Positions 1 to 64,000 of a stretch of DNA of 64,000 nt are shown here, piece after piece (the first letter of the stretch is position 1; the number at the start of each line of letters is the position of its first letter). Location: positions 52,108,121 to 52,172,120 of the forward strand of contig CM026390.1 in NCBI GenBank assembly GCA_014843695.1, in the 5' to 3' direction. The notes beneath the pieces were generated by a model. The model searched no databases, had not been told where the DNA came from, and was given only the letters and a program-made list of their open reading frames with translations. The position numbers and the translations under genes were made by a program. The stretch is from Archivesica marissinica. Taxonomy: Eukaryota > Mollusca > Bivalvia > Venerida > Vesicomyidae.

Positions 1-234
1 GGGAATAAAGGTGACATTATAATGAGGGTGTGGTGTCACTCATGGGAGGTGACATTTGTGGAGGTGGGACTGTATATATATGTATATAATGCAAACTAAT
101 ATTTCATAATAAGTAAATTCAGTTTACATAAAAATTGCAAGTATATACATGGCACATACTATTATATATTAAGGGCTTGTTCAGCACAGGAGCTTTGTGA
201 ATTGATTCATATAAAGATTGATGGGGATGGATTT
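1..234. other. Unique left flank, no feature seen
   Basis: AT-rich non-repetitive sequence with no supportable exon, RNA or transposon. It runs into the first copy of the spacer at 235, the only spacer copy with a unique left neighbour. Confidence 0.5.
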
Positions 235-3200
235 AGAGCTACACACAACCCATTAGTTAGAGCATATCAACAAGACTGAGTTAGGAGAGCGTAGATGCAT
301 GCCCTGTCTACTGCCCATGATCACATGGTATAGACAGAGAAATGATACACGTACAACAGCTGCATGCCCTGCCTACTGCCTACTGCCCTGATCACATGGT
401 ATAGACAGAGACATGATATACGTACAACAGCTGCATGTCCTGCCTACTGCCAATGATCACATGGTATAGACAGAGACAGGATACACATACAACAGCTGCA
501 TGCCCTGCCTACTGCCCTGATCACATGGTATAGACAGAGACATGATATACGTACAACAGCTGCATGCCCTACCTACTACCCATGATCACATGGCATAGAC
601 AGAGACAGGATACACATACAACAGCTGCATGCCCTGCCTACTGCCCATGATCACATAGTATAGACAGAGACATGATACACATACAACAGCTGCATGCCCT
701 GCCTACTGCCCATAATCACATGGTATAGACAGAGACAGGATACACATACAACAGCTGCATGTCCTGCCTACTGCCAATGATCACATGGTATAGACAGAGA
801 CACGTACAACAGCTGCATGTCCTGCCTACTGCCAATGATCACATGGTATAGACAGAGACACTTACAACAGCTGCATGCCCTGCCTACTGCCTACTGCCCT
901 GATCACATGGTATAGACAGAGACATGATACACATACAACAGCTGCATGTCCTGCCTACTGCCCATAATCACATGGTATAGACAGAGACATGATATACGTA
1001 CAACAGCTGCATGCCCTACCTACTACCCATGATCACATGGTATAGACAGAGACAGGATACACATACAACAGCTGCATGCCCTGCCTACTGCCCATGATCA
1101 CATAGTATAGACAGAGACATGATACACATACAACAGCTGCATGCCCTGCCTACTGCCCATGATCACATGGTAGAGACATGATATACATACAACAGCTGCA
1201 TGTCCTACCTACTGCCCATGATCACATGGTATAGACAGAGACATGATATACGTACAACAGCTGCATGTCCTGCCTACTGCCCATGATCACATGGTATAGA
1301 CAGAGACATAATACACGTACAACAGCTGCATGTCCTGCCTACTTCCCTGATCACATGGTATAGACAGAGACATGATACACGTACAACAGCTGCATACCCT
1401 GCCTACTGCCCTGATCACATGGTATAGACAGAGACACATACAACAGCTGCATGTCCTGCCTAGTAGAGCTACACACAACCCATTAGTTAGAGCATATCAA
1501 CAAGACTGAGTTAGGAGAGCGTAGATGCATGCCCTGTCTACTGCCCATGATCACATGGTATAGACAGAGACATGATACACATACAACAGCTGCATGCCCT
1601 GCCTACTGCCCATGATCACATGGTATAGACAGAGACATGATACACATACAACAGCTGCATGTCCTACCTACTGCCCACGATCACATGGTATAGACAGAGA
1701 CATGATACACATACAACAGCTGCATGCCCTGCCTACTGCCCATGATCACATAGTATAGACAGAGACATGATACACATACAACAGCTGCATGCCCTGCCTA
1801 CTGCCCATGATCACATGGTATAGACAGAGACATGATACACATACAACAGCTGCATGCCCTGCCTACTGCCCATAATCACATGGTATAGACAGAGACACAT
1901 ACAACAGCTGCATGCCCTGCCTACTGCCCATGATCACATGGTATAGACAGAGACATGATATACGTACAACAGCTGCATGCCCTGTCTACTGCCCATGATC
2001 ACATGGTATAGACAGAGACAGGATACACATACAACAGCTGCATGTCCTGCCTACTGCCCTGATCACATGGTATAGACAGAGACATGATACACGTACAACA
2101 GCTGCATACCCTGCCTACTGCCCTGATCACATGGTATAGACAGAGACACATACAACAGCTGCATGTCCTGCCTACTGCCCTGATCACATGGTATAGACAG
2201 AGACATGATACACGTACAACAGCTGCATGCCCTACCTACTGCCCTGATCACATGGTATAGACAGAGACATGATACACATACAACAGCTGCATGTCCTGCC
2301 TACTGCCCATAATCACATGGTATAGACAGAGACATGATATACGTACAACAGCTGCATGTCCTGTCTACTGCCCATGATCACATAGTATAGACAGACATGA
2401 TATACGTACAACAGCTGCATGTCCTGCCTACTGCCCATGATCACATGGTATAGACAGAGACATGATATACATACAACAGCTGCATGTCCTACCTACTGCC
2501 CATGATCACATGGTATAGACAGAGACATGATATACGTACAACAGCTGCATGTCCTGCCTACTGCCCATGATCACATGGTATAGACAGAGACATGATACAC
2601 GTACAACAGCTGCATGTCCTGCCTACTGCCCTGATCACATGGTATAGACAGAGACATGATACACGTACAACAGCTGCATACCCTGCCTACTGCCCTGATC
2701 ACATGGTATAGACAGAGACACATACAACAGCTGCATGTCCTGCCTAGTAGAGCTACACACAACCCATTAGTTAGAGCATATCAACAAGACTGAGTTAGGA
2801 GAGCGTAGATGCATGCCCTGTCTACTGCCCATGATCACATGGTATAGACAGAGACATGATACACATACAACAGCTGCATGCCCTGCCTACTGCCCATGAT
2901 CACATGGTATAGACAGAGACATGATACACATACAACAGCTGCATGCCCTGCCTACTGCCCATGATCACATGGTATAGACAGAGACATGATACACATACAA
3001 CAGCTGCATGCCCTGCCTACTGCCCATGATCACATGGTATAGACAGAGACATGATACACATACAACAGCTGCATGCCCTGCCTACTGCCCATGATCACAT
3101 GGTATAGACAGAGACATGATACACATACAACAGCTGCATGCCCTGCCTACTGCCCATGATCACATGGTATAGACAGAGACATGATACACATACAACAGCT

Positions 3201-6150
3201 GCATGCCCTGCCTACTGCCCATGATCACATGGTATAGACAGAGACATGATACACATACAACAGCTGCATGCCCTGCCTACTGCCCATAATCACATGATAT
3301 AGACAGAGACACATACAACAGCTGCATGCCCAATGATCACATGGTATAGACAGAGACATGATATACGTACAACAGCTGCATGCCTTGTCTACTGCCCATG
3401 ATCACATAGTATAGACAGAGACAGGATACACATACAACAGCTGCATGTCCTGCCTACTGCCCTGATCACATGGTATAGACAGAGACATGATACACGTACA
3501 ACAGCTGCATACCCTGCCTACTGCCCTGATCACATGGTATAGACAGAGACACATACAACAGCTGCATGTCCTGCCTACTGCCCTGATCACATGGTATAGA
3601 CAGAGACATGATATACGTACAACAGCTGCATGCCCTACCTACTGCCCATGATCACATGGTATAGACAGAGACATGATACACGTACAACAGCTGCATGTCC
3701 TGCCTACTGTCCATGATCACATGGTATAGACAGAGACATGATACACGTACAACAGCTGCATGTCCTGTCTACTGCCCTGATCACATGGTATAGACAGAGA
3801 CATGATACACGTACAACAGCTGCATGTCCTGCCTACTGCCAATGATCACATGGTATAGACAGAGACATGATACACGTACAACAGCTGCATGCCCTGCCTA
3901 CTGCCCTGATCACATGGTATAGACAGAGACAGGATACACATACAACAGCTGCATGTCCTGCCTACTGCCCTGATCACATGGTATAGACAGAGACATGATA
4001 CACGTACAACAGCTGCATGTCCTGCCTACTGTCCATGATCACATGGTATAGACAGAGACATAATACACGTACAACAGCTGTATGTCCTGTCTACTGCCCT
4101 GATCACATGGTATAGACAGAGACATGATACACGTACAACAGCTGCATGCCCTGCCTAATGCCTACTGCCAATGATCACATGGTATAGACAGAGACATGAT
4201 ACACGTACAACAGCTGCATGTCCTGCCTACTGCCCTGATCACATGGTATAGACAGAGACACATACAACAGCTGCATGTCCTGCCTAGTAGAGCTACACAC
4301 AACCCATTAGTTAGAGCATATCAACAAGACTGAGTTAGGAGAGCGTAGATGCATGCCCTGTCTACTGCCCATGATCACATGGTATAGACAGAGACATGAT
4401 ACACATACAACAGCTGCATGTCCTACCTACTGCCCTGATCACATGGTATAGACAGAGACATGATACACGTACAACAGCTGCATGTCCTACCTACTGCCCT
4501 GATCACATGGTATAGACAGAGACATGATACACGTACAACAGCTGCATGTCCTACCTACTGCCCTGATCACATGGTATAGACAGAGACATGATATACATAC
4601 AACAGCTGCATGTCCTACCTACTGCCCATGATCACATGGTATAGACAGAGACATGATATACGTACAACAGCTGCATGTCCTGCCTACTGCCCATGATCAC
4701 ATGGTATAGACAGAGACATGATACACGTACAACAGCTGCATGTCCTGCCTACTGCCCTGATCACATGGTATAGACAGAGACATGATACACGTACAACAGC
4801 TGCATACCCTGCCTACTGCCCTGATCACATGGTATAGACAGAGACACATACAACAGCTGCATGTCCTGCCTAGTAGAGCTACACACAACCCATTAGTTAG
4901 AGCATATCAACAAGACTGAGTTAGGAGAGCGTAGATGCATGCCCTGTCTACTGCCCATGATCACATGGTATAGACAGAGACATGATACACATACAACAGC
5001 TGCATGCCCTGCCTACTGCCCATGATCACATGGTATAGACAGAGACAGGATACACATACAACAGCTGCATGCCCTGCCTACTGCCCATGATCACATGGTA
5101 TAGACAGAGACATGATACACATACAACAGCTGCATGCCCTGCCTACTGCCCATGATCACATGGTATAGACAGAGACAGGATACACATACAACAGCTGCAT
5201 GTCCTACCTACTGCCCACGATCACATGGTATAGACAGAGACATGATACACATACAACAGCTGCATGCCCTGCCTACTGCCCATGATCACATGGTATAGAC
5301 AGAGACATGATACACATACAACAGCTGCATGCCCTGCCTACTGCCCATGATCACATGGTATAGACAGAGACATGATACACATACAACAGCTGCATGCCCT
5401 GCCTACTGCCCATAATCACATGGTATAGACAGAGACACATACAACAGCTGCATGCCCAATGATCACATGGTATAGACAGAGACATGATATACGTACAACA
5501 GCTGCATGCCCTGTCTACTGCCCATGATCACATGGTATAGACAGAGACAGGATACACATACAACAGCTGCATGTCCTGCCTACTGCCCTGATCACATGGT
5601 ATAGACAGAGACATGATACACGTACAACAGCTGCATACCCTGCCTACTGCCCTGATCACATGGTATAGACAGAGACACATACAACAGCTGCATGTCCTGC
5701 CTACTGCCCTGATCACATGGTATAGACAGAGACATGATATACGTACAACAGCTGCATGCCCTGCCTACTGCCAATGATCACATGGTATAGACAGAGACAT
5801 GATACACGTACAACAGCTGCATGTCCTGCCTACTGCCCTGATCACATGGTATAGACAGAGACACATACAACAGCTGCATGTCCTGCCTAGTAGAGCTACA
5901 CACAACCCATTAGTTAGAGCATATCAACAAGACTGAGTTAGGAGAGCGTAGATGCATGCCCTGTCTACTGCCCATGATCACATGGTATAGACAGAGACAT
6001 GATACACATACAACAGCTGCATGTCCTACCTACTGCCCTGATCACATGGTATAGACAGAGACATGATACACGTACAACAGCTGCATGTCCTACCTACTGC
6101 CCTGATCACATGGTATAGACAGAGACAGGATACAGTACAACAGCTGCATG
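235..6150. repeat. 64-bp satellite with higher-order spacer (about 90 units)
   Basis: The unit is about 64-66 bp, containing ACAACAGCTGCATG, then CCTGCCTACTGCC, TGATCACATGGTATAGACAG and an optional 10-base CATGATACAC block, so short units of about 54 bp occur. An 85-base spacer starting AGAGCTACACACAACCCATT recurs at 235, 1465, 2749, 4289, 4875 and 5892. This divides the array into blocks of 1230, 1284, 1540, 586 and 1017 bases. Small stop-free frames inside it are by-products of the unit. Confidence 0.97.
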
Positions 6151-6376
6151 ACATCACCTATCATGACTGAAGGGGCATGTCATCTCATCACAACACCAAT
6201 TAGTGCCATGAAATGCTAATCATAACTTCTAATCACATTACAAACATATTCACACTTCCATGATTTTCTGGATAAAACATTTGCTGCAGCAAAATCCAGC
6301 TGGCCAAGCAAGGTAATTTCACACATTTGCAAGAGTGGATGTAGTAGAGAGATAGCATAGTTACATAGAACATAAA
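6151..6376. other. Unique spacer between two arrays
   Basis: About 225 bases of AT-rich non-repetitive DNA between the 64-bp and 40-bp arrays. A minus-strand TTTTGCTGCAG acceptor-like site occurs near 6280, but the frame behind it is short and ends in a stop. Confidence 0.4.
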
Positions 6377-6960
6377 GAACTACCTTACATCACACACACA
6401 CTCACACTGTAGTATCTCAGTCTAGAACTACCTTACATCACACACACTGTAGTCTCTCAGTCTAGAACAACCTTCATCACACACACTGTAGTATCTCAGT
6501 CTAGAACAACCTTCATCACACACACTGTAGTCTCTCAGTCTAGAACAACCTTTATCACACACACTGTAGTCTCTCAGTCTAGAACTACCTCACACACACA
6601 CACACTGTAATATCTCAGTCTAGAACAACCTTACATCACACACACTGTAGTATCTCAGTCTAGAACTACCTTACATCACACACACTGTAGTCTCTCAGTC
6701 TAGAACTACCTCACACACACACACACTGTAGTATCTCAGTCTAGAACTACCTTACACCACACGTACTGTAGTCTCTCAGTCTAGAACTACCTTACATCAC
6801 ACACACTGTAGTATCTCAGTCTAGAACTACCTTACACCACACACACTGTATCTCTCAGTCTAGAACTACCTTACATCACACACACTGTAGACTCTTGGTC
6901 TAGAACCCTCTTAATTACATCACACCCAACATAGTATCTCAGTCTAGAACTACCATACAC
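6377..6960. repeat. 40-bp minisatellite (about 15 units)
   Basis: Units carry TAGAACTACCTTACATCACA, then a CA run and CTGTAGTCTCTCAGTC. The length varies with the CA run, and the TAGTATCTCAG and TAGTCTCTCAG forms are intermixed. Confidence 0.95.
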
Positions 6961-7091
6961 CGTACCCCTGCAGTGTTATTAGTACAATACCAACAGATTA
7001 TGGAACAGGGCACCAGCTATCTAATATATAGATCCGTGTATATTCTATAATATAGATTAATATGAAGTAGCAAGTTCAAATGTATACCATT

Positions 7092-7332
7092 ATGGAAGTC
7101 GTGATAGTGCAGTGGAAGTGCGTTCGCTTCATGTGCGAAAGGCTCGGAGTTCGAGCCCCGCTGGAGCCGTTACAATTGTACCCTTAGGCAAGGCATTTAA
7201 ATTCCACATTGCCTCTTCTCTCTCCTTCATGGCGATGGATTCCATCAGGAATGATGTCTCGAGAGTGATTAATATAAGTTGAAAGAACTTGTTTCACAAT
7301 CGAGCTCAAATAAATTTATATAAACTAAATGT
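7092..7332 (+). mobile_element. SINE family 1, near full length
   Basis: It has a tRNA-like head (GGAAGTCGTGATAG, then a B-box-like GAGTTCGAGCCCCGC), a body with CCCTTAGGCAAGGCATTTAA and a 3' tail ending AATAAATTTATATAAACT. The body's CCTTAGGCAAGGCA resembles a segment found in several animal SINE superfamilies (family knowledge). Of all copies here this and 22593-22822 keep the whole head. Confidence 0.88.
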
Positions 7333-7975
7333 ATACGGTGCACCAGCAGAAATTTAACTCTCATGAATATATGCTCACCAACAATAGGTGTATATAAAGA
7401 ATGGTAGAATTACTTTCATATCCTCCAACCGTCCCTCCCCCCCCCCCCCCGGAAGTTAATCATAACATCAATAAACTACATCATGGAAGGGGGATTGTGT
7501 GTTCACCATGTAACAATTCCCTGTACAAACACAGCTAACTTCCCCCCATCTATAAGCATGAAACACATCAATTGAATTACCACCTTATACAGGGTAATAA
7601 CAGTTCCCTTTATTGATACAAACCATCAACTGCACAAATGAATCACAAATTGCTGGTGGCCCAAATTTCCCATAAAGCACATTATGCTACTCCATTTATT
7701 TGACTCTTGGGATGCTTTACAGTAGCTAGAGGCCATGCCTTTCAGACATTCAGTCTCTCCAGTTAATGTCCCAATAGCAGGCAGCTGAAATGCTAAGTAA
7801 ATCAATTTGAAATGAAACTTGTAGGAATGTGCTTTTCATTCTCTAGAATGGTCACCCCATTTGTGTAATTCACTAGAATGGTCACCGCCTTTGTTCTTAT
7901 TACATTCACCAGAATGGCGACCCCCTCCCCCCCCCCTCCCCCCCTTTGGTATCTCACTTGTTTACTCATATGTTA
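7333..7975. other. Unique island with C-tracts and a small 3-copy repeat
   Basis: A C-run lies at about 7436-7452 and a second C/T tract at 7921-7945. Three diverged copies of a TAGAATGGTCACC motif occur at 7840-7925. The 7460-7830 stretch is complex, non-repetitive and without an open frame; a TTTCAG acceptor-like site on the minus strand leads to an early stop. Confidence 0.45.
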
Positions 7976-10716
7976 AACTTTATGACATTTCTGAAGTAAA
8001 GATTGGCTTACACTTTCATGTAACTTTATGACATTACTGAAGTAAAGATTGGCTTACACTTTCATGTAACTTTATGACATTACTGAAGTAAAGATTGGCT
8101 TACACTTTCATGTAACTTTATGACATTACTGAAGTAAAGATTGGCTTACACTTTCATGTAACTTTATGACATTACTGAAGTAAAGATTGGCTTACACTTT
8201 CATGTAACTTTATGACATTACTGAAGTAAAGATTGGCTTACACTTTCATGTAACTTTATGACATTACTGAAGTAAAGATTGGCTTACACTTTCATGTAAC
8301 TTTATGACATTACTGAAGTAAAGATTGGCTTACACTTTCATGTAACTTTATGACATTACTGAAGTAAAGATTGGCTTACACTTTCATGTAACTTTATGAC
8401 ATTACTGAAGTAAAGATTGGCTTACACTTTCATGTAACTTTATGACATTACTGAAGTAAAGATTGGCTTACACTTTCATGTAACTTTATGACATTACTGA
8501 AGTAAAGATTGGCTTACACTTTCATGTAACTTTATGACATTACTGAAGTAAAGATTGGCTTACACTTTCATGTAACTTTATGACATTACTGAAGTAAAGA
8601 TTGGCTTACACTTTCATGTAACTTTATGACATTACTGAAGTAAAGATTGGCTTACACTTTCATGTAACTTTATGACATTACTGAAGTAAAGATTGGCTTA
8701 CACTTTCATGTAACTTTATGACATTACTGAAGTAAAGATTGGCTTACACTTTCATGTAACTTTATGACATTACTGAAGTAAAGATTGGCTTACACTTTCA
8801 TGTAACTTTATGACATTACTGAAGTAAAGATTGGCTTACACTTTCATGTAACTTTATGACATTACTGAAGTAAAGATTGGCTTACACTTTCATGTAACTT
8901 TATGACATTACTGAAGTAAAGATTGGCTTACACTTTCATGTAACTTTATGACATTACTGAAGTAAAGATTGGCTTACACTTTCATGTAACTTTATGACAT
9001 TACTGAAGTAAAGATTGGCTTACACTTTCATGTAACTTTATGACATTACTGAAGTAAAGATTGGCTTACACTTTCATGTAACTTTATGACATTACTGAAG
9101 TAAAGATTGGCTTACACTTTCATGTAACTTTATGACATTACTGAAGTAAAGATTGGCTTACACTTTCATGTAACTTTATGACATTACTGAAGTAAAGATT
9201 GGCTTACACTTTCATGTAACTTTATGACATTACTGAAGTAAAGATTGGCTTACACTTTCATGTAACTTTATGACATTACTGAAGTAAAGATTGGCTTACA
9301 CTTTCATGTAACTTTATGACATTACTGAAGTAAAGATTGGCTTACACTTTCATGTAACTTTATGACATTACTGAAGTAAAGATTGGCTTACACTTTCATG
9401 TAACTTTATGACATTATTGAAGTAAAGATTGGCTTACACTTTCATGTAACTTTATGACATTACTGAAATAAACACTGGCTTACACTTTCATGTAACTTTC
9501 TAACATTACTGAAGTAAAGATTGGCTTACACTTTCATGTAACTTTATGACATTACTGAAGTAAAGATTGGCTTACACTTTCATGTAACTTTATAACATTT
9601 CTGAAGTAAAGATTGGCTTACACTTTCATGTAACTTTATGACATTACTGAAGTAAAGATTGGCTTACACTTTCATGTAACTTTATGACATTACTGAAATA
9701 AACACTGGCTTACACTTTCATGTAACTTTCTAACATTACTGAAGTAAAGATTGGCTTACTCGTTGATGCAACTTTATAACATTACTGAATTAAACGTGGG
9801 CTTACACTTTCATGTACCTTTATAACATTACTGAATTAAGAAATCACTGGCTTACACTTCGATGTAACTTTATAACATTACTGAATTAAACGTGGGCTTA
9901 CATTTTCATGTACCTTTATAACATTACTGAATTAAGAAATCAATGGCTTACACTTCGATGTAATTTCATAACATTACTGAAGTAAACACTGGCTTACATT
10001 TAGGTGTACTTTATAACATTACTGAAGTAAACACTGGCTTACATTTAGGTGCACCTTTATAACATTACTGAAGTAAACACTGGCTTACATTTAGGTGCAC
10101 CTTTATAACATTACTGAATTAAACATTGGCTTACTCGACAATGCAACTTTATAACATTACTGAATTAAGAAATCACTGGCTTACACGTTGATGTAATTTT
10201 ATAACATCACTGAATTAAACGTGGGCTTACACTTTGATGTAACTTTATAACATTACTGAAGTAAACACTGGCTTACATTTAGGTGCACCTTTATAACATT
10301 ACTGAATTAAACATTGGCTTACTCGACAATGCAACTTTATAACATTACTGAATTAAGAAATCACTGGCTTATACGTTGATGTAATTTTATAACATCACTG
10401 AATTAAACGTGGGCTTACACTTTGATGTAACTTTATAACATTACTGAAGTAAACACTGGCTTACATTTAGGTGCACCTTTATAACATTACTGAATTAAAC
10501 ATTGGCTTACTCGGCAATGCAACTTTATAACATTACTGAATTAAGAAATCACTGGCTTACACGTTGATGTAATTTTATAACATCACTGAATTAAACGTGG
10601 GCTTACACTTTGATGTAACTTTATAACATTACTGAAGTAAACATTGGCTTACTCGACAATGCAACTTTATAACATTACTGAATTAAACACTGGCTTACAC
10701 TGAGGTGATACTTTAT
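7976..10716. repeat. 46-bp satellite, homogeneous core plus diverged 188-bp higher-order part
   Basis: The unit contains TTATGACATTACTGAAGTAA, then AGATTGGCTTACACTTTCAT and GTAACT. From about 7980 to 9413 some 31 copies are identical by eye. From about 9415 on the units diverge (TGAATTAAGAAATCACTGG, TTACATTTAGGTGCACC and others). A four-unit 188-bp block repeats at 10162, 10350 and 10538. Confidence 0.97.
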
Positions 10717-10830
10717 AAACACACTGACATTAATATTGAGCTACACATTGATGTAACATTATCAACAACTATCTTACTAAGTTTAGTTTCAATTAACGCT
10801 CTATATTCAAAAACATTACTTCACTGAAGT
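10717..10830. other. Short junction between the 46-bp and 74-bp arrays
   Basis: About 110 bases of AT-rich sequence with decayed 46-bp-like remnants (CTTTATAAACACACTGAC). Confidence 0.4.
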
Positions 10831-12238
10831 TTACAGACAATGCTTTAGAAGTACACAATTTAACACAATCAGTTACCTAGAAACCAACCATCATTTTCTG
10901 TAGCCTACTAAGACAATGCTTTAGAAGTACACAATAACACAATCGGTTACCTAGAAACCAACCATCATTTTCTGTAGCCTACTAAGACAATGCTTTAGAC
11001 GTACACAATAACACAATCGGTTACCTAGAAACCAACCATCATTTTCTGTAGCCTACTAAGACAATGCTTTAGAAGTACACAATAACACAATCGGTTACCT
11101 AGAAACCAACCATCATTTTCTGTAGCCTACTAAGACAATGCTTTAGAAGTACACAATAACACAATCGGTTACCTAGAAACCAACCATCATTTTCTGTAGC
11201 CTACTAAGACAATGCTTTAGAAGTACACAATAACACAATCGGTTACCTAGAAACCAACCATCATTTTCTGTAGCCTACTAAGACAATGCTTTAGAAGTAC
11301 ACAATAACACAATCGGTTACCTAGAAACCAACCATCATTTTCTGTAGCCTACTAAGACAATGCTTTAGAAGTACACAATAACACAATCAGTTACCTAGAA
11401 ACCAACCATCATTTTCTGTAGCCTACTAAGACAATGCTTTAGAAGTACACAATAACACAATCAGTTACCTAGAAACCAACCATCATTTTCTGTAGCCTAC
11501 TAAGACAATGCTTTAGAAGTACACAATAACACAATCGGTTACCTAGAAACCAACCATCATTTTCTGTAGCCTACTAAGACAATGCTTTAGAAGTACACAA
11601 TAACACAATCAGTTACCTAGAAACCAACCATCATTTTCTGTAGCCTACTAAGACAATGCTTTAGAAGTACACAATAACACAATCGGTTACCTAGAAACCA
11701 ACCATCCTTTTCTGTAGCCTACTAAGACAATGCTTTAGAAGTACACAATAACACAATCGGTTACCTAGAAACCAACCATCATTTTCTGTAGCCTACTAAG
11801 ACAATGCTTTAGAAGTACACAATAACACAATCGGTTACCTAGAAACCAACCATCATTTTCTGTAGCCTACTAAGACAATGCTTTAGAAGTACACAATAAC
11901 ACAATCAGTTACCTAGAAACCAACCATCATTTTCTGTAGCCTACTAAGACAATGCTTTAGAAGTACACAATAACACAATCGGTTACCTAGAAACCAACCA
12001 TCATTTTCTGTAGCCTACTAAGACAATGCTTTAGAAGTACACAATAACACAATCAGTTACCTAGAAACCAACCATCATTTTCTGTAGCCTACTAAGACAA
12101 TGCTTTAGAAGTACACAATAACACAATCGGTTACCTAGAAACCAACCATCCTTTTCTGTAGCCTACTAAGACAATGCTTTAGAAGTACACAATAACACAA
12201 TCGGTTACCTAGAAACCAACCATCATTTTCTGTAGCCA
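10831..12238. repeat. 74-bp satellite A (19 units)
   Basis: The unit begins GACAATGCTTTAGAAGTACA and includes GGTTACCTAGAAACCAACCA and TTTTCTGTAGCCTACTAA. Nineteen regularly spaced copies start at 10837. Variants (CGGTT or CAGTT, CATCA or CATCC) repeat with a six-unit, 444-bp offset near the right end. The array stops about 120 bases from exon 5. Confidence 0.97.
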
Positions 12239-12359
12239 ACTGCATAAGTAAAAAAAAAACCAGAGATCAAACACCCAATAAACCAAACCCAAAGCATCCC
12301 ATAACCAATTGGAGAATAAGAACACCTGATAATAGAACACCCAGAAAACCAAGATGTAC

Positions 12360-12431
12360 CTCGACAATCTGAGTCTTCTGGAGGACCAGTCACTATAATT
12401 GATGGTGGCATGAACAAGGGTTCCACACAAT
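12360..12431 (-). CDS. Exon 5: short linker exon of the SH3 gene
   Basis: 72 bases, acceptor TTTTGTAG|AT and donor CGAG|GTACAT. It completes Asp176 and encodes residues 177-199: CVEPLFMPPSIIVTGPPEDS then DCR, ending in phase 1. The Pro- and acid-rich composition fits the preceding linker. The donor is weaker than the others, so the exon could extend further; the frame stays open beyond it but turns into hydrophobic, noncoding-looking sequence. The exon lies about 120 bases from the end of the 74-bp array. No exon 6 could be supported at lower coordinates, so the gene probably continues left of the window. Confidence 0.68.
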
Positions 12432-12529
12432 CTACAAAACATGTGGGTGGAGTTACACATAAATTACGCTCAAGTTTTTATTTTACTGAAACATAACAGG
12501 AATTACGCTACCATGCTATATTAATTCTT

Positions 12530-12777
12530 AACTTTATTTATATTACAACGATTGCGAAGCAAGTTTTAACAACTTATATTAATCACTCTCGTTGGCGCAA
12601 ATGAAGCGTATATATGTGGTCATTCGTGTGGGAGGAAACCGGAGTACCCTGAGAAAACGCATCTGTCTGATCTGGTGACCACCGTACCATCTCACATACT
12701 TCCCAGTTCGAGGATCGAACCCGGGTTGCATTGGTGAGAAGCGAGCTCGCTAACAACTGCGCTAATCGGACAGCCAA
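12530..12777 (-). mobile_element. SINE family 4 (GGTTTCCTCCCAC type) with family-1 tail
   Basis: On the minus strand it starts GGCTGTCCGATTAGCGCAGT, a tRNA-like A box, followed by a B-box-like GGGTTCGATCCTCG and the motif GGTACTCCGGTTTCCTCCCA. The last ~60 bases are the same as the SINE family 1 tail (GAGAGTGATTAATATAAGTT, CTTGCTTCGCAATCG). The GGTTTCCTCCCAC segment is familiar from invertebrate and fish SINEs; the superfamily cannot be assigned by eye. Confidence 0.8.
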
Positions 12778-13208
12778 ATGATATATTATTTAATGTAATG
12801 CTTTCAACAGGCCTCCTCAACTTGGACCAGCTCTGTATGGAACCAAACAAATATTAAGTAGAGAAACAACAAATTTACACTTGTTGAAACATATAGATGC
12901 AGTAAATGAAGACCATAACTTCATGTGGGATCTGCTTAAGTAATGGTTACTGTGGATTCGCAGCCCCAGGGGTCTGTTTTTCACCAGTTCAGTCTAGAGT
13001 ATGGGTAGGTTATTCTCCTCATCAGTCTCCAGTATAATTATGTGTTTCATCATTTAAGTCCAAAGTAAATTAAAAGATATTTGATAAATTCTTCTAGAAG
13101 TTTGTTTTGTAACTGACGACAGGCCGGAGTTCACATTTATTGTTTTATGTTATGTATACCAAATACAATACCAGCATGAAAATAGCAGCATAATTAAGGT
13201 AGTGGACC
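12778..13208. other. Unique intron 4 sequence
   Basis: AT-rich non-repetitive sequence inside intron 4 of the SH3 gene. I see no exon or RNA. Confidence 0.4.
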
Positions 13209-13210
13209 CG

Positions 13211-13285
13211 TAATGGTCAATATTTAAAACATCCACCTAATGGTCAATATTTAAAACATCCACGTAATGGTCAATATTTAAAACA
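13211..13285. repeat. 27-bp tandem repeat, 3 copies
   Basis: Three copies of TAATGGTCAATATTTAAAAC plus ATCCACC. Confidence 0.9.
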
Positions 13286-13408
13286 GCAACAAGTTATTTT
13301 TATTATCTGCATTCTTTCACTGAATCATATGCCAATTTCTAGAACATTCACTGTCCAATAAAACTTTATTGAGAGATTCCGGGACAGGAGAACGGTAGTA
13401 TGTTGTAG

Positions 13409-13575
13409 ATTGGGGGGGGAAGGATACAGTGTACAGGGTGCAGGAAACTGTATACAAGGGGATGGTAAATTGGGAGGTGTGAGGGAGGAGGTGGGAGAGG
13501 AGGGGTGGAAGGCGGGAGTAGAGGGGTGGGAAGTGGGAGGTAAAGGGGATGGAAATGGGAGATGGGACCCCCTTG
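13409..13575. repeat. G/A-rich low-complexity tract in intron 4
   Basis: About 165 bases that are very rich in G and A on the plus strand, with many GGG and GGGG runs (GGGGGGGGAAGG, GAGGGGTGGG). The pre-mRNA of the minus-strand gene would be C/U-rich here. The open frames on both strands reflect composition. Confidence 0.85.
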
Positions 13576-13710
13576 TCCCCCCCATTCAGAAATTCACTTT
13601 AGCTGAACAAAACCAAAAAAAGTAAACATATCATTATATAACCGATGATTTCAACGCTACTCATGAAGCTAGTGGTGTACATAGAAAAGGTATAGCAACC
13701 ACAACATGGA

Positions 13711-13990
13711 CATGCTGAAACTTAAACATGCATGCTGGGATACTACTGTGTTAATCTACAGTGAATCAGCACAATCTCACTTGTCCTTGACCTTACATCA
13801 TGACCTTGGGACTCACCTTGGTGATGATGGAGACATGCTGAAACTTAAACATGCATGCTGGGATACTACTGTGTTAATCTACAGTGAATCAGCACAATCT
13901 CACTTGTCCTTGACCTTACACCATGACCTTGAGACTCACCTTGGTGATGATGGACATGCTGGAACTTGGACATGCATGTTGGGGAGGGAG
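13711..13990. repeat. 123-bp tandem duplication overlapping the exon 4 donor
   Basis: Copies start at 13711, 13834 and (partial, diverged) 13955, with CATGCTGAAACTTAAACATG and GACTCACCTTGGTGATGATGG in each complete copy. The partial right-hand copy contains the real exon 4 end and donor; the other complement the same donor-like site inside the intron. Confidence 0.92.
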
Positions 13991-14158
13991 GAGGAGGAAA
14001 TGCCTCGTCATGACCAATACTGCTGAACGAGCAACGATTGGGCGAGAGAGACAGGTGTGAGCCATTGTACGTGAAGCTGTTACATCGTGGTGATAACCTG
14101 TCCTGGGTTAGTGGAGGCGTCGAGGAGGAGGAGCTGCTTCTGAAAGCGTTCTTTCTAC
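13940..14158 (-). CDS. Exon 4: Ser/Pro-rich linker after the SH3 domain
   Basis: 219 bases, acceptor TTTAGCAG|GT and donor CCAAG|GTGAGT. It completes Gly103 and encodes residues 104-175 plus one base. The sequence is low-complexity and polar: six Ser in a row, a TPPLTQDRLSPRCNSF stretch, an SLSPNRCSF stretch, a PPPPSP motif and a terminal HVHHHQ. Such segments in scaffolds usually offer phosphorylation and SH3/14-3-3 docking sites; that role is inferred. Phase 1 on both sides matches exons 3 and 5. The last ~50 bases and the donor belong to a 123-bp tandem duplication whose other copies lie just downstream in the intron. Reading through the donor meets a TAG at 13866. Confidence 0.85.
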
Positions 14159-14199
14159 CTGCTAAATATGTGTTACAAGAAACAAAATATAACAACAAA

Positions 14200-14465
14200 G
14201 AAACAACGTAAAACAGGATAATAAATCAAACTGACAAGAAATGAAGGAAAATTAAAATCTGACACAAACACCCAGTTTACACAACAGTTATTGACACATA
14301 ACCATTATGTAAACATGGCATAGCTGCATATGGTTCCTGTTCAAGCTGCAGTCCTTGATGTCATTGTCTTCAAGGAGTGACTTTTGTTTTTTCTGCATAA
14401 TTATAATGTGTAGTACTCTCTTGAATTTAACACCTCTATAGTGTGCTTAGATTATATTGCATATT
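14200..14465. other. Unique intron 3 sequence
   Basis: AT-rich, non-repetitive DNA just upstream of exon 4 in gene direction. No feature is seen. Confidence 0.4.
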
Positions 14466-14676
14466 TTAGTTTATACACATTTATTTTAGCTCGATTGCGA
14501 AACAAGTTCTTACAACTTATATTAATCACGTTCGAGACCTCATTCCTGATGGAATCCATCACAACGAGGGAGAGAGAAGAAGCAACATGGCATTTAAATT
14601 CCTTGCTTAAGGGCGCAATCGTAATGGCTCCAGCGGGGCTCGAACTCCGAGCCATTCGCACCTGAAGCGATCATTT
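14466..14676 (-). mobile_element. SINE family 1, 5'-truncated
   Basis: The tail and body are complete (TTAGCTCGATTGCGAAACAA; TTCCTTGCTTAAGGGCGCAA). The tRNA-like head stops after CACCTGAAGCGAT, so the A box is missing. This is the usual truncation for reverse-transcribed elements. Confidence 0.88.
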
Positions 14677-15377
14677 GTTCCAATAATTATAAGCACAGAC
14701 AATCTTAAGGCTAAGATTTTCTGAAAGGTTAAATAGCAGAACAGGAAGCATACAAAATGAGAAAAATAAATAATTACACTACTAGAACAGAGGAGAATTC
14801 CTGCTCAATTTCTCATTATTTCCAGAAAAGCTGTTATTATGTAATAGTACGTGTTACTAGTATTACGTAAAGAAATCCAAATTGTTATTGTTTTCCTTAA
14901 AAATATCTGTATTGAATAGGATATAGCGGATAGTTGTGTTCAATGGTGTAAGATAGAATTTCATTTCATTTAGTGATCACCAAAAATTGTTTTTCCACTC
15001 GGCCACTCGTGGAAATACATATTTCGGTAATCACAAAATGAAATCATAAACACAAATCTTCTTTTTCTTTTATGATTTCCAATGATTTTGGCAATATAAC
15101 ATTTGTTATCAAATTTAGTTCATTTTTATTTCCGCTATCGGGAGCGCCGTTTCACTACAATACACAACCGCTTATGTTAGTGTGCACGTCCGTAATGAGA
15201 AATAGTTACTGTATAATTTTCCAATTAGTTTCTGTTTGCTGTCAGAATTAAAAACTACATCCAACTGACTTCGGAGGAATTCGAAATTCAAGAAGTGACA
15301 ACAATGCCCAGATAGGATTTTATTTCACTCAGAAAACTCAATTATTCATTGGAATGCATAAAGGGAAAATCATATTT
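14677..15377. other. Unique intron 3 sequence with one inverted repeat
   Basis: About 700 bases of AT-rich DNA with no frame of note. The only structure is an imperfect inverted repeat at 14963-15049 with arms ATTTCATTTAGTGATCACC and GGTAATCACAAAATGAAAT; its loop carries a second small palindrome around CCACTCGGCCACTCGTGG. It may be a decayed MITE. Confidence 0.5.
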
Positions 15378-15751
15378 CATTCTACTGTATTGTGCATGGA
15401 TTACTGTTAGCACATTTTGTTAAACTTGTTGGTATGGAAATGGAGTTCTCACATTCCACTGTATTGTGCATGGATTACTGTTATCACGTTTGATTAAACT
15501 TGCTGGTATTGAAATGGAGATCTCACATTCCACTGTATTGTGCATGGATTACTGTTAGCACGTTTTATTAAACTTGCTGGTATTGAAATGGAGGTCTCAC
15601 ATTCCACTGTATTGTGCATGGAATACTGTTAGCACGTTTTATTAAACTTGCTGGTATTGAAACGGAGTTCTCACATTCCACTGTATTGTGCATGGAATAC
15701 TGTTAGCACGTTTTATTAAACTTGCTGGTATTGAAATGGAGATCTCACATT
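15378..15751. repeat. 74-bp satellite B (5 units)
   Basis: The unit contains CATTCCACTGTATTGTGCAT, GGATTACTGTTAGCACG and TTAAACTTGCTGGTATTGAA. It shares length but no sequence with the other 74-bp arrays. Confidence 0.93.
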
Positions 15752-16250
15752 ATACCTTTTTTGAACAGGAATATGACTAAGATTCACGAGACAACATAAA
15801 CAATACTGAAACTGAGCTTCTAAAACTATATGCACATTTCGACAAAGTGATATACAACATAACATGCGTGTATACTATCTACGGTATATTTTACATGCAT
15901 GGTTTCCTGGAAGTTTAGTTTGCTTAGAACTATATGAAACTACATGAAGTTGCCAAACAAGGCATATTTTGAATATCAAACATAATCATACAAGTGGACA
16001 GTCCAATAGACAACCATTTACCCCACCGCTTTAGTAAATTGGAACAAGATTACAGCCAGAGAGACAATCATCTTAATATAAAAAGGGAGATAATTCTGTA
16101 ATATTGAAATGCACAATTTTCATTATTCAATATTAAAAACTTTGTCAGCTTCTAAGCTTCATCTGAACAGATCTACACAATGCATGTTAACCATAATAGT
16201 GCTGAAACCATATAATATTATTTTTGCAAATGGGAAAAAGAGCCAACTGT
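15752..16250. other. Unique intron 3 sequence
   Basis: About 500 bases of AT-rich DNA between array B and a SINE. No exon, RNA or repeat could be supported. Confidence 0.4.
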
Positions 16251-16541
16251 GTGTGTGTTTTACGTTTATTTATCGTCGCTACCGGTTGCCCATATGAGCG
16301 ACGCCTCCTGAAGAGATTAGTCATTTTAGATTTTGGAGGATAGTGCAATGATACAGACAGAGACCCATTCCAGAGTCTCCTCTGGTTCTTTTACGTGCAC
16401 GGTGTAAAGCACCGACACGAGACCTCGGTTTAACGTCCCATCTGAAAGACTGTTAATTTTATTAGGGTCAGACGGGGGATCAAACCTGCGATCCCTGGAT
16501 TACCAGTCCAGCGTGTTACCACTGGACTACAGATCCGTCTG
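16251..16541 (-). mobile_element. SINE family 2 (tRNA-Thr-like head)
   Basis: On the minus strand it has the head GACGGATCTGTAGTCCAGTG, an anticodon-like loop CTGGTAA (GGT), then B box GGTTTGATCC. A central segment has GTTAAACCGAGGTCTCGTGT and CCGTGCACGTAAAAGAACC, and the tail has GCGACGATAAATAAACGTAA. The central segment resembles the conserved domain of a metazoan SINE superfamily known from molluscs, possibly MetaSINE; that is from memory and untested. Confidence 0.87.
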
Positions 16542-16544
16542 CTG

Positions 16545-16780
16545 GCACAGAATTAAGTTCTTATATAGTAAAGATGACCTTGACCTGGAAGTGAGATGGA
16601 TGAAACCTGCATCCTGCACCCTGTCTTGATTTTTATTTTGCCATGTCATTATAAAATCCCTGAGGTGGCTCATGAGTAATGGAGCGGAAACGAATGATAG
16701 CCATTTGAACATTTTCTGATCTTGACTTTGAACTAACATGTGGTTGACATTTGTGCAGAGTCATTCTAAAATTTAGTGTA
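16545..16780. repeat. Fragment of a GACCTTGACCT-type dispersed repeat
   Basis: It has AGATGACCTTGACCTGGAAG, TTATAAAATCCCTGAGG and GACATTTGTGCAGAGTCATT. The wording recurs at 30340-30560 (TTTGTGCAGAGTTATTTGAAAATCC), so this is a diverged dispersed repeat. The SINE at 16781-16996 interrupts it; CTAAAATT and CCCTGAGTCA reappear on the far side (17020-17065). Confidence 0.6.
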
Positions 16781-16996
16781 TACAAATTTAATGTAGCTTG
16801 ATTGCGAAACAAGTTCTTACAACTTATATTAATCACTCGAGGCCTCATTCCTGATGGAATCCATCGCCATGAGGGAGAGAGAAGAGGCATGTGGAATTTA
16901 AATGCCTTGCCTAAGGGCACAATCGTAACGGCTCCAGCGGGGCTCAAACTCGGGACCTGAAGCAAACACTCTACCACTGCGCTATCACGACTTCCA
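16781..16996 (-). mobile_element. SINE family 1, almost full length
   Basis: The tail is AATGTAGCTTGATTGCGAAA and the body has GCCTTGCCTAAGGGCACAAT. The head carries the complement of GGAAGTCGTGATAGCGCAGT. It is nested in the dispersed repeat above. Confidence 0.88.
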
Positions 16997-17220
16997 CAAC
17001 ACCTTGACATAGCAGTGAAATTCTAAAATTCCTCTGCCAGTTCAAGAGTTATGAAATCCCTGAGTCATTCATTCTAATCATGTTCCTGTAAATTGATATG
17101 TATTCTAAGCCCTATCCAATTTGTATAATAATCAGAAAATATGTTTAAAGTAAAAGTTATGAAGTGGATATAACCACAGGTTAAATGTGTGACCTTGACC
17201 TTAAAGCCTGACGTAATCAT

Positions 17221-17985
17221 GTCTGCATCCCCTGCATTCCACATCCCCTGCATTCCACATCCCCTGCATTCCACATCCCCTGTATTCTACATCCCCTGCA
17301 TTCTGCATCCCCTGCATTCTGCATCCCCTGCATTCTACATCCCCTGCATTCTACATCCCCTGCATTCTACATCCCCTGCATTTCTGCATCCCCTGCATTC
17401 TACATCCCCTGCATTCTACATCCCTGCATTCTGCATCCCGCATTCTGCATCCCCTGCATTCTACATCCCCTGCATTCTACATCCCTGCATTCTACATCCC
17501 CTGCATTCTGCATCCCCTGCATTCTACCCGCATTCTACATCCCCGCATTCTACATCCCCTGCATTCTACATCCCCTGCATTCTACATCCCCTGCATTCTA
17601 CATCCCCTGCATTCTACATCCCCTGCATTCTACATCCCCTAATTCTACATCCCATCCCCTGCATTCTACATCCCCTGCATTCTACATCCCCTGCATTCTA
17701 CATCCCCTGCATTCTACATCCCCTGCATTCTACATCTCCTGCATTCTACATCCCCTGCATTCTACATCCCCTGCATTCTACATCCCCTGCATTCTACATC
17801 TCCTGCATTCTACATCCCCTGCATTCTACATCCCCTGCATTCTACATCTCCTGCATTCTACATCCCCTGCATTCTGCATCCCCTGCATTCTACATCCCCT
17901 GCATTCTACATCCCCTGCATTCTACATCTCCTGCATTCTACATCTCCTGCATTCTACATCCCCTGCATTCTACATCTCCTCCCCT
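17221..17985. repeat. 17-bp minisatellite (about 45 units)
   Basis: The unit is CTGCATTCTACATCCCC, with TTCTGC, CTCC and short-unit variants. Since 17 is not a multiple of three and the unit has no plus-strand stop in any frame, a 294-codon reading frame results. It is not a gene. Confidence 0.96.
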
Positions 17986-18085
17986 ACGTGTCAGAGGTTA
18001 CATATTGTGCTACTTTATAATTATGTGCCACATAACACACAACACCAACCTGATACTTTTCAATACAAAATAACTGGTTCCTTAC

Positions 18086-18197
18086 CAGTGCTATCTATGA
18101 GCACCACATGGTCAGCTGGAAACCAGCCTGGTTTGGCCATACACCCTTCTTTCATCAGGGAACCCTTCCACATACCATCCTGGCGCTGTTCAATAAT
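18086..18197 (-). CDS. Exon 3: second half of the SH3 domain
   Basis: 112 bases, acceptor TGTTTTCAG|ATT and donor CTG|GTAAGG, encoding residues 66-102 plus one base of codon 103. It reads IIEQRQDGMWKG, then after a loop GWFPADHVVLI, which is the distal half of an SH3 fold (DGxWKG strand and GxFPxxxV strand). The position normally held by the ligand-binding Trp is Met74, and the usual Tyr after FPxN is His95, while Pro92 is kept. The loop between the strands carries about eight extra residues, as in Caskin-type SH3 domains. The acceptor region is duplicated 50 bases upstream. An overlapping plus-strand frame is a shadow. Confidence 0.9.
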
Positions 18198-18296
18198 CTG
18201 AAAACAGACAATGTAATTCAATTATTAATAATATAATTATCAACTATCTGAAAACAGAAAATGTAATTAAATTATTATTAATATAATTGTCCATTT
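18198..18296. repeat. 50-bp direct duplication at the exon 3 acceptor
   Basis: CTGAAAACAGACAATGTAAT at 18198 recurs as CTGAAAACAGAAAATGTAAT at 18248, followed by the same AT-rich stretch. Each copy, read on the minus strand, ends in TCTGTTTTCAG. The copy at 18198 is the acceptor that keeps the SH3 frame. Confidence 0.9.
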
Positions 18297-19327
18297 GTCC
18301 ATAGTGTGTTCGCTTTTGGCTTTAAACTTGCACAAGCAGATATGGTCATATACATACTTTACAGCATTTCAGCTCCACTGTATTCACAGGCATGCATCAG
18401 GGTAGAGCTAACGACCTCTTCAAGCAAGACCCCAGTAACTCAAACCCACAGTTGCATGAGGTCGTTATATGGAAGTACAGGAAGGCCCAGCTGCACAACG
18501 TCAGGGACATATTAAATAGTACACAGCAGGGTTTTTGTCATTAATCCCCAGTCCACAAAGCATTTGAAATTGGAGCTTGAAGTCTTTTAATGCAAGTGTA
18601 GAGTCTCCTGGAATATTCTCTATGCACATAAATACCTCCAGAATATCAACTGCATCTTTCTAGTCTCTGTATTACAACATAAACAGCACAATAATAAACA
18701 AGAGCTCCAATATGGCTCTAATATAATTTACCAAGCAGTTTCACAGAATGATGTAATTTGAAGAATTAAAAAAAAAAATGATGGTGATTAATTGATGATA
18801 AAAATGAAGATCAAAATTGAGAATGAGGTTTCAAACTATGCACTGGTTTGCCTGTGTATATTTAGATAGTTTGGCCAGGGTAGGCTATGAAACCAAAGTA
18901 CTACGTTACATAGATAAACCCCATCAGTTGCAGTGCTTTGATTACAATGCATTCATGTACAGTTTGATCCCTCACACTTGCACTTGTGGGTAGAATATAA
19001 CATTAACCTTTATCACGCTCTAGACGAAATGAGCAGATAATAAATGTGTAATATTTTTCTTATTTTTCCTAGATAGTAGGACTTCACATTTCATTCAAAT
19101 CATTCCCCCGTTGAGACAGACGGAACTGTCAAGCCCTACTTACGCGACACCTACATCATACTAGGAAGCTGAAACACGATACATTGACCGGCCATTGATC
19201 CACTCTGAATGACCAACTTCCCCCAACATTCAGCTTGAAACAACACACTCTAAAGTGGGGTTTATTACCCCACTCCCTGTATAAATAAATATACAGTCAA
19301 ACCTGTGTCAGTGGTCACCTCTTCCTG
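18297..19327. other. Unique intron 2 sequence
   Basis: About 1 kb without tandem repeats. Short frames on the plus strand have no recognisable domain. A short inverted match (CTAACGACCTC at 18409 and GAGGTCGTTAT at 18459) is present. Confidence 0.4.
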
Positions 19328-19577
19328 TGATTCAGGGATCGCTGGTTCGATCCCCGTCTGACCCTAATAAAATTAACAGTCTTTCAGGTGGGACGTTAAA
19401 CCGAGGTCTCGTATTGGTGCTTTACACCGTGCATGTAAAAGAACCAGAGGAGACTCTGGAATGGGTCTCTCTCTGTATCATTGCACTATCCTCCAAAAAT
19501 CTAAAATGACTAATCTCTTCAGGAGGCGTCGCTCATATGGGCAACCGGTAGCGACGATAAATAAACGTAAAACACAC
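19328..19577 (+). mobile_element. SINE family 2, 5'-truncated
   Basis: It starts inside the tRNA-like head just before the B box (CTGGTTCGATCCCCGTCTG) and then follows family 2 to the ACGATAAATAAACGTAAAAC tail. Confidence 0.88.
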
Positions 19578-19807
19578 ACGAAACTAAACAGAAACTTTGT
19601 ATTCCAAGATTCCAGAACCAGTTAGCGTCTGGCATTTGGAATACTATGAATATTCCACTTCATTCCTTAGACAAAGCTTTTTGTAACCATCTCTTTACCT
19701 TGTTATTCATCTGTCTCTATTTAGTAACCACTATTATGTTACCTAAATTCTGATCTAAAATAGTGTCTGCTTCATAATGACTGTCATTATAGATGAAGAA
19801 TGAGATA

Positions 19808-20049
19808 TTAACACATTCAACACCAAGTAACTGACATGGACTGGTCCATGATATTTTTAGACCAATAACGTAATAAGAAAATTACATTTGGACCAGTTCA
19901 TTTATCAAAATGGGTCATTTTGCCTAAAAATAGTAATATTACTGGCAAAAAGTGCAGATCCTGATGATACGGCTCGTCACGAGCCGGCTCATCTGGATCT
20001 ACACTTTTTTGTAAGCCTATTTAGAGGACTGTGGTGTTGAAAGTGTTAA
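19808..20049. mobile_element. TTAA MITE family 1 (piggyBac-like)
   Basis: The ends are TTAACACATTCAACACCA and TGGTGTTGAAAGTGTTAA, so TTAA lies at both borders with about 14-bp inverted termini. It has no coding capacity. The interior has a hairpin, AGTGCAGATCCTGATGA to CATCTGGATCTACACT. TTAA targets and termini beginning CCC are typical of the piggyBac superfamily (established); the assignment is by those marks only. Confidence 0.85.
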
Positions 20050-21572
20050 CCTGTATAATTTCCAACATGAACAGCAAGTTTGTAGATGTTTATATATTTG
20101 TGGTACATTTAGATCTTTTATCAATAAATCAAGCTTGATTAGATGAGCATTTTGTCTATGCTGCAACAGGTGTTCTCTGATGCTCCACCTATATCCTCAA
20201 TGTGTGTGAGACAGCTGTGTAAACATGGAGTTCCAACAGGTAGTCAGTCCTCTCTCTGTCTATCATACATTGTTGGTATTTTAAATAATAAGAAGGTTAG
20301 GCAGTGGCAGGTACATTATGTCTACTGCTACTGGGGTTGAGACAATTCTACATGTCTTTTCGGTTCTTGCCTTTTACTACTAAGGTTGGACACAGGTGCC
20401 ATCTTAAACTATACATTGTACATATAGAAACATCAAAAGGCCCGAGACGCCATATCGTTTCCTCAACGTCTGCAACATTCGAAGAAAAAAGTACTAGTCT
20501 TACTTTTTTCAAAACAAAATTTTCTACAATTGTTGAACTTCCAGTAAACAGCCACAGTAAATATACTGTTTCTGTCAACTTTGCTAAAATCCAAATCTTA
20601 TATTTTGATGTTTTGGAAAGCCTGAATAATAGACAAAGTATCTGATCTGATTTTGTACTAAAACAATATTCACTAAATGCCCTAAACAATCATATTCTAA
20701 AATTGGCCTTAACATTTAAAATTGCTGAAGTTTAACCTCCATGCTGTATGTAGAAGATACAGGTCTTTTTCATCCAAAAATCATGTCCACAAATCTGCTA
20801 GATTTCAGAATCTCAGATTAAAACTCTATCACATTTTATTCCATGACTCAAAAGGGACAAATGGCGTATTACAACAAAGGGAAATAAATCTTTCATATTG
20901 TTTCTCTAATTCTAATATGCTTCTATACTTTTTCCAGATTTTGTTGCACGAGTATCGACACGCATGTAAGATTCCTTTTTGTTCATTTTCTTTGCTCAAA
21001 TCAGGTGCGTTTTATACATGAAAATAAAGTTTTCCCCTGGAATTTCTCTACTTTTAAACTGCTTATACTTATACTCATTATAGCGTTCTACGTACAAAAG
21101 AGTATGGTACTTTTTGCAGGTCAAAGATATCATGAATATGTACCACTTATGCTAGAGACATACAGGTGATAAGTCGATCTAAGTCAAAGGTCATTTTGGC
21201 TTGAAAATGCTGGTTTTAAGCTGGATCCTTCTACAAGTCGAGGGTAGGCCTACTTTGTGGACTTATAACATTTGTTACCACAATGGTATTGTTCTCATTG
21301 ACAAGGATTTTTTCTTTAATTTTTTAATTAAACTGAGCTAAATTTGAGATATCTGGCTGGCTTAATTCTTTTACAAATCATAAAATAACAATACACTGAT
21401 GTACAACAATAATTTATGAAGTTTGTTCATCAGCTTTTCTATGGTATGCAAAGTAAATATAATTGTCTAAGCAAATGGTTATATTAAATCAAAATAAAAC
21501 AAACAAAGAACCAGACATAAATAAAGTTCCAAACAACAAATAAAAATAAATATTTTGTTTGGCTTGTTAGCT
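20050..21572. other. Unique intron 2 sequence, long open frames on both strands but no recognised gene
   Basis: About 1.5 kb with no tandem repeat. A 113-codon frame exists on each strand around 20304-20689 and a 99-codon plus frame at 20722-21021. Their composition is AT-driven and I recognise no motif, so no gene is called. It could contain an old, decayed transposon. Confidence 0.35.
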
Positions 21573-21794
21573 TATACAAATTTAGTTTAGATCGATTGCG
21601 AAACAAGTTCCTACAACTTATATTAATCACTCTCGAGACCTCATTCCTGATGGAATCCTTCGCCACGAGGGATAAAGAAGAGACAATGTGGAATTTAAAT
21701 ACCTAACTTACAATCGTAACGGCTACAGATGGGCGCAAACTCCTGGCCTTTCGCGTCTTAAACAAATGCGCTACCACTGCGCTATCACGACTTG
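21573..21794 (-). mobile_element. SINE family 1, diverged
   Basis: The tail is TAGATCGATTGCGAAACAAG, the body has ACCTCATTCCTGATGGAATC, and the head ends with the complement of AAGTCGTGATAGCGCAGTGG. The CCTTAGGCAAGG segment has a deletion. Confidence 0.85.
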
Positions 21795-21805
21795 GCTTGT
21801 TTGTT

Positions 21806-21868
21806 GGCCATAAGTCGACCTAGTACTTTCATCACATTTCTTGATGAGAAAAGGGTCGACTTATGGCC
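21806..21868. repeat. Perfect 16-bp inverted repeat
   Basis: GGCCATAAGTCGACCT at 21806 and AGGGTCGACTTATGGCC at 21852 form a hairpin with a ~30-base loop. It lies directly beside a SINE head and may be a terminal fragment of a DNA transposon. Confidence 0.65.
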
Positions 21869-21944
21869 AGGAATATACGGTATACATACCCTTACACCAG
21901 AGGAAACCTACTGAACTTTTACAAGCTCACATACAAATTTCTTG

Positions 21945-22234
21945 TGTGTTTTACGTTTATTTATCGTCGTTACCGGTTGCCCATATGAGCGACGCCTCTT
22001 GAAGAGATTAGTCATTTTAGAATTTTGGAGGATAGCATGATACACACAGAGACCCATTCCAGAGTCTCCTCTGGTTCTTTTACGTGCACGGTGTACAGCA
22101 CTGGCACAAGACCTTGGTTTAAAGTCCCATCTGAAAGACTGTTAATTTTATTAGGATCAGACGGGTGGGATCGAACCAGCGATCCATGGATTACCAGTTC
22201 AGTGTGTTACCACTGGACTACAGATCCGTCTGTA
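21945..22234 (-). mobile_element. SINE family 2, full length
   Basis: It runs from the tail TTTTACGTTTATTTATCGTC to the head complement ACTGGACTACAGATCCGTCT, with all internal landmarks of family 2. Confidence 0.88.
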
Positions 22235-22592
22235 CCAGAGATGAGAAAACCTAACTTTTAAGGGCTCTAATTATCTGTGTGATATATATATATGCTCATG
22301 TGGGCATCTGCTCACAGGAAACATGAGGACATATAGTCCAGCCTTGGCATAATCCAGCAATAACTGAATGAGCAAAAACAATGTATATGTCAATGTAACT
22401 TGATAACAATTAAAACTGTATGGATTACTATGTTCTGCTAATGGGATGACCGGTAGGGAAGACTGTTTTCGGTTTAAATGGATCTGATGCATTTGAGTTC
22501 TTGTAAATGACGGACTCATTTCTAATTGCTTCCAGCCTGCGTATAATAACTAAAACTATAGCGTACAGTATATATGGCCAGTATCAGTTCAG
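22235..22592. other. Unique intron 2 sequence
   Basis: About 360 bases between two SINEs. No feature is seen. Confidence 0.4.
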
Positions 22593-22822
22593 TTATGGAA
22601 GTCGTGATAGCTCAGTGGTAGCGTATTCGCTTCATGTGCGAAAGGCTCGGAGTTCGAGCCCCGCTGGAGCATTTACGAATGAGCCCTTAGGCAAGGCATT
22701 TAAATTCCACATGCCTCTTCTCTCTCCTTCGTGGCGATGGATTCCTTCAGGAATGAGAGTGATTAAATATAAGTTATAAGAACTTGTTTCACAATTGAGC
22801 TAAAATAAATTTGTATAAACTA
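22593..22822 (+). mobile_element. SINE family 1, full length
   Basis: It has an intact tRNA-like head (GATAGCTCAGTGGTAGCG A box; GGAGTTCGAGCCCCGC B box), a loop TTCATGT between pairing arms TTCGC and GCGAA, the body, and a tail ending AAATAAATTTGTATAAACTA. A small deletion precedes the tail. Confidence 0.9.
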
Positions 22823-22895
22823 GTATCCGTTCATATAGCACTGAAACTGAGTACAATCAAACAACAACCACATTAATAATTCTGATGGATTCTTT

Positions 22896-23072
22896 TTTTT
22901 TACACAAATTTATTTTAGCTCGATTTCGAAACAAGTTCTTACAACTTATATTGACCACTCTCGAGACCTCATTCCTCGCCATGAATCAATCGCAACGAGG
23001 GAGAGAGAAGAGGCAATGTGGAATTTAAATGCCTTGCCTAAGGGCACAATCGTAATGGCTCCAGCGAGGCAA
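22896..23072 (-). mobile_element. SINE family 1, head lost
   Basis: The tail and body are present. It ends at GTAATGGCTCCAGCGAGGC, before the tRNA-like promoter boxes are complete, with an internal rearrangement around CCTCGCCATGAATC. Confidence 0.82.
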
Positions 23073-23169
23073 GATGGATTCTTGACAATGTAACATATGT
23101 TTATTTGCCAGGGACAGGCTACTGTCATCGCAGCAGTAACCCATTGGTTAGTAGGATCGTCATCATGTA

Positions 23170-23725
23170 ATATCTCCCTTCATACAAGCCAGATGGAATA
23201 TCTCCCTTCATACAAGCCAGATGGGATATCTCCCTTCATACAAGCCAGATGGGATATCTCCCTTCATACAAGCCAGATGGGATATCTCCCTTCATACAAG
23301 CCAGATGGAATATCTCCCTTCATACAAGCCAGATGGAATATCACCCTCCATACAAGCCAGATGGGATATCTCCCTCCATACAAGCCAGATGGGATATCTC
23401 CCTCCATACAAGCCAGATGGGATATCTCCCTTCATACAAGCCAGATGGGATATCTCCCTTCATACAAGCCAGATGGGATATCTCCCTTCATACAAGCCAG
23501 ATGGGATATCTCCCTTCATACACGCCAGATGGGATATCTCCCTTCATACAAGCCAGATGGAATATCTCCCTTCCTACAAGCCAGATGGAATATCTCCCTT
23601 CATACAAGCCAGATGGAATATCTCCCTTCATATAAGCCAGATGGGATATCTCCATTCATACAAGCCAGATGGAATATCTCCCTTCATACAAGCCAGATGG
23701 AATATCTCCCTTCATACAAGCCAGG
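23170..23725. repeat. 28-bp minisatellite (about 20 units)
   Basis: The unit is TATCTCCCTTCATACAAGCC plus AGATGGGA, with GGAA or GGGA and CTTC or CTCC variants. Three overlapping stop-free frames follow from a unit that is not a multiple of three. Confidence 0.96.
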
Positions 23726-25000
23726 TGGCAGTCATAGTTGTTTTAGTTGCACAATGTCTATTCCAGTTTCGAGTAAAAGCAAATATTGAATGTCTTCTGA
23801 ATCTACTGCAGTGTTGTGTACATAAAGCTACAAATTCCAAACGTAAAAGTTCAGCCTGATGTGCAATGGTACAGGATTGAGAATATCTGGTGTTCTAGGG
23901 ATGTGGGTGCAATGCATGATTTGTGGTGCAGCTTCCATCAACCACTCTCTCTGTATATCTCCTGTTCTAGGGATGTGGGTGCAATGCATATGGTGTATGG
24001 TGCAGTTTCCATGAAACACTGTCAGAATATCTCCTGTTCTAGGGATGTGGGTGCAATGCATGATTTATGGTGCAGCTTCCATCAACCACTCTCTCTGTAT
24101 ATCTCCTGTTCTAGGGATGTGGGTGCAATGCATATGGTGTATGGTGCAGTTTCCATCAACCACTCTCTCTGAATATCTCCTGTTCTAGGGATGTGGGTGC
24201 AATGCATATGATTTATGGTGCAGCTTCCATCAACCACTCTCTCTGAATATCTCCTGTTCTAGGGATGTGGGTGCAATGCATATGATTTATGGTGCAGCTT
24301 CCATCAACCACTCTCTCTGAATATCTCCTGTTCTAGGGATGTGGGTGCAATGCATATGATTTATGGTGCAGCTTCCATCAACCACTCTCTCTGAATATCT
24401 CCTGTTCTAGGGATGTGGGTGCAATGCATATGATTTATGGTGCAGCTTCCATCAACCACTCTCTCTGTATATCTCCTGTTCTAGGGATGTGGGTGCAATG
24501 CATTGTTTATGGTGCAGTTTCCATGAAACACTCTCTGAATATCTCCTGTTCTAGGGATGTGGGTGCAATGCATATGGTTTATGGTGCAGTTTCCATCAAC
24601 CACTCTCTCTGAATATCTCCTGTTCTAGGGATGTGGGTGCAATGCATATGATTTATGGTGCAGCTTCCATCAACCACTCTCTCTGTATATCTCCTGTTCT
24701 AGGGATGTGGGTGCAATGCATATGGTTTATGGTGCAGCTTCCATCAACCACTCTCTCTGAATATCTCCTGTTCTAGGGATGTGGGTGCAATGCATATGGT
24801 ATATGGTGCAGCTTCCATCAAACACTCCCTCTGTATATCTCCTGTTCTAGGGATGTGGGTGCAATGCATGATTTATGGTGCAGTTTCCATCAACCACTCT
24901 CTCTGAATATCTCCTGTTCTAGGGATGTGGGTGCAATGCATGATTTATGGTGCAGTTTCCATCAACCACTCTCTCTGAATATCTCCTGTTCTAGGGATGT

Positions 25001-25268
25001 TATGTTATGTTATAGTTCGGGTTTTACGCCTGCATCAGCACCATTTTGGGCTATATCGCCGGCGGGCAGTTTACCTAACAACACCTTTCCTGGGCAGGCT
25101 CCAGCGGTTAACCAGTACTTGGGTGCACCAACCTCCGTAAGAAACTGCCAACTTTTTCATATAAATGAGACACGGTCTGAGCGGGGCTCGAACCCGTGAC
25201 CATCAGTGATGATAGGTTACAGTGGTATACAAGTCAGCGACCTTAACCACTCGACCACGGAGGCGGAC
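25001..25268 (-). mobile_element. SINE family 3, copy 1 inside satellite C
   Basis: On the minus strand it has a tRNA-like head TCCGCCTCCGTGGTCGAGTG with a long variable-arm-like section and B box CGGGTTCGAGCCCCGCTC, ending in a TATAACATAACATA tail. The target-site duplication GTTCTAGGGATGT (24988-25000 and 25269-25281) is part of the satellite unit, which fixes the element's borders. Confidence 0.93.
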
Positions 25269-25427
25269 GTTCTAGGGATGTGGGTGCAATGCATGATTTA
25301 TGGTGCAGTTTCCATCAACCACTCTCTCTCTGAATATCTCCTGTTCTAGGGATGTGGGTGCAATGCATGATTTATGGTGCAGTTTCCATCAACCACTCTC
25401 TCTGAATATCTCCTGTTCTAGGGATGT

Positions 25428-25695
25428 TATGTTATGTTATAGTTCGGGTTTTACGCCTGCATCAGCATCATTTTGGGCTATATCGCCGGCGGGCAGTTTA
25501 CCTAACAACACCTTTCCTGGGCAGGCTCCAGCGGTTAACCAGTACTTGGGTGCACCAACCTCCGTAAGAAACTGCCAACTTTTTCATATAAATGAGACAC
25601 GGTCTGAGCGGGGCTCGAACCCGTGACCATCAGTGATGATAGGTTACAGTGGTATACAAGTCAGCGACCTTAACCACTCGACCACGGAGGCGGAC
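25428..25695 (-). mobile_element. SINE family 3, copy 2 inside satellite C
   Basis: It is identical to copy 1 by eye except for one base (CATCAGCATC instead of CATCAGCACC) and has the same 13-bp flanks at 25415-25427 and 25696-25708. The shared borders show one insertion followed by tandem duplication. Confidence 0.93.
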
Positions 25696-25965
25696 GTTCT
25701 AGGGATGTGGGTGCAATGCATGATTTATGGTGCAGTTTCCATCAACCACTCTCTCTGTGAATATCTCCTGTTCTAGGGATGTGGGTGCAATGCATGATTT
25801 ATGGTGCAGTTTCCATCAACCACTCTCTCTGAATATCTCCTGTTCTAGGGATGTGGGTGCAATGCATGGTTTATGGTGCAGTTTCCATCAACCACTCTCT
25901 CTGAATATATCCTGTTCTAGGGATGTGGGTGCTATGCATATGATTTATGGTGCAGGTTCCATCAA

Positions 25966-26371
25966 TATTTCTTCCAACTATCCAGCAAGTCTTCATTAAT
26001 TAGCAGCATTGCTCCCTGGGCCTATATGCAAGATTAATCAGTTAGTAATCAACAATGAAGACCACAGAGAAATATGGATACCCAGAATACATCTGTTTCT
26101 CATTACAAGTGAAACAGGATCATTAATTAAGTACTTAATAAGGAGGTATGAGACAATAGCTTGACAGCTGTATCTACTGTACTCAATCTGCAAGACCAAA
26201 CACTGTAGATAACAAGATCTTCATCTTTATAAACAGATACAGTGACATCTATGTGGTGACAGGTCCACTAGAAGCACACTACAATAGGGGCTGGGCTGGG
26301 CTACCTTGTGTTATTTAAGGTGTTGTAAATTACAGTGGCATTAACATTAGGTAAGTTAAGAGCAGTACCAA
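25966..26371. other. Unique intron 2 sequence
   Basis: About 400 bases between two arrays. No feature is seen. Confidence 0.4.
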
Positions 26372-27294
26372 TCCAGGAGAACATTACAGCAGGACCTACT
26401 CTGTGGTGTCAATCCATGAGTACATTACAGCATGACCTACTCTGTGGTGTCAATCCAGGAGAACATTACAGCAGGACCTACTCTGTGTTGTCAATCCAGG
26501 AGAACATTACAGCAGGACCTACTCTGTGGTGTCAATCCATGAGAACATTACAGCAGGACCTACTCTGTGGTGTCCATTCACGAGTACATTACAGCAGGAC
26601 ATACTCTGTGGTGTCAATCCATGAGTACATTACAGCAGGACTTACTCTGTGGTGTCCATTCACGAGTACATTACAGCAGGACCTACTATGTGGTGTCAAT
26701 CCAGGAGAACATTGCAGCAGGACCTACTATGTGGTGTCAATCCAGGAGAACATTACAGCAGGTCCTACTCTGTGGTGTCAATCCAGGAGAACATTACAGC
26801 AGGACCTACTCTGTGGTGTCCATTCACGAGTACATTACAGCAGGACCTACTCTGTGGTGTCAATCCAGGAGAACATTACAGAAGGACCTACTATGTGGTG
26901 TCAATCCATGAGAACATTACAGCAGGACCTACTATGTGGTGTCAATCCATGAGAACATTACAGCAGGACCTACTATGTGGTGTCAATCCATGAGTACATT
27001 ACAGAAGGACCTACTCTGTGGTGTCAATCCAGGAGAACATTACAGAAGGACCTACTCTGTGGTGTCAATCCATGAGTACATTACAGAAGGACCTACTCTG
27101 TGGTGTCAATCCAGGAGAACATTACAGAAGGACCTACTCTGTGGTGTCAATCCAGGAGAACATTACAGAAGGACCTACTCTGTGGTGTCAATCCATGAGT
27201 ACATTACAGAAGGACCTACTCTGTGGTGTCAATCCATGAGTACATTACAGAAGGACCTACTCTGTGGTGTCAATCCAGGAGAACATTACAGCAT
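26372..27294. repeat. 41-bp minisatellite (about 23 units)
   Basis: The unit is ACATTACAGCAGGACCTACT, then CTGTGGTGTCAATCCATGAGT. GCAGG gives way to GAAGG from left to right, and a CATTCACGAG form recurs at irregular spacing. Stop-free frames here are repeat by-products. Confidence 0.96.
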
Positions 27295-27667
27295 GGTTCA
27301 TGCATGGAGCTTCCAATTTTCATGATGTTTCTATGAGTAACATTCATCTAACCTCGGATAACCTCTTCAGTGCATTATACCATCATCGGTTCACCATGGA
27401 GCTTCCAATTTTCATGGTTCAGAATAATATTGGACAGAGCAAATAAAATGGTTTCATCAAAAGCAAAGCTCTTTCCCTCATTTTATTGATCTGCCAAATA
27501 TGAGAATTCCAATAGAAGTAGCATGGATAGAGTGTCCTCCAGAGACATAACATTTAGTACTTCTGCTTCCATTTCCACATAAAAGCCAATGAATATGTAT
27601 TGTGGAATAAATTGTGTTGTTTTTGTTTCAGAAAGTGAGACACTGGGGTTGAACTTTGTGTTAAATG
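27295..27667. other. Unique spacer with a 2-copy motif
   Basis: CATGGAGCTTCCAATTTTCA occurs at about 27303 and 27399. Otherwise it is non-repetitive, with no gene seen. Confidence 0.5.
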
Positions 27668-28803
27668 TATGCACACACCATACCTAGCAAACAAGATATG
27701 TGCAGCAATCGGTGAGCTCCATACACACACCATACCTAGCAAACAAGATATGTGTAGCAATATGTGAGCTCCATACATACACCATACCTAGCAAACAAGA
27801 TATGTGCAGCAATCTGTGAGCTCCATACACACACCATACCTAGCAAACAAGATATGTGCAGCAATCTGTGAGCTCCATACACACACCATACCTAGCAAAC
27901 AAGATATGTGCAGCAATCTGTGAGCTCCATACACACACCATACCTAGCAAACAAGATATGTGCAGCAATCTGTGAGCTCCATACACACACCATACCTAGC
28001 AAACAAGATATGTGCAGCAATCTGTGAGCTCCATACACACACCATACCTAGCAAACAAGATATGTGCAGCAATCTGTGAGCTCCATACACACACCATACC
28101 TAGCAAACAAGATATGTGCAGCAATCTGTGAGCTCCATACACACACCATACCTAGCAAACAAGATATGTGCAGCAATCTGTGAGCTCCATACACACACCA
28201 TACCTAGCAAACAAGATATGTGTAGCAATCTGTGAGCTCCATACACACACCATACCTAGCAAACAAGATATGTGTAGCAATATGTGAGCTCCATACACAC
28301 ACCATACCTAGCAAACAAGATATGTGTAGCAATCTGTGAGCTCCATACACACACCATACCTAGCAAACAAGATATGTGTAGCAATCGGTGAGCTCCATAC
28401 ACACACCATACCTAGCAAACAAGATATGTGTAGCAATCTGTGAGCTCCATACACACACCATACCTAGCAAACAAGATATGTGTAGCAATCGGTGAGCTCC
28501 ATACACACACCATACCTAGCAAACAAGATATGTGTAGCAATCTGTGAGCTCCATACACACACCATACCTAGCAAACAAGATATGTGTAGCAATCTGTGAG
28601 CTCCATACACACACCATACCTAGCAAACAAGATATGTGTAGCAATCGGTGAGCTCCATACACACACCATACCTAGCAAACAAGATATGTGTAGCAATCTG
28701 TGAGCTCCATACACACACCATACCTAGCAAACAAGATATGTGTAGCAATCAGTGAGCTCCATACACACACCATACCTAGCAAACAAGATATGTGTAGCAA
28801 TCA
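27668..28803. repeat. 52-bp minisatellite (about 22 units)
   Basis: The unit is CAAGATATGTGCAGCAATCT, GTGAGCTCCATACACACACC and ATACCTAGCAAA. The left half carries TGTGCAGC, the right half TGTGTAGC, so the two halves expanded from different founders. It ends abruptly at a truncated MITE. Confidence 0.97.
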
Positions 28804-28974
28804 AATTAAATTTAAACCAGTTCATTGATCAAAATGGGTAATTTTTGTCTAAAAATAGCAATATTACTGGCAAAAAATGCAGATCCTGATGAGATAGCTT
28901 GTCACGAGCCGGCTCATCTGGATATACACTTTTTTGTAAGCCAATTTAGAGGTCTGTGGTGTTGAAAGGGTTAA
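28804..28974. mobile_element. TTAA MITE family 1, left end lost
   Basis: It retains the internal hairpin (TGCAGATCCTGATGAGATAG) and the right end GTGGTGTTGAAAGGGTTAA. The left ~70 bases are replaced by the end of the 52-bp array. Confidence 0.83.
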
Positions 28975-29154
28975 TAGTTTCCTATGTAAGGCTGCAGTCT
29001 CACCCTATACCATTATAATTTGTTTGTTAGATAATAGAGATAGCTCCTTGCATTTCTCTCTACTGTATTTGTCGCTGCCAACTTGATAAATGTCACTGAA
29101 GCCATATGTTATTTCTTTGAAGAGTGGTTCTAATACAAGTTACTGATAAACTTC
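28975..29154. repeat. R and L flank segments between two MITE-1 copies
   Basis: 28975-29060 (TAGTTTCCTATGTAAGGCTG...) matches 46227-46313, and 29061-29154 (TACTGTATTTGTCGCTGCC...) matches 45889-45982. The two pieces lie on opposite sides of the MITE in the 46-kb copy but are adjacent here. Confidence 0.85.
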
Positions 29155-29398
29155 TTAACCCATTCAACACCAAGTAACTGACATGGACTGGTCCATGATA
29201 TATTTAGACCAATAAATTAATAACAAAATTACATTTGGATCAGTTCATTTATCAAAATGGGTATTTTTTTCCCTAAAAATAGTTATATTACTTGAAAAAA
29301 GTGCAGATCCTGATGAGATGGCTTGTCACGAGCCGGCTCATCTGGATCTACACTTTTTTGTAAGCCTATTTAGAGGTATGTGCTGTTGAAAGGGTTAA
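29155..29398. mobile_element. TTAA MITE family 1, complete
   Basis: Ends TTAACCCATTCAACACCA and TGCTGTTGAAAGGGTTAA, the internal hairpin and no coding frame. Its right border is 424 bases from the right border of the truncated copy. Confidence 0.87.
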
Positions 29399-29463
29399 AC
29401 CAACCAGTTTTTCTAGTAAATCCATTCTCTCAAGAATTAAATCCCTCAATCCATAAAGTGCAG

Positions 29464-29716
29464 TTAACCCATTTCATTCAATTTCTGGATACCGTTCAAA
29501 CAGTATTTGCAAAGAACATAGAGCCAGATCAACCGCCACGGAACGTGCTGTCTGATCAGACTCTATGCTGTTTGCTATTCAGATGATCTTGCTAAGACAC
29601 TTGGCTATGTAGCAAACAACATAGATCCTGATCAGCACGCAGCGTCACGCTGCGGCTGATCTGGATCTATGTTGTTTGCAAAAGCCTTTAAATATATCCA
29701 GAATGAAATGGGTTAA
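29464..29716. mobile_element. TTAA MITE family 2 (two internal hairpins)
   Basis: The termini are TTAACCCATTTCATTC and GAATGAAATGGGTTAA, a perfect 16-base inverted pair. Inside are two tandem hairpins: one from GCAAAGAACATAGAGCCAGA to CTCTATGCTGTTTGC, and a nearly perfect one from GCAAACAACATAGATCC to GGATCTATGTTGTTTGC. It is noncoding and piggyBac-like by target and ends. Confidence 0.87.
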
Positions 29717-29871
29717 GAAATCTAGACATGACTGGCCTATGAAAGTCCAATGGAGATAGAGAACTGAAAAATGCTGTTGCTAAAATGCCTGACAGGATGA
29801 CAATAATCATAAATCCCCAGAAACATGTTTACAAATTGTCAATCACTACAAGTCTGTCTATATTGGATACA

Positions 29872-29964
29872 TTAACCATTGCCTGCTGAGTAAATATCAT
29901 CTCATTTGCAAACAATATAGATCCAGATCAGCGGCAGTAATGCCACTAGAGTGCAAAGGGTTAA
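29872..29964. mobile_element. Remnant TTAA MITE (family 5)
   Basis: TTAACCATTGCC at the left and GTGCAAAGGGTTAA at the right, with half of the shared hairpin (GCAAACAATATAGATCCAGA). Its right end is continuous with the 42-bp array. Confidence 0.55.
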
Positions 29965-30150
29965 TCCCACTCTGTTGAGACATGCTGCTAGAGTGCAAAG
30001 GGTTAATCCCACTCTGTTGAGACATGCTGCTAGAGTGCAAAGGGTTAATCCCACTCTGTTGAGACATGCTGCTAGAGTGCAAAGGGTTAATCCCACTCTG
30101 TTGAGACATGCTGCTAGAGTGCAAAGGGTTCATCCCACTCTGTTGAGACA
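29938..30150. repeat. 42-bp minisatellite grown from a MITE end (5 units)
   Basis: The unit is TGCTGCTAGAGTGCAAAGGG, TTAA and TCCCACTCTGTTGAGACA, so every copy but the last contains the TTAA border and the adjoining 18 bases of flank. Confidence 0.92.
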
Positions 30151-30239
30151 TAAACATATCAAGGGATCTAAATCAGGATATATGCCACATGACTGGAGCC
30201 TCTGTGGTTTAATGCATACTGTCTCTGGAGCCCCACTTG

Positions 30240-30600
30240 AACTGGCAAAAAGTGCAGATCCTGATGAGACGGCTTCAGCCATGACAAAGTTACAGAGCGG
30301 ACATGCTAAATTATACCAATATTTGACCTTTAATCTGTGTGACCTCGACCTTTTAGGTAGGGTCACATGTCTTGGATGCGACACATCATCTTCATGTGGC
30401 AAACATTTGTGCATTGCTATTTGAAAATCACCCCATACATGACAACGCTACAGCCCGGATATTGGACGTGACACATCGTCTTCATGTGCTGAACATTTGT
30501 GCAGAGTTATTTGAAAATCCTCCAATGCATGAAGTGTGAGCCCGGACACGAACATGCGATGGACATACGGACGGACAAGCGCAATCCTATAGTCCCCAAA
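30240..30600 (+). repeat. Dispersed repeat with GACCTCGACCTTTTAGGTAGGG motif
   Basis: It begins with a half MITE-1 hairpin (GTGCAGATCCTGATGAGACG) and continues GTGTGACCTCGACCTTTTAG. Two tandem ~95-bp modules follow, each with GACACATC.TCTTCATGTG and ACATTTGTGCA (about 30375 and 30468), then GGACATACGGACGGACAAGC. This wording is familiar from bivalve genomes, from memory. It is noncoding and its class is unclear. Confidence 0.6.
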
Positions 30601-30619
30601 CCGGTAAGCAGGTAGGGGA

Positions 30620-30792
30620 ATAGCAACACAGTGTGATCTCCTTAGGCAAGCACCTAGATCCATATTGTCTTGTCGCTCTCCCCCATGGCAAACGGATTCA
30701 ATCACGAATAAGATCTCGAGAGTGGTTAAACTAATGTTGTAAAAACTATTGTTTCGCAAACGAGCTAAAATAAATTTGTATAAACTACAACA
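30620..30792 (+). mobile_element. SINE-like 3' half with family-1 tail
   Basis: CTCCTTAGGCAAGCACCTAG, a diverged body, then the tail GATCTCGAGAGTGGTTAAAC, GTTTCGCAAACGAGC and AAATAAATTTGTATAAACTA. It has no tRNA-like head; upstream is the dispersed repeat instead. Confidence 0.7.
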
Positions 30793-31386
30793 GCAATACT
30801 CACACAAATATTGAACAGCGTGTAATATTAGTACTCGAGATCAATAAACAAGAGGAGACTAGTTGCGAGAATGCCACCAAGTAATATGTACGGTAAATCA
30901 CATTTATAAACCAACTGTACACTGTAATGGCTGAGAACACCTATGAGTATGTGTACATAATTATTACAATGTCCAGATATAAATCCACAGAGATGTAATC
31001 AGTTCCCAACAATAACTAATCCTACATGTATTGGTAAACATGCACTGAATTGCTCCGATCACATGTACATTCACTGAGCTAGTACTGTATTGGTGGAGGA
31101 ATGTTTCCTGAATGAGGGGAGATGCTGCTCCCTGGGGAGATAGCAGATTGTATCTCACTGGACAGATATACTAAAAGTGTGGCAGCATGCTGGGGAGCCA
31201 GGTACTTGTTCTGTAATTACTGCAAGTCCTATTAGCCAGCTGTTATTTCAATCATAGGGCAACTAACACCTTTATTATCTGCATCTATCTGCACACATAA
31301 TCTGGCAATCAAACTGCCGTCTCTCATATATTCAAATGTTTGTGCTTATAATCTTGGAGCCAGTATTATCATTAATATTTTGATTC
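30793..31386. other. Unique intron 2 sequence
   Basis: About 590 bases, AT-rich and non-repetitive, with no supportable exon. Confidence 0.4.
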
Positions 31387-32045
31387 TATATCTGGGCATC
31401 ATCAAGGTCTACTATGGAAGTATATCTGGGCATCATCAAGGTCTACTATGGAAGTATATCTGGCCATCATCAAGGTCTACTATGGAAGTATATATGGGCA
31501 TCATCAAGGTCTACTATGGAAGTATATCTGGCCATCATCAAGGTCTACTATGGAAGTATATCTGGGCATCATCAAGGTCTACTATGGAAGTATATCTGGC
31601 CATCATCAAGGTCTACTATGGAAGTATATCTGGCCATCATCAAGGTCTACTATGGAAGTATATCTGGCCATCATCAAGGTCTACTATGGAAGTATATCTG
31701 GCCATCATCAAGGTCTACTATGGAAGTATATCTGGGCATCATCAAGGTCTACTATGGAAGTATATCTGGCCATCATCAAGGTCTACTATGGAAGTATATC
31801 TGGGCATCATCAAGGTCTACTATGGAAGTATATCTGGCCATCATCAAGGTCTACTATGGAAGTATATATGGTCATCATCAAGGTCTACTATGGAAGTATA
31901 TATGGTCATCATAAAGGTATATGGAAGTAGATATGGCCATCATCAAGGTCTACTATGGAAGTATATCTGGCCATCATCAATATATATGGAAGTATATATG
32001 GCCATCATCAATATATATGGAAGTATATCTGGCCATCATTAAGGT
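31387..32045. repeat. 34-bp minisatellite A (about 19 units)
   Basis: The unit is ATATCTGGGCATCATCAAGG plus TCTACTATGGAAGT, with CTGGCC, CTGGGC and ATGGTC variants; the right end decays to TCATCAATATATATGGAAGT. The stop-free frames are by-products. Confidence 0.96.
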
Positions 32046-32128
32046 GTATAGAATTATATATCAAGGTCAATGATGGTATATCCAATTAATTAATCAAGCC
32101 TATGACAGTAGATCAAACTATCATCAAG

Positions 32129-35100
32129 CTACTTGTGCACTGACTATCACTGGTCACCCTGACTACTTGTGCACTGACTATCACTGGTCACCATGGCTAC
32201 TTGTGCACTGACTATCACTGGTCATCCTAGCTACTTGTGCACTGACTATCACTGGTCACCCTGACTACTTGTGCACTGACTATCACTGGTCACCCTGACT
32301 ACTTGTGCACTGACTATCACTGGTCACCCTGACTACTTGTGCACTGACTATCACTGGTCATCCTGGCTACTTGTGCACTGACTATCACTGGTCACCCTGA
32401 CTACTTGTGCACTGACTATCACTGGTCACCATGGATACTTGTGCACTGACTATCACTGGTCACCATGGCTACTTGTGCACTGACTATCACTGGTCATCCT
32501 GGCTACTTGTGCACTGACTATCACTGGTCACCATGGCTACTTGTGCACTGACTATCACTGGTCACCATGGATACTTGTGCACTGACTATCACTGGTCACG
32601 CTAGCTACTTGTGCACTGACTATCACTGGTCACCCTGACTACTTGTGCACTGACTATCACTGGTCACCATGGCTACTTGTGCACTGACTATCACTGGTCA
32701 CCCTGGCTACTTGTGCACTGACTATCACTGGTCATCCTGGCTACTTGTGCACTGACTATCACTGGTCACCCTGACTACTTGTGCACTGACTATCACTGGT
32801 CATCCTGGCTACTTGTGCACTGACTATCACTGGTCACCCTGACTACTTGTGCACTGACTATCACTGGTCACCCTGACTACTTGTGCACTGACTATCACTG
32901 GTCACGCTAGCTACTTGTGCACTGACTATCACTGGTCACCCTGACTACTTGTGCACTGACTATCACTGGTCATCCTAGCTACTTGTGCACTGACTATCAC
33001 TGGTCACCATGGCTACTTGTGCACTGACTAGCACTGGTCACGCTAGCTACTTGTGCACTGACTATCACTGGTCATCCTGGCTACTTGTGCACTGACTATC
33101 ACTGGTCACCATGGCTACTTGTGCACTGACTATCACTGGTCACCATGGCTACTTGTGCACTGACTATCACTGGTCACCCTGACTACTTGTGCACTGACTA
33201 TCACTGGTCATCCTGGCTACTTGTGCACTGACTATCACTGGTCATCCTGGCTACTTGTGCACTGACTATCACTGGTCACCATGGCTACTTGTGCACTGAC
33301 TATCACTGGTCACCCTGACTACTTGTGCACTGACTATCACTGGTCATCCTGGCTACTTGTGCACTGACTATCACTGGTCATCCTGGCTACTTGTGCACTG
33401 ACTATCACTGGTCACCATGGCTACTTGTGCACTGACTATCACTGGTCACCCTGACTACTTGTGCACTGACTATCACTGGTCATCCTGGCTACTTGTGCAC
33501 TGACTATCACTGGTCATCCTGGCTACTTGTGCACTGACTATCACTGGTCACCATGGCTACTTGTGCACTGACTATCACTGGTCACCCTGACTACTTGTGC
33601 ACTGACTATCACTGGTCATCCTGGCTACTTGTGCACTGACTATCACTGGTCATCCTGGCTACTTGTGCACTGACTATCACTGGTCACCATGGCTACTTGT
33701 GCACTGACTATCACTGGTCACCCTGGCTACTTGTGCACTGACTATTACTGGTCATCCTGGCTACTTGTGCACTGACTATCACTGGTCACCCTGACTACTT
33801 GTGCACTGACTATCACTGGTCACCCTGACTACTTGTGCACTGACTATCACTGGTCATCCTGGCTACTTGTGCACTGACTATCACTGGTCACCATGGCTAC
33901 TTGTGCATTGACTATCACTGGTCACCCTGGCTACTTGTGCACTGACTATCACTGGTCACCATGGCTACTTGTGCACTGACTATTACTGGTCATCCTGGCT
34001 ACTTGTGCACTGACTATCACTGGTCACCCTGACTACTTGTGCACTGACTATCACTGGTCACCCTGGCTACTTGTGCACTGACTATCACTGGTCATCCTGA
34101 CTACTTGTGCACTGACTATCACTGGTCACCATGGCTACTTGTGCACTGACTATCACTGGCCACCATGGCTACTTGTGCACTGACTATCACTGGTCACCAT
34201 GGCTACTTGTGCACTGACTATCACTGGTCACCATGGCTACTTGTGCACTGACTATCACTGGTCACCATGGCTACTTGTGCACTGACTATCACTGGTCACC
34301 ATGGCTACTTGTGCACTGACTATCACTGGTCACCCTGACTACTTGTGCACTGAGTATCACTGGTCACCCTGGCTACATGTGCACTGACTATCACTGGTCA
34401 TCCTAGCTACTTGTGCACTGACTATTACTGGTCACCATGGCTACTTGTGCACTGACTATTACTGGTCACCCTGACTACTTGTGCACTGACTATCACTGGT
34501 CATCCTGGCTACTTGTGCACTGACTATCACTGGTCACCATGGCTACTTGTGCACTGACTATTACTGGTCACCATGGCTACTTGTGCACTGACTATTACTG
34601 GTCACCCTGACTACTTGTGCACTGACTATCACTGGTCACCCTGACTATTTGTGCACTGACTATCACTGGTCACCATGGCTACTTGTGCACTGACTATTAC
34701 TGGTCACCCTGACTACTTGTGCACTGACTATCACTGGTCACCATGGCAACTTGTGCACTGACTATTACTGGTCACCCTGACTACATGTGCACTGACTATC
34801 ACTGGTCACAATGGCTACTTGTGCACTGACTATTACTTGTCACCCTAACTACTTATGCACTGACTATCACTGGTCACCATGGCTACTTGGTTACTGATTA
34901 TCACTGGTCACCATGGCTACTTGTGCACTGACTATCACTGGTCATCATGGCTACTTGTGCACTGACTATTACTGGTCACCCTGACTACTTGTGCACTGAC
35001 TATCACTGGTCACCATGGCTACTTGTGTACTGACTATCACTGGTCACCATGGCTACTTGTGCACTGACTATCACTGGTCACCATGGATACTTGTGCACTG

Positions 35101-35513
35101 ACTATTACTGGTCACCCTGACTACTTGTGCACTGACTATCACTGGTCACCATGGCTACTTGTGCACTGACTATTACTGGTCATCCTGACTACTTGTGCAC
35201 TGACTATCACTGGTCACCATGGCTACTTGTGCACTGACTATCACTGGTCACCATGGCTACTTGTGCACTGACTATCACTGGTCACCATGGCTACTTGTGC
35301 ACTGACTATCACTGGTCACCATGGCTACTTGTGCACTGACTATCACTGGTCACCATGGCTACTTGTGCACTGACTATCACTGGTCACCATGGCTACTTGT
35401 GCACTGACTATCACTGGTCATCCTGACTACTTGTGCACTGACTATCACTGGTCACCATGGCTACTTGTGCACTGACTATCACTGGTCACCATGGCTACTT
35501 GTGCACTGACTAT
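32129..35513. repeat. 34-bp minisatellite B (about 100 units)
   Basis: The unit is CTACTTGTGCACTGACTATC plus ACTGGTCACCATGG. The last bases vary (CCATGG, CCCTGA, TCCTGG, GCTAG). Between about 33170 and 33690 the order CCCTGA, TCCTGG, TCCTGG, CCATGG cycles, a 136-bp higher-order repeat. Right of about 34300 more units carry TATTACTGG and point changes. Confidence 0.97.
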
Positions 35514-35696
35514 TATAGGCCACCCTCTCAAAGCATGTTCAAGCCCTGTAAGCACAGTTACTCTTTCAAATGAGGATTTGCGGAATGTCAGACAAACATT
35601 ACAATCTAAGGGAAATAACAACTATTTTCTGACAGTATACAAGGTGAGCCCTAGTTCCTTCTCTTGTTATGTTTTTTCATGTGAGGATCTTGCTTT

Positions 35697-35845
35697 ATTT
35701 TAGCTTGATTGCGAAACAAGTTTTAAAAACTTTAGATTAATCGCTTTCGAGACCTCATACCTGATGGAAGGCACAATCTTAACGATTACAGCTGGGCGCG
35801 AACTTCGCACCTGAAGTGAACGCTCCACGACTTCCATTCCAAAAT
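35697..35845 (-). mobile_element. SINE family 1, internally deleted
   Basis: Tail TTTTAGCTTGATTGCGAAAC, a shortened body and head CTGAAGTGAACGCTCCACGA. The head portion with its flank (GCACCTGAAGTGAACNCTCC, TTCCAAAATT) is duplicated once at 35866-35920. Confidence 0.75.
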
Positions 35846-35924
35846 TTATAGATTTCACATTGCTATGCACCTGAAGTGAACACTCCACGACTACCATTCC
35901 AAAATTGATAGATTTCACATTCCT

Positions 35925-36001
35925 ATCACTTCTCGAAAGCAATTACACTAACGTTGTAGAACTTGTTACACAATCAAGCTAAAAGAAATTTGTATTAACT
36001 A
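35925..36001 (+). mobile_element. SINE family 1 tail, opposite orientation
   Basis: CTTCTCGAAAGCAATTACAC, AACTTGTTACACAATCAAGC and AAAAGAAATTTGTATTAACT, the plus-strand tail, faces the minus-strand copy. Confidence 0.7.
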
Positions 36002-36221
36002 TAGATGGGATTGTCAGTTTTACTGAACCCAGGCAAAGTGAACATGCACATAAAGTATGTCAAGCATGGGTTTAGAAGCATCACCTTTAGATAACATTCT
36101 GATGTGTGTTTATGGGCACTGCACAGTACTGTCTCTAGTAAATGATACATATACCTTAATAAGTTCTCCAGCAATACAGTGACACACAGGTATGTCAGTA
36201 AATGAAAGGTTAAAGTCATAC

Positions 36222-36316
36222 CTTAATGAGATCTCCATCTTTAAAGGTCAGTGAATTGGGGTCATATATGTTACAATGGTCTCTCACTGCTTTGGCTTGC
36301 ACACAAAAACTTGCTT
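36222..36316 (-). CDS. Exon 2: first half of the SH3 domain
   Basis: 95 bases, acceptor TTTCAG|AA and donor AAG|GTATGA. It completes codon 34 (Glu) and encodes residues 35-65. Residues 43-47 (AVRDH) stand where most SH3 domains have ALYDY. YDPNSLTFKDGDLIK follows, with the LxFxxGDxI signature of the RT and n-Src region. The exon ends in phase 0, exactly as exon 3 needs. A 30-bp minisatellite starts only 48 bases upstream of the acceptor, and an inverted SINE pair lies about 220 bases downstream in intron 2. Confidence 0.88.
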
Positions 36317-36364
36317 CTGAAAGGTCAAAAAATCAATAATGTAAACATTGATGTGTTTGTCTTA

Positions 36365-37128
36365 CAGCATCCTACAGTATCTCCATATTGTATACAGCAT
36401 CCTACAGTATCTCCATATTGTATATAGCATCCTACAGTATCTCCATATTGTATATAGCATCCTACAGTATCTCCATATTGTATATAGCATCCTACAGTAT
36501 CTCCATATTGTATATAGCATCCTACAGTATCTCCATATTGTATACAGCATCCTACCGTATCTCCATATTGTATATAGCATCCTACAGTATCTCCATATTG
36601 TACACAGCATCCTACAGTATCTCCATATTGTACAGAGCATCCTACAGTATCTCCATATTGTACACAGCATCCTACAGTATCTCCATATTGTACACAGCAT
36701 CCTACAGTATCTCCATATTGTACACAGCATCCTACAGTATCTCCATATTGTATACAGCATCCTACAGTATCTCCATATTGTACACAGCATCCTACAGTAT
36801 CTCCATATTGTACACAGCATCCTACAGTATCTCCATATTGTATACAGCATCCTACAGTATCTCCATATTGTATACAGCATGCTACAGTATCTCCATATTG
36901 TATACAGCATCCTACAGTATCTCCATATTGTATACAGCATCCTATAGTATCTCCATATTGTATACAGCATCCTACAGTATCTCCATATTGTATACAGCAT
37001 CCTGCAGTATCTCCATATTGTATATAGCATCCTACAGTATCTCCATATTGTATACAGCATCCTACAGTATCTCCATATTGTATACAGCATCCTACAGTAT
37101 CTCCATATTGTATACAGCATCCTACAGT
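36365..37128. repeat. 30-bp minisatellite (about 25 units)
   Basis: The unit is CCTACAGTATCTCCATATTG plus TATACAGCAT, varied at TATA, TACA and TATAT. It is a multiple of three, so four long frames stay open on both strands with 10-residue repeats. It ends 48 bases from the exon 2 acceptor, within intron 1. Confidence 0.97.
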
Positions 37129-37135
37129 ATATTGT

Positions 37136-39545
37136 GCCCATCGCAACTCTCAAATAACACCTGTGCCCATCACAATACCAAAATAACACCTGTGCTCATC
37201 GCAACTTCCAAATAACACCTGTGCCCATCGCAACTTCCAAATAACACCTGCGCCCATCACAACTCCCAAATAACACCTGCACCCATCACAACTCCCAAAT
37301 AACACTTGCGCCCATCACAACTCCCAAATAACACCTGCGCCCATCACAACTCCCAAATAACACTTGCGCCCATCACAACTCTCAAATAACACCTGTGCCC
37401 ACCACAACTCTCAAATAACACATGTGCCCACCACAACTCCCAAATAACACCTGCGCCCACAACAACTCCCAAATAACACCTGCGCCCATCACAACTCCCA
37501 AATAACACCTGTGCCCACCCAACTCTCAAACAACACATGTGCCCACCACAACTCCCAAATAACACCTGCGCCCACCACAACTCCCAAATAACACATGCGC
37601 CCACAACAACTCCCAAATAACACCTGCGCCCATCACAACTCCCAAATAACACATGTGCCCACCACAACTCCCAAATAACCTGCCATCCAACTCCCAAATA
37701 ACACCTGTGCCCACACAACTCAAATAACATGGCCCACCACAACTCCCAAATAACACCTGCGCCCATCACAACTCCCAAATAACACCTGCGCCCATCACAA
37801 CTCCCAAATAACACCTGCGCCCATCACAACTCCCAAATAACACCTGCGCCCATCACAACTCCCAAATAACACCTGTGCCCATCACAACTCCCAAATAACA
37901 CCTGCGCCCATCACAACTCCCAAATAACACCTGTGCCCATCACAACTCCCAAATAACACCTGAGCCCATCACAACTCCCAAATAACACCTGCGCCCATCA
38001 CAACTCCCAAATAACACCTGTGCCCATCACAACTCCCAAAATAACACCTGTGCCCATCACAACTCCCAAAATAACACCTGTGCCCATCACAACAACAAAA
38101 TAACACCTGTACCCATCACAACTCCCAAATAACACCTGTGCCCATCACAACTCCCAAATAACACCTGCGCCCATCACAACTCCCAAATAACACCTGCGCC
38201 CATCACAACTCCCAAATAACACCTGTGCCCACCACAACTCCCAAATAACACCTGTGCCCATCACAACTCCCAAATAACACCTGCGCCCATCACAACTCCC
38301 AAATAACACCTGTGCCCATCACAACTCCCAAATAACACCTGCGCCCATCACAACTCCCAAATAACACCTGCGCCCATCACAACTCCCAAATAACACCTGT
38401 ACCATCCAACTCCCAAATAACACCTGTGCCCATCACAACTCCCAAATAACACCTGCGCCCACCACAACTCCCAAATAACACATGCGCCCACAACAACTCC
38501 CAAATAACACCTGCGCCCATCACAACTCCCAAATAACACATGTGCCCACAACAACTCCCAAATAACACCTGCGCCCATCACAACTCCCAAATAACACCTG
38601 TGCCCACCACAACTCTCAAATAACACATGTGCCCACCACAACTCCCAAATAACACCTGCGCCCATCACAACTCCCAAATAACACCTGTGCCCATCACAAC
38701 ACCAACATAACACCTGTGCCCACACAACCAAATAACACCTGCGCCCATCACAACACCAAAATAACACCTGTGCCCATCACAACAACAAAATAACACCTGC
38801 GCCCATCACAACACCAACATAACACCTGTGCCCACCACAACTCCCAAATAACACCTGTGCCCATCACAACACCAACATAACACCTGTGCCCACCACAACT
38901 CCCAAATAACACCTGCGCCCATCACAACTCCCAAATAACACCTGTGCCCATCACAACTCCCAAATAACACCTGCGCCCATCACAACTCCCAAATAACACC
39001 TGCGCCCATCACAACTCCCAAATAACACCTGTGCCCATCACAACTCCCAAATAACACCTGCGCCCATCACAACTCCCAAATAACACCTGCGCCCATCACA
39101 ACTCCCAAATAACACCTGTGCCCATCACAACTCCCAAATAACACCTGAGCCCATCACAACTCCCAAATAACACCTGCACCCATCACAACTCCCAAATAAC
39201 ACATGTGCCCATCACAACTCCCAAATAATACCTGTGCCCATCACAACTCCCAAAATAACACCTGTGCCCATCACAACAACAAAATAACACCTGTATCCAT
39301 CACAACTCCCAAATAACACCTGTGCCCATCACAACTCCCAAATAACACCTGTGCCCATCACAACTCCCAAATAACACCTGCACCCATCACAACTCCCAAA
39401 TAACACCTGCGCCCATCACAACTCCCAAATAACACCTGCACCCATCACAACTCCCAAATAACACCTGTACCATCCCAACTCCCAAATAACACCTGTGCCC
39501 ATCACAACTTCAGAATAACACCTGGGCCCATCACAACTCATAAAT
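37136..39545. repeat. 29-bp minisatellite (about 82 units)
   Basis: The unit is CCCATCACAACTCCCAAATA plus ACACCTGTG, with GTG, GCG and GAG endings and CATCAC or CACCAC starts. Most units keep a CACCTG E-box-like hexamer. Confidence 0.97.
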
Positions 39546-39887
39546 AATTGTGTCATTTCACAGCCTGCCATTGTACACATTTTTACAATATAAACTTACA
39601 GTATTCCTGACAGACATTACAGTAAATCAACAATACATTAATCATGTTAATGTCTAACACAGAACTGTGCCTCGTGGCCAAGGACTCATGCCCCTGCACC
39701 GAATGTGGCATACCACATGGGTAATTTGCTAAATTTCTGGAATTCACTTCACACAGATTTTTAGTGGGATCGATACAGAGCAATGGAGGTTCCAACTGTC
39801 ACACCCAGTTCTAAAATATGTAGAGTGAAACATCTTAATTGATTATCTTACTATGACCGTCATCTCCATGTCATAATCACCTACCTG
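39546..39887. other. Unique intron 1 sequence
   Basis: About 340 bases between arrays. No exon or element is recognised. Confidence 0.4.
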
Positions 39888-40248
39888 TCATGGGCACCAC
39901 CCTGCGGCAGTCATCTCCCTGTCACAGTTATCTCCCTTGTCATAGTTACCTCCCGTGTCACAGTATCCTCCCTGTCACAGTCATATACATGACACAGTCA
40001 CCTCCATGTCACAGTCACCACCCTGTCACAGTCACCACCCTGTCACAGTCACCTCCCTGTCACAGTCACCACCTTGTCACAGTCTCCTCCCTGTCACAAT
40101 CTCTTCCCTGTCACAGTCACGTCCATGTCACAGTCACCTCCATGTCACAGTCACCACCCTGTCACAGTTCCTCCCTGTCACAGTCTCCTCCCTGTCACAG
40201 TCACCACCCTGTCACAGTCCATGTCACAGTCTCCTCCCTGTCACAGTG
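39888..40248. repeat. 17-bp minisatellite, GTCACAGTCA type (about 21 units)
   Basis: The unit is CCTCCCTGTCACAGTCA with CCACC, CCATG and CTCC variants. Confidence 0.95.
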
Positions 40249-40868
40249 ACATCCCAATAACAACCACATCCCTATAACAACCACACCCCTATAACAACCA
40301 CCTCCCTATAACAACCACTTCCCTATAACAACCACCTCCCTATAACAACCACATCCCTATAACAACCACTTCCCTACAACAACAACAACCCTGTAACAAC
40401 CACCTCCCTATAACAACCACTTCCCTATAACAACCACCTCCCTATAACAACCACTTCCCTATAACAACCACTTCCCTACAACAACAACAACCCTGTAACA
40501 ACCACCTCCCTATAACAACCACCTCCCTATAACAACCACATCCCTATAACAACCACATCCATATAACAACCACATCCCTATAACAACCAATTCCATATAA
40601 CAACCACAACCCTATAACAACAACCTCCCTATAACAACCACCTCCCTATAACAACCACATCCCTATAACAACCACCTCCCTCTAACAACCACACCCCTAT
40701 AACAACCACCCCCATATAACTACCACCTCCCTATAACAACCACCTCCCTATAACAACCACACCCCTATAACAACCACCCACATATAACAACCACCTCCCT
40801 ATAACAACCACACCCCTATAACAACCCCCCCATATAACAACCACCTCCCTATAACAACCACCTCCCCA
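40249..40868. repeat. 17-bp minisatellite, CTATAACAACCA type (about 36 units)
   Basis: The unit is CCTCCCTATAACAACCA. It keeps the length, phase and CCTCCCT start of the preceding array, with CAGTGACATCCCAATAACAA as the transition, so the two share an ancestor. Confidence 0.95.
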
Positions 40869-41081
40869 ATGTAGCACTGTAGTCTTAATATCTACAAACA
40901 CCTGTATAGTCTTAATATCTACAGACAAAGACATGTGGAAATGCTGTAGACAGAGTAGCGCTGTAGTGTTAAACATCTACAGACAAAGAGGGTAACACTG
41001 TAGTCTTAAATATCTACATTCAAACACCTGTGTAAGAACTGTTACATACACTAATGCATGCACTGAGCTCATCTATCTGCA
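40869..41081. repeat. Degenerate TCTTAATATCTACA repeats
   Basis: Four diverged copies of GTAGTCTTAATATCTACA with AAACACCTGT or GACAAAGA between them. No other feature is seen. Confidence 0.65.
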
Positions 41082-41972
41082 CAAAGTACAAGTACAGCAT
41101 CTGCAACAAGTACAGCATCTGCACCAAGTACAAGTATAGCATCTGCACCAAGTACAAGTACAGCATCTGCACCAAGTACAAGTATAGCATCTGCACCAAG
41201 TACAAGTACAGCATCTGCACCAAGTACAAGTACAGCATCTGCACCAAGTACAAGTACAGCATCTGTACCAAGTACAAGTACAGCATCTGCACCAAGTACA
41301 AGTACAGCATCTGCACCAAGTACAAGTACAGCATCAGCACCAAGTACAAGTACAGCATCTGCACCAAGTACACGTATAGCATCTCCACTAAGTACAAGTA
41401 TAGCATCTGCACCAAGTACAAGTATAGCATCTCCACTAAGTTCAAGTACAGCATCTGCACCAAGTACAAGTATAGCATCTGCACCAAGTGAAAGTACAGC
41501 ATCAGCACCAAGTACATGTACAGCATCTGCACCAAGTACAAGTACAGCATCAGCACCAAGTACATGTACAGCATCTGCACCAAGTACAAGTACAGCATCT
41601 GCACCAAGTACAAGTACAGCATCTGCACCAAGTACAAGTATAGCATCTGCACCAAGTACAAGTATAGCATCTCCACTAAGTTCAAGTACAGCATCTGCAC
41701 CAAGTACAAGTATAGCATCTGCACCAAGTACAAGTACAGCATCAGCACCAAGTACAAGCATAGCATCTGCACCAAGTACACGTATAGCATCTGCACCAAG
41801 TACAAGTACAGCATCTGCACCAAGTACAAGTATAGCATCTGCACCAAGTACAAGTACAGCATCAGCACCAAGTACAAGTATAGCATATGCACCAAGTACA
41901 GCATCAGCACCAAGTACAAGTATAGCATCTGCACCAAGTACAAGTATAGCATCAGCACCAAGTACATGCACA
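41082..41972. repeat. 24-bp minisatellite (about 37 units)
   Basis: The unit is TCTGCACCAAGTACAAGTAC plus AGCA. Its length is a multiple of three and it has no stops in several frames, so frames up to 327 codons appear on the minus strand and 159 on the plus strand with 8-residue repeats. I take them as by-products. Confidence 0.96.
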
Positions 41973-42299
41973 GTAACTCAACATTGTTGTCATAAGTCTT
42001 CATAAGGAAGACACATTTAGATTATTCGTGTCTGTTGTTTTTGGAAAATAACATTCTAAATGACAAACTAGACAATATAAATTATTATACAGAGAGCTAG
42101 TTATATAACGGGAAACATCACAGACATAGATGGTAACATTTGCTATCAATAAATTACAACAAGAGGATCTTGTTCTTCCCATGTCGCTCAACTGAGTAAC
42201 AGTTTATTACAAATTAAACTTCTAGCAACTAACAGTTTCTAACCAAGATTGAACAGTATCATCAGAAAAATAAACCGGCGGCGAGATAATATAACAATA

Positions 42300-42658
42300 T
42301 ATGTCGTGTATATATATTTGGTCAATACCTGGACAGGATGCAGCCGAGGATATATTACGTGTATATATGTTTGGTCAATGCCTGGACAGGATGCAGCCGA
42401 GGATATATTACGTGTATATATGTTTGGTCAATGCCTGGACAGGATGCAGCCGAGGATATATTACGTGTATATATGTTTGGTCAATGCCTGGACAGGATGC
42501 AGCCGAGGATATATTATGTGTATATATGTTTGGTCAATGCCCGGACAGGATGCAGCCGAGGATATATTATGTGTATATATGTTTGGTCAATGCCTGGACA
42601 GGATGCAGCCGAGGATATATTATGTGTATATATGTTTGGTCAATGCCTGGACAGGAAG
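42300..42658. repeat. 53-bp minisatellite (7 units)
   Basis: The unit is GTCAATGCCTGGACAGGATG, CAGCCGAGGATATATTACGT and GTATATATGTTTG, with ACGT changing to ATGT in the right-hand units. Confidence 0.95.
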
Positions 42659-43116
42659 AAGCCAATGATATATAATGCCGACTACTGCTACCCAGTAGAC
42701 ACTGTTATTGAGGCAGAAAATTAGGTGTATTTGGCCTAGTGTGTCTTGAGTAATTTGCACCGAATGTAATTCAAGATATTATTTACTATTGACATTTAGA
42801 TGGGTAATCTTGCAGAAATTGGGTGGTGATCAAGTTTGATCGACACGAGTAGATATATTATTTCCGGGCTTGAGGGAGTTCAGTTGATGGAAGTGCAATA
42901 TGTTCATTGTACGTCATGTCTTCTTGTTTCTTCCCATATAGTTTGTATTTCCAACAGAACTTGGCATTATAAACATGCTGCAGCTGACTGCTACATATTA
43001 ATGATTTTAATCATGTAGACTACATGTATCGATAATGGTACTAAAGGATTATGTTATAAAATATTATGCAACCGAAATTCTGTTGGAAATAATTACACTT
43101 AATCAAGAGTTTCTTA
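42659..43116. other. Unique intron 1 sequence
   Basis: About 460 bases, with no repeat, exon or RNA seen. Confidence 0.4.
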
Positions 43117-43338
43117 TTTTATACAAATTTAATTTAGCTTGATTGCTAAATAAGTTATAAGAGTAATCACTCTTAAGACCTCATTCCTGATGGAATCCAT
43201 CGCCACGAGGGAGAGAAAGGAGCAATGTGTTATTTAAATGCCTTGCCTTAGAGGGCACAATCGTAAAGCTATACAACTTGGCGCGAACTCCGGGCCTTTC
43301 GCACCTGAAGCGAACGAGCTACCACTGCACTATCAAGT
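43117..43338 (-). mobile_element. SINE family 1, diverged full length
   Basis: Tail ATTTAGCTTGATTGCTAAAT, body ACCTCATTCCTGATGGAATC and TGCCTTGCCTTAGAGGGCAC, head complement CGCACCTGAAGCGAACGAGC. A 12-base deletion lies in the tail. Confidence 0.85.
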
Positions 43339-43342
43339 TAGC

Positions 43343-43660
43343 TAATACACATTGTATCTGGACACAATGATAGTATCCCCTGCTATATCTGCACTAACTA
43401 TCCCCTACTATATCTGCACTAACTATCCCCTGCAATATCTGCACTAACTATCCCCTGCTATATCTGCACCAACTATCCCCTGCTATATCTGCACTAACTA
43501 TCCCCTGCTATATCTGCACTAACTAATACACATTGTATCTGGACACAATGGTAGTATCCCCTGCAATATATGCACTAACTATCCCCTGCTATATCTGCAC
43601 TAACTATCCCCTGCTATATTTGCACATTGTATCTGGACACAATGATCATATCCCCTGCTA
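43343..43660. repeat. 25-bp minisatellite with longer spacer
   Basis: The unit is ACTATCCCCTGCTATATCTG plus CACTA. A spacer with CACATTGTATCTGGACACAA recurs at about 43347, 43529 and 43624, giving a small higher-order structure. Confidence 0.9.
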
Positions 43661-43950
43661 GTTTGCATGTACAATACTCCAGCAATTTCTGTAGAAATAA
43701 AGGAACATATCCCAATAAGAGGTGATTAACTGTCACAAGGTGCCACTTAAAGGCCAATTACCAACCAGATCAATTATACATAATAACCCATCAATCACCA
43801 TTACCCTCCACTCACAATTAGGAAAATTATTCAACAATTCATATTATCCGACCTAACTTTTCCCTTGGAAACTAATGTTTCCTTATAATTCCATTTTTTC
43901 TGCAGTTTTTTCTTGACACTAATTGATGCTCCAATCATACCATCAACTAT
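43661..43950. other. Unique intron 1 sequence
   Basis: About 290 bases. No feature is seen. Confidence 0.4.
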
Positions 43951-43957
43951 CATTTTT

Positions 43958-44216
43958 GTTTTTAAGTTTATTTAAGGTCACTACCAGTTGCTCATATTTT
44001 ACCGGTTGCCCATTTGAGAAACGGGCAGTTTACATAAACATATCCTTTCCTGGGCAGGCTCCAGCGTTTAACGAGTACTTGGTCACCAACCTCCATAAGA
44101 AACTGCCAGCTTTTTCATATAAAGGGACACGGTCTGAGTGGGACTTGAACCCGTGACCATCAGTGATGATAGGTTAGTGTTATACAAGTCCGCGACCATA
44201 ACCACTCGACCACAGA
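43958..44216 (-). mobile_element. SINE family 3 with family-2-like tail
   Basis: Head and body follow family 3 (complement of TGGTCGAGTGGTTATGGTCG; CCTTTCCTGGGCAGGCTCCA). The 3' end instead carries TTTAAGTTTATTTAAGGTCA and ACCGGTTGCCCATTTGAG, which match the family 2 tail. It is diverged. Confidence 0.75.
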
Positions 44217-44229
44217 ATCACCAACTTAG

Positions 44230-44375
44230 TTTAATCATATTTTATTGCATTCTTTATATTCTATGTACAATACAACTCAAATGTACAAACATGATACGGA
44301 TGTTTAATCATATTTTATTGCTTTCTTTATATTCTATGTACAATACAACTCAAATGTACAAACATGTTATGGATG
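44230..44375. repeat. 73-bp tandem duplication
   Basis: Two copies of TTTAATCATATTTTATTGCA, CTATGTACAATACAACTCAA and ATGTACAAACATG. Confidence 0.9.
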
Positions 44376-45185
44376 AATTAAATAAGATATATGGTACAAA
44401 CATTATCAGTATGTATATATATATGGAGAAGCAATAGGGTTGGGCCACAAGTTTTAACAACATTAGTTTCGGCCAGCCCCAACTACTGAAACAACAACTT
44501 ATTTATACATAAATAGCCTAGTAATTATTAAATATCGCAATCATTTCCAAGCAAATATTTACAAGTTTCAGTGATTACTGTACAGTAATTGGTATTGATG
44601 TACAGTTATTGTAGCTGTGTACGGCTTTTATCATTGCTATTGTCATTGTGCTAGATTTAAAATAATAACTGAGTAATAGCAGAGGACTATGATTCATCTA
44701 ACATTGCATGCTAATGTCAATTCATTGTATGCAGCAGCTGGTGCTTCCGTTCTACCATTGAATGCTTCTGAACTCACTGTATGCAGTCTCATGCAGACTG
44801 TGTTCTCTATTCAATAATGCAAAGTATAATTCTTTGTTTATTTGTTTGCGCAAATCTTTGTTTATTTAGTTTGGGTTGGTCAATCTCAGCATTGTTTATA
44901 GTAAACATGATGATCATTTTCAGGTCATCTGGTACTAACAACTGATTAATTATGGAAATATATCTCACATACAAAACTATGTCATTCACAAAGGCTCATA
45001 GCTCAATCATAGTTCACCAGGGCAATTACAACTTGCTGATGATATGCATAACTGTAACTACTGGCATAACCCAGTGTTGAACAGAAACAGCTTTTATAGT
45101 AAAACTACTGGCTGCCAAAGGCCCAGGAGTGAGATTCATACAGGTATGAATGTGCTGTGCAGATTTATCAAACAAAATTATAATT
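44376..45185. other. Unique intron 1 sequence
   Basis: About 800 bases, AT-rich, with no supportable exon or element. Confidence 0.4.
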
Positions 45186-45198
45186 ACTGGCTATGTGT

Positions 45199-45467
45199 TA
45201 TGTTATATGTTATATTTTGGGTTTTACGCCTGCATCAGCACCATTTTGGGCTATATCGCCGGCGGGCAGTTTACCTAACAACACCTTTCCTGGGCAGGCT
45301 CCAGCGGTTAACCAGTACTTGGGTGCATCAACCTCCGTAAGAAACTGCCAACTTTTTCATATAAATGAGACACGGCCTGAGTGGGGCTCGAACCCGTGAC
45401 CATCAGTGATGATAGGTTACAGTGGTATACAAGTCAGCGATCGTAACCACTCGTCCACGGAGGCGGG
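45199..45467 (-). mobile_element. SINE family 3, intact with 13-bp target duplication
   Basis: 269 bases bounded by ACTGGCTATGTGT at 45186-45198 and 45468-45480. It matches the satellite C copies in length and landmarks, which independently confirms their borders. Confidence 0.93.
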
Positions 45468-45659
45468 ACTGGCTATGTGTGAATTGTGTTTGTGGAGTGC
45501 ATGTAGAATCCAAATATATAGGTGTTCAGCATGTGCTGCTGGCTCTAGCCATGTGGACAATACATTCCCACTTAAGGACTTAATTCAACATATGTGTTCC
45601 AACACTAAATCTGAGACAATCAGTCCAGACTTGAGCGACACTTCTGGTAACAAAATAGT

Positions 45660-45718
45660 ATGAATAGGGTACTATATAGTATGAATAGGGTACTATATAG
45701 TATGAATAGGGTACTATA
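45660..45718. repeat. 20-bp tandem repeat, 3 copies
   Basis: Three copies of TATGAATAGGGTACTATATAG. Confidence 0.9.
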
Positions 45719-45888
45719 CCATACTATAGAAATATGCAATGAAGAAGTGCCATCCATATCTGTGCAGCAACACTGTACTGGGAGTGCATATTGATGTCAA
45801 GGGAAAGATGTATATAGGATGTGTAGTTAATAGATCACTTTTACACATATTATAGAGACTAAAGTTGTTCCAGAAATGAAAAAGCTTT

Positions 45889-46313
45889 TACTGTATTTGT
45901 CGCTGCCGACTTGATAAATGTCACTGAAGCCATATGTTATTTCTTTGAAGAGTGGTTCTAATACAAGTTACTGATAAACTTCTTAACCCATTCAACACCA
46001 AGTAACTGACATGGACTGGTCCATGATATATTTAGACCAATAAATTAATAACAAAATTACATTTGGATCAGTTCATTTATCAAAATGGGTAATTTTTTTT
46101 CTAAAAATAGTTATATTACTTGAAAAAAGTGCAGATCCTGATGAGATGGCTTGTCACGAGCCGGCTCATCTGGATCTACACTTTTTTGTAAGCCAATTTA
46201 GAGGTCTGTGGTGTTGAAAGGGTTAATAGTTTCCTATGTAAGGCTGCAGTCTCACCCTATACCATTATAATTTGTTTGTTAGATAATAGAGATAGCTCCT
46301 TGCATTTCTCTCT
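45889..46313. mobile_element. Composite L flank - MITE 1 - R flank
   Basis: The MITE (45983-46226) has ends TTAACCCATTCAACACCA and TGGTGTTGAAAGGGTTAA. Its flanks of 94 and 87 bases also occur at 28975-29154, so the MITE sits at a fixed site inside an older repeat that was copied with it. Confidence 0.85.
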
Positions 46314-46406
46314 GTCAACTTTTTTAACTGACAGCATCAAAGCTACGCAGCTCATCTGTATCATATTCTAAAAATACCATACAAACCAACACCTTATAGT
46401 AGGGAG

Positions 46407-46646
46407 TTAACCCTTTCCTTCATAGAGATTTAGGTTAATATACTATTATATCTCCATACAAACGACAGCCATTTAGCTATCATGCAGTGGATAAGTAGTC
46501 GCCATATCTACCCCACCTCCATAGATATTACTGGGACTACATGAGATTCTGGCCTTAATTATGAACATTGGTTTGGCTACTACAATGTCAATGTATGTGG
46601 TATTGGTAATGGCTTCAAGAGGTGCTTCCATGGGGGAAAGGGTTAA
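46407..46646. mobile_element. TTAA MITE family 4
   Basis: Ends TTAACCCTTTCCTTCATAGA and its imperfect partner CCATGGGGGAAAGGGTTAA, 240 bases including TTAA at both sides. The interior lacks the shared AGATCC hairpin. Confidence 0.65.
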
Positions 46647-47201
46647 GTCATGAATCTGTACCTAAAATGACACCTCACAGCTAACACCAGACCCCTCAAC
46701 AAGAGTGATTTAGTCGTTGCTGCTTTTATAGTTTCATCCAAATAGGTTATATGGAGACGGGAACCCGAGGCTCTTCTGAAGTGTCCATTCTGATCAATAC
46801 AAGTTTGTATTATTACAAATTGCCAGGGTTTGGAGGCATCGCTCGCTCGGTGAAATTGCATGAAAGTTTGAATTAGTTCTAAGATGGTCATTAAGCAACA
46901 ACAATTTGAGCCCGGTCCAAGACAATTGTTTTAAATCAATATCGAGATACCATATCGCAATGACCGATTACACGCTATCCCCATTCATCATATAACTACG
47001 GCACCAATATTCAGTAACCAATGGATCGTATAATAACTCATGCTTACTCTATCTCTGACATTTTGTTCATCGTTTGCCAAATAAGGTCATAAACAATTGC
47101 AGTATTTCCATATAACAGTTACACCGAATGTACTCTTGAACCTGTATTTGGTACACACACACTGAGTGAACTTAATGTAACGATGATAGATACACACACA
47201 A
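46647..47201. other. Unique intron 1 sequence with one unassigned frame
   Basis: An 82-codon minus frame (46643-46891) contains a polar stretch (CIDQNGHFRRASGSRLHITY). It overlaps the MITE end, shows no known motif, and does not splice into the SH3 frame by any site I can see, so it is not called. Confidence 0.35.
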
Positions 47202-47261
47202 CTCTGTCTGTCTGTCTGCCTGCCTGCCTGCCTTGTCTTGTCTTGTCTTGTCTTGTCTTGT

Positions 47262-47349
<88 letters not shown>

Positions 47350-47373
47350 ATGTCTGTCTGTCTGTCTGTCTGT
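47202..47373. repeat. CTGT/CTGC/CTTGT microsatellite
   Basis: Blocks of TCTG, TGCC, five TTGTC pentamers, TGCC again and TCTG again follow one another. It is purely simple sequence; frames on both strands are by-products. Confidence 0.97.
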
Positions 47374-47426
47374 GGACAGGACAACTCAAATAGTTGTTAA
47401 TTGACTTTGATGAAATGTTGAGGATA

Positions 47427-50400
47427 TACATACATCTCTCCAAGTGCTATATCTATACATCTATACATCTCTCCAAGTGCTATATCTATACATCTATACA
47501 TCTCTCCAAGTGCTATATCTATACATCTATACATCTCTCCAAGTGCTATATCTATACATCTATACATCTCTCCAAGTGCTATATCTATGCATCTCTCCGA
47601 GTGCTATATCTATACATCTATACATCTCTCCAAGTGCTATATCTATACATCTATACATCTCTCCAAGTGCTATATCTATACATCTCTCCAAGTGCTATAT
47701 CTATACATCTATACATCTCTCCGAGTGCTATATCTATACATCTATACATCTCTCCAAGTGCTATATCTATACATCTATACATCTCTCCAAGTGCTATATC
47801 TATACATCTATACATCTCTCCAAGTGCTATATCTATACATCTATGCATCTCTCCAAGTGCTATATCTATACATCTATGCATCTCTCCAAGTGCTATATCT
47901 ATACATCTATACATCTCTCCGAGTGCTATATCTATACATCTATACATCTCTCCAAGTGCTATATCTATACATCTATACATCTCTCCAAGTGCTATATCTA
48001 TACATCTATGCATCTCTCCAAGTGCTATATCTATACATCTATACATCTCTCCAAGTGCTATATCTATACATCTATGCATCTCTCCAAGTGCTATATCTAT
48101 GCATCTCTCCGAGTGCTATATCTATACATCTATACATCTCTCCAAGTGCTATATCTATGCATCTCTCCGAGTGCTATATCTATACATCTCTCCGAGTGCT
48201 ATATCTATACATCTATACATCTCTCCAAGTGCTATATCTATACATCTCTCCAAGTGCTATATCTATACATCTATACATCTCTCCAAGTGCTATATCTATA
48301 CATCTATACATCTCTCCAAGTGCTATATCTATACATCTATGCATCTCTCCGAGTGCTATATCTATACATCTCTCCAAGTGCTATATCTATACATCTATAC
48401 ATCTCTCCAAGTGCTATATCTATACATCTATGCATCTCTCCGAGTGCTATATCTATACATCTCTCCAAGTGCTATATCTATACATCTATGCATCTCTCCG
48501 AGTGCTATATCTATACATCTCTCCAAGTGCTATATCTATACATCTATACATCTCTCCAAGTGCTATATCTATACATCTATGCATCTCTCCGAGTGCTATA
48601 TCTATGCATCTCTCCAAGTGCTATATCTATACATCTATACATCTCTCCAAGTGCTATATCTATACATCTATACATCTCTCCAAGTGCTATATCTATACAT
48701 CTATACATCTCTCCAAGTGCTATATCTATACATCTATGCATCTCTCCAAGTGCTATATCTATACATCTATGCATCTCTCCAAGTGCTATATCTATACATC
48801 TATACATCTCTCCAAGTGCTATATCTATGCATCTCTCCGAGTGCTATATCTATACATCTCTCCGAGTGCTATATCTATACATCTATACATCTCTCCAAGT
48901 GCTATATCTATACATCTCTCCAAGTGCTATATCTATACATCTATACATCTCTCCAAGTGCTATATCTATACACCTCTCCAAGTGCTATATCTATACATCT
49001 ATGCATCTCTCCGAGTGCTATATCTATACATCTCTCCAAGTGCTATATCTATACATCTATACATCTCTCCAAGTGCTATATCTATACATCTATGCATATC
49101 TCCAAGTGCTATATCTATACATCTATGCATCTCTCTGTGTGCTATATCTATACATCTATGCATCTCTCCGAGTGCTATATCTATACATCTATACATCTCT
49201 CCGAGTGCTATATCTATACATCTATACATCTCTCCGAGTGCTATATCTATACATCTATGCATCTCTCCAAGTGCTATATCTATGCATCTCTCCGAGTGCT
49301 ACATCTATGCATCTCTCCGAGTGCTATATCTATACATCTCTCCAAGTGCTATATCTATACATCTCTCCAAGTGCTATATCTATACATCTCTCCAAGTGCT
49401 ATATCTATACATCTCTCCGAGTGCTATATCTATACATCTATGCATCTCTCCGAGTGCTATATCTATACATCTCTCCAAGTGCTATATCTATACATCTCTC
49501 CAAGTGCTATATCTATACATCTATGCATCTCTCCGAGTGCTATATCTATACATCTCTCCAAGTGCTATATCTATACATCTCTCCAAGTGCTATATCTATA
49601 CATCTCTCCAAGTGCTATATCTATACATCTCTCCAAGTGCTATATCTATACATCTCTCCGAGTGCTATATCTATACATCTCTCCAAGTGCTATATCTATA
49701 CATCTCTCCAAGTGCTATATCTATACATCTCTCCAAGTGCTATATCTATACATCTATACATCTATGCATCTCTCAGAGTGCTATATCTATACATCTATGC
49801 ATCTCTCAGAGTGCTATATCTATACATCTATGCATCTCTCCGAGTGCTATATCTATACATCTATACATCTCTCAGAGTGCTATATCTATACATCTATACA
49901 TCTCTCTGAGTGCTATATATATACATCTATACATCTCTCAGAGTGCTATATCTATACATCTATACATCTCTCCGAGTGCTATATCTATACATCTATACAT
50001 CTCTCCGAGTGCTATATCTATACATCTATGCATCTCTCTGAGTGCTATATATATACATCTATACATCTCTCAGAGTGCTATATCTATACATCTATGCATC
50101 TCTCAGAGTGCTATATCTATACATCTATGCATCTCTCCGAGTGCTATATCTATACATCTATACATCTCTCAGAGTGCTATATCTATACATCTATACATCT
50201 CTCTGAGTGCTATATATATACATCTATACATCTCTCAGAGTGCTATATCTATACATCTATACATCTCTCCGAGTGCTATATCTATACATCTCTCCGAGTG
50301 CTATATCTATACATCTATGCATCTCTCAGAGTGCTATATCTATACATCTATACATCTCTCTGAGTGCTATATCTATACATCTATACATCTCTCAGAGTGC

Positions 50401-51670
50401 TATATCTATACATCTATACATCTCTCTGAGTGCTATATATATACATCTATACATCTCTCAGAATGCTATATCTATACATCTATACATCTCTCCGAGTGCT
50501 ATATCTATACATCTATACATCTCTCTGAGTGCTATATCTATACATCTATACATCTCTCTGAGTGCTATATCTATACATCTATACATCTCTCAGAGTGCTA
50601 TATCTATACATCTATACATCTCTCTGAGTGCTATATATATACATCTATACATCTCTCAGAGTGCTATATCTATACATCTATACATCTCTCCGAGTGCTAT
50701 ATCTATACATCTATACATCTCTCCGAGTGCTATATCTATACATCTATGCATCTCTCAGAGTGCTATATCTATACATCTATGCATCTCTCAGAGTGCTATA
50801 TCTATACATCTATACATCTCTCCGAGTGCTATATCTATACATCTATACATCTCTCCGAGTGCTATATCTATACATCTATACATCTCTCTGAGTGCTATAT
50901 CTATACATCTATACATCTCTCCGAGTGCTATATCTATACATCTCTCCAAGTGCTATATCTATACATCTCTCCGAGTGCTATATCTATACATCTCTCCAAG
51001 TGCTATATCTATACATCTCTCCAAGTGCTATATCTATACATCTCTCCAAGTGCTATATCTATACATCTCTCCAAGTGCTATATCTATACATCTCTCCAAG
51101 TGCTATATCTATACATCTCTCCGAGTGCTATATCTATACATCTCTCCGAGTGCTATATCTATACATCTCTCAGAGTGCTATATCTATACATCTATACATC
51201 TCTCCGAGTGCTATATCTATACATCTATACATCTCTCTGAGTGCTATATCTATACATCTATACATCTCTCTGAGTGCTATATCTATACATCTATACATCT
51301 CTCTGAGTGCTATATCTATACATCTATGCATCTCTCCGAGTGCTATATCTATACATCTATGCATCTCTCAGAGTGCTATATCTATACATCTATGCATCTC
51401 TCCGAGTGCTATATCTATACATCTATGCATCTCTCAGAGTGCTATATCTATACATCTATGCATCTCTCTGTGTGCTATATCTATACATCTATACATCTCT
51501 CCGAGTGCTATATCTATACATCTATACATCTCTCCGAGTGCTATATCTATACATCTATACATCTCTCTGAGTGCTATATATATACATCTATGCATCTCTC
51601 AGAGTGCTATATCTATACATCTATGCATCTCTTTGAGTGCTATATCTATACCTCTATGCATCTCTCCGAG
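47427..51670. repeat. 25/33-bp minisatellite (about 140 units)
   Basis: The 25-base core CATCTCTCCAAGTGCTATAT plus CTATA occurs with or without an extra CATCTATA octamer. Left of about 49750 most units read CCAAG or CCGAG; right of it CAGAG, CTGAG and CCGAG dominate, with a return of CCAAG at 50950-51110. No plus-strand frame contains a stop, giving frames up to 1217 codons; I do not regard them as genes. Confidence 0.97.
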
Positions 51671-52644
51671 ATAACGTGCAAGTATTTGATTATCTGGGAC
51701 TATTTACTACAGCGTACGGATGTACCCAACTGATTTCCTTGAGATGTAATAAGGCTCAAAGTATACAGGAAAACAGAAAAGTGTTTTATTCAAATTGATG
51801 GTTATTGTGGTAATGGGATCAAAATCGCAAATATACTGAACGTTCACTTTGAGAACTTTTCCATCTTCGTTACTCGTTTTGGAATATTGCTATTATTAAT
51901 TAGCAAAATTGCAAAACTTGTTTCATAAATATGCTATGAAATCACCACTAATGTAGATCCTATATATATAATGAGGATGGAACAGTTCTCAAGGCGAACT
52001 TTCAGTATATTTGTTGGGACACAGCTCATTTTAAAAGAAATACGGCTTGGAAGTTCTCACGTTCTCACTTTGAAGGTCCCGACATGTTTGTGCTTCTTCT
52101 ATCTACATGACTACAAATATGCAAACCAAAGTTCGATTTCAGTTGGATGAAAACTGTATGATGTATGCAACAAAAACAGAGTTTAGACAATTATTAATAT
52201 GTCTGAAAATTGACGTTATTAAAATTTTGCTAGCCCAATTCAAGCGTGAGCTCGTCAGTATTGATGCTTAGCTCAGCCAATTGGATTTATGGGATTTACG
52301 CGGCCTGTATGAAAATGATGAAATCGGATTGGTTGTTTGAGCTCGGCCTTTATGAAATTGCCTGACGAAATTCTTTTTGCAGACACCATCTTTGAAACAT
52401 ACTCGTTCATGCTTGCCAAATTCTTAAAAAAAATAGGTCTTAAATCGATCTTTATTTGTTCACAGCTCTTTCAAATTCATTAAGTTTTAGTTGTGACAAG
52501 TCTAACAATTACAAGTCCCACAGCTCAACACATCTCATGTCAATATGTAGTGCAAACTGTTGGTTGAAGAAATTTGGTAGACACTAAGCAGAAAGTAGTT
52601 CTACATTTACAAAATGAATAGCAGATAGTGGTGAACGTTCTTAC
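51671..52644. other. Intron 1 start, unique, with a long inverted repeat
   Basis: About 970 bases directly downstream of exon 1 in gene direction. Arms at 51829-51865 and 51976-52012 pair over 37 bases with few mismatches (ATATACTGAACGTTCACTTT against GGCGAACTTTCAGTATAT). No coding feature is seen. Confidence 0.55.
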
Positions 52645-52744
52645 CTGTAAATATCTCTATAGGGCTGGTCTGTTGACTACCAGGCGTAGTAGCACCGTTA
52701 GAACAAAGATTCCCATCCACACAGTTTGGAATACAAAACTTCAT
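52645..52744 (-). CDS. Exon 1: start codon and N-terminal leader of the SH3 gene
   Basis: This exon supplies residues 1-33 plus the first base of codon 34. The frame starts MKFCIPNCVDGN and ends PIEIFT; four Cys lie in the first 14 residues and Thr/Ser/Gln are common after that. An in-frame TAA lies 18 bases upstream of the ATG and position -3 is A, so this ATG is the likely start. The donor reads ACAG|GTAAGA, close to consensus. No convincing pyrimidine tract plus AG lies just upstream, which argues for a first exon rather than an internal one. No signal peptide or membrane segment is visible. The exon is too short to score alone; the support is its exact phase match to exon 2, about 16 kb away. 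Confidence 0.75.
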
Positions 52745-53030
52745 ACTTCCTAGTTTTGCCTTAAACTCTCAGTTCCAATTAACAAACAATTACATTTTCC
52801 AAACTTCTCACAATTTCAAATGTTCACTATAAGAGTTCAGAAATAATCTTGTAGATGTTATATCAGGTACAACCGGGTATTTTCAAGGATCTCTAGGGAT
52901 CTCCAGGTATTCACGGGTATTTTCAAGGATCTCTAGGGATCTCCAGGTATTCCCGGGTATTTTCAAGGATCTCTAGGGATCTCCAGGTATCGGCAGGTAC
53001 AATAACTATATATATAGTACAAATATTTCA
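52745..53030 (-). promoter_or_regulatory. Putative 5' UTR and promoter side of the SH3 gene
   Basis: Sequence upstream of the ATG on the minus strand. It contains three 40-bp direct repeats (52875-52990) and, just beyond, a CTATATATATAG stretch at 53006-53017 that could act as a TATA element. If it does, transcription would begin near 52980 and the repeats would sit in the 5' UTR. There is no transcript evidence, and a further noncoding exon upstream is equally possible. Confidence 0.3.
52875..52990. repeat. 40-bp tandem repeat, 3 copies, upstream of exon 1
   Basis: Three near-identical 40-bp units built on TATTTTCAAGGATCTCTAGG followed by GATCTCCAGG. The copies differ mainly at one base near the end (TTCACGGG or TTCCCGGG). 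The array lies about 130-245 bases 5' of the start codon. Confidence 0.9.
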
Positions 53031-53559
53031 AGTTGATGTTTAAGAAATAATATTTGTCTTTCAACTATTTATGAGTGAATAAAACATGGTTTGGAGTTCC
53101 AACGCATAGAAATTAACCTATAAACAGTTAATTCCGGAGCCCAGAAAGACAAACCATGCTTTATTTATATGGTATTTAGCGATTTTCATAACACAGTTAA
53201 TGGTTCTGCTAAGAATTCTCATTTACCACAGCACCCTCTTTCAGGTAATGAATGTGTTTTTATATGATGGCATTGAAGATTATGACAGATACAAGCTTCT
53301 CCATAATATAATATTGATATTAAACTAAATCACTGCAAACATGAATATTGATTGTACCGTTCAGTGGGTTCACAAACAGATAAGATATTTGATGATGATA
53401 GAAAATACCCTGCTTGTTTATCCTGCCATATATTATCCTACATCATTCATACTACGGAAAACAACACACAAGGGATATCCTCCTCTTTTTAATTGATAAA
53501 ATTCAATAGTACTTGCAACTTTAATCGCTCGATTAATTAATGTAAAAGGTAATTTATTA
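53031..53559. other. Unique sequence upstream of the SH3 gene
   Basis: AT-rich DNA beyond the putative promoter. No gene or element is seen. Confidence 0.4.
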
Positions 53560-54125
53560 TTCATAGTTGATTAATGTAACAGTAAATTATTACCGGATAT
53601 TCGCTATTGATTAATGTTAAAAGTAATTAATTATTGGTAATTTATTATTGGTAATTGATTAATGCCAACAGTATTTTATTAATTGGTAATTGATTAATTA
53701 ATGTAAAAAGTAATCCATTATTGGTAACAACAAATTTAGTATTGGTAATTTAGTAATGTAAAAAGTAATTTATTATTGGCAATTGATTATTGCAAAAAGT
53801 AATTTATTATTGGCAATTGATTATTGCAAAAAGTAATTTATTATTGGCAATTGATTATTGCAAAAAGTAATTTATTATTGGCAATTGATTATTGCAAAAA
53901 GTAATTTATTATTGGTAATTGATTAATGTAAAAAAAACAAACAAGAAATTTATCGTTGGTAATTGATTAAATGTAAACATTAATTCATTATTGGTAACTT
54001 AGCAATGTAAAAAGTAATTAAAATTATTGGCAATTGATTATTGCAAAAAGTAACTTATTATTGGTAATTGATTAATGCAAAAAGGAATTTATCATCGGTA
54101 ATTGATTATTGCAAAAAATGTATTT
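53560..54125. repeat. 34-bp AT-rich minisatellite C (about 15 units)
   Basis: The unit is TAATTTATTATTGGCAATTG plus ATTATTGCAAAAAG. The central four or five units are identical, and both edges are diverged. Confidence 0.94.
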
Positions 54126-55178
54126 ATTTTTGATAACTGATTTAACGCAACTGGCAACACCTGTTATATATGTTTATGCAGTAGCTCCTCCCACTTCCTT
54201 GCTGTCAATGACAATGACAAATGACTGCTGCATTAAACACTTTAAACACTTCGGTTTTTAATTTGCCCAAAACCAAACAATCTATATTCAGAAGAATAAC
54301 AATGTTCTACCTTTGAATGTGTGTCCTCTAAAGATCAGTGAAATCTTATATAATCAAATCTATATAGATGTCAATATGAATACACAGTACAAGAATTCAA
54401 AGAGTTTGTGTTAACATTCTCTATTTAAATTCAATCCAGCTGCAACAACTTAAAACATCCAAACGTGCATACATTCAAAGTTCAGATTTTGTAATTTCCA
54501 AAAACACTGCACATACGTACAACGGAGGTAGGTATTATCGTAACGAAACAGTATGTTGCACGAAATGCACGAGATATTTGTTCCGTTTTTACTTCCTTCA
54601 AAGTAAATAAAGTTTATAAAACAGTATTGCAAATGAACGTGATGATATGGGGATTACGATATGGTTTTGCCAAGTCCGACTGAGAATTCCAATAGTTCTG
54701 TCCTTTATTTCTGCTATTGATGCTACCAACAATTACTCACATTTCATTCAATACACTACATTTCCAACATTTAAGACCAGATATAAATCATCTTCAAGAA
54801 AATGATATTGTGAATCATCTAAATGCGTTTTTTAGGTACAGAAAATGATCATTTGACGCTCTCATCAAAAATCAATATTTAAATCATCAGATGGTTCTTG
54901 TAAAGCATGGAACAGAGCCATCTCCTATTTCTGTATGAATGACACAGAGTAAAACTTTCTTCTTCAGATCAACTAGGTGAAGATTCAGATCCCAATGGTG
55001 TTGATTTTCTTGAAATATTTATTCCATTACGGAGATGCCGATTATAAACAGGATACTGTGCACCAGGGAACTGAGTATTTCATCATTTTATTATGTTTCC
55101 TGTAATATAACCAAGGAAAGTTGGCCATACTGTCATGTGTCCAGTACATGACCTTGCATTAATTGTTCTACAGTGCAA
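54126..55178. other. Unique sequence
   Basis: About 1 kb, AT-rich, with only short frames and no recognised motif. Confidence 0.4.
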
Positions 55179-55191
55179 TCTAATGCTTCCA

Positions 55192-55479
55192 CAGACGGAT
55201 CTGTAGTCCAGTGGTAACACGCTGGACTGGTAATCCAGTATCGCAGGTTCGATCCCCCGTCTGACCCTAATAAAATTAACAGTCTTTCAGATGGGACATT
55301 AAACTGAGGTCTCGTGTCGGTGCTTTACACCGTGCACGTAATAGAACCAGAGGAGACTCTGGAATGGGTCTCTGTCTGTATCATTGCACTATCCTCCAAA
55401 ATCTAAAATGATTAATCTCTTCAGGAGGCGTCGCTCATATGGGCAACCGGTAGCGACGATAAATAAACGTAAAACACAC
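55192..55479 (+). mobile_element. SINE family 2, intact with target duplication
   Basis: Complete head GACGGATCTGTAGTCCAGTG, B box GGTTCGATCCCCCGTC, body and ACGATAAATAAACGTAAAAC tail. The flanks TCTAATGCTTCCA (55179-55191) and TCTAAGGCTTCCA (55480-55492) are a 13-base target duplication with one mismatch, so the borders are firm. Confidence 0.92.
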
Positions 55480-55492
55480 TCTAAGGCTTCCA

Positions 55493-55810
55493 TATCATAT
55501 CCATATAATTGCTTAGTTTATCCAGTGCATTATACGCTTTAACAGTCTTCATAATTATATATATCTCATCGACAGGAGTGCCTCCAGGAAACATACAGTC
55601 ACACACAGATTGACCTCTGAAATAACTTCACATGTATTACTCTAGTAGTGTATTTTTCGATTAATCTACAATTTCAAGGGCAATTAACTTTAATCATTAA
55701 ATTAAAACCTGGTCTTACACTATAAACTGAAACATTCTAAATGTTTAAAAAAAACACTCTTTTTATTGATTTGCTGCAATCCTGGAATGCATCCAATTCT
55801 GTTTCATTCG
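55493..55810. other. Unique sequence
   Basis: About 320 bases. No feature is seen. Confidence 0.4.
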
Positions 55811-56045
55811 TTAACCCGTAACTTGCCAAATAAATTGGTTACAATGTGCAAACAACATAGATCCAGATCAGCTGCGGCGTAACGCCAAGGCTGATCAGGA
55901 TCTATGCTGTCTGCTATTCAGCCAAGTGCTTTAGCTCCACTATCCGAATAGCAAACAGCATAGAGCCTGATAAGATAGCCATCTGATTTAGCTCTATGCC
56001 ATTTGCAAAAGCGACGTTTGTTGTGATTGGCAGGTTACGGGTTAA
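55811..56045. mobile_element. TTAA MITE family 3 (two internal hairpins)
   Basis: Termini TTAACCCGTAACTTGCCAA and TTGGCAGGTTACGGGTTAA pair over 19 bases with one mismatch. The two hairpins inside (GCAAACAACATAGATCC...GGATCTATGCTGTCTGC and GCAAACAGCATAGAGCC...GCTCTATGCCATTTGC) are those of family 2 in the opposite order. Confidence 0.87.
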
Positions 56046-56369
56046 GTATTCCATGAGAATTTAAAACATATATTTTTTAATCCAGAATCTAGTAACCTAA
56101 AACTGAGAATGTATTTGTTTCTATTCACATGTTTTCCATCAAACTTCTCTACACAGAGAGCTACAATGTATGCAAGAAAAACCTATGTAATAACTACTCA
56201 TTAACCAATAACAATGAACTGTCAGTGTATCTGTATCACTGCCAAATCATCATCTAACATCATATACCATTACAATTACCCTGCACGTTCACTACAGTGG
56301 CTTCACAAAACACAAACTGCACATTCAATACAGTGGCTTCACAAAACACAAACTGCACATATCTAGACA
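56046..56369. other. Unique sequence with a 36-bp duplication
   Basis: Two copies of TACAGTGGCTTCACAAAACA lie at about 56293 and 56329. Otherwise it is unique. Confidence 0.6.
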
Positions 56370-59300
56370 AATGCTGATGCTCAATGGAGTAAATATCTAG
56401 ACAAATGCTGATGCTCAATGGAGTAAATATCTAGACAAATGCTGATGCTTAATGTAGAAAATATCTAGACAAAAGCTTGATGTCAACTGAGAAAATATCT
56501 AGACAAAAGCTTAATGTCAATAGAGAAAATATCTAGACAAAAGCTTGATGTCAACTGAGAAAATATCTAGACAAAAGCTTAATGTCAATAGAGAAAATAT
56601 CTAGACAAATGCTGATGCTGAGTAGATCTTAAAGCAAATATCTAGACAAATGCTGATGCTGAGTAGATCTTAAAGCAAATATCTAGACAAATGCTGATGC
56701 TGAGTAGATCTTAAAGCAAATATCTAGACAAATGTTGATGCTGAGTAGATCTTAAAGCAAATATCTAGACAAATGTTGATGCTGAGTAGATCTTAAAGCA
56801 AATATCTAGACAAATGCTGATGCGGAGTAGATCTTAAAACAAATATCTAGACAAATGCTGATGCTGAGTAGATCTTAAAACAAATATCTAGACAAATGAT
56901 GATGCTCAACAGAGAATATATCTAGACAAATGCTGATGCTGAGTAGATCTTAAAGCAAATATCTAGACAAATGCTGATGCTCAATGGTGAAACTATCTCG
57001 ACAAATACTGATGCTCAATGGTGAAAATATCTAGACAAATGTTGATGCTCAATGGTGAAAATATCTAGACAAATGTTGATGTTCAATGGTGAAAATATCT
57101 AGACAAATGCTGATGCTCAATGGTGAAAATATCTAGACAAATGCTAATGCTCAATGGTGAAAATATCTAGACAACTGTTGATGCTTAATGGAAACAATAT
57201 CTAGACAAATGCTGATGCTCAATGGAGAAAATATCTAGACAAATGCTGATACTCAATGTAGAAAATATCTAGACAAATGTTGATGCTCAATGGAGAAAAT
57301 ATCAAGACAAATGCTGATACTCAATGGAGACAATATCTAGACAAATGCTGATGGATGCTCAATGTAGAAAATATCTAGACAAATGCTGATGCTCAATTGA
57401 GACAATATCTAGACAAATGCTGATACTTAATGTAGAAAATATCTAGACAAATGCTGATGCTCACTGGAGAAAATATCTAGACAAATGCTGATGCTCACTG
57501 GAGAAAATATCTAGACAAATGCTGATGCTCACTGGAGAAAATATCAAGACAAATGCTGATACTCAATGGATACAATATCTAGACAAATGCTGATGGATGC
57601 TCAATGTAGAAAATATCTAGACAAATGCTGATGCTCAATTGAGCCAATATCTAGACAAATGCTGATACTTAATGTAGAAAATATCTAGACAAATGCTGAT
57701 GCTCACTGGAGAAAATATCTAGACAAATGCTGATGCTCACTGGAGAAAATTTCTAGACAAATGCTGATGCTCAATGGAGACAATATCTAGACAAATGCTG
57801 ATGCTCACTGGTGACTCTATCTAGACAAATGCTGATGCTCAATGGTGAAAATATATAGACAAATGTTGATGCTCAATGGAGAATATATCTAGTCAAATGC
57901 TGATGCTCAATGGTGAAAATATCTAGACAAATGTTGATGCTCAATGGTGAAAATATCTAGACAAATGTTGATGCTCAATGGTGAAAATATCTAGACAAAT
58001 GCTGATGCTCAATGGTGAAAATATCTAGACAAATGCTAATGCTCAATGGAGAAAATATCTAGACAAATGCTGATGCTCAATTGAGACAATATCTAGACAA
58101 ATGCTGATGCTTAATGTAGAAAATATCTAGACAAATGCTGATGCTCAATGGAGAAAATATCTAGACAAATGCTGATGCTCAATGGTGAAAATATCTAGAC
58201 AAATGTTGATGCTCAATGGAGACAATATCTAGACAAATGCTGATGCTCAATGTAGAAAATATCTAGACAAATGCTGATGCTCAATGGAGAAAATATCTAG
58301 ACAAATGCTGATACTTAATGTAGAAAATATCTAGACAAATGCTGATGCTCAATGGAGAAAATATCTAGACAAATGCTGATACTCAATGGAGACAATATCT
58401 AGACAAATGCTGATGGATGCTCAATGTAGAAAATATCTAGACAAATGCTGATGCTCAATGGAGAAAATATCTAGACAAATGTTGATGCTCACTGGAGAAA
58501 ATATCAAGACAAATGCTGATACTCAATGGAGACAATATCTAGACAAATGCTGATGGATGCTCATTGTAGAAAATATCTAGACAAATGCTGATGCTCAATT
58601 GAGACAATATCTAGACAAATGCTGATACTTAATGTAGAAAATATCTAGACAAATGCTGATGCTCACTGGAGACAATATCTAGACAAATGCTGATACTTAA
58701 TGTAGAAAATATCTAGACAAATGCTGATGCTCACTGGAGAAAATATCTAGACAAATGCTGATGCTCACTGGAGAAAATTTCTAGACAAATGCTGATGCTC
58801 AATGGAGACAATATCTAGACAAATGCTCAATGGTGAAACTATCTAGACAAATGCTGATGCTCAATGGTGAAAATATATAGACAAATGTTGATGCTCAATG
58901 GAGAATATATCTAGTCAAATGTTGATGCTCAATGGTGAAAATATCTAGACAAATGTTGATGCTCACTGGTGACTCTATCTAGACAAATGCTGATGCTCAA
59001 TGGTGAAAATATCTAGACAAATGCTAATGCTCAATGGTGAAAATATCTAGACAACTGTTGATGCTTAATGGAAACAATATCTAGACAAATGCTGATGCTC
59101 AATGTAGAAAATATCTAGACAAATGTTGATGCTCAATGGAGAAAATATCAAAACAAATGCTGATACTCAATGGAGACAATATCTAGACAAATGCTGATGG
59201 ATGCTCAATGTAGAAAATATCTAGACAAATGCTGATGCTCAATTGAGAAAATATCTAGACAAATGCTGATACTTAATGTAGAAAATATCTAGACAAATGT

Positions 59301-62300
59301 TGATGCTGAGTAGATCTTAAAGCAAATATCTAGACAAATGCTGATGCTGAGTAGATTTTAAAGCAAATATCTAGACAAATGCTGATGCTGAGTAGATCTT
59401 AAAGCAAATATCTAGACAAATGCTGATGCTGAGTAGATCTTAAAACAAATATCTAGACAAATGCTGATGCTGAGTAGATCTTAAAGCAAATATCTAGACA
59501 AATGTTGATGCTGAGTAGATCTTCAAGCAAATATCTAGACAAATGCTGATGCTGAGTAGATCTTAAAGCAAATATCTAGACAAATGCTGATGCTGAGTAG
59601 ATCTTAAAGCAAATATCTAGACAAATGCTGATGCTGAGTAGATCATAAAGCAAATATCTAGACAAATGTTGATGCTGAGTAGATCTTAAAGCAAATATCT
59701 AGACAAATGCTGATGCTGAGTAGATCTTAAAACAAATATCTAGACAAATGCTGATGCTGAGTAGATCTTAAAACAAATATCTAGACAAATGATGATGCTC
59801 AACAGAGAATATATCTAGACAAATGCTGATGCTGAGTAGATCTTAAAACAAATATCTAGACAAATGCTGATGCTCAACAGAGAATATATCTTGACAAATG
59901 CTGATGCTGAGTAGACCGTAAAGCAAATAGCTAGACAAATGCTGATGCTCAATGGAGTAAATATCTAGACAAATGCTGATGCTTAATGGAGAAAATATCT
60001 AGACAAATGCTGATGCTTAATGTAGAAAATATCTAGACAAATGCTGATGCTCAATGGAGACAATATCTAGACAAATGCTGATGCTTAATGGAGAAAATAT
60101 CTAGACAAATGTTGATGTTCAATGTAGAAAATATCTAGACAAATGTTGATGCTCAATGTAGAAAATATCTAGACAAATGCTGATGCTCAATGGTGAAAAT
60201 ATCTAGACAAATGTTGATGCTCAATGGTGAAAATATATAGACAAATGTTGATGCTCAATGGAGAATATATCTAGTCAAATGCTGATGCTGAGTAGATCTT
60301 AAAGCAAATATCTAGACAAATGCTGATGCTGAGTAGATCTTAAAGCAAATATCTAGAAACATGTTGATGCTGAGTAGATCTTAAAGCAAATATCTAGACA
60401 AATGCTGATGCTGAGTAGATCTTAAAGCAAATATCTAGACAAATGCTGATGCTGAGTAGATCTTAAAGCAAATATCTAGACAAATGCTGATGCTCAATGG
60501 TGAAACTATCTAGACAAATACTGATGCTCAATGGTGAAAATATCTAGACAAATGTTGATGCTCAATGGTGAAAATATCTAGACAAATGTTGATGTTCAAT
60601 GGTGAAAATATCTAGACAAATGCTGATGCTCAATGGTGAAAATATCTAGACAAATGCTAATGCTCAATGGTGAAAATATCTAGACAAATGCTGATACTCA
60701 ATGTAGAAAATATCTAGACAAATGTTGATGCTCAATGGAGAAAATATCAAGACAAATGCTGATACTCAATGGAGACAATATCTAGACAAATGCTGATGGA
60801 TGCTCAATGTAGAAAATATCTAGACAAATGCTGAAGCTCAATTGAGACAATATCTAGACAAATGCTGATACTTAATGTAGAAAATATCTAGACAAATGCT
60901 GATGCTCACTGGAGAAAATATCTAGACAAATGCTGATGCTCACTGGAGAAAATATCAAGACAAATGCTGATACTCAATGGATACAATATCTAGACAAATG
61001 CTGATGGATGCTCAATGTAGAAAATATCTAGACAAATGCTGATGCTCAATTGAGCCAATATCTAGACAAATGCTGATACTTAATGTAGAACATATCTAGA
61101 CAAATGCTGATGCTCACTGGAGAAAATATCTAGACAAATGCTGATGCTCACTGGAGAAAATTTCTAGACAAATGCTGATGCTCAATGGAGACAATATCTA
61201 GACAAATGCTGATGCTCACTGGTGACAACACTATCTAGACAAATGCTGATGCTCAATGGTGAAATATATAGACAAATGTTGATGCTCAATGGAGAATATA
61301 TCTAGTCAAATGCTGATGCTCAATGGTGAAAATATCTAGACAAATGCTAATGCTCAATGGTGAAAATATCTAGACAACTGTTGATGCTTAATGGAAACAA
61401 TATCTAGACAAATGCTGATGCTCAATGTAGAAAATATCTAGACAAATGTTGATGCTCAATGGAGAAAATATCAAAACAAATGCTGATACTCAATGGAGAC
61501 AATATCTAGACAAATGCTGATGGATGCTCAATGTAGAAAATATCTAGACAAATGCTGATGCTCAATTGAGACAATATCTAGACAAATGCTGATACTTAAT
61601 GTAGAAAATATCTAGACAAATGTTGATGCTGAGTAGATCTTAAAGCAAATATCTAGACAAATGTTGATGCTGAGTAGATCTTCAAGCAAATATCTAGACA
61701 AATGCTGATGCTGAGTAGATCTTAAAGCAAATATCTAGACAAATGCTGATGCTGAGTAGATCTTAAAGCAAATATCTAGACAAATGCTGATGCTGAGTAG
61801 ATCATAAAGCAAATATCTAGACAAATGTTGATGCTGAGTAGATCTTAAAGCAAATATCTAGACAAATGCTGATGCTGAGTAGATCTTAAAACAAATATCT
61901 AGACAAATGCTGATGCTGAGTAGATCTTAAAACAAATATCTAGACAAATGATGATGCTCAACAGAGAATATATCTAGACAAATGCTGATGCTGAGTAGAT
62001 CTTAAAACAAATATCTAGACAAATGCTGATGCTCAACAGAGAATATATCTTGACAAATGCTGATGCTGAGTAGACCGTAAAGCAAATAGCTAGACAAATG
62101 CTGATGCTCAATGGAGTAAATATCTAGACAAATGCTGATGCTTAATGGAGAAAATATCTAGACAAATGCTGATGCTTAATGTAGAAAATATCTAGACAAA
62201 TGCTGATGCTCAATGGAGACAATATCTAGACAAATGCTGATGCTTAATGGAGAAAATATCTAGACAAATGTTGATGCTCAATGTAGAAAATATCTAGACA

Positions 62301-64000
62301 AATGTTGATGCTCAATGTAGAAAATATCTAGACAAATGCTGATGCTCAATGGTGAAAATATCTAGACAAATGTTGATGCTCAATGGTGAAAATATATAGA
62401 CAAATGTTGATGCTCAATGGAGAATATATCTAGTCAAATGCTGATGCTGAGTAGATCTTAAAGCAAATATCTAGACAAATGCTGATGCTGAGTAGATCTT
62501 AAAGCAAATATCTAGAAACATGTTGATGCTGAGTAGATCTTAAAGCAAATATCGAGACAAATGCTGATGCTGAGTAGATCTTAAAGCAAATATCTAGACA
62601 AATGCTGATGCTGAGTAGATCTTAAAGCAAATATCTAGACAAATGCTGATGCTCAATGGTGAAACTATCTAGACAAATGTTGATGTTCAATGGTGAAAAT
62701 ATCTAGACAAATGCTGATGCTCAATGGTGAAAATATCTAGACAAATGCTAATGCTCAATGGTGAAAATATCTAGACAACTGTTGATGCTTAATGGAAACA
62801 ATATCTAGACAAATGCTGATGCTCAATGTAGAAAATATCTAGACAAATGTTGATGCTCAATGGAGAAAATATCAAAACAAATGCTGATACTCAATGGAGA
62901 CAATATCTAGACAAATGCTGATGGATGCTCAATGTAGAAAATATCTAGACAAATGCTGATGCTCAATTGAGACAATATCTAGACAAATGCTGATACTTAA
63001 TGTAGAAAATATCTAGACAAATGCTGATGCTCACTGGAGAAAATATCTAGACAAATGCTGATGCTCACTGGAGAAAATATCAAGACAAATGCTGATACTC
63101 AATGGAGACAATATCTAGACAAATGCTGATGGATGCTCAATGTAGAAAATATCTAGACAAATGCTGATGCTCAATTGAGACAATATCTAGACAAATGCTG
63201 ATACTTAATGTAGAAAATATCTAGACAAATGCTGATGCTCACTGGAGAAAATATCTAGACAAATGCTGATGCTCACTGGAGAAAATTTCTAGACAAATGC
63301 TGATGCTCAATGGAGACAATATCTAGACAAATGCTGATGCTCACTGGTGACACTATCTAGACAAATGCTGATGCTCAATGGTGAAATATATAGACAAATG
63401 TTGATGCTCAATGGAGAATATATCTAGACAAATGCTGATACTCAATGTAGAAAATATCTAGACAAATGTTGATGCTCAATGGAGAAAATATCAAAACAAA
63501 TGCTGATACTCAATGGAGACAATATCTAGACAAATGCTGATGGATGCTCAATGTAGAAAATATCTAGACAAATGCTGATGCTCAATTGAGACAATATCTA
63601 GACAAATGCTGATACTTAATGTAGAAAATATCTAGACAAATGTTGATGCTGAGTAGATCTTAAAGCAAATATCTAGACAAATGCTGATGCTGAGTAGATT
63701 TTAAAGCAAATATCTAGACAAATGCTGATGCTGAGTAGATCTTAAAGCAAATATCTAGACAAAAGTTGATGCTGAGTAGATCTTCAAGCAAATATCTAGA
63801 CAAATGCTGATGCTGAGTAGATCTTAAAGCAAATATCTAGACAAATGCTGATGCTGAGTAGATCTTAAAGCAAATATCTAGACAAATGCTGATGCTGAAT
63901 AGATCTTAAAGCAAATATCTAGACAAATGCTGATGCTGAGTAGATCTTAAAACAAATATCTAGACAAATGCTGATGCTGAGTAGATCTTAAAACAAATAT
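56370..64000. repeat. 34/41-bp satellite with 2159-bp higher-order repeat, continues past window
   Basis: The common core is ATATCTAGACAAATGCTGAT. It continues as GCTCAATGGAGAAA (34 bp) or GCTGAGTAGATCTTAAAGCAA (41 bp). Rare variants recur at a fixed 2159-base offset: TCTTCAAGC at 59520 and 61679, TAGATCATAAAG at 59638 and 61797, GTAGACCGTAAAG at 59911 and 62070, CTAGAAACATG at 60352 and 62511. A further TCTTCAAGC at 63781 opens a third block. The array is about 7.6 kb here and unfinished. Confidence 0.97.

What the first reader, a model, noticed from the sequence alone, without database searches (positions are those of the whole stretch)
12360..52744. A split SH3 gene hidden in a minisatellite field
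Five exons of 72-219 bases, separated by up to 18 kb, join with matching phases at four junctions, keep canonical GT/AG borders and rebuild one SH3 domain across two exons. No single long frame reveals it. Roughly half or more of the first 40 kb of its introns is tandem repeat DNA, so assemblies and gene predictors could easily miss it.
Basis: partly seen in the sequence, partly recalled or inferred. Interest (0 to 1): 0.78.

Follow-up and report, generated by a model that had tools for sequence, protein, structure and literature searches.

The report
Clam caskin gene with alternative start
The five scattered exons are real and form the middle of a very large clam gene for caskin, a known scaffold protein; the first of them looks like an alternative start that would make a version without its ankyrin repeats.

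Summary
All five exons lie at the stated coordinates on the - strand with matching phases and GT/AG borders, and exons 2-3 rebuild one SH3 domain. They align collinearly with caskin-2-like of the clam Mercenaria mercenaria (81% over 197 columns).

The reading changes. This is not a free-standing 199-residue SH3 gene but the middle of a caskin gene of about 356 kb. In the window's own 1.54-Gb genome, eight upstream exons carry ankyrin repeats; downstream exons carry the tandem SAM domains and C-terminus.

Exon 1 (MKFCIPNC...) sits inside the 85.9-kb intron between the ankyrin and SH3 exons. It and the last ankyrin exon both end in phase 1 and can each join exon 2. Mercenaria's model starts at the same Met (31 of 34 residues identical). 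Best reading: an alternative first exon giving an ANK-less caskin, in the manner of SHANK2A. No RNA evidence was available; a cassette exon is the main rival.

The minisatellite field is larger than reported: 64% of 252 kb, with 64 arrays of at least 500 bp in 264 kb whose units are nearly all unrelated. Known family, interesting variant.

The parts
52645..52744 (-). Exon 1: proposed alternative first exon, MKFCIPNCVDGNLCSNGATTPGSQQTSPIEIFT, ends in phase 1
   Evidence: one match in the genome at E<=10
36222..36316 (-). Exon 2: first half of the SH3 domain; also the best acceptor for the last ANK exon at C5:52230313
18086..18197 (-). Exon 3: second half of the SH3 domain
   Evidence: same upstream border in P0004
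13940..14158 (-). Exon 4: Ser/Pro-rich linker after SH3
   Evidence: the same exon in unspliced ORFs P0001-P0003
12360..12431 (-). Exon 5: linker; the least certain of the five
13706..13983 (-). 123-bp tandem repeat, 2.3 copies, holding the last 44 nt of exon 4 and its donor; the second copy has the same AAG|GTGAGT after base 13817
56359..63650 (.). Window part of a 34-bp array that runs on to C5:52196616 (32,138 bp, about 920 copies), 3.6 kb upstream of exon 1
10835..12241 (.). 74-bp minisatellite, 19 copies, starting 119 bp after exon 5
   Evidence: 19 genome matches, all in this array
36363..39547 (.). Two adjoining minisatellites (30 and 29 bp) ending 47 bp before exon 2
47430..51670 (.). 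33-bp minisatellite, about 138 copies, in intron 1, 975 bp from exon 1

Best explanation
The window holds five exons of the caskin gene of a bivalve related to Mercenaria. Caskin is a scaffold protein with ankyrin repeats, an atypical SH3 domain, two SAM domains, a proline-rich tail and a conserved C-terminus. Shown from sequence: the gene runs on the - strand of C5 from about 52360421 to 52004335; eight ANK-side exons lie upstream of the window; the last of them and exon 1 both end in phase 1 and can both join exon 2; exon 1 is conserved at protein level in Mercenaria, whose model starts with it. Inferred: exon 1 is an alternative first exon driven by a promoter inside the 85.9-kb intron, giving an ANK-less caskin that keeps SH3, SAMs and tail and begins with a 33-residue peptide containing three cysteines. 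Such a form would keep SAM-based assembly and tail contacts and lose the ANK contacts, as SHANK2A lacks the ANK of SHANK2E. The SH3 has the caskin-type altered groove. The minisatellites are local intronic expansions that are spliced out.
For: Caskin identity: PDB best matches Caskin-1 and Caskin-2; Mercenaria caskin-2-like 4.3e-103, 81% over 197 columns. Gene: 12 matches of P0005, all on C5 - strand, among 37 scored candidates; eight ANK exons with canonical borders and matching phases; Pfam ANK and SH3_2 in the joined product and two SAM stretches in P0005; SAM and tail exons in the genome at 82-97% identity where fully aligned. Exon 1 as a start: the Mercenaria model begins at the same Met, 31 of 34 residues identical; in-frame TGA 8 codons upstream and weak pyrimidine tracts (29%, 53%) at the phase-fitting AGs; absent from the ANK-containing P0006, P0008, P0009. 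Parallel: SHANK2A (PMC9579136, passages).
Against: No RNA evidence. Two AGs (-5 and -23 from the ATG) would let exon 1 act as a phase-keeping cassette exon, and the -23 AG has the same pyrimidine share (53%) as the accepted exon 4 acceptor. Exon 1 was found in only one other species, in a model flagged LOW QUALITY. The CpG profile shows no promoter-like peak at exon 1.
Confidence: 0.72

Rival explanations
1. Exon 1 is an internal cassette exon spliced between the last ANK exon and the SH3 exon, adding about 35-41 residues to full-length caskin; there is no internal promoter.
For: With an acceptor at -5 or -23 the exon keeps phase on both sides and stays open; it lies between the ANK and SH3 exons.
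Against: Weak pyrimidine tracts, in-frame stop just upstream; the Mercenaria model starts at this Met and has no ANK; no ANK-containing relative seen here (P0006, P0008, P0009; also the partial P0007) carries the insert.
Confidence: 0.18
2. Exon 1 is not used: Mercenaria's start is a gene-model artefact and only the ANK-containing caskin is made.
For: The Mercenaria entry is flagged LOW QUALITY PROTEIN and found once.
Against: An unused intron stretch would hardly keep 31 of 34 residues, frame and phase-1 donor between two genera-level relatives while exon 4 keeps 73%.
Confidence: 0.07
3. The locus is a decaying or non-functional caskin copy swamped by repeats.
For: Extreme repeat load and a duplicated donor at exon 4.
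Against: The 13 exons modelled here are open with canonical borders; exon 2 equals Mercenaria over its 31 whole codons; no second caskin was reported in the genome search.
Confidence: 0.03

Closest known systems
Caskin-1 / Caskin-2 of vertebrates and caskin-2-like of bivalves
   Same: ANK repeats, single SH3 with altered groove, tandem SAM, proline-rich tail, C-terminal stretch
   Different: An exon between ANK and SH3 exons that is proposed to start an ANK-less form; among the relatives retrieved only Mercenaria shows it. SH3 position of human R319 is M or V in the bivalves
SHANK2A and other SHANK isoforms from intragenic promoters
   Same: An ANK-SH3-SAM-type scaffold losing its ANK module through an internal start (PMC9579136, passages)
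   Different: Works like it, not a member: SHANKs carry a PDZ domain, caskins tandem SAMs. One passage seen calls the shared N-terminal domains analogous but not evolutionarily conserved (PMC6856520). The clam promoter is inferred only
Satellite-like arrays carried by Helentrons in Crassostrea gigas (PMC7492417, search listing and start of abstract only)
   Same: Many tandem arrays dispersed in a bivalve genome
   Different: Here the array units are nearly all different from each other, and the local dispersed elements are not enriched at array ends

Membership tests
Caskin | N-terminal ankyrin repeats | tested here: met
   Eight upstream exons, joined product hits Ank_2 at 2.2e-41; Ank_4 gives 6 stretches. 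The exact number six of repeats was not counted
Caskin | Single SH3 after the ANK repeats | tested here: met
   SH3_2 at 288-344 of the joined product; best PDB matches are Caskin SH3 domains
Caskin | SH3 groove without the usual aromatics | tested here: met
   Positions of human K290 and R319 are R/K and M/V in 6 of 6 bivalve sequences; the third position (human L341) reads H by eye, not aligned to the human sequence
Caskin | Tandem SAM domains | tested here: met
   P0005 has two SAM_1 stretches and its SAM residues match genome exons at L006, L005/L008 and L001
Caskin | Proline-rich region and conserved C-terminus | tested here: met
   P0005 467-1184 at 82% in L001; 1201-1236 at 81% on C5. 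Compared with bivalve, not human, sequence
Caskin | CASK-interaction domain (Caskin1 only) | not tested
   Absent from Caskin2 according to PMC5020537 (passages), so not needed for the family
ANK-less isoform from an internal promoter (SHANK2A type) | Alternative first exon inside the gene, downstream of the ANK exons | tested here: inconclusive
   Position, phase, upstream stop and Mercenaria model fit; cassette use is not excluded
ANK-less isoform from an internal promoter (SHANK2A type) | Transcription start at that exon | not testable with these tools
   No RNA data; CpG profile uninformative

The most novel reading that the evidence does not exclude
The transcribed caskin locus of this clam is a hotspot for independent local births of minisatellites: 64 arrays of at least 500 bp with nearly all units unrelated, the load (64%) dropping to 10-16% at the gene's 5' end. 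The clam lineage also has a conserved internal promoter 3.6 kb after a 32-kb array, making an ANK-less caskin with a cysteine-containing, possibly lipid-modified N-terminus.
Probability: 0.2. Interest if true: 0.6.

Novelty: new variant of a known kind. Interest (0 to 1): 0.36.

Why it matters
A conserved ANK-less caskin start would show that a second ANK-SH3-SAM scaffold family, besides SHANK, sheds its ankyrin module by an internal start. The SH3 comparison suggests that the altered proline-binding groove is old, being present in bivalve and human caskins, which bears on whether that SH3 is vestigial or has another ligand. The locus is also a clear example of introns filled by many unrelated minisatellites, useful for asking where and why such arrays are born, including one that has duplicated a splice donor.

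Tried and rejected
Strand bias of the minisatellites: in the window they looked G-rich on the sense strand. Over the 89 arrays of 200 bp or more in the 252-kb gene part it is weak (54 of 89, sign test P=0.056, Wilcoxon P=0.016), so I make no claim.

Arrays carried by dispersed elements: 12 of 98 locally repeated intervals lie within 60 bp of a large array end, against 17.8 +/- 3.9 for random placement, so no enrichment. A CpG test for a promoter at exon 1 was uninformative. No ANK match was seen inside the window, so the upstream 200 kb was fetched (it holds 1,000 N). Two clam genome papers (passages only) gave no tandem-repeat percentage to compare with. Searches for an ANK-less caskin in print (listings) showed none in the library held, which lacks most subscription journals; the Drosophila caskin paper is not held.

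Background for repeat content is thin: 14 loci away from the gene, two of them overlapping, each around an ankyrin-like match and so rich in long frames, hold 0-50%, mean about 11% (my mean). Whether this gene is special in its genome is open.

Full report
WHAT IS THERE. The five exons were read at the stated coordinates. Their lengths are 100, 95, 112, 219 and 72 nt on the - strand. Each is followed by GT, exons 2-5 are preceded by AG, and the phases join to 199 residues without a stop. Pfam SH3_2 covers residues 42-98 at E=1.6e-9, so the domain is rebuilt across exons 2 and 3.

FAMILY. The best-matching solved structures by sequence are the SH3 domains of human Caskin-1 (7aty, 4.7e-10) and Caskin-2 (2ke9, 3.9e-8). 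A search for full-length relatives found four proteins at E<=0.001 among 518 candidates, all bivalve, led by Mercenaria mercenaria caskin-2-like at 4.3e-103. A third search gave five at E<=0.01 among 19 candidates, the query itself included, and added Dreissena polymorpha. The joined product is 81% identical to the Mercenaria protein over 197 columns. The four hits of the first search (among 21 candidates) look like unspliced ORFs: P0001-P0003 carry exon 4 and P0004 carries exon 3, their similarity beginning at or close to the borders seen here.

CHANCE. tblastn of the Mercenaria protein hits exons 1-4 in order on one strand at E=5.6e-14, 2.0e-15, 1.9e-17 and 2.4e-24. Against the reversed window it gave nothing at E<=10; three of the four other caskins gave weak reversed hits, the best at E=2.5. 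Exon 5 is the weak one: E=0.16 with the whole query; 0.003 with a 56-residue piece, against 0.010 for a wrong-strand hit and 0.014 in the reversed window. Its order, its splice borders and the next genomic match beginning at residue 193 carry it.

THE WHOLE GENE. The own genome is held: 1.54 Gb, the window being C5:52108121-52172120. The Mercenaria protein gives 12 matches among 37 scored candidates, all on the - strand of C5 between 52004335 and 52160864. The ANK part was sought in 200 kb fetched upstream. Eight exons were found, and the best-scoring joins have canonical borders and matching phases: 52360421-52360322, 52348018-52347967, 52346267-52346170, 52321381-52321236, 52294029-52293934, 52289658-52289531, 52266653-52266545 and 52230421-52230313. 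The last ends AAG|GTAAGG in phase 1, and its best join is exon 2 of the window, giving ...KEIKQLLKEASFCVQ.... Pfam finds ankyrin repeats and SH3_2 in the product. Exons for the tandem SAM domains, the proline-rich part and the C-terminus follow downstream. The gene therefore spans about 356 kb and the window holds its middle. The downstream joins were not modelled.

EXON 1. Exon 1 sits inside the 85.9-kb intron between the last ANK exon and exon 2, 16.3 kb before exon 2. It is absent from the ANK-containing caskins of Mactra, Mya and Dreissena and from the partial one of Potamilus. The Mercenaria model begins with it, 31 of 34 residues identical by my count. By the same count exon 3 has 33 of 37, and exon 4 has 73% over 74 columns. 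In frame, a TGA stands 8 codons before the ATG. The phase-fitting AGs at -5 and -23 have pyrimidine shares of 29% and 53%, against 53-76% for exons 2-5. The peptide has one match in the genome at E<=10. I infer an alternative first exon and an ANK-less caskin. A cassette exon is not excluded, since either AG would keep phase and the -23 AG is no poorer in pyrimidines than the exon 4 acceptor. No expression evidence was available.

HOW IT WOULD WORK (inferred). The internal start would remove the ankyrin module and put a 33-residue peptide with three cysteines in front of SH3; the SAM domains, proline-rich part and C-terminus would stay. The documented parallel is SHANK2A, which lacks ANK and comes from an intragenic promoter (PMC9579136, passages). 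Lipid modification of the N-terminal cysteines is a guess from recalled examples such as PSD-95 and GAP-43; nothing here tests it.

THE SH3. Human Caskin1 has K290, R319 and L341 where Src has groove aromatics (PMC7830187, abstract and passages); K290 and R319 are also reported for Caskin2 (PMC5020537, passages). At the first two positions the six bivalve sequences compared have R or K, and M or V (6 of 6). The third reads H in the motif FPADHV, placed by eye. The altered groove is thus shared by bivalve and human caskins; a common origin is likely but was not tested on a tree.

REPEATS. Tandem repeats make up 62% of the window and 64% of C5:52108121-52360421; the load is 15.5% in the first intron and 10% in the 11.7 kb beyond the start codon. 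In the 264 kb examined there are 64 arrays of at least 500 bp with periods 15-74; only one pair of units, neighbouring 61-bp arrays that may be one split array, resembles each other at E<=0.01. The 74-bp unit has 19 reported matches in the genome, all in its own array, though that search skips very common words. One further unit was not scored and two queries did not complete. Five larger dispersed families (31, 19, 17, 10 and 8 local intervals) do not cluster at array ends. This fits many local births rather than one spreading family. Fourteen loci elsewhere average about 11% but are exon-biased, and only the 5' edge of the field was seen, so I cannot say that this gene is special in its genome.

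A SPLICE SITE INSIDE A REPEAT. A 123-bp tandem repeat (13706-13983) includes the last 44 nt of exon 4 and its donor. The second copy has the same AAG|GTGAGT 123 nt downstream. Using it would add 24 residues and then a TAG. Whether it is used is unknown.

VERDICT. Observation confirmed; the interpretation moves from a small hidden SH3 gene to the middle of a giant caskin gene. The family is known. The proposed ANK-less start and the repeat field are the parts worth following.

Noticed in passing
window 13706-13983: A tandem duplication has copied the end of exon 4 with its splice donor; the copy's donor is identical (AAG|GTGAGT) and its use would lead to a stop after 24 residues.
   Followed up: partly
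window 55197-55268 (+) and 16464-16536 (-): tRNA-like stretches (Rfam tRNA) lie inside 290-bp elements repeated at 16252-16541, 19327-19583, 21943-22232 and 55191-55479: probably tRNA-derived SINEs rather than tRNA genes.
   Followed up: partly
C5:52108121-52372120: Five dispersed short-element families with 31, 19, 17, 10 and 8 local intervals, median 205-257 bp, not enriched at array ends.
   Followed up: partly
C5:52164479-52196616 (window 56359 onwards): A 32-kb array of a 34-bp unit, about 920 copies, in the intron between the ANK and SH3 exons.
   Followed up: partly
C5:52281675-52284966: A 3.3-kb array (TRF periods 7 and 11) whose G and C are almost wholly on separate strands (sense GC skew 0.99).
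   Followed up: no
window 12590-12770: By eye, intron 4 holds a stretch resembling a tRNA-derived SINE (box A- and box B-like sequences; motifs recalled, not found by a call).
   Followed up: no
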